DNA of 64,000 bases, from NCBI GenBank assembly GCA_015179025.1, contig WHUX01000096.1:62001-126000 (forward strand), given 5' to 3'. The stretch comes from Terfezia claveryi. Lineage: Eukaryota > Ascomycota > Pezizomycetes > Pezizales > Pezizaceae. The position numbers and the translations under genes are program-made. Numbering within the stretch: the first letter of the stretch is position 1; each line of letters opens with the position of its first letter. Below, piece by piece: positions 1-64,000 of this stretch. Under the pieces are notes generated by a model. That model saw only the letters and a program-made list of their open reading frames with translations, searched no databases and had not been told where the DNA came from.

Positions 1-290
1 TCGCATGTTCGAGATATCTGAATACTCATGTTCGAGATGTCTGAATACTCATGCTGGAGATGTCTGAATACTCATGCTAGAGATGTCTGAATACTCATGC
101 CGGAGATGTGTGAATATACATGCCGGAGATGTCTGAATTCGCATGTTCGAGATATCTGAATACTCATGTTCGAGATGTCTGAATACTCATGCTGGAAATG
201 TCTGAATGCTCATGCCGGAGATGTGTGAATATACATGCCGGAGATGTCTGAATTCGCATGTTCGAGATATCTGAATACTCATGCTTGAGA
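1..290. repeat. 23-bp tandem satellite with higher-order structure
   Basis: A 23-bp unit (variants of tactcatgctggagatgtct plus gaa) runs without break to about position 290, roughly twelve copies. A distinctive variant containing ttcgcatgttcgagatatc recurs at 1, 139 and 254, spaced 138 bp (6 units) and then 115 bp (5 units), so units are arranged in a higher-order pattern. ORFs across it are by-products of the repeat. Confidence 0.95.
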
Positions 291-1264
291 CATGCAGAGA
301 AAGGTTCTATAGCTCTGAAAGGTCTGCTCTGGGCATTGTGGAGCTGGGCGGAGCAAAGCAAAGGTATGGGCTAAACAAAGTGCTGTTGTTCTGTGTCAGT
401 ATCTGCTCCATTATCATTAAAAAAAAAAAAAAAAAAAAATATGAAATGCAGCTCATAACAACGCTAGTACCTCCGAAACAGGCTATGCACACGCTAACAT
501 CTCCGGGAATCTTGGCACCGGAGATGATTTCGGAGATGATTTCGGAGGTGTATTGTCCCAGACTCTCTTCCGATTAAATCGCAGAAGCGAACGCCAAGAT
601 CAGGCTATTGTCTGGGTACGAGAACACCCGAGTGTCGTATTGTATTATTGTTCTTATTGTTATTGTTCATCGTTATCTCTCTTCGTTCCCATTTTGAGAG
701 TCGGATAGATTCTCGTCCGACTCTCGTTATGGACACCATTGTCTTCGTCATCACCTGTGATCGCAGGTGATAGGGGGTTGCCTTCGTGTTGCCTATCTCG
801 GGAAGCTTATTCCCATTGTCAGTCTTGGCTCGGTAAGCCAATATGTATATACTTACCTATAGCCCCTTGCCCTCGTACTGTCGTTGGATCCCTATCCAAC
901 GTCTTGTATGCTAGATATAGACCTTGCTTCTTACTCTCAAGATCGGTGCACCTCCCTCGTGCACCCCCCTTGCCTAGTCTCGTCTCCGTAGCCCTGCCGC
1001 CAACCTTGCGAACCCTCCTTCGTTAACTCTAATACACGCGGCAAAGCTTCTGTGTGTCTTGCCCTCCGTGACATCGTCCGTGACATCCGTGACAGGTGTC
1101 CGTGACAGCTTCCCATTGCCCCTGAATCACACACGTAGTCATTCCTACATGTGCGACCCCCCCTTGCCCATTGCCCAGGTGTACCCCTTGGTCGCCTTGA
1201 ACCCCAGAGCCTTCGTTACAGTCTCACTGTGGGCCCTGGCCTCTCACGAATTTAATTTTCTCAC
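291..1264. other. No gene recognised
   Basis: Contains a poly-A run near 419-440 (possible decayed retroposon tail). Short ORFs on both strands have no recognisable domains. Confidence 0.5.
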
Positions 1265-1765
1265 TGTGGGCCCGGAACAAGTATATGAGGTGAATTACAA
1301 TAGTAAATACAGGAGTAAGTGAGATAAATATAATAGTAAATAATATAGTGAGTATGTAGTGAATATATGAGTAAATAATACAGTAAGTATGAAAGTAAGT
1401 ATATAGTGAATACAAGAGTGAGTAATATAGTGAATATTAGAATAAGCATGTGAGGTGAATACAATAGTAAATATGTAAAGTGAATAACATAGTAAGATGC
1501 AGTAGATATAAGAGTGAATACAAGAGTGAACATATAAGGTAAATATAAGAGTAAATAACATAGTGAGTATGAGAGTGAGCATGCAATGAATATAAGAGTG
1601 AATATAGGAGTAAGTAAGTTGAATACAAGAGTAAATAACACAGTAAGTATGAGAGGAAGCATGTGGTGAATATAAAAGTAAATACAGGAGTAAGCATGTA
1701 AGGTAAATACAATAGTGAATAATATAGTGAGCATGCAGTGAATACAATAGTGAGTACAGTCTAGT
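1265..1765. repeat. C-depleted degenerate minisatellite
   Basis: About 500 bp built from loosely repeated words such as gtgaataca, agtaaata, atagtgagta and gagtaagta, with very little C on the plus strand. Several long overlapping minus-strand ORFs exist only because tta, cta and tca are rare on the plus strand; their Ile/Tyr/Leu/Ser-rich products are not genes. Confidence 0.85.
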
Positions 1766-1789
1766 AAGTTTATTTATGTGAGTGATAGT

Positions 1790-1995
1790 GTGAACAAAAG
1801 AGCACGTAATAATGTGAACTAACTATTGTGTATATATTTGGTTCACATAATACCTCATACAAACATAGGTGAATAAAAATCATTCACATAAAGATTTACA
1901 TTACTCACTATATCACTCACAACTCTCATTACTGTGTGAAGGTCAATTCACATTACTCACTCCATATTCACTTTTTTAATTCACTCCCATACTAA
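1790..1995. repeat. Inverted, G-poor arm of the same minisatellite family
   Basis: Words such as attcacata, ttactcacta and actcactcc are the reverse complements of the words in the preceding block. The two blocks therefore form a large, imperfect inverted repeat about 30-700 bp apart. Confidence 0.6.
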
Positions 1996-2444
1996 GTTTG
2001 TACCATAGTGAAAGTCCCTCGTCTGATAAATAAATGCCCGGCCGAAGAGACCTCATGAGTAAATAGCTCTGACAGGGGATGAAAGTTTAGCAATGGATGG
2101 AGCGCTGTATCCAAGTTTAAAAGCCAAGCTGAGATCCAGCACTGTATGATTTTTATTCATTCCTCAATATCGATACATCACAATATCTGCCTTCGGTTTT
2201 GTACTGCTACCTACCTTACTTTATATGTTATTATTTTACTATTTTTTTCTCATGTTTAACTCAAGTGTCTTCTAGTGCTCAAACGTCAAGCAATGTGCCA
2301 GGCACAGCTTCAGGCTGGGGCTTCCGCGGCACAGCTAGAGACCCTACCTCAAACCTATGGAACCTTGTACGGATGGAATATATGAAACCTTTCATCGATA
2401 CCTGCGTGAAATTCCATATCGCTTTCAATTTGATGATGCTTGCT
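1996..2444. other. No gene recognised
   Basis: AT-rich. The only ORF of note (2199-2453, plus) has no recognisable domain. Confidence 0.5.
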
Positions 2445-2682
2445 ACTTTCTAGAAATAATAAAAGAAACAAACAAAAAAAAATGAACATATATCAATAGC
2501 TTACAAGATGACCTATGGTCCCAATTATTTGGTTCGCTATCTAGGGCCCCAAGATATTCATCCTAGCTTGGGTAGAACGAAATTGAGTGAGAGGAACATT
2601 TAGAGAACCGATTGACAGTATAGGATGCCACAGCTCACCACCACTGACACCTCTCCTGTATACCCACTGGTGTCGGGCACAG

Positions 2683-3132
2683 TTATTTGCGTGGCTGGCG
2701 GATAGTGACGTGAGTGGGAGGCATCGGAGCCCTAGCCCAAGATTTCTGTGGGACCGAGGAAGTGTTGGTGACTGGGGGAGATGGATTGCCCATGATGCCG
2801 GCGGTGTTGGGAGTTTTTGGACCCGCTTTGGAGGTCTTTTGAACCCATGGATTATGGGATTTTGTGGCTTGTGGGGGAGTCTTCTGCGCGTTGAGGCCGA
2901 TGCTTGATACGCATGCGGTGACTGGCGTGGGTTTGTGTTCTACCGCTCGTACTGGCTTCCATTCGTTCTCATCGTCCTCCACATCTGAACTCTCTGCTTT
3001 ATCCTGGTCCTCCTCATCTGAATCCTGGAATGGGCAGTCTTCCACATGCCCAGCGGAGATATCTCGTCCCCGACAACGGTTGTAGTCACATTGGACGTGA
3101 GTGAAGAATTTGCATCCTCTTGGCTTAGACAT
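2683..3132 (-). CDS. Small acidic protein with N-terminal HCCHC metal-binding-like motif, copy A
   Basis: 149-aa ORF starting MSKPRGC. An upstream in-frame ATG at 3240 would add 36 residues, but MSKPRG is the start shared with the other two copies and follows the conserved leader. Residues 12-33 hold H12-x2-C15-x4-C20-x8-H29-x3-C33, compatible with a small zinc-binding fold. An acidic stretch (about 35-60, rich in D, E, S) follows, then a low-complexity P/T/N/K linker, and a C-terminal block SWARAPMPPTHVTIR shared by all copies. No signal peptide or membrane segment. I do not recognise the family. The same motif and spacing open the extra ORF of the gypsy element at 55362-56570. Function unknown; a nucleic-acid or protein adaptor role is only a guess. 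Confidence 0.75.
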   Translation of the reverse strand: MSKPRGCKFFTHVQCDYNRCRGRDISAGHVEDCPFQDSDEEDQDKAESSDVEDDENEWKPVRAVEHKPTPVTACVSSIGLNAQKTPPQATKSHNPWVQKTSKAGPKTPNTAGIMGNPSPPVTNTSSVPQKSWARAPMPPTHVTIRQPRK

Positions 3133-3287
3133 TTTGATAAAGAGTAAAAAGCCTAGGGGCAAAGATGTTCGAAGGTAAGATTGGTAATGGACTAAGGTAG
3201 AAACCTGTTGGATCTTTCGTAGAGTACTTGATGATGTCAATGTCTCTGGAGGACTGAGTCTGATGTGAGGAAGGGGTAGAACAGTCC

Positions 3288-3295
3288 CTTATATA
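3288..3295 (-). promoter_or_regulatory. TATA box of copy A gene
   Basis: TATATAAG on the minus strand about 156 bp upstream of the MSKPRG start, at the same relative place as in copies B and C, and embedded in a conserved context (ATATAAGGGACTG-like). Confidence 0.6.
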
Positions 3296-3888
3296 CAGAT
3301 TTTTGTGTCAATTGTATGCAAATGCGTTCAGTATACCAATTACCTATTGAGTTCACACTGACTGAATACAAAACCTTTCTGCTATTTGGGAGAAACCTTT
3401 TGAAATAAACCTGGAAAGGTTAACTTAACATCATTGCAGTAGAGCCTAACCCATTAGTCACAATACTTTACCCAATATTGTTCATCAATGAACATTAGGT
3501 TTTGGGATTGGAATGGATTATCATGGAGATTCACACATTTTTTTGTGGTAACTCAGTACTCGTATACAAACTATTTTCCTTGTGACGACGGCCGAGTGGG
3601 TACCCGGCTGGGTTGTCCAACCCGTCCCGTGATTCACACCATTCCACGTGTTGCTCTCGAGTTACCCGGCAATGAAGTGAACGACCAATAGAATTTGCGG
3701 AGTCACAATGGAGGTCGGAATGTAGTCACAGACTGCATTTACTTTCCAACGCAGTCTTAGGCCTTATTATTCTAATCCCCGTACTTCCAGATTCATTACA
3801 ATTAGACATTTTATGATGGGCCAGAAAAAAAGTTTTAGCGGTCATAGGTAGTATTACCATGAGTTCGTAGACCACGTCCTTCTCATGC

Positions 3889-4891
3889 ACATCCTTGTGT
3901 TGCAGTCCCCAGTTGATATTAATTTTCATTCTCGGTGCCATATTTGGGGGCTCTCCAGCCACCTGTGGCTCTGTCAATTAGAGTGCCAATACATTTCCCA
4001 ACCCTACTGTGACATGTTGGTCCATAGTTTGAATATACAGATACGTAAGTCCTTTGGAGGAAGCATGAACGTAACAAATCCTGTATTTATTGTACACCTT
4101 ACTGTTCATTCAGGTTTGAATAGATCGCTCTTTTGGCAGTGCAAAATGCGGAGAAACTAGCCTATATCGTGCAATGCAAAGAAATCGGGGATGGGAAAGG
4201 AAGGGAGTGGTAGGGGAGGGGACTTTTCTTATAAAACTGTATCTAAGTGAAGAGATCGGAGCTCGTGCGGCCAGGAGTGGAAGTATCAGCTGTGCCTCCG
4301 CATATTGATGTGCACCCTCGCTATAGGTGTACATACATATATAGCTTGAATAAGGTACTGATTTACCAGAAAACAAAATGTCGCTCCTTACTTACCTAAC
4401 ACTCATTTTTGTCGCTTAGTCATATCTACAGGCTTGCCCCAAAACAGGTCAGAGTCAAAAAGGGTAGTGTACTAACCCGGAAAGGCCAGGTACTAACCTT
4501 ATCGATATGAAGCTCAACCTTACCTGTTCTCCTCATCTTGATACCGCCCTACCTGTCCTGCATCCACTCTACCCTAATCGCATTCCGCAAGCATTCCTTA
4601 CACGCACTTTACCTAGCTTGATGCTCGATTTCCCTGACATAGCCTCCATAGCACCGATATATATTGTAACATGTATTTACCTAGGCCTATACATATAGTT
4701 TACCTACATCTTGTTCGGATATGAAAGCCGCACCCCAACGCTTTTCCCGTGATACGACAACCGGTACCTTCCGAAGACTGTAAGAAAGAGTTGTCTCCGT
4801 ATGAGAGAGCACGGATCAATGGACTGCGACAAGGTGAATATTTATGGGGTATCAAGGGGCTTCCTGAGGTTGCCAAGTCAACTGCTCGTTA
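3889..4891. other. No gene recognised
   Basis: No domain-bearing ORF on either strand. Confidence 0.5.
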
Positions 4892-4963
4892 CAGCTCTTC
4901 CTGGTCCCCTTACTGGGACCGAATAAGAGTAACGAGTATTTAAAAAAAAATTTAAAAAAAAAA
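4892..4963 (+). mobile_element. 5'-truncated LINE/SINE tail with 12-bp target duplication
   Basis: A 72-bp insert, flanked by direct repeats AACTGCTCGTTA at 4880-4891 and 4964-4975. It ends in an A-rich tail and carries the hairpin GGTCCCCTTACTGGGACC plus the GAATAAGAGTAACGAGTATT block found at many LINE 3' ends in this window. Target duplication plus poly-A is direct evidence of target-primed retrotransposition. Confidence 0.9.
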
Positions 4964-4975
4964 AACTGCTCGTTA

Positions 4976-5488
4976 ATTAAACGGCCGACAAGGAAAATGT
5001 GCGAGCCGATGGACAAGCTTCCCCGAGGTCAACCACACAAGACCACTAAACCAGAGGACCCCTGGAAACCTACGATGTGTTGTGATAAGACATAGGCCCC
5101 ATTATCTCAGTGCGAACAATCAAAAGTCGTTTTCATGAGGCCCACATCAAAAATGGATTGCTGCGAGACCTTTACTTGAGGGCTTCCAAGCTGAGGTACG
5201 GTTGTTGTGGGCCCTGGAGCATCGTGATTTGCTCCCTAATTTCGTTGACTAAAAATATCTAGTCTCCTAGAGTCTCAAGAAAACACATATCGAGCTTAAT
5301 TCCACTAGTGCAATAACCTAATCTCAGCTGAAAGTCATATAGTCTACGCCGAAGGGGACCCGAAATCAAGTTCAGGGTACTGTTGAGTACCCAGCGAAAA
5401 GAATTCACCGGTACTATACCAAAGGTTGTGGTAGGCACTTTTACTACAGCATGGGAATGCTTGTGTCACGTTGGAATTATTCTTATCT
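4976..5488. other. No gene recognised
   Basis: No supported feature. Confidence 0.4.
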
Positions 5489-5821
5489 TCAAAAAGTAGA
5501 TACAAGAATGTCCTTGGAACGTACTGGTATCTCTGAAATGGAAAACAAATCTAGTCCTTGGTATATCTGCCCTAATGACTGCCTGGACTCGTCGAGGCAT
5601 ACAATGAGGTTGTCCAAGAACTCATCAGGAATTCTCTCCGGTGAGTAAGGAGGCCATTTCATCACCTTATACCCCATCTCCTGAAAATATTTCTGGATGA
5701 GAGTATTGTCTTGCATAAAGATATAGGCATCATCTAACTCGACAGGCAGCTTCAAGTCATTAGAGTAATTCATAGGCATACTGTATATATGGTACTTTCG
5801 CTGTGCATATAGATGCTGCAA
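5489..5821 (-). pseudogene. Tc1/mariner transposase fragment
   Basis: 110-codon minus-strand ORF with the second-Asp signature of Tc1/mariner DDE transposases: an FMQDN block, then a VMKWPPYSP block (family pattern MQDNAxxH ... WPPYSPDLNPIE). Here the H of QDNAxxH and the DLNPIE segment are altered (the text reads QDNTLIQ and PERIPDEF), and the N-terminal DNA-binding region and first Asp are missing. It is a decayed internal piece, not an active gene. I found no terminal inverted repeats around it. Confidence 0.8.
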
Positions 5822-6600
5822 AGCTCCCCTTCACCACAGAAACTGCCAACCAAGGCCAGGAGTTTTATTTATTTTAAACTATAGCTATACAATATCTGGC
5901 AATTCATATTTCCCGGGAAAGGAATTGACATGTCAGAGTCCAGTTTTCTTTTCTTTTCTTTAAACATTTACATTTCATTCCAACTCATTTATCTACAGCG
6001 TATCAGTTCCTAAATAACGCCTTCATAAACTCGGTTGGCTCATCTTCGTCCTCTCAGTCGCTCCCACCATAATTCATAAGCGGTACATAGCGTGCTATCT
6101 TCTAAACACTTCAAACTGATGTTTCCACCTTCCCCTCACCCTTCCTTTAGATTATATCCTGCATCGCTCGGTCGCCACAACATTATCCCCTCTATTGTCT
6201 TCCTTGCGGGGATTCCTGTACCTATTGGTAGGGCTACTTTTAGTGCAGTAAATCTCCAACTGCAAGCTTCCGCTGTAACCTCCTCCATACAGCCCATCCT
6301 TGTCCTCATAATTAGTGGTGACTAATGCATGGCAGCTCTAGTTGATAGAACCAGGGACGCAAATACTGAAAAGCAGGGGTGCAGGCCAAAGCTATAAGGG
6401 CCTGGTTTCACATGTGTTTTTCACCTTATAATTGGTAGTAGGGCATATGGCAGACGATCAGATTCCTTAAAAACAGGTAGGCATTTAGTAATCCCCAGTC
6501 AGCGCTTTCATCCGACAACACCGTGCAGGTTTCATCGCTGTTGAACTTGACCGGGCAAGGATTTTTCACCTGGGTCCACGGCCCCTCGCTATTGGTCACA
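5822..6600. other. No gene recognised
   Basis: May include the 5' untranslated region of the LINE unit that follows. No start signal could be identified. Confidence 0.4.
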
Positions 6601-6641
6601 TTTGAAGTTCTAATTTGAAGGGTATAGAGCGGCTCGTTGCA

Positions 6642-8465
6642 ATGCCAACTATCAGAGTAGCAGATCTAAGGGTAGCGACAATGCCGAAATCGGGAAAGGG
6701 CAGAGGCCGGAAAACTGGCGGTTCTCAACGCCAGTTAGGTACACCCGGTCTATCAAATGCTCCACCGAAATACAAGACACCGGAGCCTAAGCAAAAGCAA
6801 CTTGCAACCCCATCGGCAGCCCCGAAAGCAGTTCGTAAGGCTCCAGTACAGTTACCTCTGAGGACATCAAGGTTGATTGAAGAGGAAAAGGAAAGGGAAG
6901 AGGAAAAGGAAAGGGAAAAGGAGGAGTTGAGAGATAGGAAGAAGGATTGCCTACCTGTAGGTAACTCAGATGACGACATGATTATGAGGGACCCGATGGG
7001 CGAGGAGGAAAGCGAGGAGGAGGATGAACTCACATGCGGTCCATGGGTAGCTAAGGGAAATGCACCCGTATATCTGGACTAAGATGATGAGAGGGAGTTA
7101 GATGGGTAGGGAGAGGAAGAAATGCGGAAAAGGCGAGACAGGTTGTCAAAGGATGAATGGAGGGATGTTGGAGAATTTCTCTTAACAATTTTGGCGAATT
7201 TTCTGAATAAAGGAGGTCCCTCCGGACAAGATGGGATTTTAGCAGAAATTCTAGGAGAAGATGATGATGAAGATGCTGCTGAAAATGGAGAAGACGGTAA
7301 GACCGCAGTCTTTATGCAGCTATATACTCTACAGGAGCAGTTAGAAGAGGGGGAATCAAATGAGCTAGAGGAGTTGGAAAAGGAGAGGGATAGCTTAAGA
7401 AAGAAGGTGAAGTTCTTGGAGCTTGCACAGGAGATGTGCATGAAGGAAGAGAAGAAAGGAGAAGCAGGAATTGCAGGAGCAAAGTTGGAAAAGTTGTCTA
7501 ACTTCCTAGTAGAAAAGATCCGATGCTCACCAGGAAGACCCTTAGAAACATTGATAGGGGCAGTCTCTGATCACTTAGAGACCCTGGAAGTAAGGTCAAT
7601 GGAGGACCCCAAGTTCAAGAATCTGAAGTCGGAGACATTGAGAAAGACGAAGAAGCTGAAGAAGGTGGAAACTGAGAAGAAAGCGTTGGTTGAGGAGAAG
7701 AAAAAGCTGGAAGAGATGCTGGCTACGGTACAGAGAGAGCTGGAGCAAGCACGAGCCTCCACCCATATACCAGAGCCAGTCAAGGGGATAGAGGTTGCAG
7801 AGGTTGGTATCCAAGCATCCCTAGTTATGGTAGATGCAGCAACTGAACCACAAGAGGAGATACCGGTGGAGGAGAAGGAGAAGAAGGGGAAGAGGCAGAG
7901 CAAGGGGAAAGGAAAGGAAAAGGAAGGGGCTAAGCACAGCATCCAGATACAGGAGGATGTGGAGATGGCTAATGAAGAAAGGTTTTCCCTGTATGAGGAC
8001 CTATCCGAGGCCCCGGTGACACCTCCTGTCACCAAAAAACAACCTACTAAACGTCAAGTGGGACCCAAGGCAGCGAAACCCCCAACTGCCAAACACAAGA
8101 AGCCAACAAAGCCGGTCAAAGAGATGGAGGAGTACATTGACACTAGGGCATTTGTGGTGCATGGAATACCCTGCCAGAGGCCCGTGGCAGACACAAAACA
8201 GGATGTGAGAGAAACAGTAATGCGAGGGGTTATAGGAGCACGATGGCTCCTGGGAGGTCAGAGGAGAATGGGTAAGGCCACCAGTTCGGTGGTTATTTTC
8301 CTTAAGAGTCCGGTCTCTTTTCATGTACAGGGTAGTCACATGAGGATGAAGGTACGCGGACACTGGTTGCCTGTGGATGTATATGATTTTGAGAGGGGTA
8401 GGGTGAGGCCGGAGGTTAGAGGCACAGATGTAGGTTCCGACTCAGGTTCCGACATGGGTTGGTAA
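6642..8465 (+). pseudogene. LINE ORF1 (gag-like) protein, two premature stops
   Basis: One continuous frame of about 600 codons interrupted only by TAA at 7080 and TAG at 7110. The parts are a basic N-terminus (PKSGKGRGRKTGG), an E/K/R-rich helix with repeated EEKEREEEKE, acidic segments, a long coiled coil (about 7360-7750), a K-rich linker (KGKRQSKGKGKEKEG), and a C-terminal domain with FVVHGIPC, GARWLLGGQRRMGKATSS and VVIFLKSPVS. That C-terminal pattern (hydrophobic strand, ARWL, KxxSS, VVxFL) is typical of fungal LINE ORF1 proteins, which bind RNA and accompany the reverse transcriptase. Both stops fit single C-to-T or G-to-A changes, so the copy is recent but dead as read. ATG at 6642 or 6681 is the likely start. 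Confidence 0.75.
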
Positions 8466-8526
8466 TTTGGGTCATTTTCACAGATTCTTTACGTTGGGGA
8501 GATACAGATGTATGTAGCTCTTCCTG

Positions 8527-8635
8527 TTGTTCCGTGGGTGTACCGAGTCTTTAGAGGCGAGGGAACGGGGCCGTTGCATGACATTATGTCGAATCGACGT
8601 AGAGACTTTTTGAAAAAAAAAAAAAAAAAAAAAAA
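8527..8635 (+). repeat. LINE 3' tail, family 1
   Basis: CCGTGGGTGTACCGAGTC block, then a GTCG-AAT-CGAC mini-hairpin and GTAGAGACT, ending in about 23 A residues. Two further copies in the window (10719-10820 and 51138-51188). Confidence 0.8.
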
Positions 8636-9216
8636 GTCTCTTTGCAAAAAGAAATCCAAGGAAAATAAGACTCCTGCCACGTCTGCCTTGCCCGATCTTC
8701 CTCCGAACCTAGGAAATACCAAATTCCCTGTCATGGCGACGTGGAAGTTGGGGCAACCAGGGATTACAGTAAGTACCTATGGAGTAAGGCAGAAAGACCA
8801 ATGGTTGGATATTGCCAGAATTGCGAGTCGTCTGATTCATTTACTAATATTATTGTGTTGCATATATTCCTGGATGGCCCCAACTAGATGAAGCAAAGAG
8901 CATGCAGTTCAAGTGGAATTAATGAGGAGCAGATTCAAGAGAACAGCTACAATCTCTAAAGTTAATATTTCCAAATATATACAACCGAAAAAAGAATATG
9001 CAACAATTCGAGGGATTATCACCAAGTGAGGGAAAGGAATGAAAGGAATATTTGAAGAACTACCAAAATATTTTGGCGACCAATAGCCCCTAAACTTGGC
9101 TGAACCCCACCCAGGACGGTACAAGCCAAGATAACAGATCGAAAAACCCAAGAAATTAGCGGATAACCAATCAATGAAAGTAACAAAAAAGTACGCAGCT
9201 GTAGTGTCTCCGAATG
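8636..9216. other. No gene recognised
   Basis: No domain-bearing ORF. Confidence 0.4.
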
Positions 9217-9507
9217 TCATCCGCTTTGCCGCTCTTGCTGTGTCTCGACGTCTTCGTCTTGCTCACAAACTGTATCCACCCTCACTTCAATCCATGCCAA
9301 CCGTATCTCTGCTGATCTTTCTGGTTCGGTGTCCTCATAAACCATATCCCCCTCATCAGACCCGTCGTCCTCCTCCTCCTCATCAGAATACATAGTACTC
9401 GCCGAAGTATATTCCTCACTTCCCGTATCATATCCCGATTCAGAAAGTGTTGACTCCGATGGGGAAGGAGGTTGCTGGTTTACGGGGCCTATATGGTGAA
9501 TCAGCAT
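9217..9507 (-). CDS. Uncharacterised acidic ORF
   Basis: 96-aa minus-strand ORF (the frame stays open to about 9555) with a Ser/Asp/Glu-rich centre (SDEEEEDDGSDEGDMVYED) and a C-terminal stretch EIRLAWIEVRVDTVCEQDED. The composition differs from the neighbouring random ORFs, so it may be an exon of a decayed gene or element. No domain recognised, no promoter found, and it overlaps nothing else. It may be non-coding. Confidence 0.25.
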   Translation of the reverse strand: MLIHHIGPVNQQPPSPSESTLSESGYDTGSEEYTSASTMYSDEEEEDDGSDEGDMVYEDTEPERSAEIRLAWIEVRVDTVCEQDEDVETQQERQSG

Positions 9508-9529
9508 CCCATTGTGATGGGGATGTCCT

Positions 9530-9690
9530 TCTACTTGTTCGAGATAACCAAGTCATTACTTCACACAATACAATACATGCACTCACTGTGTATACGAACA
9601 TCTTCTTCTCTTCATATTCCTCTCTCTAGTGACCAACTCGCTCTGTTCGTACCTTCCTTCAGTGGTCACTTGGATCTCTCCGCTCGCCTG
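9530..9690 (+). repeat. Dispersed module shared with 22013-22150
   Basis: Starts near CTTGTTCGAGATAAC, continues with atacatgcactcactg-like text, and ends at GGTCACTTGGATCTCTCCGC. The reverse strand of 22013-22150 has the same order of words (gttcgagataac, atacatgcac, cacttggacctctccgctcg). Probably a solo terminal repeat of an unidentified retroelement. Confidence 0.55.
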
Positions 9691-10014
9691 TTGCTATTCC
9701 TATTCCTATAAAAAGTTAGCTCATGGAATAGGGTTGATCAATAGCCATCATGTCGTTTTTCACTTGGGCTCTATTGTCAGCCCACCCGTTGCAATATGCC
9801 AACCGAGTCTCTTAATATGCATGCCCACCGACACATATATTCTCCACGCCCAGCCAGAGGAGGTTAGAGAAGAGCTGACGGGATTCTTAGAAATAGTTTT
9901 AGGTCCCGGTACTATGCCAATTGGTAGGCTCGTTGGATTTAATTCTCGATTCCATATTTATTTTCCTCTTGATTTTCTTGAACTTTTTGATATCTGGTAT
10001 TCTGGTATGGCCTG
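9691..10014. other. No gene recognised
   Basis: No supported feature. Confidence 0.4.
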
Positions 10015-10179
10015 TTAATCAGCGTAGGTCTTGACAATTGACAAGCACTGATGCATCTTGGAAAAATATTTGCTTATTTTAACTCTCCTGCGATCTAGTC
10101 TCAACATAGTCCTAGAGGAGACCATGCGGAATGGAAGGTCCTCATCGTGACGAATTCTCAAGCGGCAATTGCGGCTGTC

Positions 10180-10820
10180 AGAGGGACAGGCAGAAGAGGA
10201 AAGGCAACACAAGAGGCGTTTTTTGGGGGGGACTGTTAGACTCGGCTGAGTAAAGGCGCACGTCGGCATACCTGGCAATGAACGAGCAGTTGCCCTGGGG
10301 AAATCGGGTGCGGGGGAGCTATACCGGGAGAATCCCCTCATCACAGATGGCGTCTGAAGGCGGAATCGAGGAGAAGGCGGGAGGCGGAGAGGAGAATAGC
10401 GGGAGCGGGAGGGAGTAGAGGAGTTTGGTGGGGGAGGACGGCTCGGATTAATTATGTCAACTGTAGGACCGGGAAATGGAACCTCCCAACTTGAATCCTG
10501 GCGAGCGAAGTTGGGTGACACAGTTGATCCTAGTTGCCGAACGTGTGGCAGATATGTGGAAACAGGCAGGCGTGTGTCCAAGCAGGGAGGAGATCGGTAG
10601 GAGGTGGAGAAGTTGGGAGGGGATGGATGAGCGGGGGAGGTGGCTCAAGAAGGTGAACAACGGGGGTGAATTTCTGTTTTGATAATTCTAGGCTCGGGGG
10701 CAGGATTATCTAGCCTGTTATCCCGTGGGTGTATCGAGTCTTGTCAAAGATGAGGGAACAGGGCCGTCTCATAGCCTTAGGCTCCACAGAACGTATAGAC
10801 CTTATTAAAAAAAAAAAGAA
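10180..10820 (+). pseudogene. LINE ORF2 C-terminal relic (RNase H end, zinc knuckle) with 3' tail
   Basis: Plus-strand fragments in shifting frames read HVGIPGNE (the end of a LINE RNase H domain, family pattern KAHxGxxGNExAD), then DPSCRTCGRYVETGR (first half of a Cys-rich C-terminal knuckle), and REEIGRRWRSWEGMDERGRWLKK. The last block is close to GRRWSSWEQADEKDRWLRK in the relic at about 32 kb, so both belong to one LINE family. The coding part ends near 10682. From about 10719 the CCGTGGGTGTATCGAGTC tail and poly-A (about 10805-10817) follow. Frameshifts and stops make it non-functional. Confidence 0.75.
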
Positions 10821-11105
10821 AAGAGGTCCATGGCAGGGGACTGTTTGTGAGAAAGTTGGGTGCAGTTGGCGAAGTTGGTGAAGTCGGTTAAGTGGAGGCT
10901 AGAAAGTCAGCCAAGCCACGCACATGGGAACATAACCTCTTTCACATTGATGGCTGCATCCTTATAGCTTAGTCATATATAATATGTTTCACCAAACATC
11001 AAAATTCAAATATTAAGATGCACAGAGCTATTAAGTTCTCACATAGGCTTCGCTCCCATTGGGGCTAACTTTTATAAGTAAATAAAACCAGAAACAGCTA
11101 TATCC
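10821..11105. other. No gene recognised
   Basis: Target region of the copia element. Ends TATCC, the left target duplication. Confidence 0.5.
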
Positions 11106-11229
11106 TGTTGGAGATCACGTGAGACTTGGCATAATCTCGCCCTTAAGACGAGAAACGAAGCTGTACAATGGAAGAACGATGAACATCTCACATCTGTATT
11201 CACAACTACAAAGTAGCCATGATTCCACA
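11106..11229 (+). repeat. Copia 5' LTR
   Basis: 124 bp, TG...CA ends. Compared with the 3' LTR it has T for C (gcaTaatc), A for G (tctgtAttc) and A for G (gccAtga). The first two are CpA-to-TpA type on one or other strand. Confidence 0.95.
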
Positions 11230-11239
11230 GGTTATGAGC
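11230..11239 (+). other. Copia primer-binding site (half-tRNA initiator-Met type)
   Basis: GGTTATGAGC abuts the 5' LTR. It is complementary to the anticodon arm of initiator tRNA-Met (GCTCATAACC), not to its 3' end. Drosophila copia is known to prime from a cleaved internal half of this tRNA, and the same arrangement is seen here. Confidence 0.7.
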
Positions 11240-11377
11240 ATATCCTTCCGCTGTGTGCTACCTCGTACATACATCGTCATTTCATTATCAAGCACTCATC
11301 CTCATTTCATTCTCAAGCACTTATCCTCATTTCATTCCCAAGTACTCATCCTCATCTTATTCTCCCACCATACAAAT

Positions 11378-12500
11378 GGCTGATCAAGAACCTCTTGACA
11401 AGGAACTTCAAGATTCAGACATGGCAGACCCAGTACCTATATATCAAGACAGACCTTCTCTTAGATGTCAACTTGGCGATCATTCACAAGGAAGACCAAT
11501 GCAAGATCGAGAGCCTACCCCATTCCTTCCGAACTGTGAATAACCCGAGAATATCACTATCAGAGTCTCCGTGAACAGGAAAATCCCCAAACTGACAGCT
11601 AAGAATTACAAGACATGGTCTCGTGATATGGAATTTATTTTGAAAAGACTCCTGGTATGGTCACTAATAGAGGAAACGATACCCCCCATTCAACTCCGTG
11701 ATGAAGAATGGGAAGAGAAGAACCTATTAGCCTGTGCAGAAATCTACCTGCAATGTACACCTGAAGAACAATGACATTTAAGGGGTCTAAATATCGCTAA
11801 ACACCAATGGGAAGCCCTAAAGAATGCCCACAATACAAAAAGTTTCGTTGAAATCGAGCAGATGCTGGAAGATTTCAATAAACTAGTAAAATTGACTTCA
11901 GAAACCTGTCAAGAGTGGGTCCAAAGAGTCAAAGACGCTGCCGGAGACCTAGAAGAGACGGGAAAACATCTCGACTCAGAAGACATAGCGTATAAGTTAT
12001 TAAGCGGGCTACTGGAAGAATATAGGCTATTGAGAACTACCTTAATGGCCATGAGAACGGACACCAACCCACTAGATATAACTCGAGTGTCTAATTCAAT
12101 TCTGACAGAGGAGAGACATGTTAAACCTTCGGCACAAAACTCAACAGGCATACATCATGCTCACGTTTTAGCCATAGAAGACAAAGAAGACAGGGTACTT
12201 CGACCAATACACCAAGCAGGTCCTCAACGGAATAATGGAGGAAGGAAGCCTGCATACAGAAGAACTCCTTACACAAGACCTAGCTGCTCATTCTGCAAAA
12301 AAGTGGGACATCTAGAACAAAACTGCTATCTACAATATCCTGAAAAACACCCCTCTCACCCTAAATACAGAGATCCAAACGAGGAACCGTCCACTCATAC
12401 CGCAGCAGTAATGACCACGACCCAAGGGGAAAACAAAAATAGCCAACTCAGACTAGAGTATCAATACAACATGTCAGCACCCAACATAGGATCAGGTTAA
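11378..12500 (+). pseudogene. Copia gag
   Basis: Starts MADQEPLDKELQ at 11378, then shifts frame. KLTAKNYKTWSRDMEFIL is the N-terminal signature of copia gag (UBN2-type), followed by the helical body (residues such as EWEEKNLLACAEIYLQ, FNKLVKLTSETCQEWV) and LSGLLEEYRLLRTTL. A zinc knuckle CSFCKKVGHLEQNC (CX2CX4HX4C, about 12286-12327) packages RNA in active elements. A frameshift near 11545 and an in-frame TGA at 11772 break the frame, and a TAA at 12498 separates it from protease. Confidence 0.9.
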
Positions 12501-13838
12501 AACGATTGGATGTTGGACTCAGGATACTCAATACACTTTACCAAATGGAAGACATGCTATACGGACTTCACTATCCCTAAGAAACCCATTGAGGTAGGAA
12601 CAGGAGGAGGTTCATTAATAGCTTACGTATCCGGGTCCATTTACCTCAATATCGAAATAGGTGAGACTCAACTAAAAGACGTAATGTATACTCCCGAAAT
12701 GTCAACAAACTGCAATATGCTTTCTATTACAAGGATGGACCATGAGGGATATTCAACCAACTTCTCACATGGACGAGCATATATAACTAGAAGACATGAT
12801 AATACATTATGGGCAACAGGAACTCTCTGAGAATGCAGTTTATATTTCCTGGATCAATATCCCACAGTTTGCGCTTTCTCTATGGTGGCAAGCATACAAG
12901 ATACACAGGTACTCGAAACATGGCATAAACGACTAGGTCATCTCAGCGAAAGAAGCATTAAAGACCTACAAAAATTATCAACCGGAATCATTATTGGATC
13001 ACCACACACATACACCTTAAATGCAGATTGTATAGACTGTGTATATACCACTCAACATCATTCCCTATCTCATATACCCACCACTCGATCCACAACAAAA
13101 CTGGAACTAATACATTCAGATATCTGTAGACCAATGAAAGTACCTAGTTTCGATAAAGAATTATATTTCGCACTTTTTATCGATGACTACACACGCATGA
13201 TATGGATATACAGTTTAGAGACAAAAGACCAGATATTCGAGGCGTTCGAGCATTTTGTTGCTCATGCAGAATGCTAATATGGAGAAAAGGTTAAAAAGCT
13301 ACGAACAGATAATGGAGGTGAGTATATCAGTGTCCGTTTTAAAAACTGGGCTACTACAAAAGGCATGGTATTGCAAACTACACAGCCCTATAGTCCGGAT
13401 ATGAATGGAGTTGCAGAAAGAGCAAACAGAACAATTGTGGAAGATGCCTCAGCACTGTTATGGGGGGCAAAACTAGGTATTCAATTCTGGTATGAGGCGG
13501 CCAAAACCTCAGTATATCTAAAGAATCGGAAACCATATAAAGGACGTCAAAAGACACCCTATGAAGCATGGACGGGTCGACAACCCTCACTAGCATATCT
13601 CAGAATATTCGGATGTCGATGTTATGCCCTAATACCAGATAAACGTCAAACCAAATGGGAAGCACACTCAAATGAATACCTATTTATGGGATATTTTGAT
13701 ACTGACAACCTCTTTCGCCTTTATGATCTGGTCCAATAAAAATTCATAAAGAAAAGAGATGTGATATTTCATGAGAACATAACAGGACATCATGGTTTTG
13801 CAGCAAACCACTTACCAGTTGGGACGAACATATAAGGA
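12501..13838 (+). pseudogene. Copia protease and integrase
   Basis: The protease active site reads MLDSGYSIHF; the family pattern is LDSGASxH, so the Ala is replaced by Tyr. Integrase follows: the HHCC region contains WHKRLGHLSERSI and CIDC; the catalytic core has HSDICRPM (first Asp in the HxD block), FIDDYTRMIW, RTDNGGEY (second Asp) and NGVAERANRTI (Glu). The C-terminal region is KTPYEAWTGRQPSLAYLRIFGCRCY. Catalytic residues D, D and E are kept, but TAA or other stops at about 12830, 13275 and 13737 interrupt the frame. Confidence 0.9.
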
Positions 13839-13844
13839 CACCCC

Positions 13845-15247
13845 ATGGAAATAGACCAAGGTGATTTTGAATCAGCCTTCGTCAATGGTTTCCTAAATGA
13901 GGAAATATATATGGAACCTCCACAAGGATATTCCGCTGGCCCCGATAATGTTCTACTAGTTAGAAGATCACTATATGGCCTCAAACAGTCTGCTCGAGTC
14001 TGGTATCAAGCTCTAGATGAATTACTAAGAAAACTAGGATTCAAACGGATCAGAGCAGATTATGGGGTTTGGTATGATGGAAAAACAATTATACTAGTAC
14101 ATGTGGACGACATGATAATCATCGGGATACGTTGCGAGATAGAAAAAATCAAGGAGGCAATCCACGACATGTACACATTCAAGGACTTAGGACCCATCAT
14201 CGATAGTATATTCCTAGGTATACACATACTCAGAAATCGAGAAGAAGGGTTAATTCATATTGACCAAGATCGATATGCAAAGTCCATATTGGACAAATAT
14301 GATATACAATAAGAATCATCCACCCCTATGGAGACAAAAATCGATTTCACCGAAAACAACAAAAAATTTGATGTGAAAACGTATCAATCAGTAGTTGGAA
14401 GTCTCCTATACTTGACACTAGAAACAAGACCAGATATCGCCTACTCTGTCAACAAGCTATCACAATTCTGTAGCAATCCCTGCGAATCTCACTGGATTGC
14501 AGTAAAAAGAATCATGCAATATATATACGCAACGGTGAACTACAGAATAATATTATCCAAATCAACAGACAAATTAATAGAATATTTCGATGCATCACAT
14601 GCTGATAATTAAGAGGATCGCCATTCCACATGTGGATATATATTCTTGTTTAAGGGTGGCCCTATATCCTAGAGATCAAAGAAACAATCGATGGTGGCGT
14701 TATCGTTAACTGAAGCTGAATATATAGCTGCAACTGAAGCTGCAAAAGAATCTCAATGGATAGTGGCACTAATAAGGGGAATTGGAAGAGAAACAGATAA
14801 ACCCACAATCCTATTCGGCGATAACATAGGAGCAAATTTCTTAACAGAAAACTCTGCATATCACTCGAGAACAAAACATATACATATTCGTCAAAGATAT
14901 GTGACAGAATTATTCGAGGCAGGACTAATCAAAGTCAACCACTGCAGAATAAAAACATGATAGTAGACATATTCACAAAGCCGTTACCCAAAGATCAATT
15001 CATTCGACTTAGAGGTTTAATGGAATTAAAACTACCATTAATCAACACCTCAAAGAAAAGACGAGGTGGATCATCATTAGGACCATTTGAATGCACAAGA
15101 TGCAAAGAAACGTTCGCTACAAGAAACAAATTATTTCTGCACCTACAAATACAGGTCATTTCAATTCTACTAATGAAGAAAACAACTCTGCAAAGTCCTG
15201 CGAGACAAGTTCTCCTACAATGCCGTAGTTCTCCTACGATGCCGTAG
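13845..15247 (+). pseudogene. Copia reverse transcriptase (N-terminally deleted), RNase H and C2H2-like tail
   Basis: Resumes in the middle of reverse transcriptase at MEIDQGDFESAFVNGFLNEE (family: MDVKTAFLNGDLEEE), so about 150-200 residues of hinge and fingers are missing after integrase. SLYGLKQSARVWY and the active site VHVDDM (family YVDDM) follow. RNase H contains TRPDIAYSVNKLSQF and SLTEAEYIAATEAAKES. The end has FTKPLPKDQFIRLRGLM, then ECTRCKETFATRNKLFLHL, which resembles a C2H2 finger missing its second His. Stops at about 14312, 14612, 14670 and 14960. Non-functional. Confidence 0.9.
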
Positions 15248-15345
15248 TTCTCCTACGATGTTACAATACCGTAGTTCTCCTATGATACCATCAATCAAGA
15301 TGATGAATTGTCAATACCATAGTTCTCCTACGATGCCATCAATCA
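15205..15345 (+). repeat. 19-bp minisatellite in copia 3' leader
   Basis: agttctcctacgatgccgt recurs about five times, the later copies separated by tcaatcaagatgatgaa, which is itself duplicated. Confidence 0.85.
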
Positions 15346-15522
15346 AGATGATGAAATTCTTGTCCGTCCAAACTTCCTATTAAATAAAGAAATAAATCTA
15401 AGCTAATTTAAGACAAACTAGGAATGTTCATCGATCCCCGGAGATTACGAGATACCTTATCGACATTAAGGCGCTGAAGTTGAAGGTGTTTTTATTACTT
15501 AATTAATTTTTTTCTTCTTTCT

Positions 15523-15733
15523 TTTGTCCTATACGTCTAGATTGGGGGAAGGCGTTGGCAGTCTTATTAGTGATAATATTTGTGTTTCCATTGTCTGGGG
15601 GATGGCAAGTGATTGTTATTGTTTAATTTTTTCCTTTTGTCTTATACGTCTAGATTGGGGGAAGGCATTCATCGTCTGGGGGATGGCATTGGACGAATAT
15701 GGTCTCTCTTCATAAGTCTCGATTGGGGGAAGG
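15523..15733 (+). repeat. Triplicated polypurine tract of the copia element
   Basis: ATTGGGGGAAGG occurs at about 15541, 15654 and 15722. The last abuts the 3' LTR and is the functional polypurine tract. The first two share a longer context (tatacgtctagattggggg). The second and third priming sites each lie in a partial duplication of 110 and 68 bp. Confidence 0.8.
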
Positions 15734-15857
15734 TGTTGGAGATCACGTGAGACTTGGCACAATCTCGCCCTTAAGACGAGAAACGAAGCTGTACAATGGA
15801 AGAACGATGAACATCTCACATCTGTGTTCACAACTACAAAGTAGCCGTGATTCCACA
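15734..15857 (+). repeat. Copia 3' LTR
   Basis: 124 bp, same length and ends as the 5' LTR, three transitions different. Confidence 0.95.
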
Positions 15858-16122
15858 CATCCTAGCCTCGCTTAACCAGCTTCGCCATTGCTGGGCTTTT
15901 TTTTCTTGCACGGGGCAAACACGCCCTGCCTTGTTGTGCTGTAGAGTCATATCACAAGCCATGATGATAATTCCATAAATCCAATAAACAAATTTCCTCT
16001 CCGAGTGGGCATAGTTCCTAATGATGCTTTAACTATATGTACTCAAAATGAGAGAGTGACAGAAGTCACTGAACTCTATTGCTTCCCGTCCTTCAACTTC
16101 ACACGCAGTTAAGCATATTATG

Positions 16123-16156
16123 AATTATTTTTTTTAAAATAAAAAAAATCTTAAAA
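16123..16156 (+). mobile_element. 34-bp A/T-rich retroposed tail with 12-bp target duplication
   Basis: AAGCATATTATG occurs at 16111-16122 and 16157-16168. Between them is only aattattttttttaaaataa and a further A-rich stretch. Interpreted as an extremely 5'-truncated LINE tail. Confidence 0.8.
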
Positions 16157-16357
16157 AAGCATATTATGGACAATTGGCTTCTTGAAAGTGAGAAGAACCC
16201 AGATTATTTGTCAAATGAGTTGATGCTAGCTTTTATATTTATACCTACAACCCGCCCACTTCATCCCTTCTAATTATGAAGTATTCCATCACACATAACT
16301 TTTCGAGATTTTCTCAGATTCAATAATCTCAAACATCAATCCTGCCGACCCTGAACT

Positions 16358-17781
16358 ATGTATCGACCTCAGCGTATTCATCTAGGCTCACTGCATGCGC
16401 TCCCAGCTAACAGCCGGCGTCAAACCAGATATCCAGAATTGTTCTGTATGGCAGCTCAGCTGATCAGAATTTCCCATCCTTACTTCATGGGCTAACTGAA
16501 TTAGGGTCCTATCCATATTCCTGCTGGCAGGCCCCTATCCAGAGGGACCTCGGCCCAGATTTCTACTTCCGTGGACTTGCCCACCTTTTGGCAAATTACT
16601 ACACTGAACGTGGCTTCTCTAACACAGCTGTAATGGACTCTCTCAACCGTGTTGCTGATATTGGCTCTCGCCCGTGGCCTGACGCCTCAACGTTGCAAGA
16701 CCCGGATGCATTACTACAGCTGTATCTATCGATAATCCCCGAGGGACCAGCATATCAGAGTGCCGTTGCGGATATCTGGGGGGTGATGCCGGAGGTATCG
16801 CCACCACGCACACCCGTGCTGGGCCCGACGCCGCCGAGGGGGGATTATCAGGTACTGGATAATGACGGGTTTAAGTGTGATATCTCACTGCAATCATATA
16901 CCGCGCGAAATAATACGCCACACGTCGACGTGGTAACTCCACTCCAACAAAATCCCCCCTCGCAAAATCCAGCCGTATCTGCTTCTCCACCTACGACAAC
17001 TCCCCAAATCCAGCTTCCGCCCCAGCTGGTTGCGGGGCCAGCTCTACAAAGTTCGCACTCTGCTCGTAACTATACTCCATTACAAGTTCGCCCCCCATAC
17101 CTGGAAAATCGTCTCCCCCGGCGTCAGCCGTCTTTCGCTCCACAAGAGCAGGCGAATCAACAGGGACGAGAGAGACTTGGACAGAGCAGCGAAAGCTCTG
17201 TATCTAGCAGGCCCAGGAGACCAGGCAGAACTGGTGCTGCAGTCCGCCCTCCTCTTGTTCGATTTAATAATCATCAACCATCTGCTCTTGGTGGGGGTTT
17301 TAGGCTACCTCCACACACTCAGAATTCTGGTGGGCCTAGAATTCACGGCAACAGGAGTAACGTCGTTTGGTACTACCTCACGCCCGCTGGATCCGCACCA
17401 CAACCATCATCAAACAATGCGCCTTCAGCTGGGCCTTATGGAAATCCTCCTCCGGGCTGGGGGTTCAGGCCGATCGGGGTACATAGTGATTACACCAGGA
17501 GTGCCGCCTTTTACTATTACCCCGGATTCTCACCTCAACCATCATCGAACAGTGGGTCTTCAGCTTGGCCTTACGGATATCCTCCTCCGGGCTGGGGTCC
17601 CCCCGGGCTAAGGCCGATCGGGGAACATAATAATTGCACCAGGAGTGCCGCCATTTGCAATTACCCCGGATTCTCATCTCAACCACCATCGAACAATGTG
17701 TCTTCAGCTGGGCCTTATGGAAGTCCTGGATCCTCCGGGTTGGGGTCCACCCGGGCTCAGGCCGATCGAGGACCACAGTGA
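16358..17781 (+). CDS. Spliced gene: Pro-rich protein with C-terminal tandem repeats
   Basis: Two-exon model. Exon 1 is 16358-16445 (ATG in MYRPQRIHLGS). The 59-nt intron is 16446-16504 (GTATGG...ctaac...TTAG). Exon 2 is 16505-17781. Splicing joins codon T|GG and opens a continuous 454-residue frame, which is good evidence for the intron. The N-terminal 120 residues are ordinary (WSYPYSCWQAPIQRDLGPDF, HLLANYYTERGF). The rest is P/S/Q-rich. From about 17426 there are three repeats of 45-48 residues (SAGPYGNPPPGWGFRPIG-like, then SAAFYYYPGFSPQPSSN-like). No signal peptide or known domain recognised; it could be a cell-surface, cytoplasmic or RNA-granule protein, but nothing decides. TATA-like TTATATTTATAC lies near 16232-16243. 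A nearby DNA-level repeat in the same region could undergo copy-number change. Confidence 0.7.
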
Positions 17782-18257
17782 TTTATGGGATGATCAAGCT
17801 TAGGAGGAGTATTTTCTGGAACTAGCATAGCCAGACCCGCCGCTTACTCAAATATCCCGATGATCTCTTTGATCCAGCAAGGGTAGGAAAATTGTGGAGG
17901 TGTGGTATTTTGATTGATTTCGTAAATATATTGGATTTTTGATTTGGGTGGAGTTCCTGGCTCTTGAATAGGCTGGGCAATTCTTGGTTTCAAAATTCTT
18001 AGCATGGGTGGTCAACCGATTGGTGGGAACAAAGAAATACGACTCTTGGTTGAACTGTTACTAACCACCACTCTTAGCACGTGTGTAATATAAAATCTCA
18101 AGTCAGAATAGATAGCGTAGTGACGATCAGTTAAATGTCATTTCATAAAGAATTTAAGGTGGTCGATGAAGGTAAAATACTAATCACACCGATAATAGCT
18201 AGACATAAACACCACCTAGCTTCTCCAATTGTTTATTTTTAAGACCTTTTTTTTTTT
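17782..18257. other. No gene recognised
   Basis: 3' flank of the preceding gene. No supported feature. Confidence 0.4.
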
Positions 18258-18750
18258 TTTTTTTTTTTTGTTTAAAACTCATTACTCATATGTGGTCGCA
18301 ACGAAACGAGGAACATTGATGAGCCACCCGGAAGCCCGGGATGATTCAAGGCAAGGCAAGTTAATCCGCCAGGCCAGCGCAGGCTAAATACACGAAGAAC
18401 AAGTAGGAAATTCGTAACGACAAAGCTCCCGTGCTGTCATTAACCAGAAACTGTGCGCAGGGGGGGTTCCCTGACAGGAGATTGTGAGATACCCGCTCCT
18501 CGAAGGACAAATGAGATAAAATGGAACTTGTGAAAATGCGCGTATCACACCGCCCCTGCTCCTACACCAGCATGCTATGTAGGTGGCCGAAAAACGCCTT
18601 CGTGGCCTCATACCGCTCCGGATCTCCCTCCTCTTCCTTTCTCACTCCGGCTTTGTCTAGTTCCTCCATGTGCTCTTGCCCCCTAGTAAGAGGGATCTGA
18701 TGCGTGCGAACCGTGGGCATTCGAAAGTGATGTGTTGTGCGTCCTGTGAT
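18248..18750 (-). pseudogene. 5'-truncated LINE: knuckle, 3' UTR and tail
   Basis: Reading the minus strand from 18750: HITFECPRFARIRSLLLGGKS (last part of the LINE C-terminal Cys/His knuckle), a frameshift, then EELDKAGVRKEEEGDPERYE and ATKAFFGHLHSML. This matches the C-terminal pattern of other LINE relics here (xTWEDLDK...AxxAFFxxLxxxxAG). Then come the conserved 3' UTR words GTTAATGACAG and GATTAACTTGCCTTG, and GGCTTCCGGGTGGCTCATCA, ending in a long T run on the plus strand (the poly-A tail, about 18248-18269). Confidence 0.8.
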
Positions 18751-19343
18751 GATTTTCTAAAGATCTAAATCACCGACATTTCACCTGAGGTATATTTTAC
18801 ATGAACGGGCAAAATAGCCAGATGCAGGACCTGAAGGGAGCAATTGGGTGGGAAAAGAAGAGGAGGAGGACCGGCATATGTAGTAATTGACGAAGGAGGA
18901 TCAGGAATAGATGAGCAAATCACGGTAAAAAAGGATTTTTTGACCTTCAAAGCATTGATTTTTAGAGCAAGTAAGTTAAAGTTGTAACATATAGGAAACT
19001 TTATCAAGCAGTACAGGTATTCTCTGTAGAATTGCCTACTACCATTGGATTCGGTTAAGCAAGGAAATAAGCAAAATATCCACCCAGCAGTAAAAATCAA
19101 AAGCCCTATGTGCATTTTAAAAAAGTCAAACAAACTTCAGAACAAGAAAATATCCAATATATATTATACCAATGCAACCCCTTCACCTGTCACATTCTTT
19201 TGAACCAATTGTTGCCAGACAATCACAGACTTGTGAAGAAAGTCGAGAATTCTGTTGAATTATTCGAAAAATCAATTAGTAAAAATACTTCTTTTTCAGC
19301 GGTGGAAGCTCCTTACCATGGTATAGTTGGGATTTCAGTCCCA
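18751..19343. other. No gene recognised
   Basis: Low-complexity and AT-rich. No domain-bearing ORF. Confidence 0.4.
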
Positions 19344-19642
19344 TTAATAGGCCCACTTTGACGCGGCTAAGCCACTTCGTCGTTGCTGCCTCCCTGAACC
19401 TGGCACTACTGGTATGTAGTTGGTTTTTCGGTGAGAGTTGTGGAGGATATATTCGTCATGATTCCATTTTCGAGTAGAGTTGAAGTTGGAGCCAGTGGTT
19501 ACAGACCTTTGCAACGAAAGAGAGTCAGTCTTCAGCATTGTCAATTAATGTATATTGGAGTTGAGTACTTTGCCACTTTGCCTCGAGCCTCAATGGCTTG
19601 CTTTGGGGATGAAGTTGGGACAACAAAAGTGGATGTAGACAT
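19344..19642 (-). CDS. Spliced small gene, unknown product
   Basis: Exon 1 is 19642-19569 (MSTSTFVVPTSSPKQAIEAR...). A 62-nt intron, 19568-19507, begins GTACTC, has a CTGAC branch site about 20 nt before its AAAG end, and joins codon AA|G. Exon 2 is 19506-19344. The product is 78 aa. A TATA-like ATATATATATGG on the minus strand at about 19773-19784 lies 130 bp upstream. The protein is basic and polar (KWNHDEYILHNSHRKTNY) with no recognised domain or membrane segment. The unspliced frame would stop after 33 residues. Support is splice signals, frame continuity and promoter; there is no homology evidence. Confidence 0.5.
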
Positions 19643-19772
19643 CTTGGTTTGTGGTAGAGAGTAGATATAGAAGTTGAAAAGTTTCTTAAGAGTCGTAGTA
19701 GTGGTAGAATGGAAGAGTGGATTGGTTGGATTGGATGATGAAATAAATGGTTCGAGGTGGGGGATGAAGCCC

Positions 19773-19784
19773 CATATATATATG
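19773..19784 (-). promoter_or_regulatory. TATA box of the 78-aa gene
   Basis: ATATATATATGG on the minus strand, about 130 bp upstream of the ATG at 19642. Confidence 0.45.
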
Positions 19785-20042
19785 CGATCCAGAACCATGA
19801 TCACATGGGCGAGCGAGATCGGCAGCCTATTGAGGTTCGTATGAGTCAAGCAGTGAATGGAGTCAATAAACGAGGAAGTGAATGAACTCGTGCCAATAGT
19901 GTGAATTAATCTCCTGATAGCGATAAAGCTAGTTCTTCACAGTTTAAATTTTCTGCCTCCAACTGTTCTCTTGGACTGGCTTGCACAGCCCCTCGGTCAA
20001 CCATACTCCACGGTTAGTCTGGTTTGGCAGTGCAACCAGATT

Positions 20043-20241
20043 ACAATGAGGAAAACTTTAATTTCCTGACTAGCGGATGTGACTTGGTCCAAGTGAATAG
20101 ATAATCACCCTATCAATTGGCACAATGAGGAAAACTATAATTTCCTGAATAGCGGAATATGACTTGGTCAAAGTTAATAGATAATCACCTCATCAATTGG
20201 CACAATGGGGAAAACTATAATTTCCTGAACAGCGGGATGTA
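20043..20241 (+). repeat. 80-bp tandem repeat, 2.5 copies
   Basis: The unit begins acaatgaggaaaact and recurs at 20043, 20122 and 20202. The last copy is partial. Confidence 0.9.
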
Positions 20242-20846
20242 AACTACCATTGTGTCTGGTTGGATCGGCCCCTCCCGTGACCATTGTGAATGGGGTTGCC
20301 TCCTGAATATAAACTCCAGCATAAATCGGCGACTTGGGTGACTTTACTCACCATTATCGTTCCACAACCCAGACATCCTATTTCAACCCTTGGTTTCGCG
20401 TTCGGAGCAGGTGATTTCATGTGGGTGTCTAGTGTTCATGTGCAGGCGCCCCAAGGAGCCGCCCCCAAGGAGTTCAACGCTAGATAATTCAGCCATCTAT
20501 TGCATACAGGAATGTCGAAGACACGCGACACAACTAGAGACTCGGATCACCCTCCCTTTGAGCACGAAAGAAACCGATGATTTGAAGATATTACACATAT
20601 TATAGATTTGTCATTGAAAGGAACTCGATGCACTCCTTGAAGAAATAGCGGGGTTTAGAAAGAGACTTCTCATGCTAGTTGGGCTCCTGGTGGAGTTCAG
20701 TACGAGCATTGCGTTGGTACCTTCAGATTTCTGAGCATGAGGGTCTTGTAATCATTATATTCTACCTAAGTTTTTCGGATATATTGATTATTACCAAAAC
20801 ATTGTTTCTCTGTCTCTAAGGCTAGCCTTAGCTAACTTGTGTATGG
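20242..20846. other. No gene recognised
   Basis: No domain-bearing ORF. Confidence 0.4.
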
Positions 20847-21400
20847 GTGTCCTTGCAATTGCTAAATGTAGCGATCAAGCAAACCAGAGTCCCAACTCAG
20901 CGAGTAGAATTAAAGACGACGAGGGCCCATACGACAACAACACCTTTATACAGCACCCTCCTGTGCAATACCGCAAATGCTAGAGACTTGAAACATGACT
21001 GGGAACCATCAAATGATGAGCTCCAGACGATTTCCCTGTTTGAGGCCGGAGCACCACATCGCTACATTGGACTCGAGCTCGACTCTCGTAGTTTTACCAG
21101 CCTCTGTGTTGCAGCGGAACGTGGGAACCTCCAGGCGGTAGAGTGCATGCTGCTCAAGGCACCAAGATTGCGGCCACAGACGAGTACGACCTGACAACTC
21201 TACGCAGGCTAGACCAGCCCCGACAACCCTTCATCGCCGGCTGCAAAAGGCAGTAGCGAATTTGTGAAAGTCCCTCTGGACAAGGCAGCAAGAATTGATG
21301 ATATTGATTATTTATTTCAGACTCGCTTCATCTAGCAGCCCAACATGGACATATATAATTATTGGGTGTTCCAGGTGAATCAATACTCTGTCAACCAGAC
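20847..21400 (+). pseudogene. Ankyrin-repeat pseudogene
   Basis: The plus-strand ORF reads SFTSLCVAAERGNLQAVECML, a clear ankyrin repeat (family TPLHxAAxxGHxxVVxxLL). After a frameshift the frame continues KIAATDEYDLTTL (start of the next repeat). Further on, KVPLDKAARIDDIDYLFQ and, in another frame, SLHLAAQHGHI give a third. At least two single-base shifts and a stop break the gene. Ankyrin repeats mediate protein-protein contacts; in ascomycetes they occur in large families next to NACHT-type genes, but no such partner is visible here. Confidence 0.75.
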
Positions 21401-21829
21401 TATCAATATTCGTATCCCTACTATCTTACATATGACGTGAGACGCATCCCTGGGGGGAAGCCCAGCTGAATTGTCCAACCTCCCAGCCGTCTACCTATGG
21501 TAACTCATTAATTATCAAATGATTTCTCTCACCTCCTTCCTTCCTTCCGGGACTCTATTTAACTTTAGAATCTATATCTCTCTCTGCACTGTCCTCATCC
21601 TCCCAGATATCCTCCCATTGTTTTCCCTTGCTCCGTACACTATACTCCTCATGTCCCCTTACTGGGACCGAATAGGAGTGAAGAAAAAAAAAAGAGAAGT
21701 ACCAAGCATAGGCTTTGAATCTTACCCCAGCAACCATCTATCTAGCCATACAGTTGGGCCCTTGTATATTGCCTCTCTCGTCGCATCTCCTAAACGTGTT
21801 CAACAGCGGCCCGGAAAAATAAAAATATC
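21401..21829. other. LINE-tail fragment in otherwise featureless DNA
   Basis: GTCCCCTTACTGGGACCGA followed by ATAGGAGTGA and a poly-A at about 21655-21693 is a truncated family-2 LINE tail. The rest shows nothing. Confidence 0.5.
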
Positions 21830-21923
21830 GGCTCAGCTGGGAATCGAACCCAGATCACCCGCCCTCTGCCTGAAATTAGCAGGTACCTACATAGCAGATG
21901 TCATACCATTAGACCACTGTGCC
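21830..21923 (-). repeat. tRNA-like element, copy 1
   Basis: 94 nt on the minus strand: GGCACAG acceptor strand, A-box-like TGGTCTAATGG, a TCTGC/GCAGA stem around a 24-nt loop, a perfect B-box core GGTTCGATTCC inside a CTGGG/CCCAG T arm, and a CTGAGCC acceptor return (one mismatch to GGCACAG). This is a tRNA-derived sequence with both internal Pol III boxes. No 7-nt anticodon loop with U33 is evident, and the region between stem halves is 24 nt, so an isotype cannot be assigned. It lies inside a larger repeat (flanks such as ttgtattgccttgctg and agtaccaagcatagactta recur). Confidence 0.75.
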
Positions 21924-22012
21924 TTTTTATGATAGCCGCCTAATCAGTTGAGACTTGTATTGCCTTGCTGTAGGTACCAAGCATAGACTTATGAACCGCC
22001 AGATAGTCAGTT

Positions 22013-22150
22013 TTATAGAGATAAGCGAGCGGAGAGGTCCAAGTGTCCATGAATATGAAGAAGAAGAAGTTCAAATATGCAGTGAGGTGCATGTATTTTT
22101 ATTGAAGTGAAGTGGTTGTAGTGATTCAACTTAGTTATCTCGAACAAGTA
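22013..22150 (-). repeat. Dispersed module shared with 9530-9690
   Basis: Same word order as 9530-9690 on the opposite strand. See that entry. Confidence 0.55.
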
Positions 22151-22431
22151 GGAATATGACGAGATATATATACATGTATGAACGTAGAGCTGAAGGAAGT
22201 TGTGAAGCACGCCATATGAGTGCAAGCCAATGTAAGTAGTATGAATGAACGACGAAATGGACAGTATTCTAACAAGTTTTGCATGATATAATAACTCTCG
22301 GACACTAGGTAGGCTACTCTCTTCTCTCAGTGTCATAAATGTGTACTTTGATACCAATCGAGTACTTTGATACTAGGTAGTAGGTATGTGCTTGTGCTTC
22401 AATTACAAAAATCTAAAAAGAAAAATATAAT

Positions 22432-22525
22432 GGCTCAGCTGGGAATTGAACCCAGATCACCCACCCTCTGCCTGGAATTAGCAGGTACCTACACAGCAGG
22501 TGTCATACCATTAGACCACTGTGCC
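22432..22525 (-). repeat. tRNA-like element, copy 2
   Basis: 94 nt, same architecture as copy 1. The B box has an A for G (GGTTCAATTCC). Confidence 0.75.
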
Positions 22526-23035
22526 TTGTTACTGAAACCTGCCTAATCGCTTGGGTCTTGTATTGTCTTGCTGGAAGTACCTGTGCCAACCAGACGCCTT
22601 GTACATTCATAGATAAGTATATATGCGCTTACTAAGTTTTATGATATAATAATTGAAAGGTTGATTATATATATAATCATTTTTTTTTTTCGTATTCTCA
22701 TGAATATGATAATAATCGAAAAAAAAACAATAGGAAAACAGCGAACCAGCTCTCTATCATTTGTCCTACCTGTGGAGCAAGCCAGACTACCTGTGGAGTC
22801 CTGTGGAGGGTGTTGTGCAACCAGACTAAGTACCTTGTACAATAACTCTCGTACCACCTGTGCCAACCAGACTAGTACCACCTGGGCCTTGAGGACTCTC
22901 TACGAGAGGCTAGTGCTAGCTAGATTAAGTACTTGAGGACTGCTGTCTCCCTCTCTGTCGGCGGGTCGTGCAGCTAGACTACTTTGATACTAGATAGGTA
23001 CTTGTGGTTCAATGACTAAAAGGAAAAAATATAAC
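22526..23035. other. Repeat-rich spacer between tRNA-like copies
   Basis: Contains recurring phrases also seen near 22.3, 32.9 and 40.9 kb (ataactctcg, gtgccaaccagactag, tactttgatac). No gene. Confidence 0.5.
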
Positions 23036-23129
23036 GGCTCAGCTGGGAATTGAACCCAGATCACCCACCCTCCGCCTGAAATTGGCAGGTACCTACATAG
23101 CGGGCGTCTTACCATTAGACCACTGTGCC
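23036..23129 (-). repeat. tRNA-like element, copy 3
   Basis: 94 nt, same architecture, with small substitutions in the loop. Confidence 0.75.
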
Positions 23130-23130
23130 T

Positions 23131-24752
23131 TTTTATGATAGTTGGCTAATCGCTTGGGTCATGTATTGGCAACGGCAGGATGGAGCCATAGTCCCCAGTG
23201 AATTGGTCTTCAGTTATGTCGATGATGTCAACGCTCTGGAGATTACCAACCTACCGGCGAGAACGCATAATGCACTGGTGAGGCTTGTCGACGAGCCCCT
23301 AGAAGCAGCGGCATCCAAGGGCGACCTCAAATGGGATCCTGGCCAAGAAATCAGACTAGACTTCCACAAGGGGCCGATCGGGGGATGTACTGCTCTTGGC
23401 ATACACATTTAGTCTAATCTGTCCTGGGATGAACATATCAAGATCCGGACGAAGATGGTGTCAAGGCTCTTCCGGGTATTGACCAGATTAGGTAACTCAA
23501 ATGGAGGCATGAACCGAAAAGCCCTCAGAGCACTACCTATATACGGGGCCTATCCGACCAATACTCACCTGCGGGGCCGGGGTGTACAATGAGACAGGCG
23601 TCTGTCCGAAGCTGGAACCCATGCGGAGATAGGAATACCAGGATTACGGGGGCCTACCATTGAGCAGCCACGAAAAGCTGGGTTGGATTGCTAACGTGGA
23701 ACCAATGTACAAGACAAGATTAGATGACCTATCTAGGGCATGGGCAGCCCATTGCCTCCGCACTGGGGACACACAAGACAAAGCCTTCATGCGCAGCTAC
23801 ACGGCACCTCGTAAGACATCATAGCACGACGGCTCTAGTCCACATACCCAAAGAGACAGCCCCATCTCAGAAGCATTTTGCCTAACCGCAGCAGAAGTTA
23901 CAACCTCACGAGCTCCCATATGGGAATAGGGAGGATACGAGAACATTCCCGATCACACATCGACCCGCAGGTCCGTGAAATCGAAACACTTCGGATATTG
24001 GGCAGTGGAGATTAGATCGATCCTGGATGATAGAGAGTTTGCTATATCGACGGCACGGGGAGGGAGGGATGGTCGCGAGAGCAACCCATAGCACGGACCG
24101 AAAGAGCAACCTAGAGACCACCTACGGGAGCTACCGGGGGGATGGCGAACTACATGCAATGCGCCTAGAAGATCCGAGCATGATCACGATTACGGTAGGC
24201 CTGGGCACGAGCCGGCACGAGCCGAGCCTGGGGTAGGCTCGTTCCCAGGCCTAATCACGATCCTCACGGATTCACAAACAGCAATACAGGCGGTCTTTCT
24301 CCAATATGAGTCGTGGGGCACCTCCGAGATCGGGCATCGAGCCGGACATCGAAAATGCCCTAGTCCAGTCTGCCGACATCAGGGACGTCAGGATCGCATG
24401 ACATAGGTATTGAAGGGAATGAGAAGGCGGACCAGCGGGCATCGCTTGAGTCGCATCTAGGACAAATCAAAGTCACCTCGCGCACCGCCACGGAGGGAGG
24501 TCTACGAGCTGCCTCTGAAGCCATTCGGAAAGAGAAGGTGCGTATGGGGACGACAGCCTCTTTCGGCTTACACTTGGATGCGAACGGACCGAGGGCCCCA
24601 GAGATGCTGGCTGCACCAGATTGGCAATGCAGAGACCACAGCGTGCGATTATGGACAACCGTTAGAAAGTTCACACCACACCATTATGAGTGCCCGTGGT
24701 TCGCACGAGAGCCAGACCCCTGAGGTACAAGAGCACCTTTGAGGACTTAGAC
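23131..24752 (+). pseudogene. LINE ORF2 relic: reverse transcriptase, RNase H, knuckle
   Basis: The plus strand reads LVFSYVDDVNALEI, with the LINE reverse-transcriptase active site YVDD, followed by the thumb (GPIGGCTALGIHI and, after a stop, SNLSWDEHIKIRTKMVSRLF). Later come DSPISEAF and, near 24260-24310, ILTDSQTAIQAVF, the RNase H second-Asp block. ASLESHLGQIKVTSRTATE and frameshifted remains of a C-terminal Cys/His knuckle (about 24580-24720) follow. The remaining coding end EDLDKAEWRK is split by a nested insertion at 24766 and resumes at 25355. Many stops, so inactive; the upstream endonuclease and most of the reverse transcriptase are absent. Confidence 0.85.
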
Positions 24753-24765
24753 AAAGCGGAGTGGA

Positions 24766-25341
24766 TTTTTTTTTTTTAAATACTTGTTACTCTTATTCGG
24801 TCCCAGTAAGGGGACCATGAAGAGCCACTCGGAAACCCGAGTGGATTCAGGACAAGGCAAGTTAATCTGCCAGGTCCGGCGCGCAGAAAGCAGAAGATAG
24901 ATACATAGGTCCGGCGCGCAGAAAGCAGAGATGGGATAAATGTGTAAAAAAGAAATCAAAGGACAGAGGGCCTCCATACTGTCATTAACCACCAATGGCG
25001 GATGACCCCGAGAGGACTGACTGAGACCCCTGCCGGAAAATACCAACAAGAAGAAGAAATGACTTGAAGTGTGAGAAAAACGTGTAAGAGAACTCGTGAG
25101 TGCTACCAGCCATCTAAGGCCAGCCCATCCTAGCGTGGATGGATATTTATTAGCTACGTGTTCCCATGTCTTCTTCCAGCCATCCGCCGATACAGAAGGC
25201 TAAAGAAAGCTTCTACCGCATCCCAATTATCCTCCTCTTCTTCCTCGATCCAAATGGGGTGGTCGAGGTCTTCCCAATCTTTAATGCCGCCTAAAGCTTG
25301 TCTGTGGTCGTGAAAGAGGGGGCAGTCAAAGGCTAGGTGAA
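24766..25341 (-). mobile_element. Truncated LINE nested inside another LINE
   Basis: A 576-bp minus-strand insert flanked by AAAGCGGAGTGGA at 24753-24765 and 25342-25354 (13-bp target duplication). It begins with a LINE C-terminal segment (minus-strand frame HLAFDCPLFHDHRQALGGIK, then WEDLDHPIW and DAVEAFFSLLYRRMAG), continues with the conserved 3' UTR, and ends with the GGTCCC/GGGACC hairpin and a T run (poly-A). It interrupts the end of the host LINE at 23131-24752. Confidence 0.9.
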
Positions 25342-25424
25342 AAAGCGGAGTGGAGGAAGTAGGCCACGGAGGCCTTTTTTTGGTTATTTATATCACGAGT
25401 TCAGCTGACTTTTACTTTCATCTT

Positions 25425-25551
25425 TCACGAGTTCCCTGTCTCACGAGTTACCTGTCTCACGAGTTCCCTGTCTCACGAGTTCCCTGTCTCACGAGTTCCC
25501 TGTCTCATGAGTTCCCTGTCTCATGAGTTCCCTGTCTCACGAGTTCCCTAT
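25425..25551 (+). repeat. 16-bp tandem repeat, eight copies
   Basis: Unit tcacgagttccctgtc; copies start every 16 bp from 25425. A few have T for C in tcatgag, or A for C in gttacc. Confidence 0.95.
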
Positions 25552-25786
25552 GTTTACGGTTTTCATGAGTTTCAGGATAAATGGAATTTCCTTAACCTGT
25601 CAACTTACTTTGCTGTATATAGGCGCGGACCTGACAGATTAACCTGCACTAATATAGTCATGACTATATCGTAGATGAAAGGAGTGGGACCCGTCAACCA
25701 ACCAACCCTCAGCGATGGAGACACAATTAGGGAATAAAACTAATATAATTTAGCTAGTATGGCCGAATAATCTATTACTTTTTGCA
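25552..25786. other. No gene recognised
   Basis: No supported feature. Confidence 0.4.
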
Positions 25787-25859
25787 TAAGAGGTATAGGA
25801 CTTTAACCTATGGGCTTTCGTGTGTAAAACGAGCGCTCTTCCATCTGAGCTAACCTTTT
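25787..25859 (-). tRNA. tRNA-Val(TAC)-like gene, probably of mitochondrial origin
   Basis: 73 nt folding as a cloverleaf on the minus strand: acceptor AAAAGGT/ACCTCTT (one mismatch), D stem GCTC/GAGC, anticodon arm with loop TTTACAC giving anticodon TAC (Val), T stem ATAGG/CCTAT, discriminator A. The T loop is TTAAAGT, lacking the invariant C of a nuclear B box. Flanks are very AT-rich, unlike the surrounding DNA. The best reading is a piece of mitochondrial DNA moved to the nucleus. A decayed nuclear gene is the alternative. Confidence 0.7.
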
Positions 25860-25924
25860 ACCCTTTTTTAATTAATTTATTATATGCTTTTATAATTTTT
25901 TAATTTATCAATTGTCCTGAGCCC

Positions 25925-26000
25925 ACCCGGCCTTCCGTGTGGCTCCTTACTGAGACCGATTAGGAGTAATGAGTATATATATAAAAAAATAAAAATAAAA
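25925..26000 (+). repeat. LINE 3' tail fragment, family 2
   Basis: CCACCCGGCCTTCCGTGTGG, then CTCCTTACTGAGACCGATTA and GGAGTAATGAGTAT plus an A-rich end. The hairpin stem is partly lost. Confidence 0.65.
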
Positions 26001-26209
26001 TGTATCCATGGGAATTGAGGGTAAGACAAATGCGCTGGAATATGTTATTTGGCCAATCAGAAGCAATGGAATACAAGGATTTGCGGGTGGCTATCCTGCA
26101 ACAGGTATTGCCTTGTTGGAGTACCAAGCATAGACTTATGAATCTTCAGGTGCATAGAGTAGAGGTGTTTGGTTCAATGCAAAAAAATCTGAAAAAGAAA
26201 AATGATAAT

Positions 26210-26303
26210 GGCTCAGCTGGGAATTGAACCCAGATCACCCGCCCTCTGCTTGAAGTTAGCAGGTACCTACATAGCAGGCGTCATACCATTAGACCACTGT
26301 GCC
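26210..26303 (-). repeat. tRNA-like element, copy 4
   Basis: 94 nt, same architecture as copy 1. Confidence 0.75.
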
Positions 26304-26364
26304 TTTTTATGATAGATGCCTAATCGCTTGAGTCATATATTGCCTTGACAGAAGTACCAAGCCT

Positions 26365-27655
26365 AGGTTTTCAATCAAACAGGTCAAACGCGGCACATGG
26401 CTACGCAACTTGGCACGATGGCTTCAACCCATACCTTCAAGGTGACAGCCCCATTTCGGAGGCCTTCTACATGATGCGGCGGAACCACATGAAGTCTCGT
26501 GCGGGGATAGGTCTGACACGAGAACTTTCCACATCATTCACGAAATGATAATCGAACTAACTTCCGAGAGGTCGAGATACCTAGGATACTTGCTGGGCAA
26601 TACAGGTAGGGATAGGATCAATCCTAGACGAAGGATGGAGAGTATGATACACTGACAGCACTGGGATACAGCATATAGCACAGACAGAAAAGGTGGACTG
26701 GAGGCTATCTAAAGTGGCTGTCTATGGGATACAGCCACGATGGCGGACGGCGAACTCCTGGCAATTCACCTGACTCACACTGCGGAAGACTCGGACATGA
26801 CCATGATCCTCTCATATTCTCAGCCGGCAATGCAGATAATATTCAACATGAGCAAAGGATCGCCCCTAAGATCGGCCATTCAAGACGGTCTTAATCTAAA
26901 AGAGATGTTAATATCGCCTGGGTCAGAGGGCACGCCGATATAGAAGGAATCGAGGGAGCGGATCGGATGACATCTTACGAGTCATTCCTAGGACAAATTA
27001 AAGCACGGGAGCGTACAGTAACGGAGGGAGGCCTAGGCAGAGGCAGCCCCCAAGGCCATCCGAAAAGAGGCAAGAGGGGAAAAAGTGTTCGGGGTTAGGA
27101 AAACGAACGGCTCAGACATGCACTGTCAACATATACATGGATGCGGACAGACCGTGGTCCACAGGAAAGCTGACACATCACATCTGCAAAGCGAACGACA
27201 GAACATGTGCATGCGGGCATCCGATGGAGAATGCGCAGCACTTTACTTTCGACTGTCCACGGTTCAAACGAGAAAGAGCCCTATTCTTAGGAAACAAGAG
27301 AACAAGGGCAGAACTAGACAAACCAGAGTAGGGAAGGGAGGGAAAGGAAGTTTTAGAGACCACACAGGCATTTTTCACTTGTCTTTACAGTGAGCTCCTT
27401 CTCTCCTCTTTTCGAGATCTGGGGTCGGGCCTTAGTCAGGCCCTTTTGGGGGTCATCTGCGCATGATACGGCTAATGACAGCATGGGGGCCCCACCTCAC
27501 TCAGCATATTCTATAGCTCTTTCATTTTATACAGCACCGGATGCGGCAGATTGGCGTGCCTTGTCCTGAATCCACCTGGATTTTTGAGTCGCTCATCATG
27601 GTCCCCCTACTGGGACAGCATATGAGTAATGAGTATTTTTTAAAAAAAGAAAAAA
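26365..27655 (+). pseudogene. LINE ORF2 C-terminal relic with 3' UTR and tail
   Basis: Begins within DSPISEAFYMMRRNH (same block as at 23860). RNase H remains read MILSYSQPAMQIIFNMSKGS, where the catalytic D of SDSQ is Y. The Cys/His knuckle is complete at about 27187-27265: CKANDRTCACGHPMENAQHF and TFDCPRFKRER. The 3' UTR has GCTAATGACAGCATGGGG and GCCTTGTCCTGAATCCACC, then TGGTCCCCCTACTGGGACA and GTAATGAGTATTT plus A. It links the coding family to the family-2 hairpin tail. Confidence 0.85.
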
Positions 27656-28231
27656 GACTAGTGGAAAACGTGATTTAATAACTTGATAATTATTCTGTAC
27701 AGCTTTTCCCACCCCAACCAAGCAGCAAGCAATCGAGTTCAGCCACAAATTAGGCGAAAGCACCACCTTAGACTACAGCAGAGTTAAAAGTCTTACCCAA
27801 ATAAGAGTGGGTGTGACGCCACGCAGTGCAATTACAGGATTGTGGGCACACGGAGGAATATTTAGGTGGGGAATATATGAAATTCCAGAGCGGCTATAGA
27901 GAGCAGCTAGATATGGCATGAAAACGGGGTCTCGATATGAAAAATATATTTACAAAAATAATAGAAAAAATCAAACCAAAAACGATATCAATAGCTGCAA
28001 GATGTCCTATGGCCTCGGTTCCCTATAGTGCCCCAAGATGTTCCTCCTAGCCTGAGTATTTGCACGAAAGGGAGTGAGGGAAACATCTAGGGAACCGATT
28101 GACGTTATGGTATGTCACATCTCACCCCCCTTATATCTCTCCTCCATACCCACTGGTGCGAATGTTTAGCCCCCGGGGGTTCGGTCGGGCTCTGTGCACG
28201 ATGGCTGGGTTTGATGCCCTGTCAGGCATAG

Positions 28232-28720
28232 TCATTTCCGTGGCGGGCGGATAGTGACGTGAGTGGGAGGCATAGGAGCCCTAGCCCACCATTTTTGTGG
28301 GACCGGAGTGTTCGTGATTGGGCGAGACGGGTTGCCCATGATGCCGGCAGGGTTGGGAGTCTTTGGACTTGCTTTGGACGCCTTATGAGCCCATGGATTA
28401 TGGGTCATTGTGGTGCCTTGTGGGGGAGTATTCTGGGCCTTGGGGCCGACGCTTGATATGGAGGAGGTGGTTGGCGTGGGTTTATTTGTTACCGCCCGTA
28501 CTGGCTTCCATTCGTTCTCATCTTCCACATCCGAATTCTCCGCTTCATCCTGGTCCTCCTCATCTGAATCCTGGTCCTCCTCATCTGAATCCTGGTCCTC
28601 CTCATCTGAGTCCAGGAATGGACAGTCTTTCACATGTCCAGCAGAGATATCTCGTCCCCGGCAACGGTTGTAGTCGCATTGAACATGGGTGAAGTTTTTG
28701 CATCCTCTTGGTTTGGACAT
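28232..28720 (-). CDS. Small acidic protein with N-terminal HCCHC metal-binding-like motif, copy B
   Basis: 162-aa intact ORF. The N-terminus MSKPRGCKNFTHVQC... conserves H12, C15, C20, H29 and C33 at the same spacing as copies A and C. The acidic segment is expanded: DSDEEDQ appears three times in tandem (a 21-bp DNA repeat), versus once in A. The C-terminal block SWxRAPMPPTHVTIRPPRK (here WWARAP) is conserved. The frame is uninterrupted although surrounding LINE and LTR sequences are full of stops, which argues for recent duplication or selection. Function unknown. Confidence 0.75.
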   Translation of the reverse strand: MSKPRGCKNFTHVQCDYNRCRGRDISAGHVKDCPFLDSDEEDQDSDEEDQDSDEEDQDEAENSDVEDENEWKPVRAVTNKPTPTTSSISSVGPKAQNTPPQGTTMTHNPWAHKASKASPKTPNPAGIMGNPSRPITNTPVPQKWWARAPMPPTHVTIRPPRK

Positions 28721-28875
28721 TTTGTTAAAGGACTAAATCTAGGGACAAAGATGTACGAAGGAAGGATTATTGGTGGTGTAATGTAGAAGACTTTGCAGAA
28801 CACTTGATGTTGTCAATGTTTTCTGGGGGACTCAATCTGATGTGAGGAAGGGGTAGAACGGTGCTGACCTGTCCC

Positions 28876-28883
28876 CTTATATA
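28876..28883 (-). promoter_or_regulatory. TATA box of copy B gene
   Basis: TATATAAG on the minus strand, 156 bp upstream of the ATG, as in copies A and C. Confidence 0.6.
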
Positions 28884-29439
28884 CTGATTTTTGTGTCAAT
28901 TGCTCGCATGTGCGTTCAGTGTCCAAATTACCTATTGAGTTTCACACGGACTTGATAGCAAATCTTCGTGCTATTTGACAACGGGGAGAAAGCGTTTTTT
29001 TTTTCAATAAAACCGGAAAGGTTAACTTAACATGATTGCAATAGAGCCCAACCATGCTTTACGTTAACTTTTGGGATTGGAATTGGGAGATTCACGCGAT
29101 TTCTTTTGGTAACTCAGTACTCGTATACAAACTATTTACTTTTTATCCAGCTGGATTGTCCAACCCGCCCGGTGATTCATGCCACTCCACCTGTTCCTCT
29201 CGAGTTACCCGGCAGTGGGAGTGAACAACGAATAGAATTTGCGGAGTTCACAATGGAGGTCGGAATGTGGGTTACAGACTGCAGGACTGAATATTGTAAA
29301 AAGTATAGACATACATATTACTGCGCACAGAAGCGGGCCTCCGCTCTCCCACCATAACTTGTCCTGCGTGCCGAATCTCGGTGCGATTTTACCTATATAG
29401 TGGATTGTCTTTTCGCTAGGGTAGCCAGATAAAATTGAG

Positions 29440-29493
29440 TAGCCCCCCTAACGGGGCTACATAGGAGTACTAAGTATAAAAAAAAAAAAAAAA
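29440..29493 (+). mobile_element. Truncated LINE/SINE tail with 13-bp target duplication
   Basis: AGATAAAATTGAG occurs at 29427-29439 and 29494-29506. The 54-bp insert has the hairpin TAGCCCC-ccta-ac-GGGGCTA, then ATAGGAGTACTAAGTAT and poly-A. It is a variant of the family-2 tail with a different stem sequence. Confidence 0.9.
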
Positions 29494-29564
29494 AGATAAA
29501 ATTGAGGGAGAGTAAAATTAGCTAGATGTGTTATGCTGGCGGGAAAAAATCAAAAAGGAATATC

Positions 29565-29658
29565 GGCTCAGCTGGGAATCGAACCCAGATCACCTGCCCT
29601 CTGCTTGAAATTAGCAGGTACCTACATAGCAGATGTCAGACCATTAGACCACTGTGCC
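29565..29658 (-). repeat. tRNA-like element, copy 5
   Basis: 94 nt. The B box is perfect (GGTTCGATTCC), as in copy 1. Confidence 0.75.
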
Positions 29659-29744
29659 TTTCTATGATAGTAGTCTATAGCAGGTGGTCTTGTGTTGCCT
29701 TGACACAGGTACCCTTAAGCTGGGATACTCTCAGCTGATCTAGG

Positions 29745-30840
29745 ACCCGGTCAGAGATCCCACCCACCACATTACAACTCTAGAGATGATCATGGACAAC
29801 GAACTCTCATTCCGCAAGCACATCAAGTTCCATACACAGAAAGCCAGGAAGATGCCAGATGTTCTCTCAAGGCTGGCCAATAGCAACAAAGGCATGAGTC
29901 CTTAATCCATCCATTCCCTTTAGAGACGCAGTTTCACTTTGGGATCCGAGTTCTGATTGAGACCTTCGGGCAGACGGGACCCTAGGCCAGCAGACATGGG
30001 TACCAGGCGCTACACAAGATTTATGGGGAATACTAGAGTGCAAACTACAACATGACCTATCTGCGAGTTGGGCAGGTCATGTAGCAGTACAAACAGGGAA
30101 CCCAGACATACGGGCAATGCTCCCCAATTCATTCTCAAATCCCCGGGATCCGATAACCTCCGCCTTCCACATCGCCACTCCGCGGATCCTCCCTCTTCTC
30201 AGCTTCGGTAATTGCGACAAATCCACCCAGAACACTCTCGCTCTCTACACTTTATACGAACCGTCAGATGCAAACGGGGTGGGCAGCTAAGCTTTGTGGG
30301 AAGATGGACGAGGGCTGGAGGCTGTGCTACCCAGATGGCACTGGGAGGGCAAGACACACCGCATCTGCTTTTACTTCGGAAGATTGGAGGGGTAACCCCC
30401 TTCAAAGGGACACGAGTATTTAGGAGGGGAGTCCACAGTCGCAGATTCAGAACGACAAGCCATCGCTTTAGACCTCCGAGCCAACAAAGGCAGCGGCATG
30501 TTAGCCATTCTGTCAGACTCGGCCGCAGCCATATCCAACGCCATCAAGTTCTCCAGAAGATAGTCAGCAAGGAGTGGGGTCGAGTCTGAGCTAGCGGAAG
30601 TACTCGAGAAACGGCACCTAGAACATCAGGACAGCCGCATTCTTTGGATCCGGTCTCCAAAGGGAACGAGGAAGCCGACAAGCTAGCCGCCTTGGCCCCT
30701 GCTTTGGAGCAATTCTCCCTGAGCCCCTTAAGAGTGACAGAAGGGGGTATTAGACAAGGCTCAAAGGCACCTAGAAGCGAAGTGCATACATCCAAAGGCT
30801 TTGTGTTTGGAGATCAGTGGAACCGACAAGCCTCCTCAGC
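29745..30840 (+). pseudogene. LINE ORF2 relic: end of reverse transcriptase and RNase H
   Basis: Starts with MIMDNELSFRKHIKFHTQKA and RLANSNKGM, the post-catalytic part of LINE reverse transcriptases. RNase H follows: TVADSERQAIALDLRANKGS, MLAILSDSAAAISNAI (second Asp block) and RILWIRSPKGNEEADKLA (third block). Frames shift and stops interrupt. Sequence downstream to about 31060 is probably more of the same relic. Confidence 0.8.
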
Positions 30841-31103
30841 TTAGACGTGGCTAAGTGCTGACAGAGGCTCTCAAAAGCACTCGTTCCACATATTCGGGAA
30901 ATCGAACGCAGAAGCATGCCGTGCTGCCATCACACATAAGACGGTCGACACCTTCGGTTTCGTATATAGATGGCTCGTCGGGAGAGGAGGCTATTGAGGT
31001 ACTTATACATTCTCCCCGGTCAACAGCCCTTGAGTCCAGTTTCATGTTTACTTATGTTATATCAGTTTGGTTTGTTAGGTGCGGCTTCAGGCAGGCCTCT
31101 CGG

Positions 31104-31200
31104 AGTTATTTTTTTTTTATTTTTTTTTTTTTAAATACTCCTTACTCCTATTTAGTCCCAGTGAGGGGACCATGAAGAGCCACCCGGAAGTCCGGCTGGA
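31104..31200 (-). mobile_element. Truncated LINE tail with 11-bp target duplication
   Basis: AGGCCTCTCGG occurs at 31093-31103 and 31201-31211. The minus-strand insert carries GGCTCTTCATGGTCCCCTCA and CTGGGACTAAATAGGAGTAA, then a long T/A-rich tail. It sits in the 3' UTR of another LINE. Confidence 0.8.
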
Positions 31201-31211
31201 AGGCCTCTCGG

Positions 31212-32290
31212 GGTCCGGTTAAAGAAGACCTCTAGGGGTCCGGTTAGTGACAGCATGGGGACTCAGCGACACTTGAGTTCATCCCTTTTCCAGTTTATAT
31301 CGTTATATGTTCTTCTATACAGACGGAGGAAGGTGGGGTAGGGGGAGGTTTGTTTCGATAGAATTCGCAGGCAGAATAGAAGGGTGAAGAGGACTGGGGG
31401 GATGGCTATGGTATGGTATGGGGAGGTGGTGGGAATCAGAGGAGCTCTAGAAAGAGCGCGGAGAGAGGAAAGTGTCCTGGTGTTGACTGACTCACGTGCA
31501 AGGATTCTGGCAATTGGGGCGGCGGGCAAGTTAGGAGAAGCCAGGACAGAAGATCTTAATTGGATTGTCGAGGAGGTGGCGAACAGAGAAGGAAGGTTAG
31601 GGAGGGGCAGTCCGATTTGGCTGGGTCAAGGCGCACATTGGCATATATGGTTTTAAATGCTTGTTCCTCTTATGCGGTCCCAGTAGGGGGACCATAAGGA
31701 AGAGCATGGCATGGCAGAGGAATAGTCACGAAGGGTGGGGGGGGGGGGGTAGGTACGCCTGGAACAGGAAGAGGCAGGCAAGCCGAAAGGTGATTGGAAC
31801 TGGGATGGGGAGGGTATTGGAAGTGGAATGGGAAGGCGCGGGTCGACTATGTGCATTGAAGAACTGGGAGGGGAAAACTACAAGTGTGGAGAGCTATCTT
31901 AGATCCCACGGTATTCACAATCTATAGGTTCTTCGAGGTGGACCCGGAAACGGGCAGGCATGTCGCTTTGTCATGTCCTGCCGGCAGATGGATTGGAAGA
32001 AGGTGGAGTTCTTGGGAACAAGCGGACGAAAAGGACAGATGGTTGCGGAAAAGAAAAGATGGTTGCGGAAAATGAAGGACAGGGACAAGGAAATATTCGA
32101 GCACTTGGTTGAGAATTTCTTTTCTAGAGTTAAGGTGTCGGGGGGTGGGAGCTGGCAGCGGAGGAAGGTGAAGCAGTTTTTTTGGTGCGGGTTTCTTTTG
32201 TCTTTGGGAGGCTGGACCTGCTTCTGGTACCGAGAGCATAAGCTGAACCTTTTAAGGGCAGTCTTCGGGACTCCGGCATGACCTTAGGTA
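31212..32290 (+). pseudogene. LINE relic: RNase H and Cys-rich C-terminus
   Basis: GVRGALERA-like VGIRGALERARREESVLVL and TDSRARILAIG represent RNase H. GQGAHWHIWF is cut by a minus-strand LINE tail at about 31652-31695. The end contains DPETGRHVALSCPAG and GRRWSSWEQADEKDRWLRK, the same knuckle region as at 10.5 kb. KDRDKEIFEHLVENFF follows. Broken in several frames. Confidence 0.75.
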
Positions 32291-32394
32291 TGAGACAATA
32301 AAAATAAAATAAAATAATAAAAACGTTAACCATATGTTATATCTGCTGCAGCATTTTGGCTCTCGAGTTTTTTTATATTGCGGTATATAGGCGC

Positions 32395-32510
32395 CGGACC
32401 TGGAACATTAACTTGCTTCGTCCTGAATCCACCCGGGTTTCCGGTTGCTCCTCGTGGTCGGTCCCCTTACCAGGGGGACCGAATAGGAGTAATAATTATT
32501 AACAACAAAA
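32395..32510 (+). repeat. LINE 3' UTR and tail fragment, family 2
   Basis: CCTGAATCCACCCGGGTTTC, GGTCCCCTTACCAGGGGGACC (hairpin with one extra G) and GAATAGGAGTAATAATT, ending A-rich. Confidence 0.75.
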
Positions 32511-32649
32511 AAAAGAGGAGAATTGACAGAGAGGTATGAAGCATAGGCTTTGAACCTTGCCCAGGGAGCATTTAGCGACACAGTTTAGTCCCTTGTATAT
32601 TGCCTCTACCATCGCATCGCATCTCCTAAACCAAAAGAAAAAAAATAAT

Positions 32650-32744
32650 GGCCCAGCTGGGAATTGAACCCAGATCACCCACCCTCTGCCTGAAATTAGC
32701 AGGTAACCTACACAGCAGGTGTCATACCATTAAACTACTGTGCC
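32650..32744 (-). repeat. tRNA-like element, copy 6
   Basis: 95 nt; one extra base in the loop and ggcccag in place of ggctcag at the acceptor. Confidence 0.7.
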
Positions 32745-32980
32745 TTTTTATGATAGCTGCCTAATAACTTGAGTCTTGTATTGCCTTTTTGAAAGTACCA
32801 AGTATAGACTTATAAACGCCACCTAGTCAGTTGTACATAAAAGCGCCTTGTATAATAATAACTCTCGGACCAAACTGGTTCTCTCGGATTGCTTCCCTCT
32901 CAGGTTTTATAAATGTGTACTTTGATGCTCTGGGTACTTGTAGTTCAATGAATGAAATCTAAAAAAGGTAAAATGATAAT

Positions 32981-33074
32981 GGCTCAGCTGGGAATTGAAC
33001 CCAGGTCACCCGCCCTCTGCATGAAATCAGCAGGTACCTACATAGCAGGTGTCATACCATTAGACCACTGTGCC
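32981..33074 (-). repeat. tRNA-like element, copy 7
   Basis: 94 nt, same architecture. Copies 6 and 7 lie 237 bp apart in tandem, with shared flanking phrases. Confidence 0.75.
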
Positions 33075-34091
33075 TTTTTATGATACCTGTCTGCAACGCT
33101 GGTCTTGTGTTGCCTTCCGAGAAGTACCAAGCAGGTATTCTTCTTTCTTTCTCCTCTTGTCACCTCTCTTCTCTTCATTTCTCCCCTCCTTTGTTTTTTT
33201 CATCGAACATCTTGTACCAACAACATGTACCCACAGTCTACTCTGGTTGGCACCCTATGGTCAACGTTCTTATATCCTTCCTATTTCAAAAGGTAGTACT
33301 GGAATCCTCGATAACCTGCCCCCTCTTTGGACACAAGAAGATATTTCACATTTGCACTCCTGTCACGTTCCTAACACCTACTCTCTGTTTCTATATTGTA
33401 TCCCTTATCCGGGCCAAGCGACAATCAAGCACCATTAACCTCAGTTCGAGCCCCAGGACTGCATCCTGTTGGATGTCGGAAATAAACTGCTAGCAGCTTT
33501 GTACAAAGGCTAGCAGCTATACGACCTGGTCTTGGTCTATAAGACAATGAGTGAGCCAGAGCATCTACGACAGACAAGAAGCCCATACATTCTTCAAAAG
33601 TCCCAACGTCTAGGCCTGGGCATGAGCAGAGCCCGGTAGGGAAAAAGGCTGGAGCCCCAAAATAAATGATAAAGGCTCTCGAGCCTTCTTGGAAAATGAC
33701 GAGCCCCGGGCCTATCAACATTAGCTTCTTCCGGATCCCCCATTGTCGTCGTCTTTTCCACTCGTCTCTTCTCCCCACCCGGGTGGCTCCTGATGGTCCT
33801 CTTACTGGGATCGAATAGGAGTAATGAGTTTTTTTTTTTTAAAAAAAAAAAAGGACCCCCCACATACGAAAACCACCACCAATATGGCGAATGAGAGCGA
33901 TACAGGGAGCTGTAAGAGAATAAGGGCTAATGTTGTGATTCGACGAAGGTTCCAACGATTTTAAGGATGTTTACATTCCTTGGCGAATATTGAGTTCTCG
34001 CGGGGGGAAAAGAAGGAGGGGGGGGAACACAGCAACTCAGGCATTATATATCCCATCTTTGCCACCCCACGTACCTTCAGTTACTTCCACT
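33075..34091. other. No gene; one LINE-tail fragment
   Basis: ACCCGGGTGGCTCCTGATGG, then GGGATCGAATAGGAGTAATG and T/A runs at about 33775-33853 form a truncated LINE tail. Other ORFs have no recognisable domain. Confidence 0.5.
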
Positions 34092-34919
34092 ATGATGCAG
34101 AATAAAAACAGCTATCTGAATGCTCTGACCGAACAACTAAATCTTTGGAATTGGGAAACAAGTACTTCATAAAGTTCAGCGCAATACTACAAAAGCTCGA
34201 CAGCGCATGATCCGGCAATAGGTGACGTTGTCAGTTTCCATATTCGGGTGCCAAGATCGACATCGTACAGATGATCGACGGCTGTACTGTCCTGTTCTTC
34301 GAAAACACCTTCCTTCCCCGCTACGAATATTCGGATCTTCAGCAGTTAGCTACAGCTGGGATAAAGACTGTAGGGGAAGTTATTTTAGTTCTATTTTCTA
34401 AAAATAATGAGCTGAGGGGGGTCTGCTTCGCTGGAGAATGGGACAGCGCGTCTATCCTTGAAAGAGACTCGGGAATCGGGACAGAGAAAAGGCAGATGTA
34501 CATCATCCCGATTGGCATGCATCAGAACGACGTTAACCAACTCGAAAACTACAGAAGATTTCTGATACATTGGACACATCGAACATTCACCGTTTAAAAG
34601 GAGACCTGGACTTAGGTATACCTGCAATTGCGTGTCCGCTGGCTATCAGGAACTCCATTACGTATCCAAGAGCAATTGGTTTGCACACGAAAGGATGGAA
34701 GCAGCTTGGCTTTTAGCATCTGATGCCATACCAATCAGATGGTCCGGCTGGGGCTTTCCAACGGCGTGCCGCCAGAGAGGTCTTCCGGGACCAGTGTATC
34801 TCAGTAGCAGTGAAGAAACATTACCAGATGAAGATGAAGATCAAATGGAACCAATAATGCAAGGCACACCAGTACAATTTCATGCAGGCTTCAATATTAC
34901 CAATCGTCGATCTGAATGA
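34092..34919 (+). CDS. Unassigned ORF cluster, possible multi-exon gene or relic
   Basis: Three open segments lie close together. ATG at 34092 gives MMQNKNSYLNALTEQLNLWN. A frame from about 34235 to 34597 reads VQMIDGCTVLFFENTFLPRY and KTVGEVILVLFSKNNELRGV. A frame from about 34566 to 34919 reads NWFAHERMEAAWLLASDAIP and an acidic SSSEETLPDEDEDQMEP. A TATA-like ATTATATATC precedes the first ATG by about 45 bp. I tried GT-AG joins but found none that links all three in frame with good signals. It may be a frameshifted gene. No domain recognised. Confidence 0.3.
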
Positions 34920-35699
34920 CCGCATATTTCCGTGCAATCGATGGCTGCTTGTCGTACTGCACTAAGTATACATCCTGAGGTTTGTTTAACTCCGATTGCC
35001 ATCCATAGGAAGGGCAACAGTAACATCTTAATCCATTGTGCAATTCACATTTTGGTTGAAATTTCGATGTACTTTCTATGTTTCATATTTTTTAAACCCA
35101 AGTACTCAAACTTCAATTGAAAGTGTCGCTTGCAAATGCCCCACATTTTGTAATCACATAGATGGGAAGATTATGAAACACTGAACTAATGCAGGGAACA
35201 AAATATTAATTATGACATAAGGTTCTCAACATATCGTAAGCAGGCCGACATGCAGGCGAATCCTTTTTCTTAACCCCAATAGATTCACCTGCCCCCATTA
35301 CAGCTACCGGTAACGAAAAGGGATAATATGATCCTGCATCAAACTCCGGTATTCCTCGAGGCGTGTTTCCTTGATTATGGTTTACAGTCAATTATCCAAG
35401 ACCTTTAAATCATCCGTGTCTTTAGCATTTTATGATGGTGTTTGCTTTCTTGTACACCAACATCCCCCAGGCACCAGATAATTTTGCTTCATGCCCTTAA
35501 CCGCCCCCCCGCCCCCCATCCCACTTCCTCTTCCCATCCTTCCCGGTTGATTGGTTGCCTTTTAATCCCCTCCAAACCTTAGAGTGAGGGTTTTCTTTTT
35601 CTTTTATTTTTTCCCCTGAAGTCAACGGAAGGTTATGGCTGCTTTCGGGACAGGAAAGCGAAAAAAATATTTCCGATCTCCGGAGCCTATATAAAGTAC
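34920..35699. other. No gene recognised
   Basis: No supported feature. Confidence 0.4.
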
Positions 35700-35749
35700 T
35701 TAGCAAAAGAAAAGACCTCTCTGCCTCCACTGTCCAAATACTACTACCT

Positions 35750-36060
35750 TTATGTGAGAGGTTCAGGTTGGTCTCCACAAAGTCTTCCGTTACCTCCGTG
35801 TCCCATTCCTCAACATTCCCGCATCCATCCGAGTATCTCATCTGCCTGCTCCCCCAAACTCCACCTTCATTCCGATCCACTCCCCGTGAGTACAGGACAG
35901 GGCAATGCCACGTGCTTGCCTGTCTCTGGCTCTATCGCACAATACCCTGTTTTCCCCGCGGGGGTCTGTCCACCTCTGTAACTTCTTCTTACCGGTTCGG
36001 CATTGCGAGTAGTTGAATCCAACTCTTTCCTATTCTATCTTGAGGGCCCTGCCTATATCG
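35750..36060 (-). pseudogene. LINE C-terminal fragment
   Basis: Minus strand, near 35960-35800: EPETGKHVALPCPV and then WSLGEQADEILGW, matching PETGRHVALSCPAG and WSSWEQADEKDRW of the relic at 31.9-32.1 kb. Broken by stops. Confidence 0.6.
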
Positions 36061-36329
36061 GTACTCTCACCTCCCTTCCCGCCTTCGTCTTACGAGCCCA
36101 GTCCCGTCCCACCCCTCCTCCGGATTTTTTTGTAATTTCATTTTTAAATATTCACCCCTCCTTTGGATATCCATGAGCTGACTGGCACCTTCCTCTGTTA
36201 CCTTTCTTTCTATCCAGGCTGTCTGCTTTTCATTTCCGTAGGGCATTGACCCACCCCCTGTTATCTCCTGCCGATCCCATCGACCACCTAATTGACCCTT
36301 AATCACCGCCCTTGGAGGCCCATGTGCCG

Positions 36330-36836
36330 GAGAATGAGCGGTGACAACTTCCCATCCATAAGGCAGGCTGGGGAGCGATTACTTTCTTCACGGGTGACAG
36401 CATGGCGGAAAATGGAAAGGTTGGATACGACTGGTCCTCTCTGAGAATAAGTATTGCCTGCAGCAAAGGTGGTACAGTAATCGCGGAGATGAAGAAGTGG
36501 TAGTGATGAGAAGAGCTTTAGAGAATGCCCCACCAATGGACTACAGAGTCCTCTTCTTATCCGATTTGCAGGCAGGCTAGGGGCGGTGTGGAAAGGGGGA
36601 AAAAAAAGCAGGGCTAACTTTTCCAACACCTCACCCTACCAAGGATGTGGCTGTAATCAAAGCAGTCCTTACACTATAAACTTGGTAGATCCACCCTGCC
36701 CTCCACTTCATTCGCATGAGATATCTGACGCTGACGGGTCTCTCATGATTTTCCTATTAGTCTAGCCCGTGCTGCCTCCATAGCCGCCCTTGGGGATAAT
36801 ATTAAAGGTATTAGACGGAAAAAAAAAAAAAAAAGG
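36330..36836 (+). pseudogene. LINE RNase H fragment with A-tail
   Basis: The plus strand at about 36490-36580 reads DEEVVVMRRALENAPPMDYR and VLFLSDLQAG, the RNase H region of LINE ORF2 (family VLILSDSQAAI). A run of about 18 A at 36818-36836 may be its tail. Confidence 0.55.
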
Positions 36837-37156
36837 CACTTTCACGTGAATGATAAACACCCAGCTTGCGCGACACCATAATCCTAACCCACTCGCTAGG
36901 GGGTAGGTATTTAGTCTACAGAGATCAATTCTTCACTCAAAGTATTGAACGGAGCAATATAACTATTCCTTATTTTCAGATGTAGCTTATACATGTAAAC
37001 AAAAATCACAATTGTGGGTCAAAATCGCCAAAACGCCGACGATCAAATCAAAGACTCCCAATGGTCGAAAACGCGCAAAAACCTCGTCGTGTCCATCGTG
37101 AGGACATGGACAAAAACTCCTCCTACACCCCTATATAGGATCTTTCCGACTTGATC

Positions 37157-39549
37157 TCACTCCTCAAATAAGGAAGTAATGTAATCATCATCGGAATTCT
37201 CCCCAACCACCTCTCCTGGACCCTCTGAACGGGGTAACATTCCGCGCTGGTGTTCCGCCTCCAGGGCATGTGGTTGCCCCTCCTCAGTTGACCCCCAAAT
37301 CGACGAGTTACCCCCAGCATCCTTATCCATCTCCAGCTCAGCTGTGCAATCAACCGGCGGCAACTTCTGAATCTCCAGACCAATTTGTTCCCAAATATCG
37401 AACTCCTCATTATAGTCATCCTCCTTGTCGCCGGAAGACTCGTCTGCCTGTTGACGAGTTGCAGAGGGGTTGAGGGCGGTCATATCGCGAGATTTTGCCG
37501 GAGTACGTTTTGCAACTCCCTTTTTGTTTGAAGTCGTGGGCGACGGACGAACGGGTTTCTTTGGGGGAGTAATATGAGTTCCCGCGGCTGCTGCATTCTT
37601 TCGCTGATATCTTTCCCGGTCCCTTTGCCTCCTCCGAGCCTTCTTTTCCTCTTCTGTTAGCTTGACTCCTTGCCCTTTCCTGGGTAGTGAGATCGGTGCT
37701 CCTTGTGATGTGGGTACAGCTGCCGCTGGTGAGGTTTTCTCATGAACGGAACGCACATGAGTCACCTCCTCCTCGACAACCAACTCACCACTCCCATGCC
37801 ATGACACTTCATCATGTTCATCCTCATATGGGTCTGTCTCCCCGCTTTGGTCATCTTCAGCCTCGGCGGCAGCGTTTTTGCCCTGCGGGTGTGCTGAGGC
37901 AGGTAGAACCCTCCCCCCCCGCTCATCAACCTCGAAAACGGCATCCGGGTCGTCACCCACCTTCTCCACTCCCTGCTTTATAGGCCTTTCTAGTCTCGGA
38001 AACTCATCGGGGTTTGTAATCCACCGCTTTCGGCTCATGGCAATTTTGCGGGGCATGTTGTGAGCCAAGTGCTCATTTGCCCTGCTAATATCGTAGGGAG
38101 CGACGGTGAAATTAGTGTAAGTCGTTGTCCGCCCAGACTTACCTCTAGTCTTGGGGAAAACCTGGTTACTCGAGACGGGGGGAGATTTTGTGGTTGAAGT
38201 TCGTAGATTGTTGGCCGGGGGAGAAGCCGAGGGTGAAGGTGTGAGGATACCGGCCCCGGTTGTCACTTCACCACCACTCGTTCGAGTAATGGGGGAAGAT
38301 GAAGGGGTGAGGAGATTGACTTTGGTTATGGTCAATGGGGAAGATGAAGGTGTGAGGGGATTGGCCTTGGTTGTGGTCAATGGGGAAGGTGAAGGGGTGA
38401 GGAGATTGACCTTGGTTATGATCAATTCGTCGTCGCAGGCGGAGGCTGGAGTAGCCCTCTTTCGCTCTTTTCGCTTCTCAGTTCTAGCCCGTTTGCGTTG
38501 CGGGGCCACTGCCGTAGCAATCTCCAAAGACTCAGAGTGGATTTTCCTTTTACAAGATTGCACGATGCCCGGGCTATGTTGATGTACCTCCCCGTTCAAG
38601 AGCACCCGTTCCTTTTCGTGAGGGCTCGCTAGACTCCAGTCATTTTTGGACGCGGGAACCGCTTCCTCAGTTGCAACTGGTGGGGATGGGGATGGGGATG
38701 GGGCGGGAGTCTGTATCTTCTCTCCTTGGCTTTGCGAAAGTCTGGAAAGGGGGGGCGTCGAGGGTCTGGAGTGGGTGAGCATGGGATCTAGGTGGATATC
38801 TTGAGCCTGCCTGGGACCCGCTCTACGACTTTGTTCGGAGAACACAGCTGGGTTATTTTGGCGTTGACCGCTTTGTAATTGCCAGTTGAATCCATTGGAA
38901 TTCGCAAGACCCATTATTTGCGGATTGTACATGGTATTTGGTATATTGAATTGGCTCCGGGATGCCAAATTCATCGTGATACGCATTGGGTCAGGAGCAG
39001 GATACCCATGCATGCCCTGAGCTAGCCCTAATGGAATTTGGTCAGTTTGTCCAAGCTTAATATTCGCATGAAGATCCGTGATTACGCCTAGTAGCATACC
39101 TTGTTGCAGACTCAACTGCTGTTGGTGTCGTTGCTGCTCGAATGCAAGGTGCTCAAATTGTAGTTGTGGGGTAACTACCATCGTTGGGTCCGCCATATGC
39201 CGATAGGTGTGCGCCATTGGTGCATTCATACTGGCTAGGGATGAGGATAGGCATGCATACCAAGTGCTGGACCAGCAATGGGTGGAGCTGAGACAGTTGG
39301 AGTGCAGGGTCCCATAACATGACGCATGGTATTCATTTGAGCTTGCGTCATTCCTTGAGGCGGTGCATGTACATTACCGCGGAGCTGTGTGTAAAAATGA
39401 TATCCTCCATCGCTCGCTGGTTGAAGCGCATATGCATGCTGGTTTCGTGTAAAATGAGCCGGCCTAGAATAGTAAGCTGCGTTAAATGCCGTGTCCGCTG
39501 GCATGTTGATATGGTAGAGGCCCTGCGTAGGTCGAGATTGGCCTGACAT
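37157..39549 (-). CDS. Large low-complexity, probably nuclear protein (two exons)
   Basis: Exon 1 is 39549-39261 and exon 2 is 39174-37157, separated by an 86-nt intron (GTATGC...CCAAC...GTAG) that joins codon G|TT and fuses two long frames into 768 aa. Without the intron, exon 2 could begin at ATG 39229 (690 aa). The N-terminus is Q/M/H-rich (QQRHQQQLSLQQ). There are three tandem 15-residue repeats (TKVNLLTPSPSPLTT-like, DNA 38300-38430), a basic cluster RKRARTEKRKERKR (likely nuclear localisation signal) and EEEKKARRRQRDRERYQRKN, a basic helix without an obvious leucine zipper. The C-terminus is acidic (SDDDYITSLFEE). No enzyme motif. A minus-strand TATATAAAT near 39690-39700 may be the promoter. 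It is intact in a region of broken elements, so it is probably a host gene. A chromatin or transcription role is plausible but unproven. Confidence 0.75.
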
Positions 39550-40090
39550 GGTGGATAAGGAGTAGATCGAAGTACTAGTGGTGATGGGTATTCTGAAATA
39601 GAAAAGTTAGTCTTGGTACAAAGAATCGACACTATTACCTCGTGTGTAGAATGGTAGCAGTTTTATGTACAGATGAAGTAGGATTTATATACAGGTGAAG
39701 CAGGTTGTATGGAAAAGCGTTGGGCGTGTATAATATGCAATGTGGAGGATATGTACGACAAATAGTGTGATCTAGAGGTTTGTATCATGAAGAGACAAAG
39801 GAAGAACGAAACGGAGGGCGGAGACGGATGGTATATGACTCCAGGCGCAAAAGAACACGTCCTTGAATTCCAATGTATATAGAAGCTTTACCTAGTTTGG
39901 GAGAGTTTGAAATAATGACGGGAGTGTAGACCTCTCTGGCCGAAGATCTCCGGGATATATGTCAAGATAATGACTGGTTGGGTTAGCAACAGAGTTTACG
40001 CTTCTTTGTCATTAGGGGAGGGAACCATCTTAACCTTATTACCAGTCTAGACCTCGTGAACACGCAGATGAGGACAGCGAGCTTGATGTA
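39550..40090. other. Upstream region of the 768-aa gene
   Basis: Contains the TATA-like sequence at about 39690-39700. Otherwise featureless. Confidence 0.4.
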
Positions 40091-40132
40091 AATTTCTTTT
40101 TTAAAAAAAGAAAATTTTAAAAAAAAAAAGGA
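40091..40132 (+). mobile_element. 42-bp A-rich insertion with 9-bp target duplication
   Basis: CTTGATGTA at 40082-40090 and 40133-40141 bracket an A/T-rich 42-bp segment. Probable extreme LINE-tail truncation. Confidence 0.65.
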
Positions 40133-40141
40133 CTTGATGTA

Positions 40142-41995
40142 TATTCCCAGGGCGTTCAAGATAAGTCGGAGTATGAACCACCTTTATATGTGGGTAGATC
40201 TATAAATGCCAGCCGTTAGAATAAATTCAAGGGACATTCGCCGTGGGACCCGTAGCGTTCATCTAAGCTAACAGTAAAATCTTTCTAGGCCACTCACTGT
40301 ACTAAAATTTCCCAAATCTCCAAAGATATTAATATCAGTTGTCGCTACTGAGTTAAGGTTCCCCTCCCCGCTCTAGGTATCGAGCGAGTAGAAGATAGTT
40401 GGTTGATGCGACTGCCAGGATCTAAATGCGTCAGTAAACTCTATTGCTTCATATTCATAGTGAACTACGCACCGAGCCGGCAAGATTTCGGCCTGCGATT
40501 TGCGCCTGATAATGGAGGAAATGTGAGCCGAAGCCGGACAAGTGCCTGGTGGAGTTAATCTGTATAGCTTCAGAAGAGTCCAGAACCTTGAAGCCCGGTG
40601 GAGGAGTGCTGGCAAAGGTGCTTGCCCCTTGGAGCTCTGATTAGATATTCTTGTTGTAGAAAGCGGGGAATCTCTCGTGGTGGTTCACTCGACCTGCTGC
40701 GGGTGCTCTGGTTGTTCAGTTCTGTCCTTTAGCTGGGTTCTTCAGAGTGGGGTTGATGGCTGGCCTCTTGGTTGACATTGACCCGCACCAGCGTAGTGCC
40801 CGGCTTACTCAGACCAAGTGGCTCAGTTCAATGTAGGCTCGTAGCTCGATCTCTACAAGAGGCTTGTGCCAACCAGACTAGTAGCTTGATGGAGGTGGCT
40901 CATGCGTGTTCAGGCTAGGATTTCGGGCAGGCAACCGGACTGACTAGGACACCCAAACTCGACTGAATCGGCCAACAATACTACCGAATCTGGTGTACTC
41001 CTATCCAGGCGCACTCCTGGCCTGAATTTGAGCCTTCTCAACCCCTATCGACGTCAACCAGCTCACATAGAGGGGACAGGTAGCAAGTTCCAAGCAACTG
41101 GGTAGGCTGGTAAGTAAGTAGGCAATCGTATTATTCTTGTATAGATAATCAAAGTCATCATTCACAATTTATCACGCTTTTCATACTTCGAATCTTAGAA
41201 AAGCCCAAGAACTTGCTCCTACAGCATCAGTATATCCTTTCGAGCTATGGTATATACACTATACAGCTACATACATAAAAAAATGTCTTCTGTCTTGGCG
41301 AAACAGTGACAACAGTCAAAATAGCCAAAGTAGGCCCTCGTGTGACAACAGCTGAAGAGCTCTGGATCTATAACCCTGGGGGTTTATCTACCTCGAGTAT
41401 TGTTCTCTAGTAGACTAACTCAGGCACTACACATCATGCTTCAATCTGATATTGATAGGTCTTTCTTTAACGTTCAGCGAGTGAAGGTTCACAGATGCTA
41501 ATGCCTACAAGCAGTGAGTACTCTAAGAGAAAACTGACTTCTAGGTCTTACCAGATGGCTATAGTGTGGTCAAGGAAGCATGAACACCCAGGTGGTGATC
41601 CTTGTGTTCAAGTAGCGTGGTTGGTGTTCAAGATCGTTGGAGGATGAAGTCCTGCACCGGTCAGCATCCCTTATACCAGCATGAGGGCTAGGGGAAATTT
41701 CTAGCAATTTAGTTCTCGTGTGCCAGCAAGAGGATCGAGCAAACACCTAAGGGTACGGCCTTGGGTCACAACGCAGGTACGCACCTCGGAATGTCCCTTT
41801 CAATCCCTCTCCGTCACTACACGGATATCAACAAACCCTCTGGCCTCCGTAGGCCATCTGATACTCCGTCCACAAGCCCTTGACCCTACGACGTCTCTAC
41901 CCGTTTCATTGATAACTCCGGTGAGTTTGCTTTCGTTCCCATTACCTTTCTTCCTGCCCAGCGATCGATCCATTCCTTCGCTTCTCTAAATACTG
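40142..41995. other. No gene recognised
   Basis: GTGCCAACCAGACTAG near 40867 also occurs at about 22.6 and 22.9 kb. Near its 3' end, GTGAGT (about 41921) to CACTAG (about 42012), with gctaac before it, could be a 5' UTR intron of the next gene. Confidence 0.4.
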
Positions 41996-42019
41996 TTGCT
42001 AACCCACACTAGTCCTACC

Positions 42020-42636
42020 ATGTCCAACTCCCCTAAAACTCCCTCAACCCTGCCCATCACCAGCCCTTCAATGTCCAACGCCCCTGAGAGTCCCTCAACT
42101 CTCCCCCACGGCGTTGACCCCCAACTCGATGAGTGCCGCAGCATCCTCATCGACAACCAGCAATTCCTCCAATCGACTTACGAAGCTATCCTCCAGGCCA
42201 TAACAGCCATACGCACCACTCCCGGAGCCTGCCGGCTCACCTTAAAACACTGGACTCTCCAATACGCTGTTCTCAGATCCCATCATTCTCACTATGTTGA
42301 CCTAATGGGGCAAATTGCGAAAGAAATATATGGGGATGATTGGGATAGTGAAGTGATGGAGAGTGTGTATACGCTTAAGGTTAGGGGGACATCGGGGCAG
42401 CCGAACGTGGACAGGCATGAGCTGGTATGTGTAAGGTAAACGTGAATTTTTTTTATTGAGTGAAGACTAATGAAAGATGATAGAGGGAGACACTGTTGCT
42501 GAAGGCTAGAGACGAGGATTTGAAGGATTTATTGATTGCAGAGATGAGGCATCAGCAGCTAGAAATAGACTATATCGGCTATGAGTTGGAGACCATGAAG
42601 GATTGGTTGACGGATTACCCTGAGCTCAGATTTTAG
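42020..42636 (+). CDS. Spliced small helical protein, unknown
   Basis: Exon 1 is 42020-42424 (MSNSPKTPSTLP; an ATG-like start at 41996 would add 8 residues). A 59-nt intron, 42425-42483 (GTATGT...gactaatg...GATAG), is in phase 0. Exon 2 is 42484-42636, giving 185 aa. The N-terminus is a duplicated MSN(S/A)P(K/E)(T/S)PSTLP linker. The rest is predicted helical (DECRSILIDNQQFLQSTYEA, LMGQIAKEIYGDDW), ending in a charged helix LLLKARDEDLKDLLIAEMRH and ETMKDWLTDYPELRF that may form a coiled coil. The strong splice signals and clean frame make it a real gene. No family recognised. A 5' UTR intron at about 41921-42012 is possible. Confidence 0.65.
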
Positions 42637-44169
42637 AAGGTTTCTCCAGTTGGACTAATGTTGTCAACATTGAGATGGGAGTGGTGGGGATGTGGGCCGG
42701 AAACTCTTGCTAGGGGGTGGGGGGGTTTCATTTACCAAATTTTTGTTGTTGGGCGGAAAAAATTGAGTTTTGACAGGTAGGGAGGATTACCCTTCACAAG
42801 CTTGAACATGAGTTTTGTCTATGGGTTCTTCAAAGGGTGTTTCTGGGAAATCTCAACCAAGATCGAGGAGGTGCGGCATTTATCTCGATGTCATTCTAAG
42901 GCAGACAAAGATAATTTACTCGAGAGTAGAGCACTGTTCTGTTCTCTTGTTACCCCGCATACATACTATGTAAATGGAAAAGGGATTTTGAAATACCGTA
43001 TAAATTTACTTATGGGAGAGTGCAAAGAAAAGTTGATCCCAATCTAGGCTTTGTACAATATGTGCTTTTCACTATGAGGATACCTGATTGAGGAGATGAA
43101 AAAGAGACAATAAATTCGGGAGGCCGCACCCCATATAGATACCCTCAACCTCAAAGACAGGTAGGTAATGCCTTTTATCTCGGACCATAAAGTTACCTTT
43201 TTTTTCCCTGATATGTCCGCGTATCCAGAGAGGTGGTAGAGTCCAATGTTGTCACACAAGTCCCAGGAAATCAGTCTCGCCAGGAGGGTTTTGAATGGCA
43301 TGAGACTAGGTTTTGAATGCAACTTCAGATTGCACACACTAGGATGAATTATCAGAATCCACGTGCTCCCGGGGGATTATAATTTGTTTGTTTTCATTAT
43401 TTATTTTTATAAAGAGGGGGAGGGAACCATGAAAACCCCCCATATAAGAAAGAAAAGGAAAACCCCAAGTTGGGGGAAAAAAAAAAAATTAAACAAAAGT
43501 CGAGTGAGTGTAAAACCTACCAAATCCCGAGTACATAGAAACATCTTCAATTCCTCTTACTCCAGTATCTCATTCCATTCGGGATACATATCAAAATTAT
43601 AGGGGTGGTGCGGAAATCCCTCAGGGGCAGCGACCCCCCGGCAGTAGATGACCAAGAAGCATGGGTCTTCCCTCAGCAGTACTCCATGATCTGTGTCTTT
43701 GTTTGGTTAAGCTCTCTACTGTAGAGAGTGCGCATTTCCCCCAGCTTGTACTTGATCAATTTCTTTTCTTTTTAATCATTGATTACTCGTATTCAAGTTA
43801 TTCTAACCTATGGCGAGGGACCGCATCCCCAGAACAACTCCGGTGGATTGCCCTGCCCAACTCTAGCGCTGGCCTTTGCACTATCTAACTCCACCAAAAA
43901 TTCAAAAGCCTATATACATTATCTCCACCTCGTCAGGCTTCTCACACCTCCTCACCCCAACTCTCGTCCACCTCCGCTTCTTGGTACGACGTCTTTACCC
44001 CATTTTCAAGCTAAGGGCATTCAAGTAAGTGAATGGCATGCTGGGTCCTCCCGCATACGCAAAATGGACTCCCCGCTCTCCCAATCCAATGCGTCCATGC
44101 TTCCTGTGGGCCCGATCCGTCACAATATGTCAGGCCCCTGATTGCCCGATTTTTCCACCCTATATACCT
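42637..44169. other. No gene recognised
   Basis: No domain-bearing ORF. Confidence 0.4.
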
Positions 44170-44179
44170 TGCCTACAAT

Positions 44180-44265
44180 CTTTTTTTTTTTAAAAATAAA
44201 TTACTCATATGCAGCCCCAGTAAAGGGGGCATGATCAGCCAACCTGGTTGGATCTGCACGACCGG
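44180..44265 (-). repeat. LINE 3' tail fragment, family 2
   Basis: The minus strand reads GCCCCCTTTACTGGGGCTGC (hairpin with GCCCC/GGGGC stem), then ATATGAGTAATTTATTT and an A run. Orientation minus. Confidence 0.75.
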
Positions 44266-44593
44266 CAGAAAGAGAGTAATGTACCCTATGGCCCCGGCAA
44301 AACGTGGAAAGAGCTCGAGCACGAGAGCCGCAAAAGTCGAACTTCATCAAACCACATCATGAGAAGCCTCAACTTATGTTCGCTCAGGTGGATCAGGTGA
44401 AATTAAACCCTTATGTCTCCGGTAAAAACTGAAAGCTGTCGCAAGTGGGAAAAGCCCGAAGAAGCCCCACAAATGTGGAACCTCGTCTTCACAGGAGTGT
44501 AAAACTCTCAACAAAGCTTCTTATTCCCTTAGGTGGAAGAAGGGAAAATCGCTTGCATAATAAAGGGGAAGAAAGCCAAAGGTGAATGTCATC

Positions 44594-46350
44594 TGTCCCA
44601 GTTATATTTCATAGTACGGAAGAATTTCTTACCCACCCGGAGCACGTGCTTGACAATCTCCTCCGCCAGGTAGCTCCGACTCTTCTAAGTTCTTGCACCA
44701 ACCAGCGAATATCTAGAATTTAGACATTCTCGTTATCTTCGTCGATCGAACGGCGCATCAGACCGAGCTTTTATTTCGTTTGGGCTGCATGTAGCACTAT
44801 GGCTCGTGCTTGTACTGTTGGCGACTTTGTGATTAGAGGGTTCTGGGGTGGTCCCGGTGGTGCCGCTTCCGCCAGGTTTTTGCCTTTACCCTTCTCCCTT
44901 ATTCTTTTGTGGGCTGGCTCTTTCAAGGTAGTTGTGGCCGCTGCCTCTACGTACGTATGTGCTGGAGGAGGGGTCGTTGTTGGTAGAAATGCGGTGTACT
45001 GGTGTCTTGAGTACCGGAGTCTGTGTCTCCACACCCGATACTTGTGGTGGCATTGGTGGTGGTGGGACCGTAATTGCTGTAAGCTGCTCCGTTATGCGCT
45101 TTTTGACATCCAATGTTTCCCCGCTGCATCCTGGGACTTAATATTGACTTTGAAGACCACTCGATGAGACTTTGATGGTGGGGATGCAACCATGCTTGCC
45201 TTTGGTGGTAGGGCTGTAGCAATGCTTGTGTCGCTCTCGTATCCGCTGAGGGAAGGTGGCTGTAGTTGCCCGGTGACTGGAAGCCGGGTCCTTAGTGGTG
45301 GATTTCGCCGATCCAACTTCCCGGGATAGTCTTTTCTCTTTCCCCTGCCTGATATGCCATCTTCGGTGTGTTCGATTGGTTTTGGAGGCTGTTGGTTTCC
45401 GGCACCGCAGTGTTGGCTAATCTACTGAGTTCACATAATCGATAATGTTCTGGTCCTTCACAACCTCCTTCCTCTCTCGTCATGGGAATGGTCGTTTGGT
45501 TTTTGATTGACTTTACTTGACTACAGACCCTCAGTCTCTCTCGGGTTTTTCTAGTCTTCGGGTTGGGTTCCTGTAGGTTGGCTTTTCGGAGGTAAGTAGC
45601 CTATCTGTTATTGCCTGATCTCTCATAATCGGCCCAGGGAGATTGTGCATGTGCTTTTGGGCACCGCAATTTGATTGTCTTGAATCTGAAGGAGGGCAAA
45701 AAGGCCGCAGAGTCGTCATCTCTTCTGGGAGCTCCTGTGAACAAAATGTCATTAGCGAGTGAACTCCGGGGTGGCATTGTCGATGCAGAGAAGAGATTAG
45801 CCCTGTAAACTTCTTCCTTTGCCCTAGTTACTATGATTTCCCAAGGGTCAGATACCATCTTCGAAGTATAGGCTTACTCCCTGCAATATTTTACCTCCGC
45901 CGTTGATGGTTCGGGAGTTGGTACTCCTGGGGGCCGACTTTCCTTCATGTGTCTTCCCAGTTATAACTAGATAGCCGTTGTCGATGTAGGATGCCTGTGA
46001 GCATTTGTCCGACTGCTGAGATACAGGGACCCCGATGAGCCCGTACAAATCCCGCTGCAAAGTTGGAGTCTATATGAGAGGGTTGGATGCCGCCACGATC
46101 GGTCGCGCTCATTGGACATCTGCAGGCACCGCTCCTTGCTGGGGAGCCCTGTGAGAGATTGATGGCTGATGAGATGGCCGCCAATGATTCGGATAGCCTT
46201 GCCTCTTTGTCAACTTACTATCGTTCATCTCTAGTTTCTCTTCAAGGCTGTCTACCTCACCGCAAAGTACATCTCGTTCACGGGCGTAGACTTTCATCCT
46301 TGGGACAATTTCCCGCGCCTCCTCATAATCCTTGCCGCCATCCTCTTTAA
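44594..46350 (-). pseudogene. LINE ORF1 relic
   Basis: Minus-strand frames, broken by frameshifts, run from a coiled-coil-like ERDVLCGEVDSLEEKLEMND (about 46270) through P/S/T-rich linkers and a basic KRIREKGKGKNLAEAAPPG to a C-terminal domain. That domain reads QARAIVLHAAQTK, then after a stop LMRRSIDEDNEN, ILDIRWLVQELRRVG and KFFRTMKYNWDR. It corresponds to FVVHGIPC...GARWLLGGQRRMGK of the ORF1 at 8.1-8.4 kb, so it is the RNA-binding ORF1 product of a related LINE. No ORF2 adjoins it. Confidence 0.75.
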
Positions 46351-46522
46351 AGCCTTTCTAACAGCAGCCCTTCATACTCATCTAGAATTGACAAATGTTA
46401 TTAAGGAGAAACTCCGCCACATACTTCCAGTCCTCCCTGGTCATTGATAGCACTCACCAGATGTAGTGCTTACCTGATCTGATAGATATTTTATATCACA
46501 CCCTTCCGAGCCGTATTACATA

Positions 46523-47154
46523 CAGTATACTCTCGATACAAGCATACTAGATGTAAGAATATATCGGTTACAAGCATACCTTCACCAGTCCCACATAGTA
46601 AATAAGGATACTAGAATCTTCTTATTTTTTTTGCTTAGTCACCATACATATCCTTGTATCTAGAGAAGCACTAAACTCTCATGCGTTCGTAAGAACAATC
46701 TAGCAGTAGGGTCTTGGCATGAGACTACACTAAACCACAAATAGGAAGTTATCGATAAGAAACTACCCCGCAGAATCACATCTGCGGCAAGACAGGTACT
46801 ACATACAATACCAAAGACCAGTGGAATAATGTCAGCATACTCAGCGCAGGATCACTGACTTTCTGGGGCCTCCCGGAGCCACCTCGTCTTCCTCTGCCCC
46901 CCCTCCTCCTCCACTCCTTGGGACTCTGCCCCCCATCCTCCTCCACTCCTTGGGACTCTGGCCCTCAAATGTACTCTTATTTGTCTATTTATTGCTTGTA
47001 TGCTCTCGTTGTATTTACTATCTTATTCCGCGACTTTTCCTACTGCCAGCTAGCTTCATTCTATATTTTCCTATTTTCTCTTGATGTAAGAATATATTGG
47101 TTACAAGCATACTTCCCCCTGTCCGAAAGATATGCTTGTATCGAGAGTATACTG
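46523..47154. mobile_element. 632-bp MITE with perfect 24-bp terminal inverted repeats
   Basis: The ends are exact inverted repeats beginning CAGTATACTCTCGATACAAG. Each side is flanked by TA (46521-46522 and 47155-47156), the target duplication of Tc1/pogo elements. There is no transposase inside. A 27-bp motif GTAAGAATATAT(C/T)GGTTAC plus AAGCATAC recurs in direct orientation near both ends (46553 and 47086). Its terminal repeat differs from that of the pogo element at 52415-63665, so another transposase would have mobilised it. Confidence 0.9.
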
Positions 47155-47156
47155 TA

Positions 47157-49432
47157 CCCTTACCATCGTGTAGAATTCTTCACAGCTGCTAAATTCAGGT
47201 ACTATATCACAATTGGAACACCATTGACGGAATAAAATTTTCATGGTTATAAATCCAACTCCCAAACCATCCAAATCACCACCCCGATATAAAAAAAGAA
47301 AGACTACCCTGTTAAAAAGCACACCACAGCTACCCTGTTAAAATGGACACCCGAGCAATCCTGTATTCTCTTGCTTCTGATTGGCCAAATAACAATCCCT
47401 GCCCATTACCTTACCCTGAACTTCCATGTATATTGTCAATGCTCCGGACCTGTATTTTCCTAAGAATCAAGCAAGTCTTCACTCACATCGTTCACTGCTA
47501 CCTAAGTGCACTCTGCGTTCCATTGTCCACTTGGCGTACTATCATCCGCTATAGTAGGCATATTGCTATATATCCGCTCTGCACCCGTGTTGCCTCGCTA
47601 GCACCATTTCCGCTGCCTAACATATATTCCACACATATCTTTGTTATACCCAGGCAGCTAACCTCACCCGATCATTCCTGCCTCTGCCGCTTCTGGCCCG
47701 GCCCCTCTGCTTAAGCCGGCCAATCATCCAATACATCCAACTACTCCATTAGGAACAATATACAGCTCAAAGGGGAATGGATACCTAACTACCAATAACT
47801 CCGTCACAGTCTTTTGCATTTCCAGAAGCCTTTCGTATATTCATCATTGCCTTATCTGCCTTGATACCGCATTGCTGAATGTGGTAATTGTTTTCGGCCG
47901 TATAGTTCGGGTTTGCAATCACAGTGTTGTTAGTATCTGCTACTGTCGGGTTACCAAATTTCTATTGCCAAAAAAATACAAAACAAGATTACTAGGACCC
48001 AGCAGGGTAACGAGAGGTCAGAATCGATCTCACTCATAGCCAGCATTGCCTTTCGGCAGGTAGGCAGCTAATCATGAAATTGTCTTCCGCGCATCCTCCC
48101 GATCGATGGGTCCAGGAGCGTGGGCAACATTGACACAGACAGGCTCTTGCTGTAGGCTGGGGAGAACTCCTTACAGCGATAAGGCTCATACCCAAGCGGC
48201 AAGGCTTTCGGTGTATCAATGTGGGGGGAATAGGGGGGGGCGAGGGGGAATAGGGGGAGCGGGCGGGGAATACTTACAGCTAGTCCCTACAACGCCTAAT
48301 CCTCCTCTGGGTAAGAGTAATTCCGGGCGTAGTCCGTTAGGAGGGATCTTCATGGTTCGGTTCCAAGTTCGTGGTGCGATTTTAATCCTTAGGGAAGGAT
48401 ACCGGTAGGAGGGTGTCGAGATCGTTAAGAAAGCGGCCAAAGTTCCATTGCTTGCTCTTGGAAAGTAGAGGAGTGCCCCCTCTCGAAGGTGTTGATCGGG
48501 ATGATGGATGGGAGGTGGGTATATATAATGTGCGATGTCGGGCATTCTCGGCGCAACTCCCCCCCGAATGCCGAATAACCCCCGCGAATGCCAAGAATGC
48601 CGGACATCGCAACCTTCTACCTAAGTACTTCCGAGTGCCATCTTCGCTGACAGACCTTCTGCCTGCTTCCTCCACCTCTGTCAGCCTCCCATGAAGCTGA
48701 GAGAGCCCGTAGAAGTCTGTGGCCAACGGGGTTCATTGCCACACTATCCGCTGAAAGAATCAAAAATCAAAGTTCTGTTGGAACTTTAATCTTAGGGGGA
48801 ATTCTGTAGTTCTGCTCGGATTATCACGAACATTGAACACCCCAGTATATTGACAACATTCAGAATTCATATTCATACCTTCCCTAAAATCTCCCTTCCC
48901 CCCCCCCCCCCAACCTTCCTACTCAAAAAAGTATAGAACTGCAGCGAGTTTGGGAAAGCATCGGTACATTCCGTTGCCATACAAATTTGTATGGGAAGGT
49001 ACATGACAACTACTTCAGCCCTATCCTTATGTGCACAATGTAAATCTTGTTAAATCTGTCACATTTCTTAGGATATAAGTATTCTTGGAAAAATTCCAAA
49101 AGTAAAGCTTTCTCCTCTCTTCGAGTCTCTCACGATCATTTCTGGTAAACTGTTAGCGTCACGAGGGAAAATTTGGTGCAACCCCTGCTCGTGTTCTAGC
49201 CTCCGGTGAGACTTGGACTAAGGTTATTCACACCCTTCCTTCTTTATTCATCGACCTGCAATAGTGCAGCCCAATCTAGTTTCATGAACAATTTTGGGTG
49301 CACTAGATGCATGCGAGACCACTTCCTGAAAGTTTCTTCCAGGCCAAATTCAAGTCTGTGGTCTATCTGCTCGCCCCATCATCAAGTGAGTGTCCAAATA
49401 GCATATACTCAACAAGAGGTTCTTTTGTATGA
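47157..49432. other. No gene recognised
   Basis: A duplicated ctaccctgttaaaa near 47307 and 47331 may be part of another DNA-transposon end. ORFs lack domains. Confidence 0.4.
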
Positions 49433-49976
49433 TAAGGACGTGGTTTATGAACTCATGGAAATACCACCTATGACCGATCAATTTTTTTCGGCCACAACTC
49501 AACAAAATTAAATCCAAAGAAAAAATGTCCAATATAATGCATCTGGAAGTACGGGGATTAGAATGACAAGGCCTAAAACTGCATTGGAAAGTAAATGCAG
49601 TCTGTGACTATATTCCGGCTTCCATTCTGACTCCGCAAATTCTATTCGTTCACTGCTGGGTAACTCGAGAGGCAACATGTGAAATGTGTGGCGACAGTCC
49701 AGCCGGGTAGGTACCGCTCCCTCGTCACAAAGCAAAATACGAGTACTGAGTTACCAATGAATCTCCATTATCACCCATTTCACCCGAACGTACAATACTG
49801 GGTAAAGTATAATGACTAATGAATTGGGCTTTAGTGCAATATGTTAAGTTAACCTTTCTAGGTTTATTAAAAAAAACCTTTCTGCCCGTTTGTCAACTAG
49901 CATGAATGTTTGCTATCCAGTCAGTGTGAACTCTATAGGTAATTGGTACACCGAACACACTTGACACAAAAATCAG

Positions 49977-49984
49977 TATATAAG
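49977..49984 (+). promoter_or_regulatory. TATA box of copy C gene
   Basis: TATATAAG 185 bp upstream of the ATG, in the same conserved context (cagTATATAAGGGACTG) as copies A and B. Confidence 0.6.
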
Positions 49985-50161
49985 GGACTGTTCACCACCG
50001 TTCTACCCCTTCCTCACATAAGACTGAGTCCCCAGACAATATTGAAACCAGCTCAAGTGTTCTGCAAAAGACTCAACTTGTTTTCTACCTTACACCTTAC
50101 ACCACCACCAATCCTTACCTTCAAACATCTTTGTTCCTAAGCTCTTTTATACTTAACCAAA

Positions 50162-50626
50162 ATGTCTAAACCAAGGGGATGCAAAATATTCACTCATGTC
50201 CAATGCGACTACAACCGTTGCCGTGGACGAGATATCTCCGCCGGACATGTGAAAGACTGTCCATTCCAGGATTCGGATGAGGAGAATTCAGATGAGGAGG
50301 ACCAGGATGAAGCGGAGGATTCAAATGTGGAGGATGATGAGAACGAATGGAAGGCAGTAAGACCAGTAAGACAGAAACCTGCGCCAACCACCGGCGTATC
50401 AAGTATCAGTTTCAAGGCCCAGAATACCCTCCTACAAGCCACCACAACGCCCCATAATCCATGGGTTCATAAGACCTCCAAAGCGAGTCCAAAGACTCCC
50501 AACACCGCCGGCATCCTGGGCAACTCGTCTCGCCCAGTCACGAACACTCCCGCGGCCCCACGTAACTCCTGGGCTAGGGCTCCGATGCCCCCCACCCACG
50601 TCACTATCCGCCCGAAGCGCAAATGA
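50162..50626 (+). CDS. Small acidic protein with N-terminal HCCHC metal-binding-like motif, copy C
   Basis: 154-aa intact ORF, MSKPRGCKIFTHVQC..., with H12, C15, C20, H29 and C33 conserved. The acidic stretch is DSDEENSDEEDQDEAEDSN. The linker has KASPKTPNTAGILG. The C-terminus is SWARAPMPPTHVTIRPKRK. Upstream lie the conserved TATA box and a 5' leader with several candidate start sites. All three copies are open, which is unusual in this window. No known family. It resembles the first 45 residues of the gypsy extra ORF (55362-56570), suggesting common descent. Confidence 0.78.
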   Translation: MSKPRGCKIFTHVQCDYNRCRGRDISAGHVKDCPFQDSDEENSDEEDQDEAEDSNVEDDENEWKAVRPVRQKPAPTTGVSSISFKAQNTLLQATTTPHNPWVHKTSKASPKTPNTAGILGNSSRPVTNTPAAPRNSWARAPMPPTHVTIRPKRK

Positions 50627-50835
50627 CAGCTAAAAGTTCGCGCCAGTGGGTATGAGGAGAGGTGTAAGGGGGGGTGAGATGTGGCATACAATACCCTCAA
50701 TCGGTTCTCTAGATGTTTCACTCACTCGATTTCGTTCAAATACACAAGCTACTATCTTGGGGGGCTATATAGGGAACCTAACTATTAGGGCCATAGGTCA
50801 TCTTGTACTTAGTCTATAAATATATGTTTTTTGTT

Positions 50836-51125
50836 TGATTTTTCCTGTATTATGTATCGACGTAGATTTTTCATATCTTCCTTCCATATCTACTGCTGCT
50901 ATCTATAGCCGCTCGGGAGCTTCAGAGATTCCCCACCTAAAATTTTCCTCTGTGTGCCCAGAAGCATGTAATTGCACCGTTTGGCCCCAAACCCACTTTT
51001 ATTTGGGTAAGATTTAGTTCTCTGCTATATCCTAGGATGGCGATTTCGCCGGATCTGTGGCTAAATCGATTACTTGCTGGTTAGTTGGGAATCAGTGATT
51101 ATGGGAAAAGCTGTATCAAATAATT
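50836..51125. other. No gene recognised
   Basis: No supported feature. Confidence 0.4.
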
Positions 51126-51137
51126 ATTAAGCAAGTT

Positions 51138-51188
51138 CCGCCGCATGACTATAGGTCGAATCGGCGTATAGACTAAAAAAAAAAAAAA
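51138..51188 (+). mobile_element. 51-bp truncated family-1 LINE tail with 12-bp target duplication
   Basis: ATTAAGCAAGTT occurs at 51126-51137 and 51189-51200. The insert, ccgccgcatgactatag followed by GTCGAATCGGC, gtatagact and poly-A, matches the last part of the tail at 8580-8635. Confidence 0.9.
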
Positions 51189-51379
51189 ATTAAGCAAGTT
51201 ATTAAATCACGTTAACTACTAGTCGATACCTAAGCTCAAGGCCTGCCCGCCATGTTTGGTGAATTTTGTCGAGTATGAAAATGTTCTGAACCATATGGCA
51301 ATACGTTCAGCAAAGGGCCAATATAGCTAAGCCCATTCACTAATCACATTAATTACCGATCAATTCAACCAATCTGACG

Positions 51380-51895
51380 GCCACCCGACGCAAATCAAGA
51401 TGGTATGACGGAACAGGCCAGGTCAAAGTCACAGGCCCCATCCACGCAGCAGTTAACTACATGGGAGCGGAACCGGAAGAGTTCTCTTTTGGAGATGGGG
51501 AATATTACCGTAAATGCCTGATCACTATCGTCCTAGCAGACAACACGAGGTCGAGCAGTAAAAGACTTACCGAAGACGGATACTAAGTCACCTTTCGCTG
51601 CCCCAAGCACCACGAACAATGCCCCGAGCTCATAGGGAGCGCCTCAACTTGAGAAGACCCGTAAAAACTATCTGGAGGAAGGAAGAGGGAGAAGACAAGG
51701 AGTGGGACGCAGTGCAGGCGTACTTCGCCTACGTATTCCGCTCCCTAGCTGGACGTTTGAATGGCTTCTATTTATTGATTTATCTATCTTTCATTGAATG
51801 TACATAGTGAGCTCACCCAGGCCTCCGAGTGGCTCGTCATGCGACCCCTAAGGTTGCGTGTGCATACGAGTATTGAGTTCAATAAAAAAAAGAAA
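51380..51895 (+). pseudogene. LINE C-terminal relic with tail
   Basis: Frames read VTFRCPKHHEQCPELIGSAS (end of the Cys/His knuckle), then IWRKEEGEDKEWDAVQAYFA and YVFRSLAGR. The tail has GGCCTCCGAGTGGCTCGTCA, the hairpin GCGACC-CCTAA-GGTTGC, and ACGAGTATTGAGTT plus A. Confidence 0.75.
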
Positions 51896-51949
51896 ATCCC
51901 TATGACAGGACAAACCTTTTTCCGGTGACATCTCAACAAATTTGAAATT

Positions 51950-52003
51950 AGAATAAAATGTCCAAGTGTGATGGATCTGGAAGTACGGGGATTAGAATGA
52001 TAA
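51950..52003 (+). repeat. Fragment of the dispersed unit
   Basis: TCTGGAAGTACGGGGATTAG and the bases around it match 49527-49576 of copy C and the reverse strand of about 3767-3815 in copy A. Confidence 0.7.
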
Positions 52004-52014
52004 GGAATATTTTC

Positions 52015-52095
52015 TTTTTATTTTTTTTCAGTACTCGTGTGCGCAACCTTAGGGGTCGTATGACGAGCCACCCGGAAGCCCGGATGAAATTCAAG
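52015..52095 (-). repeat. LINE 3' tail fragment, inverted relative to 51.83 kb
   Basis: Minus-strand GGCTCGTCATACGACCCCTA and AGGTTGCGCACACGAGTA, then a T/A run. Nearly the same tail as at 51830-51895 but in the opposite direction. Confidence 0.75.
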
Positions 52096-52466
52096 GCTAC
52101 GATATTACTGGCAACCCACAATGTTGGCCCAACTCCCAACCCTCCCACCCGCGTCTATAGCCCTCCATCCTTTCTCCCCTCTATACCCAACCCAGCCAGA
52201 GGGAGGACAGCCCTTACACTTAACTTGTTGCGTCTAAATTCAATCCCGCGATTAGCCAGCCACCCCCGTGAACAGCTGGCAAGAACAAGATGAATGGTCT
52301 CAAATCCCATCAGCAAGACTGCTACAACTTAGCACTACACATCTCTTATTATATTCCACTGAATCCCGTGTTGCAATTATTGCCATAGGGAGCTATTGCA
52401 ATTACTTCTGGCTACCATCTTTCACGGGGAAGCGGATCATCACAGAGAAATGGATCAATTCATCGG

Positions 52467-53022
52467 CTATCTACCTGACGCACGAGATCTAGTTACACGG
52501 AGCCCAGAACGAGTGTGAGAGCGTAAGGAGGGGCCAGGGGTAGGGGAAGGGGGTGTCCGAGGCTGTAAGGACTCAACTGGGGGGCCTGGAGCCGGAGTAG
52601 CAAGTGTTATTGTAGAAAAAATAGAACCAGATGAGGAAATAGAGGGGCAATCTAAATCACTTTCCCAGTTATCCATCTCTTCCCCGCTAATAGCCTCTTC
52701 ACTATCTGATGAATTAATAACAACAAAGGAAACCACCTTGCGTTTTCCAGCCTGCTTGGGTGTATGGGGAGGGTTGGATACTTGGGGTTTGCCAGCTCGC
52801 TTAGCGGCTTTCTGCTGCTTTTCCTCCTTCTTTGCCTCTCGTGCCTCTCGTTCAATATAGAGCTCTTTCAGTGCCTTACCATCCATAACTCGACCCCGAG
52901 CCCTTCCTATCTCTCGCTTATCAACCTTCAATGCAAGCTTTTGTGCCTCCTGCTACTACTGTAGTGTCCTGCGCTCTAACTCATGGTCCTTATCTGCTGC
53001 AATTCCAAACTTCTCAAGTTGC
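52467..53022 (-). pseudogene. pogo-like transposase, C-terminal part
   Basis: Continues the frame after the gypsy insertion: EQLEKFGIAADKDHELERR, two TAG codons where QQ is expected, then QEAQKLALKVDKREIGRARG and a basic/acidic tail ending RSRASGR. The match of both halves across the insertion confirms the nested structure. Confidence 0.85.
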
Positions 53023-53027
53023 TCAAT

Positions 53028-53706
53028 TGTAATGAATGGTACTAGACAGTATTCATTCGGTACCGTTTATACAATCTATATCCGTAGGCACGGACGTTTG
53101 TGTATTTCGGTTCTGCTGAGGTGAGACCTCAAAAGGGTAGGGAGATTACTATGTGGGATGTTCCCGAAGGGAACAGTAATTAACTGGTGTAATCTATCTT
53201 ATATGATTTGTGCTATCTAAGCTATATGATCTTGATCTGATCGGAATATAGGCTTGCTTGCTCTGAAGGCTTGCTTGGTTGCTTCTTGTCTTTCTGTGGA
53301 TTCCAGAGGGAATCCAGCGGCCTATTTATACTCCTCTGAGATCTGATGACTAAGGAAATAAATACAATAAAGGGTGGCACACCAGAAGGTGGTGCGCTGT
53401 ACAAAAGGGGTCATGTGGCCATAGTAATGAGTTACACGCCATAAACGATAGTCATGTGGCCATAGTAATGAGTCACACGCCTTAAACAGAGGTCACGCGG
53501 CCATAATGAGGGTGTCTTCATATGGCAAGTGCCATGGAACTTCCCATGGCAGATTCCGCGTGCTATGGATGCTTATAAAGCAATAGGAGGTGGTAGAAGG
53601 CTAGTCCTTCAACCGAGAGCTTAGTTACATAAACATAGTAGTAATATAGGAAATACAAAAGTATATAATCAATTATATAAGCAATGAGATAATGTTCTCC
53701 ATTACA
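53028..53706 (-). repeat. gypsy 3' LTR
   Basis: 679 bp. TCAAT target duplication lies directly to its left. Confidence 0.95.
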
Positions 53707-53716
53707 CTTCCCCACA
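53707..53716 (-). other. gypsy polypurine tract
   Basis: Minus-strand TGTGGGGAAG directly abuts the 3' LTR. It is the expected plus-strand DNA primer. Confidence 0.7.
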
Positions 53717-53962
53717 TAGAAGGATTTCCTATCCTTACTTCCTTCGCTCTGCCATATTGGTTTCCATACGTCCTAAGATTTGATGCATTGTTAATACATT
53801 AGCATTAACGTGAATATCCTTAGTGTTTCCTTGACTCATGATTCTATCTCATTCTTGTTGGATGAGAGCTCGGGTCTCATCTCTGGTTTGTGGTCCTTGT
53901 TTTCCTTTAGTCCTTCGACGTCTCTTGAATGTGTCTTCCATACTTCCGGTCATCCAGAAGTC

Positions 53963-55396
53963 TTAAAGAATTTCGGTGGTGATATCCTTGGCGTTTACCC
54001 AGGAATCATATTTAGGAGTGTATCCTAGCCATCTGACCTTATATTGTCTTTCTCCAGTTCGAGGAGCTGTTCTGAATTCTAATACCTTTTCAACTTCATA
54101 ACGATCATCTTGAATTGGTCCTGGTTCCTGAGATTGTCTGTGAGGGAACTGGATGGGATCGTTTTTATAGTATGGTTTGAGTTTGCTAATATGAAAAGTA
54201 TTATATATGAGGTGGAGGTCAGGTTGACTGGATAGGTCTAGGCTATAGTTATTGCGTTTCCGATTACTAGAAATAATGGGAAAAGGGCCTAGCCATTTTG
54301 GTTTGAGTTTGGGTGAGACGTTCAATAGGTTGACGTTTTCTGAGGAAAGCATAACTTGTTGTCCGACTGAAAATTTGGCTGTATTGGGTAGTCGTTTGTT
54401 CGCTTGAGATGCTTGAGTCTTCTTGGCGTCATATAGGTTTTTAGACGTTACCTCATGACGTTCATTTGCTGGTACATATGCATTAATGGAGTATGGAAGT
54501 ATCGATATGCCAAGATGTGCATTAAATCCAAATAGTGTGGAAAAGGGACTATTCTGTCTAGCAGCATTATATCTAGAGTTAAGTTTCAACTGTATCTCTG
54601 GTAGTTTCTTAAGCCAATCAAATCCTTCGATTTTACAAGCTCTTGCTACTTGTAGAATTTCTTTGTTCACAATTTCCGATTGTCCGTCTGCACGTGGATG
54701 ATATGCGGTGGACGGTTCCAACTTGATTCCTTTATTCCTAGCCCAATCTTGAAAGTGCGTTGACATAAAAAGAGTGTCGCGGTCAAAAACAATACAGAAA
54801 GGGTATCCCATAGTTGGGACTACATGAGTATCAAAGGTAGCAGTACATTGTTCTGCTGTGAAATTATCTGAGACAGGAATAAGAAACTTGAATCCTGATT
54901 GTCTATCGACAATCGTCCAAAGTCGTGAAATACAAACTACATGATCTTCTTCAACAGGAATATTCGGGTACAAAATTGAACACTTAGTAAACACAGGTGC
55001 TACTTTAAGAAAATCCATCGATATGTCAGTCCATGGCCTGCTTGGTACATGTAATGGGGTTACGAGTCCAAGTGGCGCCTTATTGGAATACTTTGTCCGT
55101 TGACAAGTATCACAACTTCTGATATAGTCCTTAGTTGGTTCTGCAAAGGACTGGCAATCATATCGGTTAGTAAGATATTTCATCGTTTTTTCAATGCCAC
55201 CATGAGCGGTTGCTTCATGTGCATCTTTAATAACCAATTCGAGATAGTTCTTACCTTCGATGTTAAAGGTAGAGGGCAAGACAAGTCTCCATTGTCCTTG
55301 TCGGTTCTTGACATACAAAAATCCATCTTTTATTCTATGATCCTTACGGTTCACAAAGGTATCATAGTAGTTCTTCCAGATAGGACATACTCTCAT
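53963..55396 (-). CDS. gypsy integrase with C-terminal chromodomain
   Basis: 477-aa uninterrupted ORF. The zinc domain is H60-x4-H65-x29-C95-x2-C98 (CDTCQ). The catalytic core has its first Asp in DISMDFL, the second in IVFDRDTLF and Glu in RADGQSEIVN. Then come the GPF-like KPKWLGPFPI and a chromodomain YEVEKVLEFR...YKVRWLGYTPKYDSW, which in chromoviruses directs insertion toward methylated-histone chromatin. Length is about normal for integrase alone. It has no frameshift, in contrast with gag and reverse transcriptase. The frame is open a little upstream (KPYQSC), so the true product is presumably released from a polyprotein. The start shown is the first Met. Confidence 0.92.
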   Translation of the reverse strand: MRVCPIWKNYYDTFVNRKDHRIKDGFLYVKNRQGQWRLVLPSTFNIEGKNYLELVIKDAHEATAHGGIEKTMKYLTNRYDCQSFAEPTKDYIRSCDTCQRTKYSNKAPLGLVTPLHVPSRPWTDISMDFLKVAPVFTKCSILYPNIPVEEDHVVCISRLWTIVDRQSGFKFLIPVSDNFTAEQCTATFDTHVVPTMGYPFCIVFDRDTLFMSTHFQDWARNKGIKLEPSTAYHPRADGQSEIVNKEILQVARACKIEGFDWLKKLPEIQLKLNSRYNAARQNSPFSTLFGFNAHLGISILPYSINAYVPANERHEVTSKNLYDAKKTQASQANKRLPNTAKFSVGQQVMLSSENVNLLNVSPKLKPKWLGPFPIISSNRKRNNYSLDLSSQPDLHLIYNTFHISKLKPYYKNDPIQFPHRQSQEPGPIQDDRYEVEKVLEFRTAPRTGERQYKVRWLGYTPKYDSWVNAKDITTEIL

Positions 55397-56570
55397 GCAT
55401 GATTGATACGGCTTTCATACCTGTTCCTTGGTCAAGCCAGTGTGTGATGAAGTAGTCCTTGTTGTCTTCCCATCTGTCGCTGATGTGCTTCTCTTCAATG
55501 AGCTTGTTGAGGGTCGGTTCGATCCTTGTGTTGAAGTCATTGATGGTAGGTTTCTTCTCCTTGCAAGTAGAAGCATTATGTCCTGAAAACTTACAGAAAT
55601 CACAACGCTGTCTGGAGGTCTTGGTATCTTGAATGAAAGAGGGTAAATCTTCGTCAATGGCTACTCGCTTTTTAGAACGAATGGTGACGGCGGCGGTGTT
55701 GATTGGAATTGCGTTGCTGCTGCTAGCGGTTGCAGCTGGTTGTTGAGGTGCATTCTATGGTTGTTGTGGGGCAACAGGAGTATTCATGATCTCCTGTTCC
55801 ATTTGTCGGTTGGTCATCTGTTCGGTAGGGTTACTGAACTGAATGCTGGGTTGGAGAGTGGGTTGTGTCGGCTTGTTGGCGATCCATCTTTTTGCCCATT
55901 CTCCGATTTCCTGGATAGCTTCTTCTCGGCTGAGAGCTGGTGGAGGTGGATAAGCTGGCGTTTGTTGTACTGGTGCTAGTTCCTTTTGAGGCTCATTTGC
56001 GGCTAGGATATGCGCAATACGAGTCATAAGGAATTCCTTCTCCTTCTTAAGAACTGAGGCTGTCAGGTCACAGTTCAAACTGCCATGTCCGTGGTGGTTG
56101 CAGATTGCACATGTTTCGACGGTGAACATGCGGTTGTTCATGGCGTGGGAGCTGCCATGAACTGGACAGTAAAAATCACGGCAAAAGGACCAGTGCATCC
56201 TTTTGTGTTGTTGCCAATTGCTATGAGCCAGGTCGATAGCAATTTCTTTCGCTTCTTCAGGAGCGAGGGTATTTTGTTGTGCGTTTTCAGAAGATGGAGG
56301 CCTATATCTTAGTCCAAGAACTGTTAAGGGTTTATTCTTGTTTATATTGGGTACACGATCATACCCACTGAAAACTTCTTCTGGTATAGTAGATAGAGTC
56401 TCATCGTCTGAGGACTCTTCTTCCTTCATCATGTCATATTCGCTTTCTTCATCCTGGATGCCCTCGAAGTATGGACAGAAGATATGGTGTCCAAGTTCTT
56501 CGGCTCTTCCATGACATTTGTTGAAGTCGCAGTTGACATGCTTGAAATTAATAGCTCCGCGAGACACCAA
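55362..56570 (-). pseudogene. Extra gypsy ORF with HCCHC motif and zinc knuckles, one premature stop
   Basis: 403-codon frame (402 residues plus stop) with a single in-frame TAG at codon 272 (a CAG-to-TAG type change in a PQQP-rich segment). It lies between RNase H and integrase, overlapping the former by 23 nt and the latter by 35 nt in a third frame. The N-terminus MVSRGAINFKHVNCDFNKC has H11-x2-C14-x4-C19-x8-H28-x3-C32, the same spacing as the three dispersed genes, and a following acidic stretch. Further possible zinc sites are C130-x4-C135-x2-H138-x3-H142, a CCHC knuckle C154-x2-C157-x4-H162-x4-C167, and a second knuckle CDFCKFSGHNASTC (about 323-336). The C-terminus is helical. Standard gypsy elements have nothing here. 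Role unknown; nucleic-acid binding is likely from the knuckles. Confidence 0.8.
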
Positions 56571-57090
56571 TTGTTCTGAGTAGAGGTTTCTGGTGATGGA
56601 AAGTTCTTAAAGCATTGGTAGAGATGTTGCGGTTGTAGGTGTGGTTAGGAGGATCGATGCTGTTGGAGATATAATCGTCCTTGGTGGTGGGAGTATCCAA
56701 GTATTTATGCTTTCTTGATAGAGCGTCTGCTATCAAATTTTCCTTTCCTGCAGTATGCTGTATGTCTGTATCAAATTCCATTAGGTAATCTTGCCATCGC
56801 CTCAATTTTTGACTTGCAGGCGTTTGAGTATGGAAGGTTACTAACGGTTTGTGGTCGGTAAGGATAGTGAACTTGTGACCTCTCAATTGTGCTTCAAAAA
56901 ATTTTAATGAGTCAATAATCGCTAATAATTCCTTTTGAAAGGTAGGATAATTGAGTTGTGCTGGATTAAATTTTCTAGAGTGGAAGCATGATGGTCTGAT
57001 GTGCGTAACGGTCCTTGACCTATCCAAGATCCTAGTCCTACATCACTAGCATCACAGACTAAATATTTGGGTTCAGTAGATTCATTATTC
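56548..57090 (-). pseudogene. gypsy RNase H domain
   Basis: RPSCFHSRKFNPAQLNYPTF, EKELLAI-like QKELLAIIDSLKFFEAQLRG, HKFTILTDHKPLVTF and GKENLIADALSRK are the standard gypsy RNase H blocks. A frame change separates it from reverse transcriptase near 57090. Confidence 0.9.
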
Positions 57091-57097
57091 CAGGGTT

Positions 57098-58631
57098 TTA
57101 AAACATGTGGGGAATTACGAGTTCCTTGAGTTTTTCAAACGCTGCGTTATGAGTATCTGTCCATTCCCATTTCTTTGTTTCTCCTTGCAGTTCTGACAGG
57201 GTGCTTGCATACGATGCCAAGTCAGGAATAAATCTGCTGAGATAATTAACTATTCCAAGGAATCCTCTAAGATCCTTTTTTCTTGTAGGAGTCGGAAATG
57301 TTAATATAGTAGTCCTCTTCTTCGGGTCTACATGTAATCCATCTGATGTCAAAACGTGTCCTAAGATTTCCAATCTTGGAGTAAAGAACTGGCATTTGCT
57401 TTCTTTGAGATAGAATTTCTCATCCTGTAGACGTTGAAGTACTTTCTTCAATAATTCTACATGTTCTTCATACGTTTTAGAGAATATAATAATATCATTA
57501 ATATAGATGATTAAATTTTTATAGACCATGTCCTTAAAAATTTCATGCATAACGCGAACCATGGTAGCTAGGTGCGTTACGATCCCCTTGTTGCATAACT
57601 CTACTTCTGAAATATCCCATGTGACATAAAAAGGTAGAGTGTTGCTCAGATTCTTCATCTTCCTAATATTAAAAAATCCGTCGGCTAAGTCGACCTTAGT
57701 CCAAATGGGATTCTCCGCTACTAGTTCAATTGCTTCATTAATATCTGGCAATGGGGTGTGATCCGGTTCGACGGCTAAATTGCGGTCTCGACAGTCATTA
57801 CATGTCGGCTTCTTCCGGTTTATCTCGTTTAGGGATAGTGAACATGACTACAGCATTTGTGTCATTTTCTACTCTATATATGCGACCTGATGCTTCTTCT
57901 TCGACTAATTTGTCATGGATTTGTTGTCTAAATCGATGTCCTGAGGGTCGCCATTTTGGTATCCAAGTAGCTCCTGCTTTTGGTTTGATAGAGTGATTAA
58001 TTTTTCTTAGTGGCGGTAATTCCCGTGGAATTGTCTTGGGAAATAATAAGGGAAACTCCGTTACAGGGTTGAATTGTTTCTGTACCGTAGAAACAGCTGT
58101 CACGAGTTCTCTTTCTGAATCGGTTTCGTCTGCGTCACTAATATTTTCCCAATTATCCGGTTCACTATAATCTGTGACTGATTCACAGCTGACCTGTGTA
58201 TACGCTGATCTTATACCATTCGCCATGGTTCTAGATCCCTTCCATACACTTAGCTGGAATCGTGGAATGTTTTCCGGTTGGATAGTAACTGGTTCCTGAT
58301 GGGCAGGAATTATTGCTCGCACTTTGCTGAGAGCAGGTTCTCCTAGTATCATGTCCCATCCAGTCAAATGAGCTACATAGAACGTTCGTTCTTCTACATA
58401 ACCTATCCAATCAAGTTTGATAGTACAAGCTTTGTCTATCGTTCCTTTTGAGCCTTTAATTGTAGTACTTAATGATTTCTTCTCGATACTTCTAGTTGGT
58501 ATTTTGTATAGGTGTACAAATTGAGAATTGATTAAGTCTCCTCCCTTCGTTTGGAGATCAATTAAAGCTAGTGCGGGGTGTTCGTTAGCTTTAACGAATA
58601 CCTTGCTAAAATCTGGTACCTGTCTTGACAA
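57098..58631 (-). pseudogene. gypsy protease and reverse transcriptase
   Basis: Protease: ALALIDLQTKGGDLINSQFV, with the active Asp in IDLQT (a fungal variant of DSGA), then GWDMILGEPALSK. Reverse transcriptase: HDKLVEEEASGRIYRV and FTIPKRDKPEEADM, a frameshift near 57800, then IWTKVDLADGFFNIR and the active site YINDIIIFS (family YIDD; the first Asp is Asn, a G-to-A change after T). RGFLGIVNYLSRFIPDLASY follows. Inactive as read. Confidence 0.9.
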
Positions 58632-60482
58632 GGGTCGTTCCTTGATTTTATCCTTGTTGTTTTTATCCTTGTGGCTATCGGCATAGCTAAATCTTGTGCG
58701 GCTGTACGCATGGGTACCTTATTTTTTCGTTTCCTACAGTCCTTGTAGGAGTGTCCAGGGTTCCAACACCATAGACATTTCTTGTCTTTAATTAATTGCA
58801 TCTTCGTCTTCTGATCCAATTTTTTTGTGATGGTGTCCCAATCTGAGTCCTTCCGATTTTCTGTGTTGGGTTTGGTGTTGGGATTGCTGCTAGGATTAAA
58901 TCCTGTTTTTTGTCGTTGATTCTGGTCCCTGCGTGGACCGTGACTTCGATTTTCATTCCGAGGGTGTTGTCGTCGGGATGTATTTGTTGTGGATGGTGGG
59001 GCAATATCCTTTTGGAAGCTTCATATGACTCCGCTTGATGTACGAGCTGATCATATGACCATTCTTCTTTGATTAAAGGAATTAATGTAGCTGACATGTA
59101 TGGCGGCAGGTGATTAAGAAACTTTCTTCTTTTTACTTCCTGCGATATTGATTGTTTGCCATCCTTGTCAATCAATTTGATTTGCATTTCAGTAAGCCAG
59201 TTGGCAAACTGTTTGATTCCCATGTGACGTCCGTCCTTGTATGGTGTGGCTGTCTCCCATCGTTTCCACAAAATGTCCTTACTAGTAGAGGGTATCAGAA
59301 AATCCCTTAGCGCTAGTATGAATCCAAAGAATGTCGCATTCTTTCCTTTTTCTCTTAGGAATTGATTATAAGTAGTGAGCGCGCTCCCTTCCATTCTGAA
59401 TCCAACAATTTCCAGAGCTGAAGCGCCTTCTAAATCTATTCTTTTGAGAACAAACCAACGTTGCATTGCTGTGGCCCAAGAGTCAAAATATTGTGAGTCT
59501 TGCCATTTTTTGTCTTCTCCTCTTAATTTTTCTGGCATATCAATCTTTATTCCTTTTAAAGCATTCGTTGCTTTATGGTTACCCGTTGTAACCATTCCTG
59601 TTGTAGATTCCCATTGTTGGTGTTCAACTGATTTTCCTCGTTTGGGTTTTCTTTTAAGAGTTTGACTTGCAACTGACGATGCCTTATCAGAGTCCGAGCT
59701 ATCATCTCCGCTATCATCGGGGTCTCGTCCTCCTCCTTGTGTTTTCTGCTGCTGTTGGTCTAGTCCTGTATCTAGATCATCATCGTCTTCTGGTAATTCT
59801 ATATCTTCTGGTGGTTGGTCTTTGTCGTCTGGTTCTTTGGCTGACCCAGTCCTCCTTTCTGGTGTCTCAGGTGCTCGACCTTTGCCTTTCGATTGATCTT
59901 TTGGTGTTCTCAGGAACGCTCCTGGAAGTTCTTTGCTAGGATTGAAAAAATCCTCCGCGGTATGTGCTGATTCTTCTAGATGAGTGCCGCTCATCATGAA
60001 TGCCATTATTTCTTCCCAGTTATTTATTACCCAATTCGGTTTCCTTAAAAGTGGAACAACAGGTTTCCTTAATTCTTTACTTAAAAATGCGTTCATTTCT
60101 AAGTCTTCTTCTTTGAATGGGTAAGGTGTTAGCCATAAGTAGTGTTTTGCTACGGCTTCCATTAAGAGTCGAGTATCATCAGGATGATACTGTTGGGCAT
60201 GTCCCATTGAGCGAGTATATTTCAAAATCTCCTCAATTGTTGGAAGATGTCTTCCCAAAATTCTTCTGGTGCGAGAGGTAAAGCCATACTAAAATATAGT
60301 TTGGTTCCTGCTCCACCTGGTTCTCCTATTTCTATATCGATGGGCAGATTTATTTCCCCTTCTGTGTTAGGAACTATAAATCTGGTCTTTCTGGGAGTTT
60401 CTTCTACTAATTTCTTAATATCTTCGGGTAACATAGTTAACCGTCTCGACCTCTTAGTCTTCTTACTAAGTTCAGACGCCAT
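58568..60482 (-). pseudogene. gypsy gag with zinc knuckle
   Basis: Starts MASELSKKTKRSRRL at 60482. A frameshift near 60250 moves into the long 58792-60258 frame (IEEILKYTRSMGHA; acidic DDDLDTGLD linker; capsid-like FLNHLPPYMSATLIP and LVHQAESYEASKRIL). Another shift near 58870 leads to KCLWCWNPGHSYKDC (CX2CX4HX4C). gag forms the particle and binds RNA. At least two frameshifts inactivate it. Confidence 0.88.
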
Positions 60483-60483
60483 T

Positions 60484-61011
60484 ATGTCTGATTTCGTCGT
60501 CTGTCCGCAACCAAATGCAGCTGGTTATGCGATACGATCGTCGAGTTACTTTTCTTCTTTGGCACCTTTCTGTGCTGATGGTGTGGTGGCTGATGATCCT
60601 TATGATCTCCGTTCGACTGACGGTTCTGTTGGCTCGGTGGCTCACGAGGCTGGTGAGGCTGGATGTCAGGATCCTGATGTTTCTTATGGTCCTGGTTTTT
60701 CTTCGTCTACTGGTCTAGAATCTAGTTCTAGTTCTTCCGGCAAGAGTGTCACGTTTTCTGATTGGTGTGTTGAGGTAGACGTTGGGGGCGCAGAGGTATT
60801 GGTAGAGATGTCTGGGCCTAAGGAAGGTTCTGATGGAGGTAATTCTTTTCTGGAGGAAATGGCTGCAGTGGAGGCAGCGAGATTTGAGCCTTGGGATTGT
60901 GACGCTTGGTTGTTTAGACCAATTATTCCTGGGACCTGGGGGCCGGTTTTTCAATGGTGTACTGGATTTACAGGTACAGATGTAATGGCGGTTGCCAGGA
61001 GTGCAAGATGA
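60484..61011 (+). CDS. Antisense ORF in gypsy leader
   Basis: 175-codon open frame on the strand opposite to gag. It starts MSDFVVCPQPNAAG at 60484, next to the gag ATG at 60482 (divergent, abutting). The frame is also open back to 60247 across gag. Composition is Ser/Asp/Gly-rich in the middle (GFSSSTGLESSSSSSGKSV), and it ends with a Trp-rich block (WDCDAWLFRPIIPGTWGPVF, QWCTGF). No domain recognised. 175 codons without a stop in a region not coding on the other strand is unlikely by chance, so it may be a true accessory gene. Antisense ORFs in leaders are known for a few plant LTR elements. Confidence 0.4.
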   Translation: MSDFVVCPQPNAAGYAIRSSSYFSSLAPFCADGVVADDPYDLRSTDGSVGSVAHEAGEAGCQDPDVSYGPGFSSSTGLESSSSSSGKSVTFSDWCVEVDVGGAEVLVEMSGPKEGSDGGNSFLEEMAAVEAARFEPWDCDAWLFRPIIPGTWGPVFQWCTGFTGTDVMAVARSAR

Positions 61012-61313
61012 GTTGTCGATCTTATTGGGAAAAGTGTTGTGAACGAGGGTGGGATTGTTTAATATGGGATACCACTGCCCGTTAGAGCTCTGCTTAGCTT
61101 GCTTCTAAGTCTTTTGTTGATGTACTGCAGTTGAGAGTCTGATGTCTCGTTTGTTGGATTTTTTGTTGGCTAGCTAGTTGAATAACGATATCGATTTTAT
61201 ATGTGCACTTGGGTGTCGAATTGTATACACTTGCGTGAGTGTAATAAAGGTATCCGAAGGTTGATCAGGCCTTGGATTTAAGAGTAAAGATTAGGTAAGT
61301 AAGTTAAAAAAAA

Positions 61314-61992
61314 TGTAATGAATGGTACTAGACAGTATTCATTCGGTACCGTTTATACAATCTATATCCGTAGGCACGGACGTTTGTGTATTTCGGTTCT
61401 GCTGAGGTAAGACCTCAGAAGGGTAGGGAGATTACTATGTGGGACGTTCCCGAAGGGAACAGTAATTAACTGGTGTAATCTATCTTATATGATTTGTGCT
61501 ATCTAAGCTATATGATCTTGATCTGATCGGAATATAGGCTTGCTTGCTCTGAAGGCTTGCTTGGTTGCTTCTTGTCTTTCTGTGGATTCCAGAGGGAATC
61601 CAGCGGCCTATTTATACTCCTCTGAGATCTGATGACTAAGGAAATAAATACAATAAAGGGTGGCACACCAGAAGGTGGTGCGCTGTACAAAAGGGGTCAT
61701 GTGGCCATAGTAATGAGTCACACGCCATAAACGATGGTCATGTGGCCATAGTAATGAGTCACACGCCTTAAACAGAGGTCACGCGGCCATAATGAGGGTG
61801 TCTTCATATGGCAAGTGCCATGGAACTTCCCATGGCAGATTCCGCGTGCTATGGACGCTTATAAAGCAATAGGAGGTGGTAGAAGGCTAGTCCTTCAACC
61901 GAGAGCTTAGTTACATAAACATAGTAGTAATATAGGAAATACAAAAGTATATAATCAATTATATAAGCAATGAGATAACGTTCTCCATTACA
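61314..61992 (-). repeat. gypsy 5' LTR
   Basis: 679 bp, identical in length to the 3' LTR. No standard tRNA primer site is evident next to it (the adjacent minus-strand sequence is TTTTTTTTAACTTACTTACC), so self-priming as in Tf1-type elements is possible. Confidence 0.95.
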
Positions 61993-62015
61993 TCAATAAG
62001 ATCAGCCAGTTCCAC

Positions 62016-63355
62016 TCAATTAATCACTGCATCCTTTGATCTTAGGCACAAGGTTGCCTGTCTGACCTGTCGGTGTAGCTCAGCCGTGTTGCGTGGTGTA
62101 GGGGGTTCAAGCGGGGGATCGACAACATGAGTTCTTGGTAGTGCTTGTCCATGCGTCAACTTGTCTAAGACATGTCGTGGATTGTGTGGAATAAGACCTG
62201 CTCCCCGCCAAGCACTAAGAATATTCTTTTGGGTATATGTTGTATTGCATGCCTCAATAAGCATTGGAAGAAAATTGCCTTTGTTAATTGCAACATTACC
62301 AAAGCGAACAAGCTGATCAACCTGCTTTCCATATGCCTTCTGTAGTGGTGAGAATAATCCGACATCAAGTGGTTGTAGGAGATGGGTAGAATGCGCCGGA
62401 AGACAGTAGGCAATGATATTGACGCTGAAGCAGAACTCAATAAACTCTATCGTAATATAAGACTCATGACCATCCACAATTAGTAAACGATAACCTCTAT
62501 TTTTTACCTCCTTCGACTCTTTTGTACACTCATAAAAATGCTTGATCCATTCCATCCCTAAGGTATGACTTGTCCATCCTTTTTTTGATACACTAAACTT
62601 CCACCGATCACAATCAACCTCTGGATGTTTTAGAGATTGATACCAGCCCATATAGTGCCCAGCTCCTTTATAGATAATGAATGGAGGCAATACAATCCCT
62701 TCTCCACCAATTGCTTCTACAACAGTAATCATTTTACGATTTCCATCAGTTGCCAGCTTGCCAGTTATTCCACGACCTCGTCTTAAGCAAATAACCTTAG
62801 CACGATCTGAAATACCTTAGCGAAACCCCTTCTCATCTATATTGTAGGTTGTAGTATCAGTAATCCGATATAGGCACTTAAGCTGTATAAGCTTATTAAA
62901 ATGATCTCGGATAATTCCTGGATCACTAGCTTTGATCTGCTTCTTATCGAACTGGCTGCTGAACTTTGAAACTAATTGTGGGTGACAATCAAGGAAGCGT
63001 GTAATCCAATTTTTGCCCACTGTAGAGCTTTCATCCCATTTTTTTCCCTTTAATAATGCAACACCTTCCTTAACATGTGCTATACGCGGAGGAAATCCCC
63101 ACTCCTCTAATTTCAGGATCCACCATACAATAGCCTTCTCTTCTACTGGTATACACAACTGCTGTGATATATGTGACCTTACTCTGGATTCTCCACCATT
63201 CAGTCGTCTATACAATATTGTATATCTAAGTCCAAAGGCTTCTGCTGTTTTTCAGATCGATTTGTATTTCCCTCTTGAACTGCCACTATTGCTCGCCGGA
63301 TTCGGAGCTCCCGCTGGGCTTCCGATACCTGCTTTCGTTGCTTTAGCCTTCCCAT
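62016..63355 (-). pseudogene. pogo-like transposase, N-terminal and catalytic part
   Basis: ATG at 63355 (MGRLKQRKQ). A frameshift near 63250 is followed by a first helix-turn-helix (AEAFGLRYTILYRRLNGGES) and the CENP-B-type domain (VGKNWITRFLDCHPQLVSKF). The DDE core has its first Asp in YNIDEKGF, the second in LLIVDGHESY and the third in THLLQPLDVGLF; all three carboxylates are kept. TAA after KGFR (62817) and TAA after SKDAVIN (62016) are CAA-to-TAA type changes. The protein continues at 53022-52467 beyond the gypsy insertion. Confidence 0.9.
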
Positions 63356-63667
63356 GATATGCTTCAGGCCTTCTATACTCCCATATCAGCTTCTATATAC
63401 CACTAAGTAGGGTTTTCACATGTTATCTAAAACGTTTATACAGACCGGACAATTTTATTTCCAACACTCAGGCCACGTCCTAGATTCTTAGAAATGCGTA
63501 TTAGGCATTGGATATGGTGCGACAAACCCTATAGAGTTGAATGCTACAACTGGCGTTCAAATCCGTTGCGAACTGATGTTGTAATTACCCCGCAGCTGCC
63601 CACCACTGATCTGCGTGGGGGCTGATCCACATCCCTGTGATGATCTGCATCCCCGTGAAAGATGGTA

Positions 63668-64000
63668 GTGAGTCTATAAATAAGATGAATAGTGTCCAGT
63701 TGATTTGAATAGTTTAAACTGATGGAATATGAATATTGGGCCCTTCAACGTCCAGCAAGGAGGCTGTATAGGTAGGCGAAGTACGCCTCCAACGCGTTCC
63801 ACTCATACTCTTCTCCCTCTTCTCTCCTCCAGATCGGCTCATCCAGCTCTTCCCATTGTGAGGCACAGCCTATGAGCTCACGGCGTTGTTCCTGGTGATG
63901 AGGCAATGAAAGGCGACGTGGTATCCATCTTCAGTGGATGGTTGCAGTGTTGACATGCAGGCGAGTCTGTTTGGTAAATAGCCAGCTGTTGGAGGGCCCC
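63668..64000 (-). pseudogene. LINE C-terminal relic (runs off the window)
   Basis: Minus strand: CQHCNHPLKMDTTSP near 63950, then REKEYEWNALEAYFAYLYS and LLAGR, the same C-terminal pattern as DKEWDAVQAYFAYVFRSLAG at 51.7 kb. Frames are broken. Confidence 0.65.

Follow-up and report, generated by a model that had tools for sequence, protein, structure and literature searches.

An HCCHC domain common to a small-gene family and the Pol of a Ty3/gypsy retroelement in Terfezia

Introduction

Both domain gain by LTR elements and the origin of genes from them have precedents. Gypsy elements that acquired a dUTPase are described in Postia placenta, with further reports from Phanerochaete and Tuber melanosporum; in Postia the enzyme is placed at the N-terminus of Pol, at its C-terminus or between protease (PR) and reverse transcriptase (RT), and independent gains have been proposed (PMC2864245). 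A figure in the same article marks an 'add. ORF', the function of which is unassigned there. A Ty3/gypsy family of orchids has an additional ORF with an ALKBH-like domain (PMC9289625), and the most frequent place for the additional ORFs of plant LTR elements is given as between pol and the 3' LTR (PMC7264820). The titles, abstract openings and passages of the open-access literature that we surveyed make no mention of the HCCHC domain described below in Terfezia, nor of a fungal gypsy element with a domain placed between its RNase H and its integrase.

Here, we analyse a stretch of 64,000 nucleotides from Terfezia claveryi (the window), in which this domain occurs in three small genes and in the Pol of a gypsy element. 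This domain, which has a narrow known distribution, is truly shared by a family of host genes and the Pol of a retroelement, and we compare the two forms and weigh how they may have come to share it.

Results

The HCCHC domain at four sites

The initial annotation of the window described the pattern H-x2-C-x4-C-x8-H-x3-C in a common context (RG..F.H) at four sites, and all four intervals translate as it stated, with identical spacing at each (Table 1). Among the 851 ORFs of the window (stop-to-stop, at least 40 aa), the pattern is found in these four and in no other, and none of the sequences obtained by shuffling the gypsy ORF 20,000 times matches it. We made a profile that covers residues 1-36 in 18 small-gene sequences, with several identical ones in this part and with the acidic run excluded, and tested it on nine gypsy-type proteins, the 851 window ORFs and the 20,000 shuffles. 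The gypsy-type proteins score 21-44 bits and the gypsy copy in the window 32.8-32.9 bits, against 10.7 bits for the best shuffle and 9.0 bits for the best other window ORF. Judged by this profile, the domain of the small genes and that of the gypsy element are homologous, as had been supposed. When 14 domain sequences, taken from small genes as well as element copies, are aligned, M1, G6, F10, C15, N18, C20, G28, H29 and C33 are invariant, and R5 and H12 are almost so. The AlphaFold2 model of the domain has a mean pLDDT of 47.3, without a confident fold. From the motif types, the domain is predicted to bind zinc.

Table 1. Features of the window that carry, or surround, the HCCHC domain.
Feature	Position	Strand	Details
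Small gene copy 1	2683..3132	-	149 aa; HCCHC residues 1-36, acidic run, basic Pro/Ser/Thr-rich tail
Small gene copy 2	28232..28720	-	162 aa; acidic run with three DSDEEDQ units
Small gene copy 3	50162..50626	+	154 aa
Ty3/gypsy LTR element with chromodomain	53025..61992	-	8,968 bp
LTRs	53025-53706 and 61311-61992		682 bp each, 8 differences, 98.8% identical
Gag region	58792..60258	-	frame-shifted in the window copy
Protease region	57798..58631	-	weak Pfam match, E 0.022
Reverse transcriptase (RVT_1)	57098..57751	-	Pfam
RNase H (RT_RNaseH)	56548..57027	-	Pfam
HCCHC domain of Pol insert X	56463..56570	-	36 codons
Pol insert X	55362..56570	-	HCCHC, acidic stretch, C-x4-C-x2-H, two CX2CX4HX4C knuckles
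Integrase (H2C2), SH3-like domain, chromodomain	53963..55396	-	rve core below Pfam cut-off

Searches for relatives and for named families

Protein searches over 5.8 billion sequences returned 15, 8 and 24 proteins. They gave nothing beyond Terfezia, the window's own proteins and apparently metagenomic proteins (jgi, ena, lgn), within a search range of candidates up to 1.75 times the query length, a range that would miss long polyproteins of other fungi. No wider host family appeared among the 5.8 billion proteins as an obvious donor. Four members from T. boudieri are among the matches. In viral contigs and in prokaryote contigs, there were 16 pattern matches each, none of them to a relative.

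The view that the domain belongs to no named zinc-finger class is borne out by Pfam, in which no family lies above its cut-off for the HCCHC domain, and by a PDB sequence search with the domain, which gave no match. The zinc knuckle of Gag, CCHC, has the form C-x2-C-x4-H-x4-C. Two other motifs of the Pol insert have exactly this form, whereas the HCCHC domain differs from it in its spacing, H-x2-C-x4-C-x8-H-x3-C. Nor does the domain match Integrase_H2C2, which is a separate domain downstream in the integrase. Membership of PF04071 ('zf-like', a small cysteine-rich domain) was considered and rejected: the gypsy ORF of the window reaches 12.6 bits (E 0.13) against a cut-off of 27, and no match to this family is found in the open element copy L031 (see below), in three apparently metagenomic relatives or in the 14 domain sequences. 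The genome has two matches to PF04071, neither among the listed loci of the insert.

The small-gene family

The initial annotation counted three small genes; all three carry the domain, and they are three of at least nine loci in the assembly. Their proteins combine the domain with an acidic run and a basic tail. Seven lie on the window's contig (C791) within about 85 kb, including the three in the window, and one each on contigs C135 and C423, where the frame of the C423 locus is disturbed. All five ligands are present in eight of the nine loci, and the first Cys is lost at C791:144834. The flanks of the seven C791 copies, which were the copies compared, are similar over hundreds of bases on both sides. 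Because the flanking DNA is also alike, these seven copies are segmental duplicates.

In a tree of 17 small proteins, the seven C791 copies group at 91/92, which suggests that the family expanded after the split from T. boudieri. C135, C423 and P0025 form long branches; no branch is starred, and the long rows make the other groupings unsure. The tree does not include P0010, which barely differs from P0002. The pooled Nei-Gojobori dN/dS is 0.145 for the domain and 0.50 for the remainder, over the 21 pairs from the seven C791 copies (C135 and C423 omitted); both values are below 1, as for a host gene under selection. Pfam gave no family above cut-off for the small genes. The nearest match is YL1 (E 0.0007; 20.2 bits against a cut-off of 29.2), and it lies on the acidic stretch of copy 2; since the acidic stretch alone produces this match, acidic runs do mislead.

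The gypsy element and its Pol insert

LTRs, RT, RNase H and integrase in the window element follow one another in gypsy order, and with its chromodomain the element is a Ty3/gypsy chromovirus. RT, RNase H, integrase H2C2, the SH3-like domain and the chromodomain are above their Pfam cut-offs; the chromodomain (Chromo, PF00385) stands at the C-terminus of the integrase with E 8e-8 and 32.5 bits against a cut-off of 25.1, and the integrase core (rve) reaches 28.0 bits against 32.6. The window copy is decayed, with frame shifts and one stop. This stop also alters the picture of the gypsy ORF, which had been taken as a single extra ORF beginning with the domain. An in-frame TAG at 55755-55757 splits the interval into two pieces, 55758-56570 and 55365-55754, and since the frame extends upstream as far as 56606 without a stop, its beginning is not at the HCCHC domain.

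Other copies show that the supposed extra ORF is an insert within Pol, which we call X. The genome has at least 153 matches to the X-bearing element, 150 of 495 candidates being scored. We fetched 20 stretches, of which 18 are copies of the X-bearing gypsy family and two are small-gene loci. In L031, an unbroken frame of 1333 aa runs from the end of the protease through RT, RNase H and X into the integrase. The HCCHC motif of this frame is at residue 474, the two knuckles follow at 614 and 783, and the HHCC of the integrase comes at 912. In L022, a single frame of 1197 aa includes the gag knuckle, PR, RT, RNase H and X. Because the frames of L022 and L031 run through X, X is part of Pol. RNase H and X lie together in a single open frame of more than 450 aa in eight of the 19 copies fetched, namely in L031 and in 7 of the other 18, and many other copies have frame shifts or stops inside X. 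RNase H (PF17917) and the HCCHC domain are also both present in P0018 and P0024, two of the eight apparently metagenomic database proteins.

X adds about 395 residues between RNase H and integrase. In the window copy, 1529 nt separate these two domains; in 41 other gypsy copies, all of which lack X, the distance is 336-622 nt, with a median of 343 nt. These 41 same-strand pairs were chosen by eye, perhaps incompletely, from the contigs common to the best 150 of 2171 RNase H candidates and the best 150 of 1990 H2C2 candidates in the genome; their gaps bunch near 339 and 365 nt, and thus they probably represent a few families and not a random sample.

Constraint and composition of the insert

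The HCCHC domain is under constraint in Pol as it is in the small genes. Over 20 element copies, its pN/pS is 0.16 uncorrected with L031 as anchor and 0.14 with Jukes-Cantor correction and the window copy as anchor. RNase H has a ratio of 0.17, RT of 0.32 and integrase of 0.37, and outside the domain X has ratios of 0.24-0.43; 14 of 109 segments of 36 codons are as low as the domain, three of them overlapping it. All five ligands are kept in 19 of the 20 copies, L030 being without the last Cys, and in five of the eight apparently metagenomic proteins. The 720 domain codons of the element copies contain no stop codon, where few would be expected by chance anyway.

A Met aligned with the start codon of the small genes stands just before the domain in 18 of 20 element copies (Leu in the window copy, Ile in L030). 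The same Met is found in all eight apparently metagenomic proteins, where it is internal in five and the predicted start in three. The GC3 of L031 is 0.43 in the insert and 0.325 in the remaining frame, and that of the small genes in the window is 0.52-0.55, by a comparison in which the Fisher test treats codons as independent. In the middle of the insert, GC3 (0.40) is close to that of RNase H (0.41), and the rise already starts in the linker before the HCCHC domain. The GC3 of the insert leans to a gene-like origin.

Discussion

Origin of the shared domain

Since the domain is homologous in the small genes and in the Pol insert, it was probably shared by transfer. The reading that we favour, with a probability of about 0.5, is that an ancestral Pol gained the 5' coding part of a small-family gene and that the insert now acts as a zinc-binding module. 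The similarity of X to the small-gene family sets in at the start codon of the family. Composition and the shared Met lean weakly to this direction, from host to element. Speaking against the favoured reading, no wider host family emerged as an evident donor, GC3 in the middle of the insert resembles that of RNase H, X outside the domain is less constrained than the domain itself, and the AlphaFold2 model has no confident fold. A course in the opposite direction is a serious competitor, held more tentatively: a fragment of Pol from an internal Met would have become a host gene, which then underwent duplication and was retained, perhaps to compete with the element protein. An internal ATG of Pol does lie at the right place, the X-bearing element is abundant (at least 153 matches listed), and neither form was found outside Terfezia and the apparently metagenomic proteins, as expected for a recent origin from an element. 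Against this domestication, GC3 in the insert is shifted towards that of the small genes and away from the rest of Pol, and where the small gene matches the element, it does so mainly over residues 5-57 (as far as 68 and 80 in two cases), which leaves the tail of the small genes without a visible counterpart in the element.

Both forms may instead have taken up the domain independently, from an unsequenced third source or from a fast-evolving fungal gene family. The long branches of C135, C423 and P0025 and the existence of apparently metagenomic relatives for both forms would suit such a source; no third type of protein with the HCCHC domain came out of the searches of 5.8 billion proteins, and we consider this course unlikely. 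That the likeness arose by chance among short, acidic, Cys/His-rich proteins is very improbable. The region in common is indeed short, and an acidic stretch alone can draw a YL1 match at E 0.0007, but the profile gives 32.8 bits against 10.7 for the best shuffle with the acidic run omitted, and the pattern appears in 0 of 20,000 shuffles. Likeness by chance or through the acidic run was rejected because the profile built without that run still scores far above the shuffles.

Possible roles of the two forms

Following the favoured reading, in which Pol took up part of a host gene, X may serve as a zinc-binding module for nucleic acid or for a partner protein, and would be either released by the protease or retained as an N-terminal extension of the integrase. 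Judging from its motifs, which include two knuckles of Gag type, the most likely ligand of X is nucleic acid or a partner protein close to the integrase. A role of the small proteins against the element is the boldest reading of the data and not the likeliest: the small proteins and the Pol insert would form an interacting pair, the small proteins being competitors that limit the element or are exploited by it, and the C791 cluster would be an arms-race locus. We regard this as improbable.

Comparison with known elements

One domain without a named family thus exists in both forms, with several copies of each, in one genome. Because both forms are multi-copy in the same genome, the direction of transfer, the function and the interplay between host and element are directly testable. 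In the order PR-RT-RH-IN, in the H2C2 zinc domain of the integrase, in the chromodomain and in the LTRs, the Terfezia element agrees with the chromodomain Ty3/gypsy elements (chromoviruses); what sets it apart is the additional stretch of roughly 395 residues that separates RNase H from integrase. Here, the Pol of a chromovirus took up a segment of this length with several Cys/His motifs, and some copies still read through it. Like the dUTPase elements, this is a fungal gypsy Pol that has gained a further domain; as those elements are described (PMC2864245), their gain is a known enzyme, whereas that of Terfezia is a Cys/His domain without a named family, set between RH and IN. The ALKBH-like elements of orchids are likewise a case of domain gain by gypsy elements, and there, according to the description (PMC9289625), a known enzyme domain is carried in an additional ORF, unlike the Pol insert of Terfezia. 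In summary, the domain sharing seen here is a variation on a familiar theme, in which LTR elements and their hosts exchange domains.

Other features of the window

The insert of about 395 residues that lies between RNase H and integrase in the Pol of the gypsy element carries, besides its HCCHC domain, a C-x4-C-x2-H motif that lies ahead of the first of its two Gag-type knuckles. This motif is intact in three of the eight unnamed database relatives and could represent a second small domain of the Cys/His type. The antisense ORF at gag has matches in many element copies, often split over more than one frame. A Pfam search at E 0.01 gave no match for the 690-aa ORF.

Features of the window
Feature	Position	Strand	Remarks
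C-x4-C-x2-H motif of the insert	within 55758-56570	-	ahead of first knuckle
Antisense ORF, 254 aa	60247-61011	+	faces start of gag
Seven tRNA-like genes	21829-33074	-	mutually similar, ~95 nt each
ORF, 690 aa	37157-39229	-	
Copia-type element remains	11862-14312	+	matches to Retrotran_gag_2, gag_pre-integrs, RVT_2
DDE_1 transposase fragment	62016-62732	-	adjoins LTR element, just beyond its boundary

The tRNA-like genes, which have an unusual anticodon loop, are housed in 172-nt repeats spread over 11 kb. Six of the seven reach the Rfam tRNA cut-off, and the Rfam match at 25787 is a separate tRNA outside this set. The genes may be either a cluster of intron-bearing tRNAs or a tRNA-derived repeat.

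C-to-T changes in element copies

Sequence contexts were counted in the region 53962-57751 (-) together with genomic copies L013-L031 of the element family. The C-to-T changes concentrate at CpG (8.6%) and CpA (4.7%), with 1.2-1.4% at CpC and CpT, a pattern that resembles RIP or the deamination of methylated cytosine.
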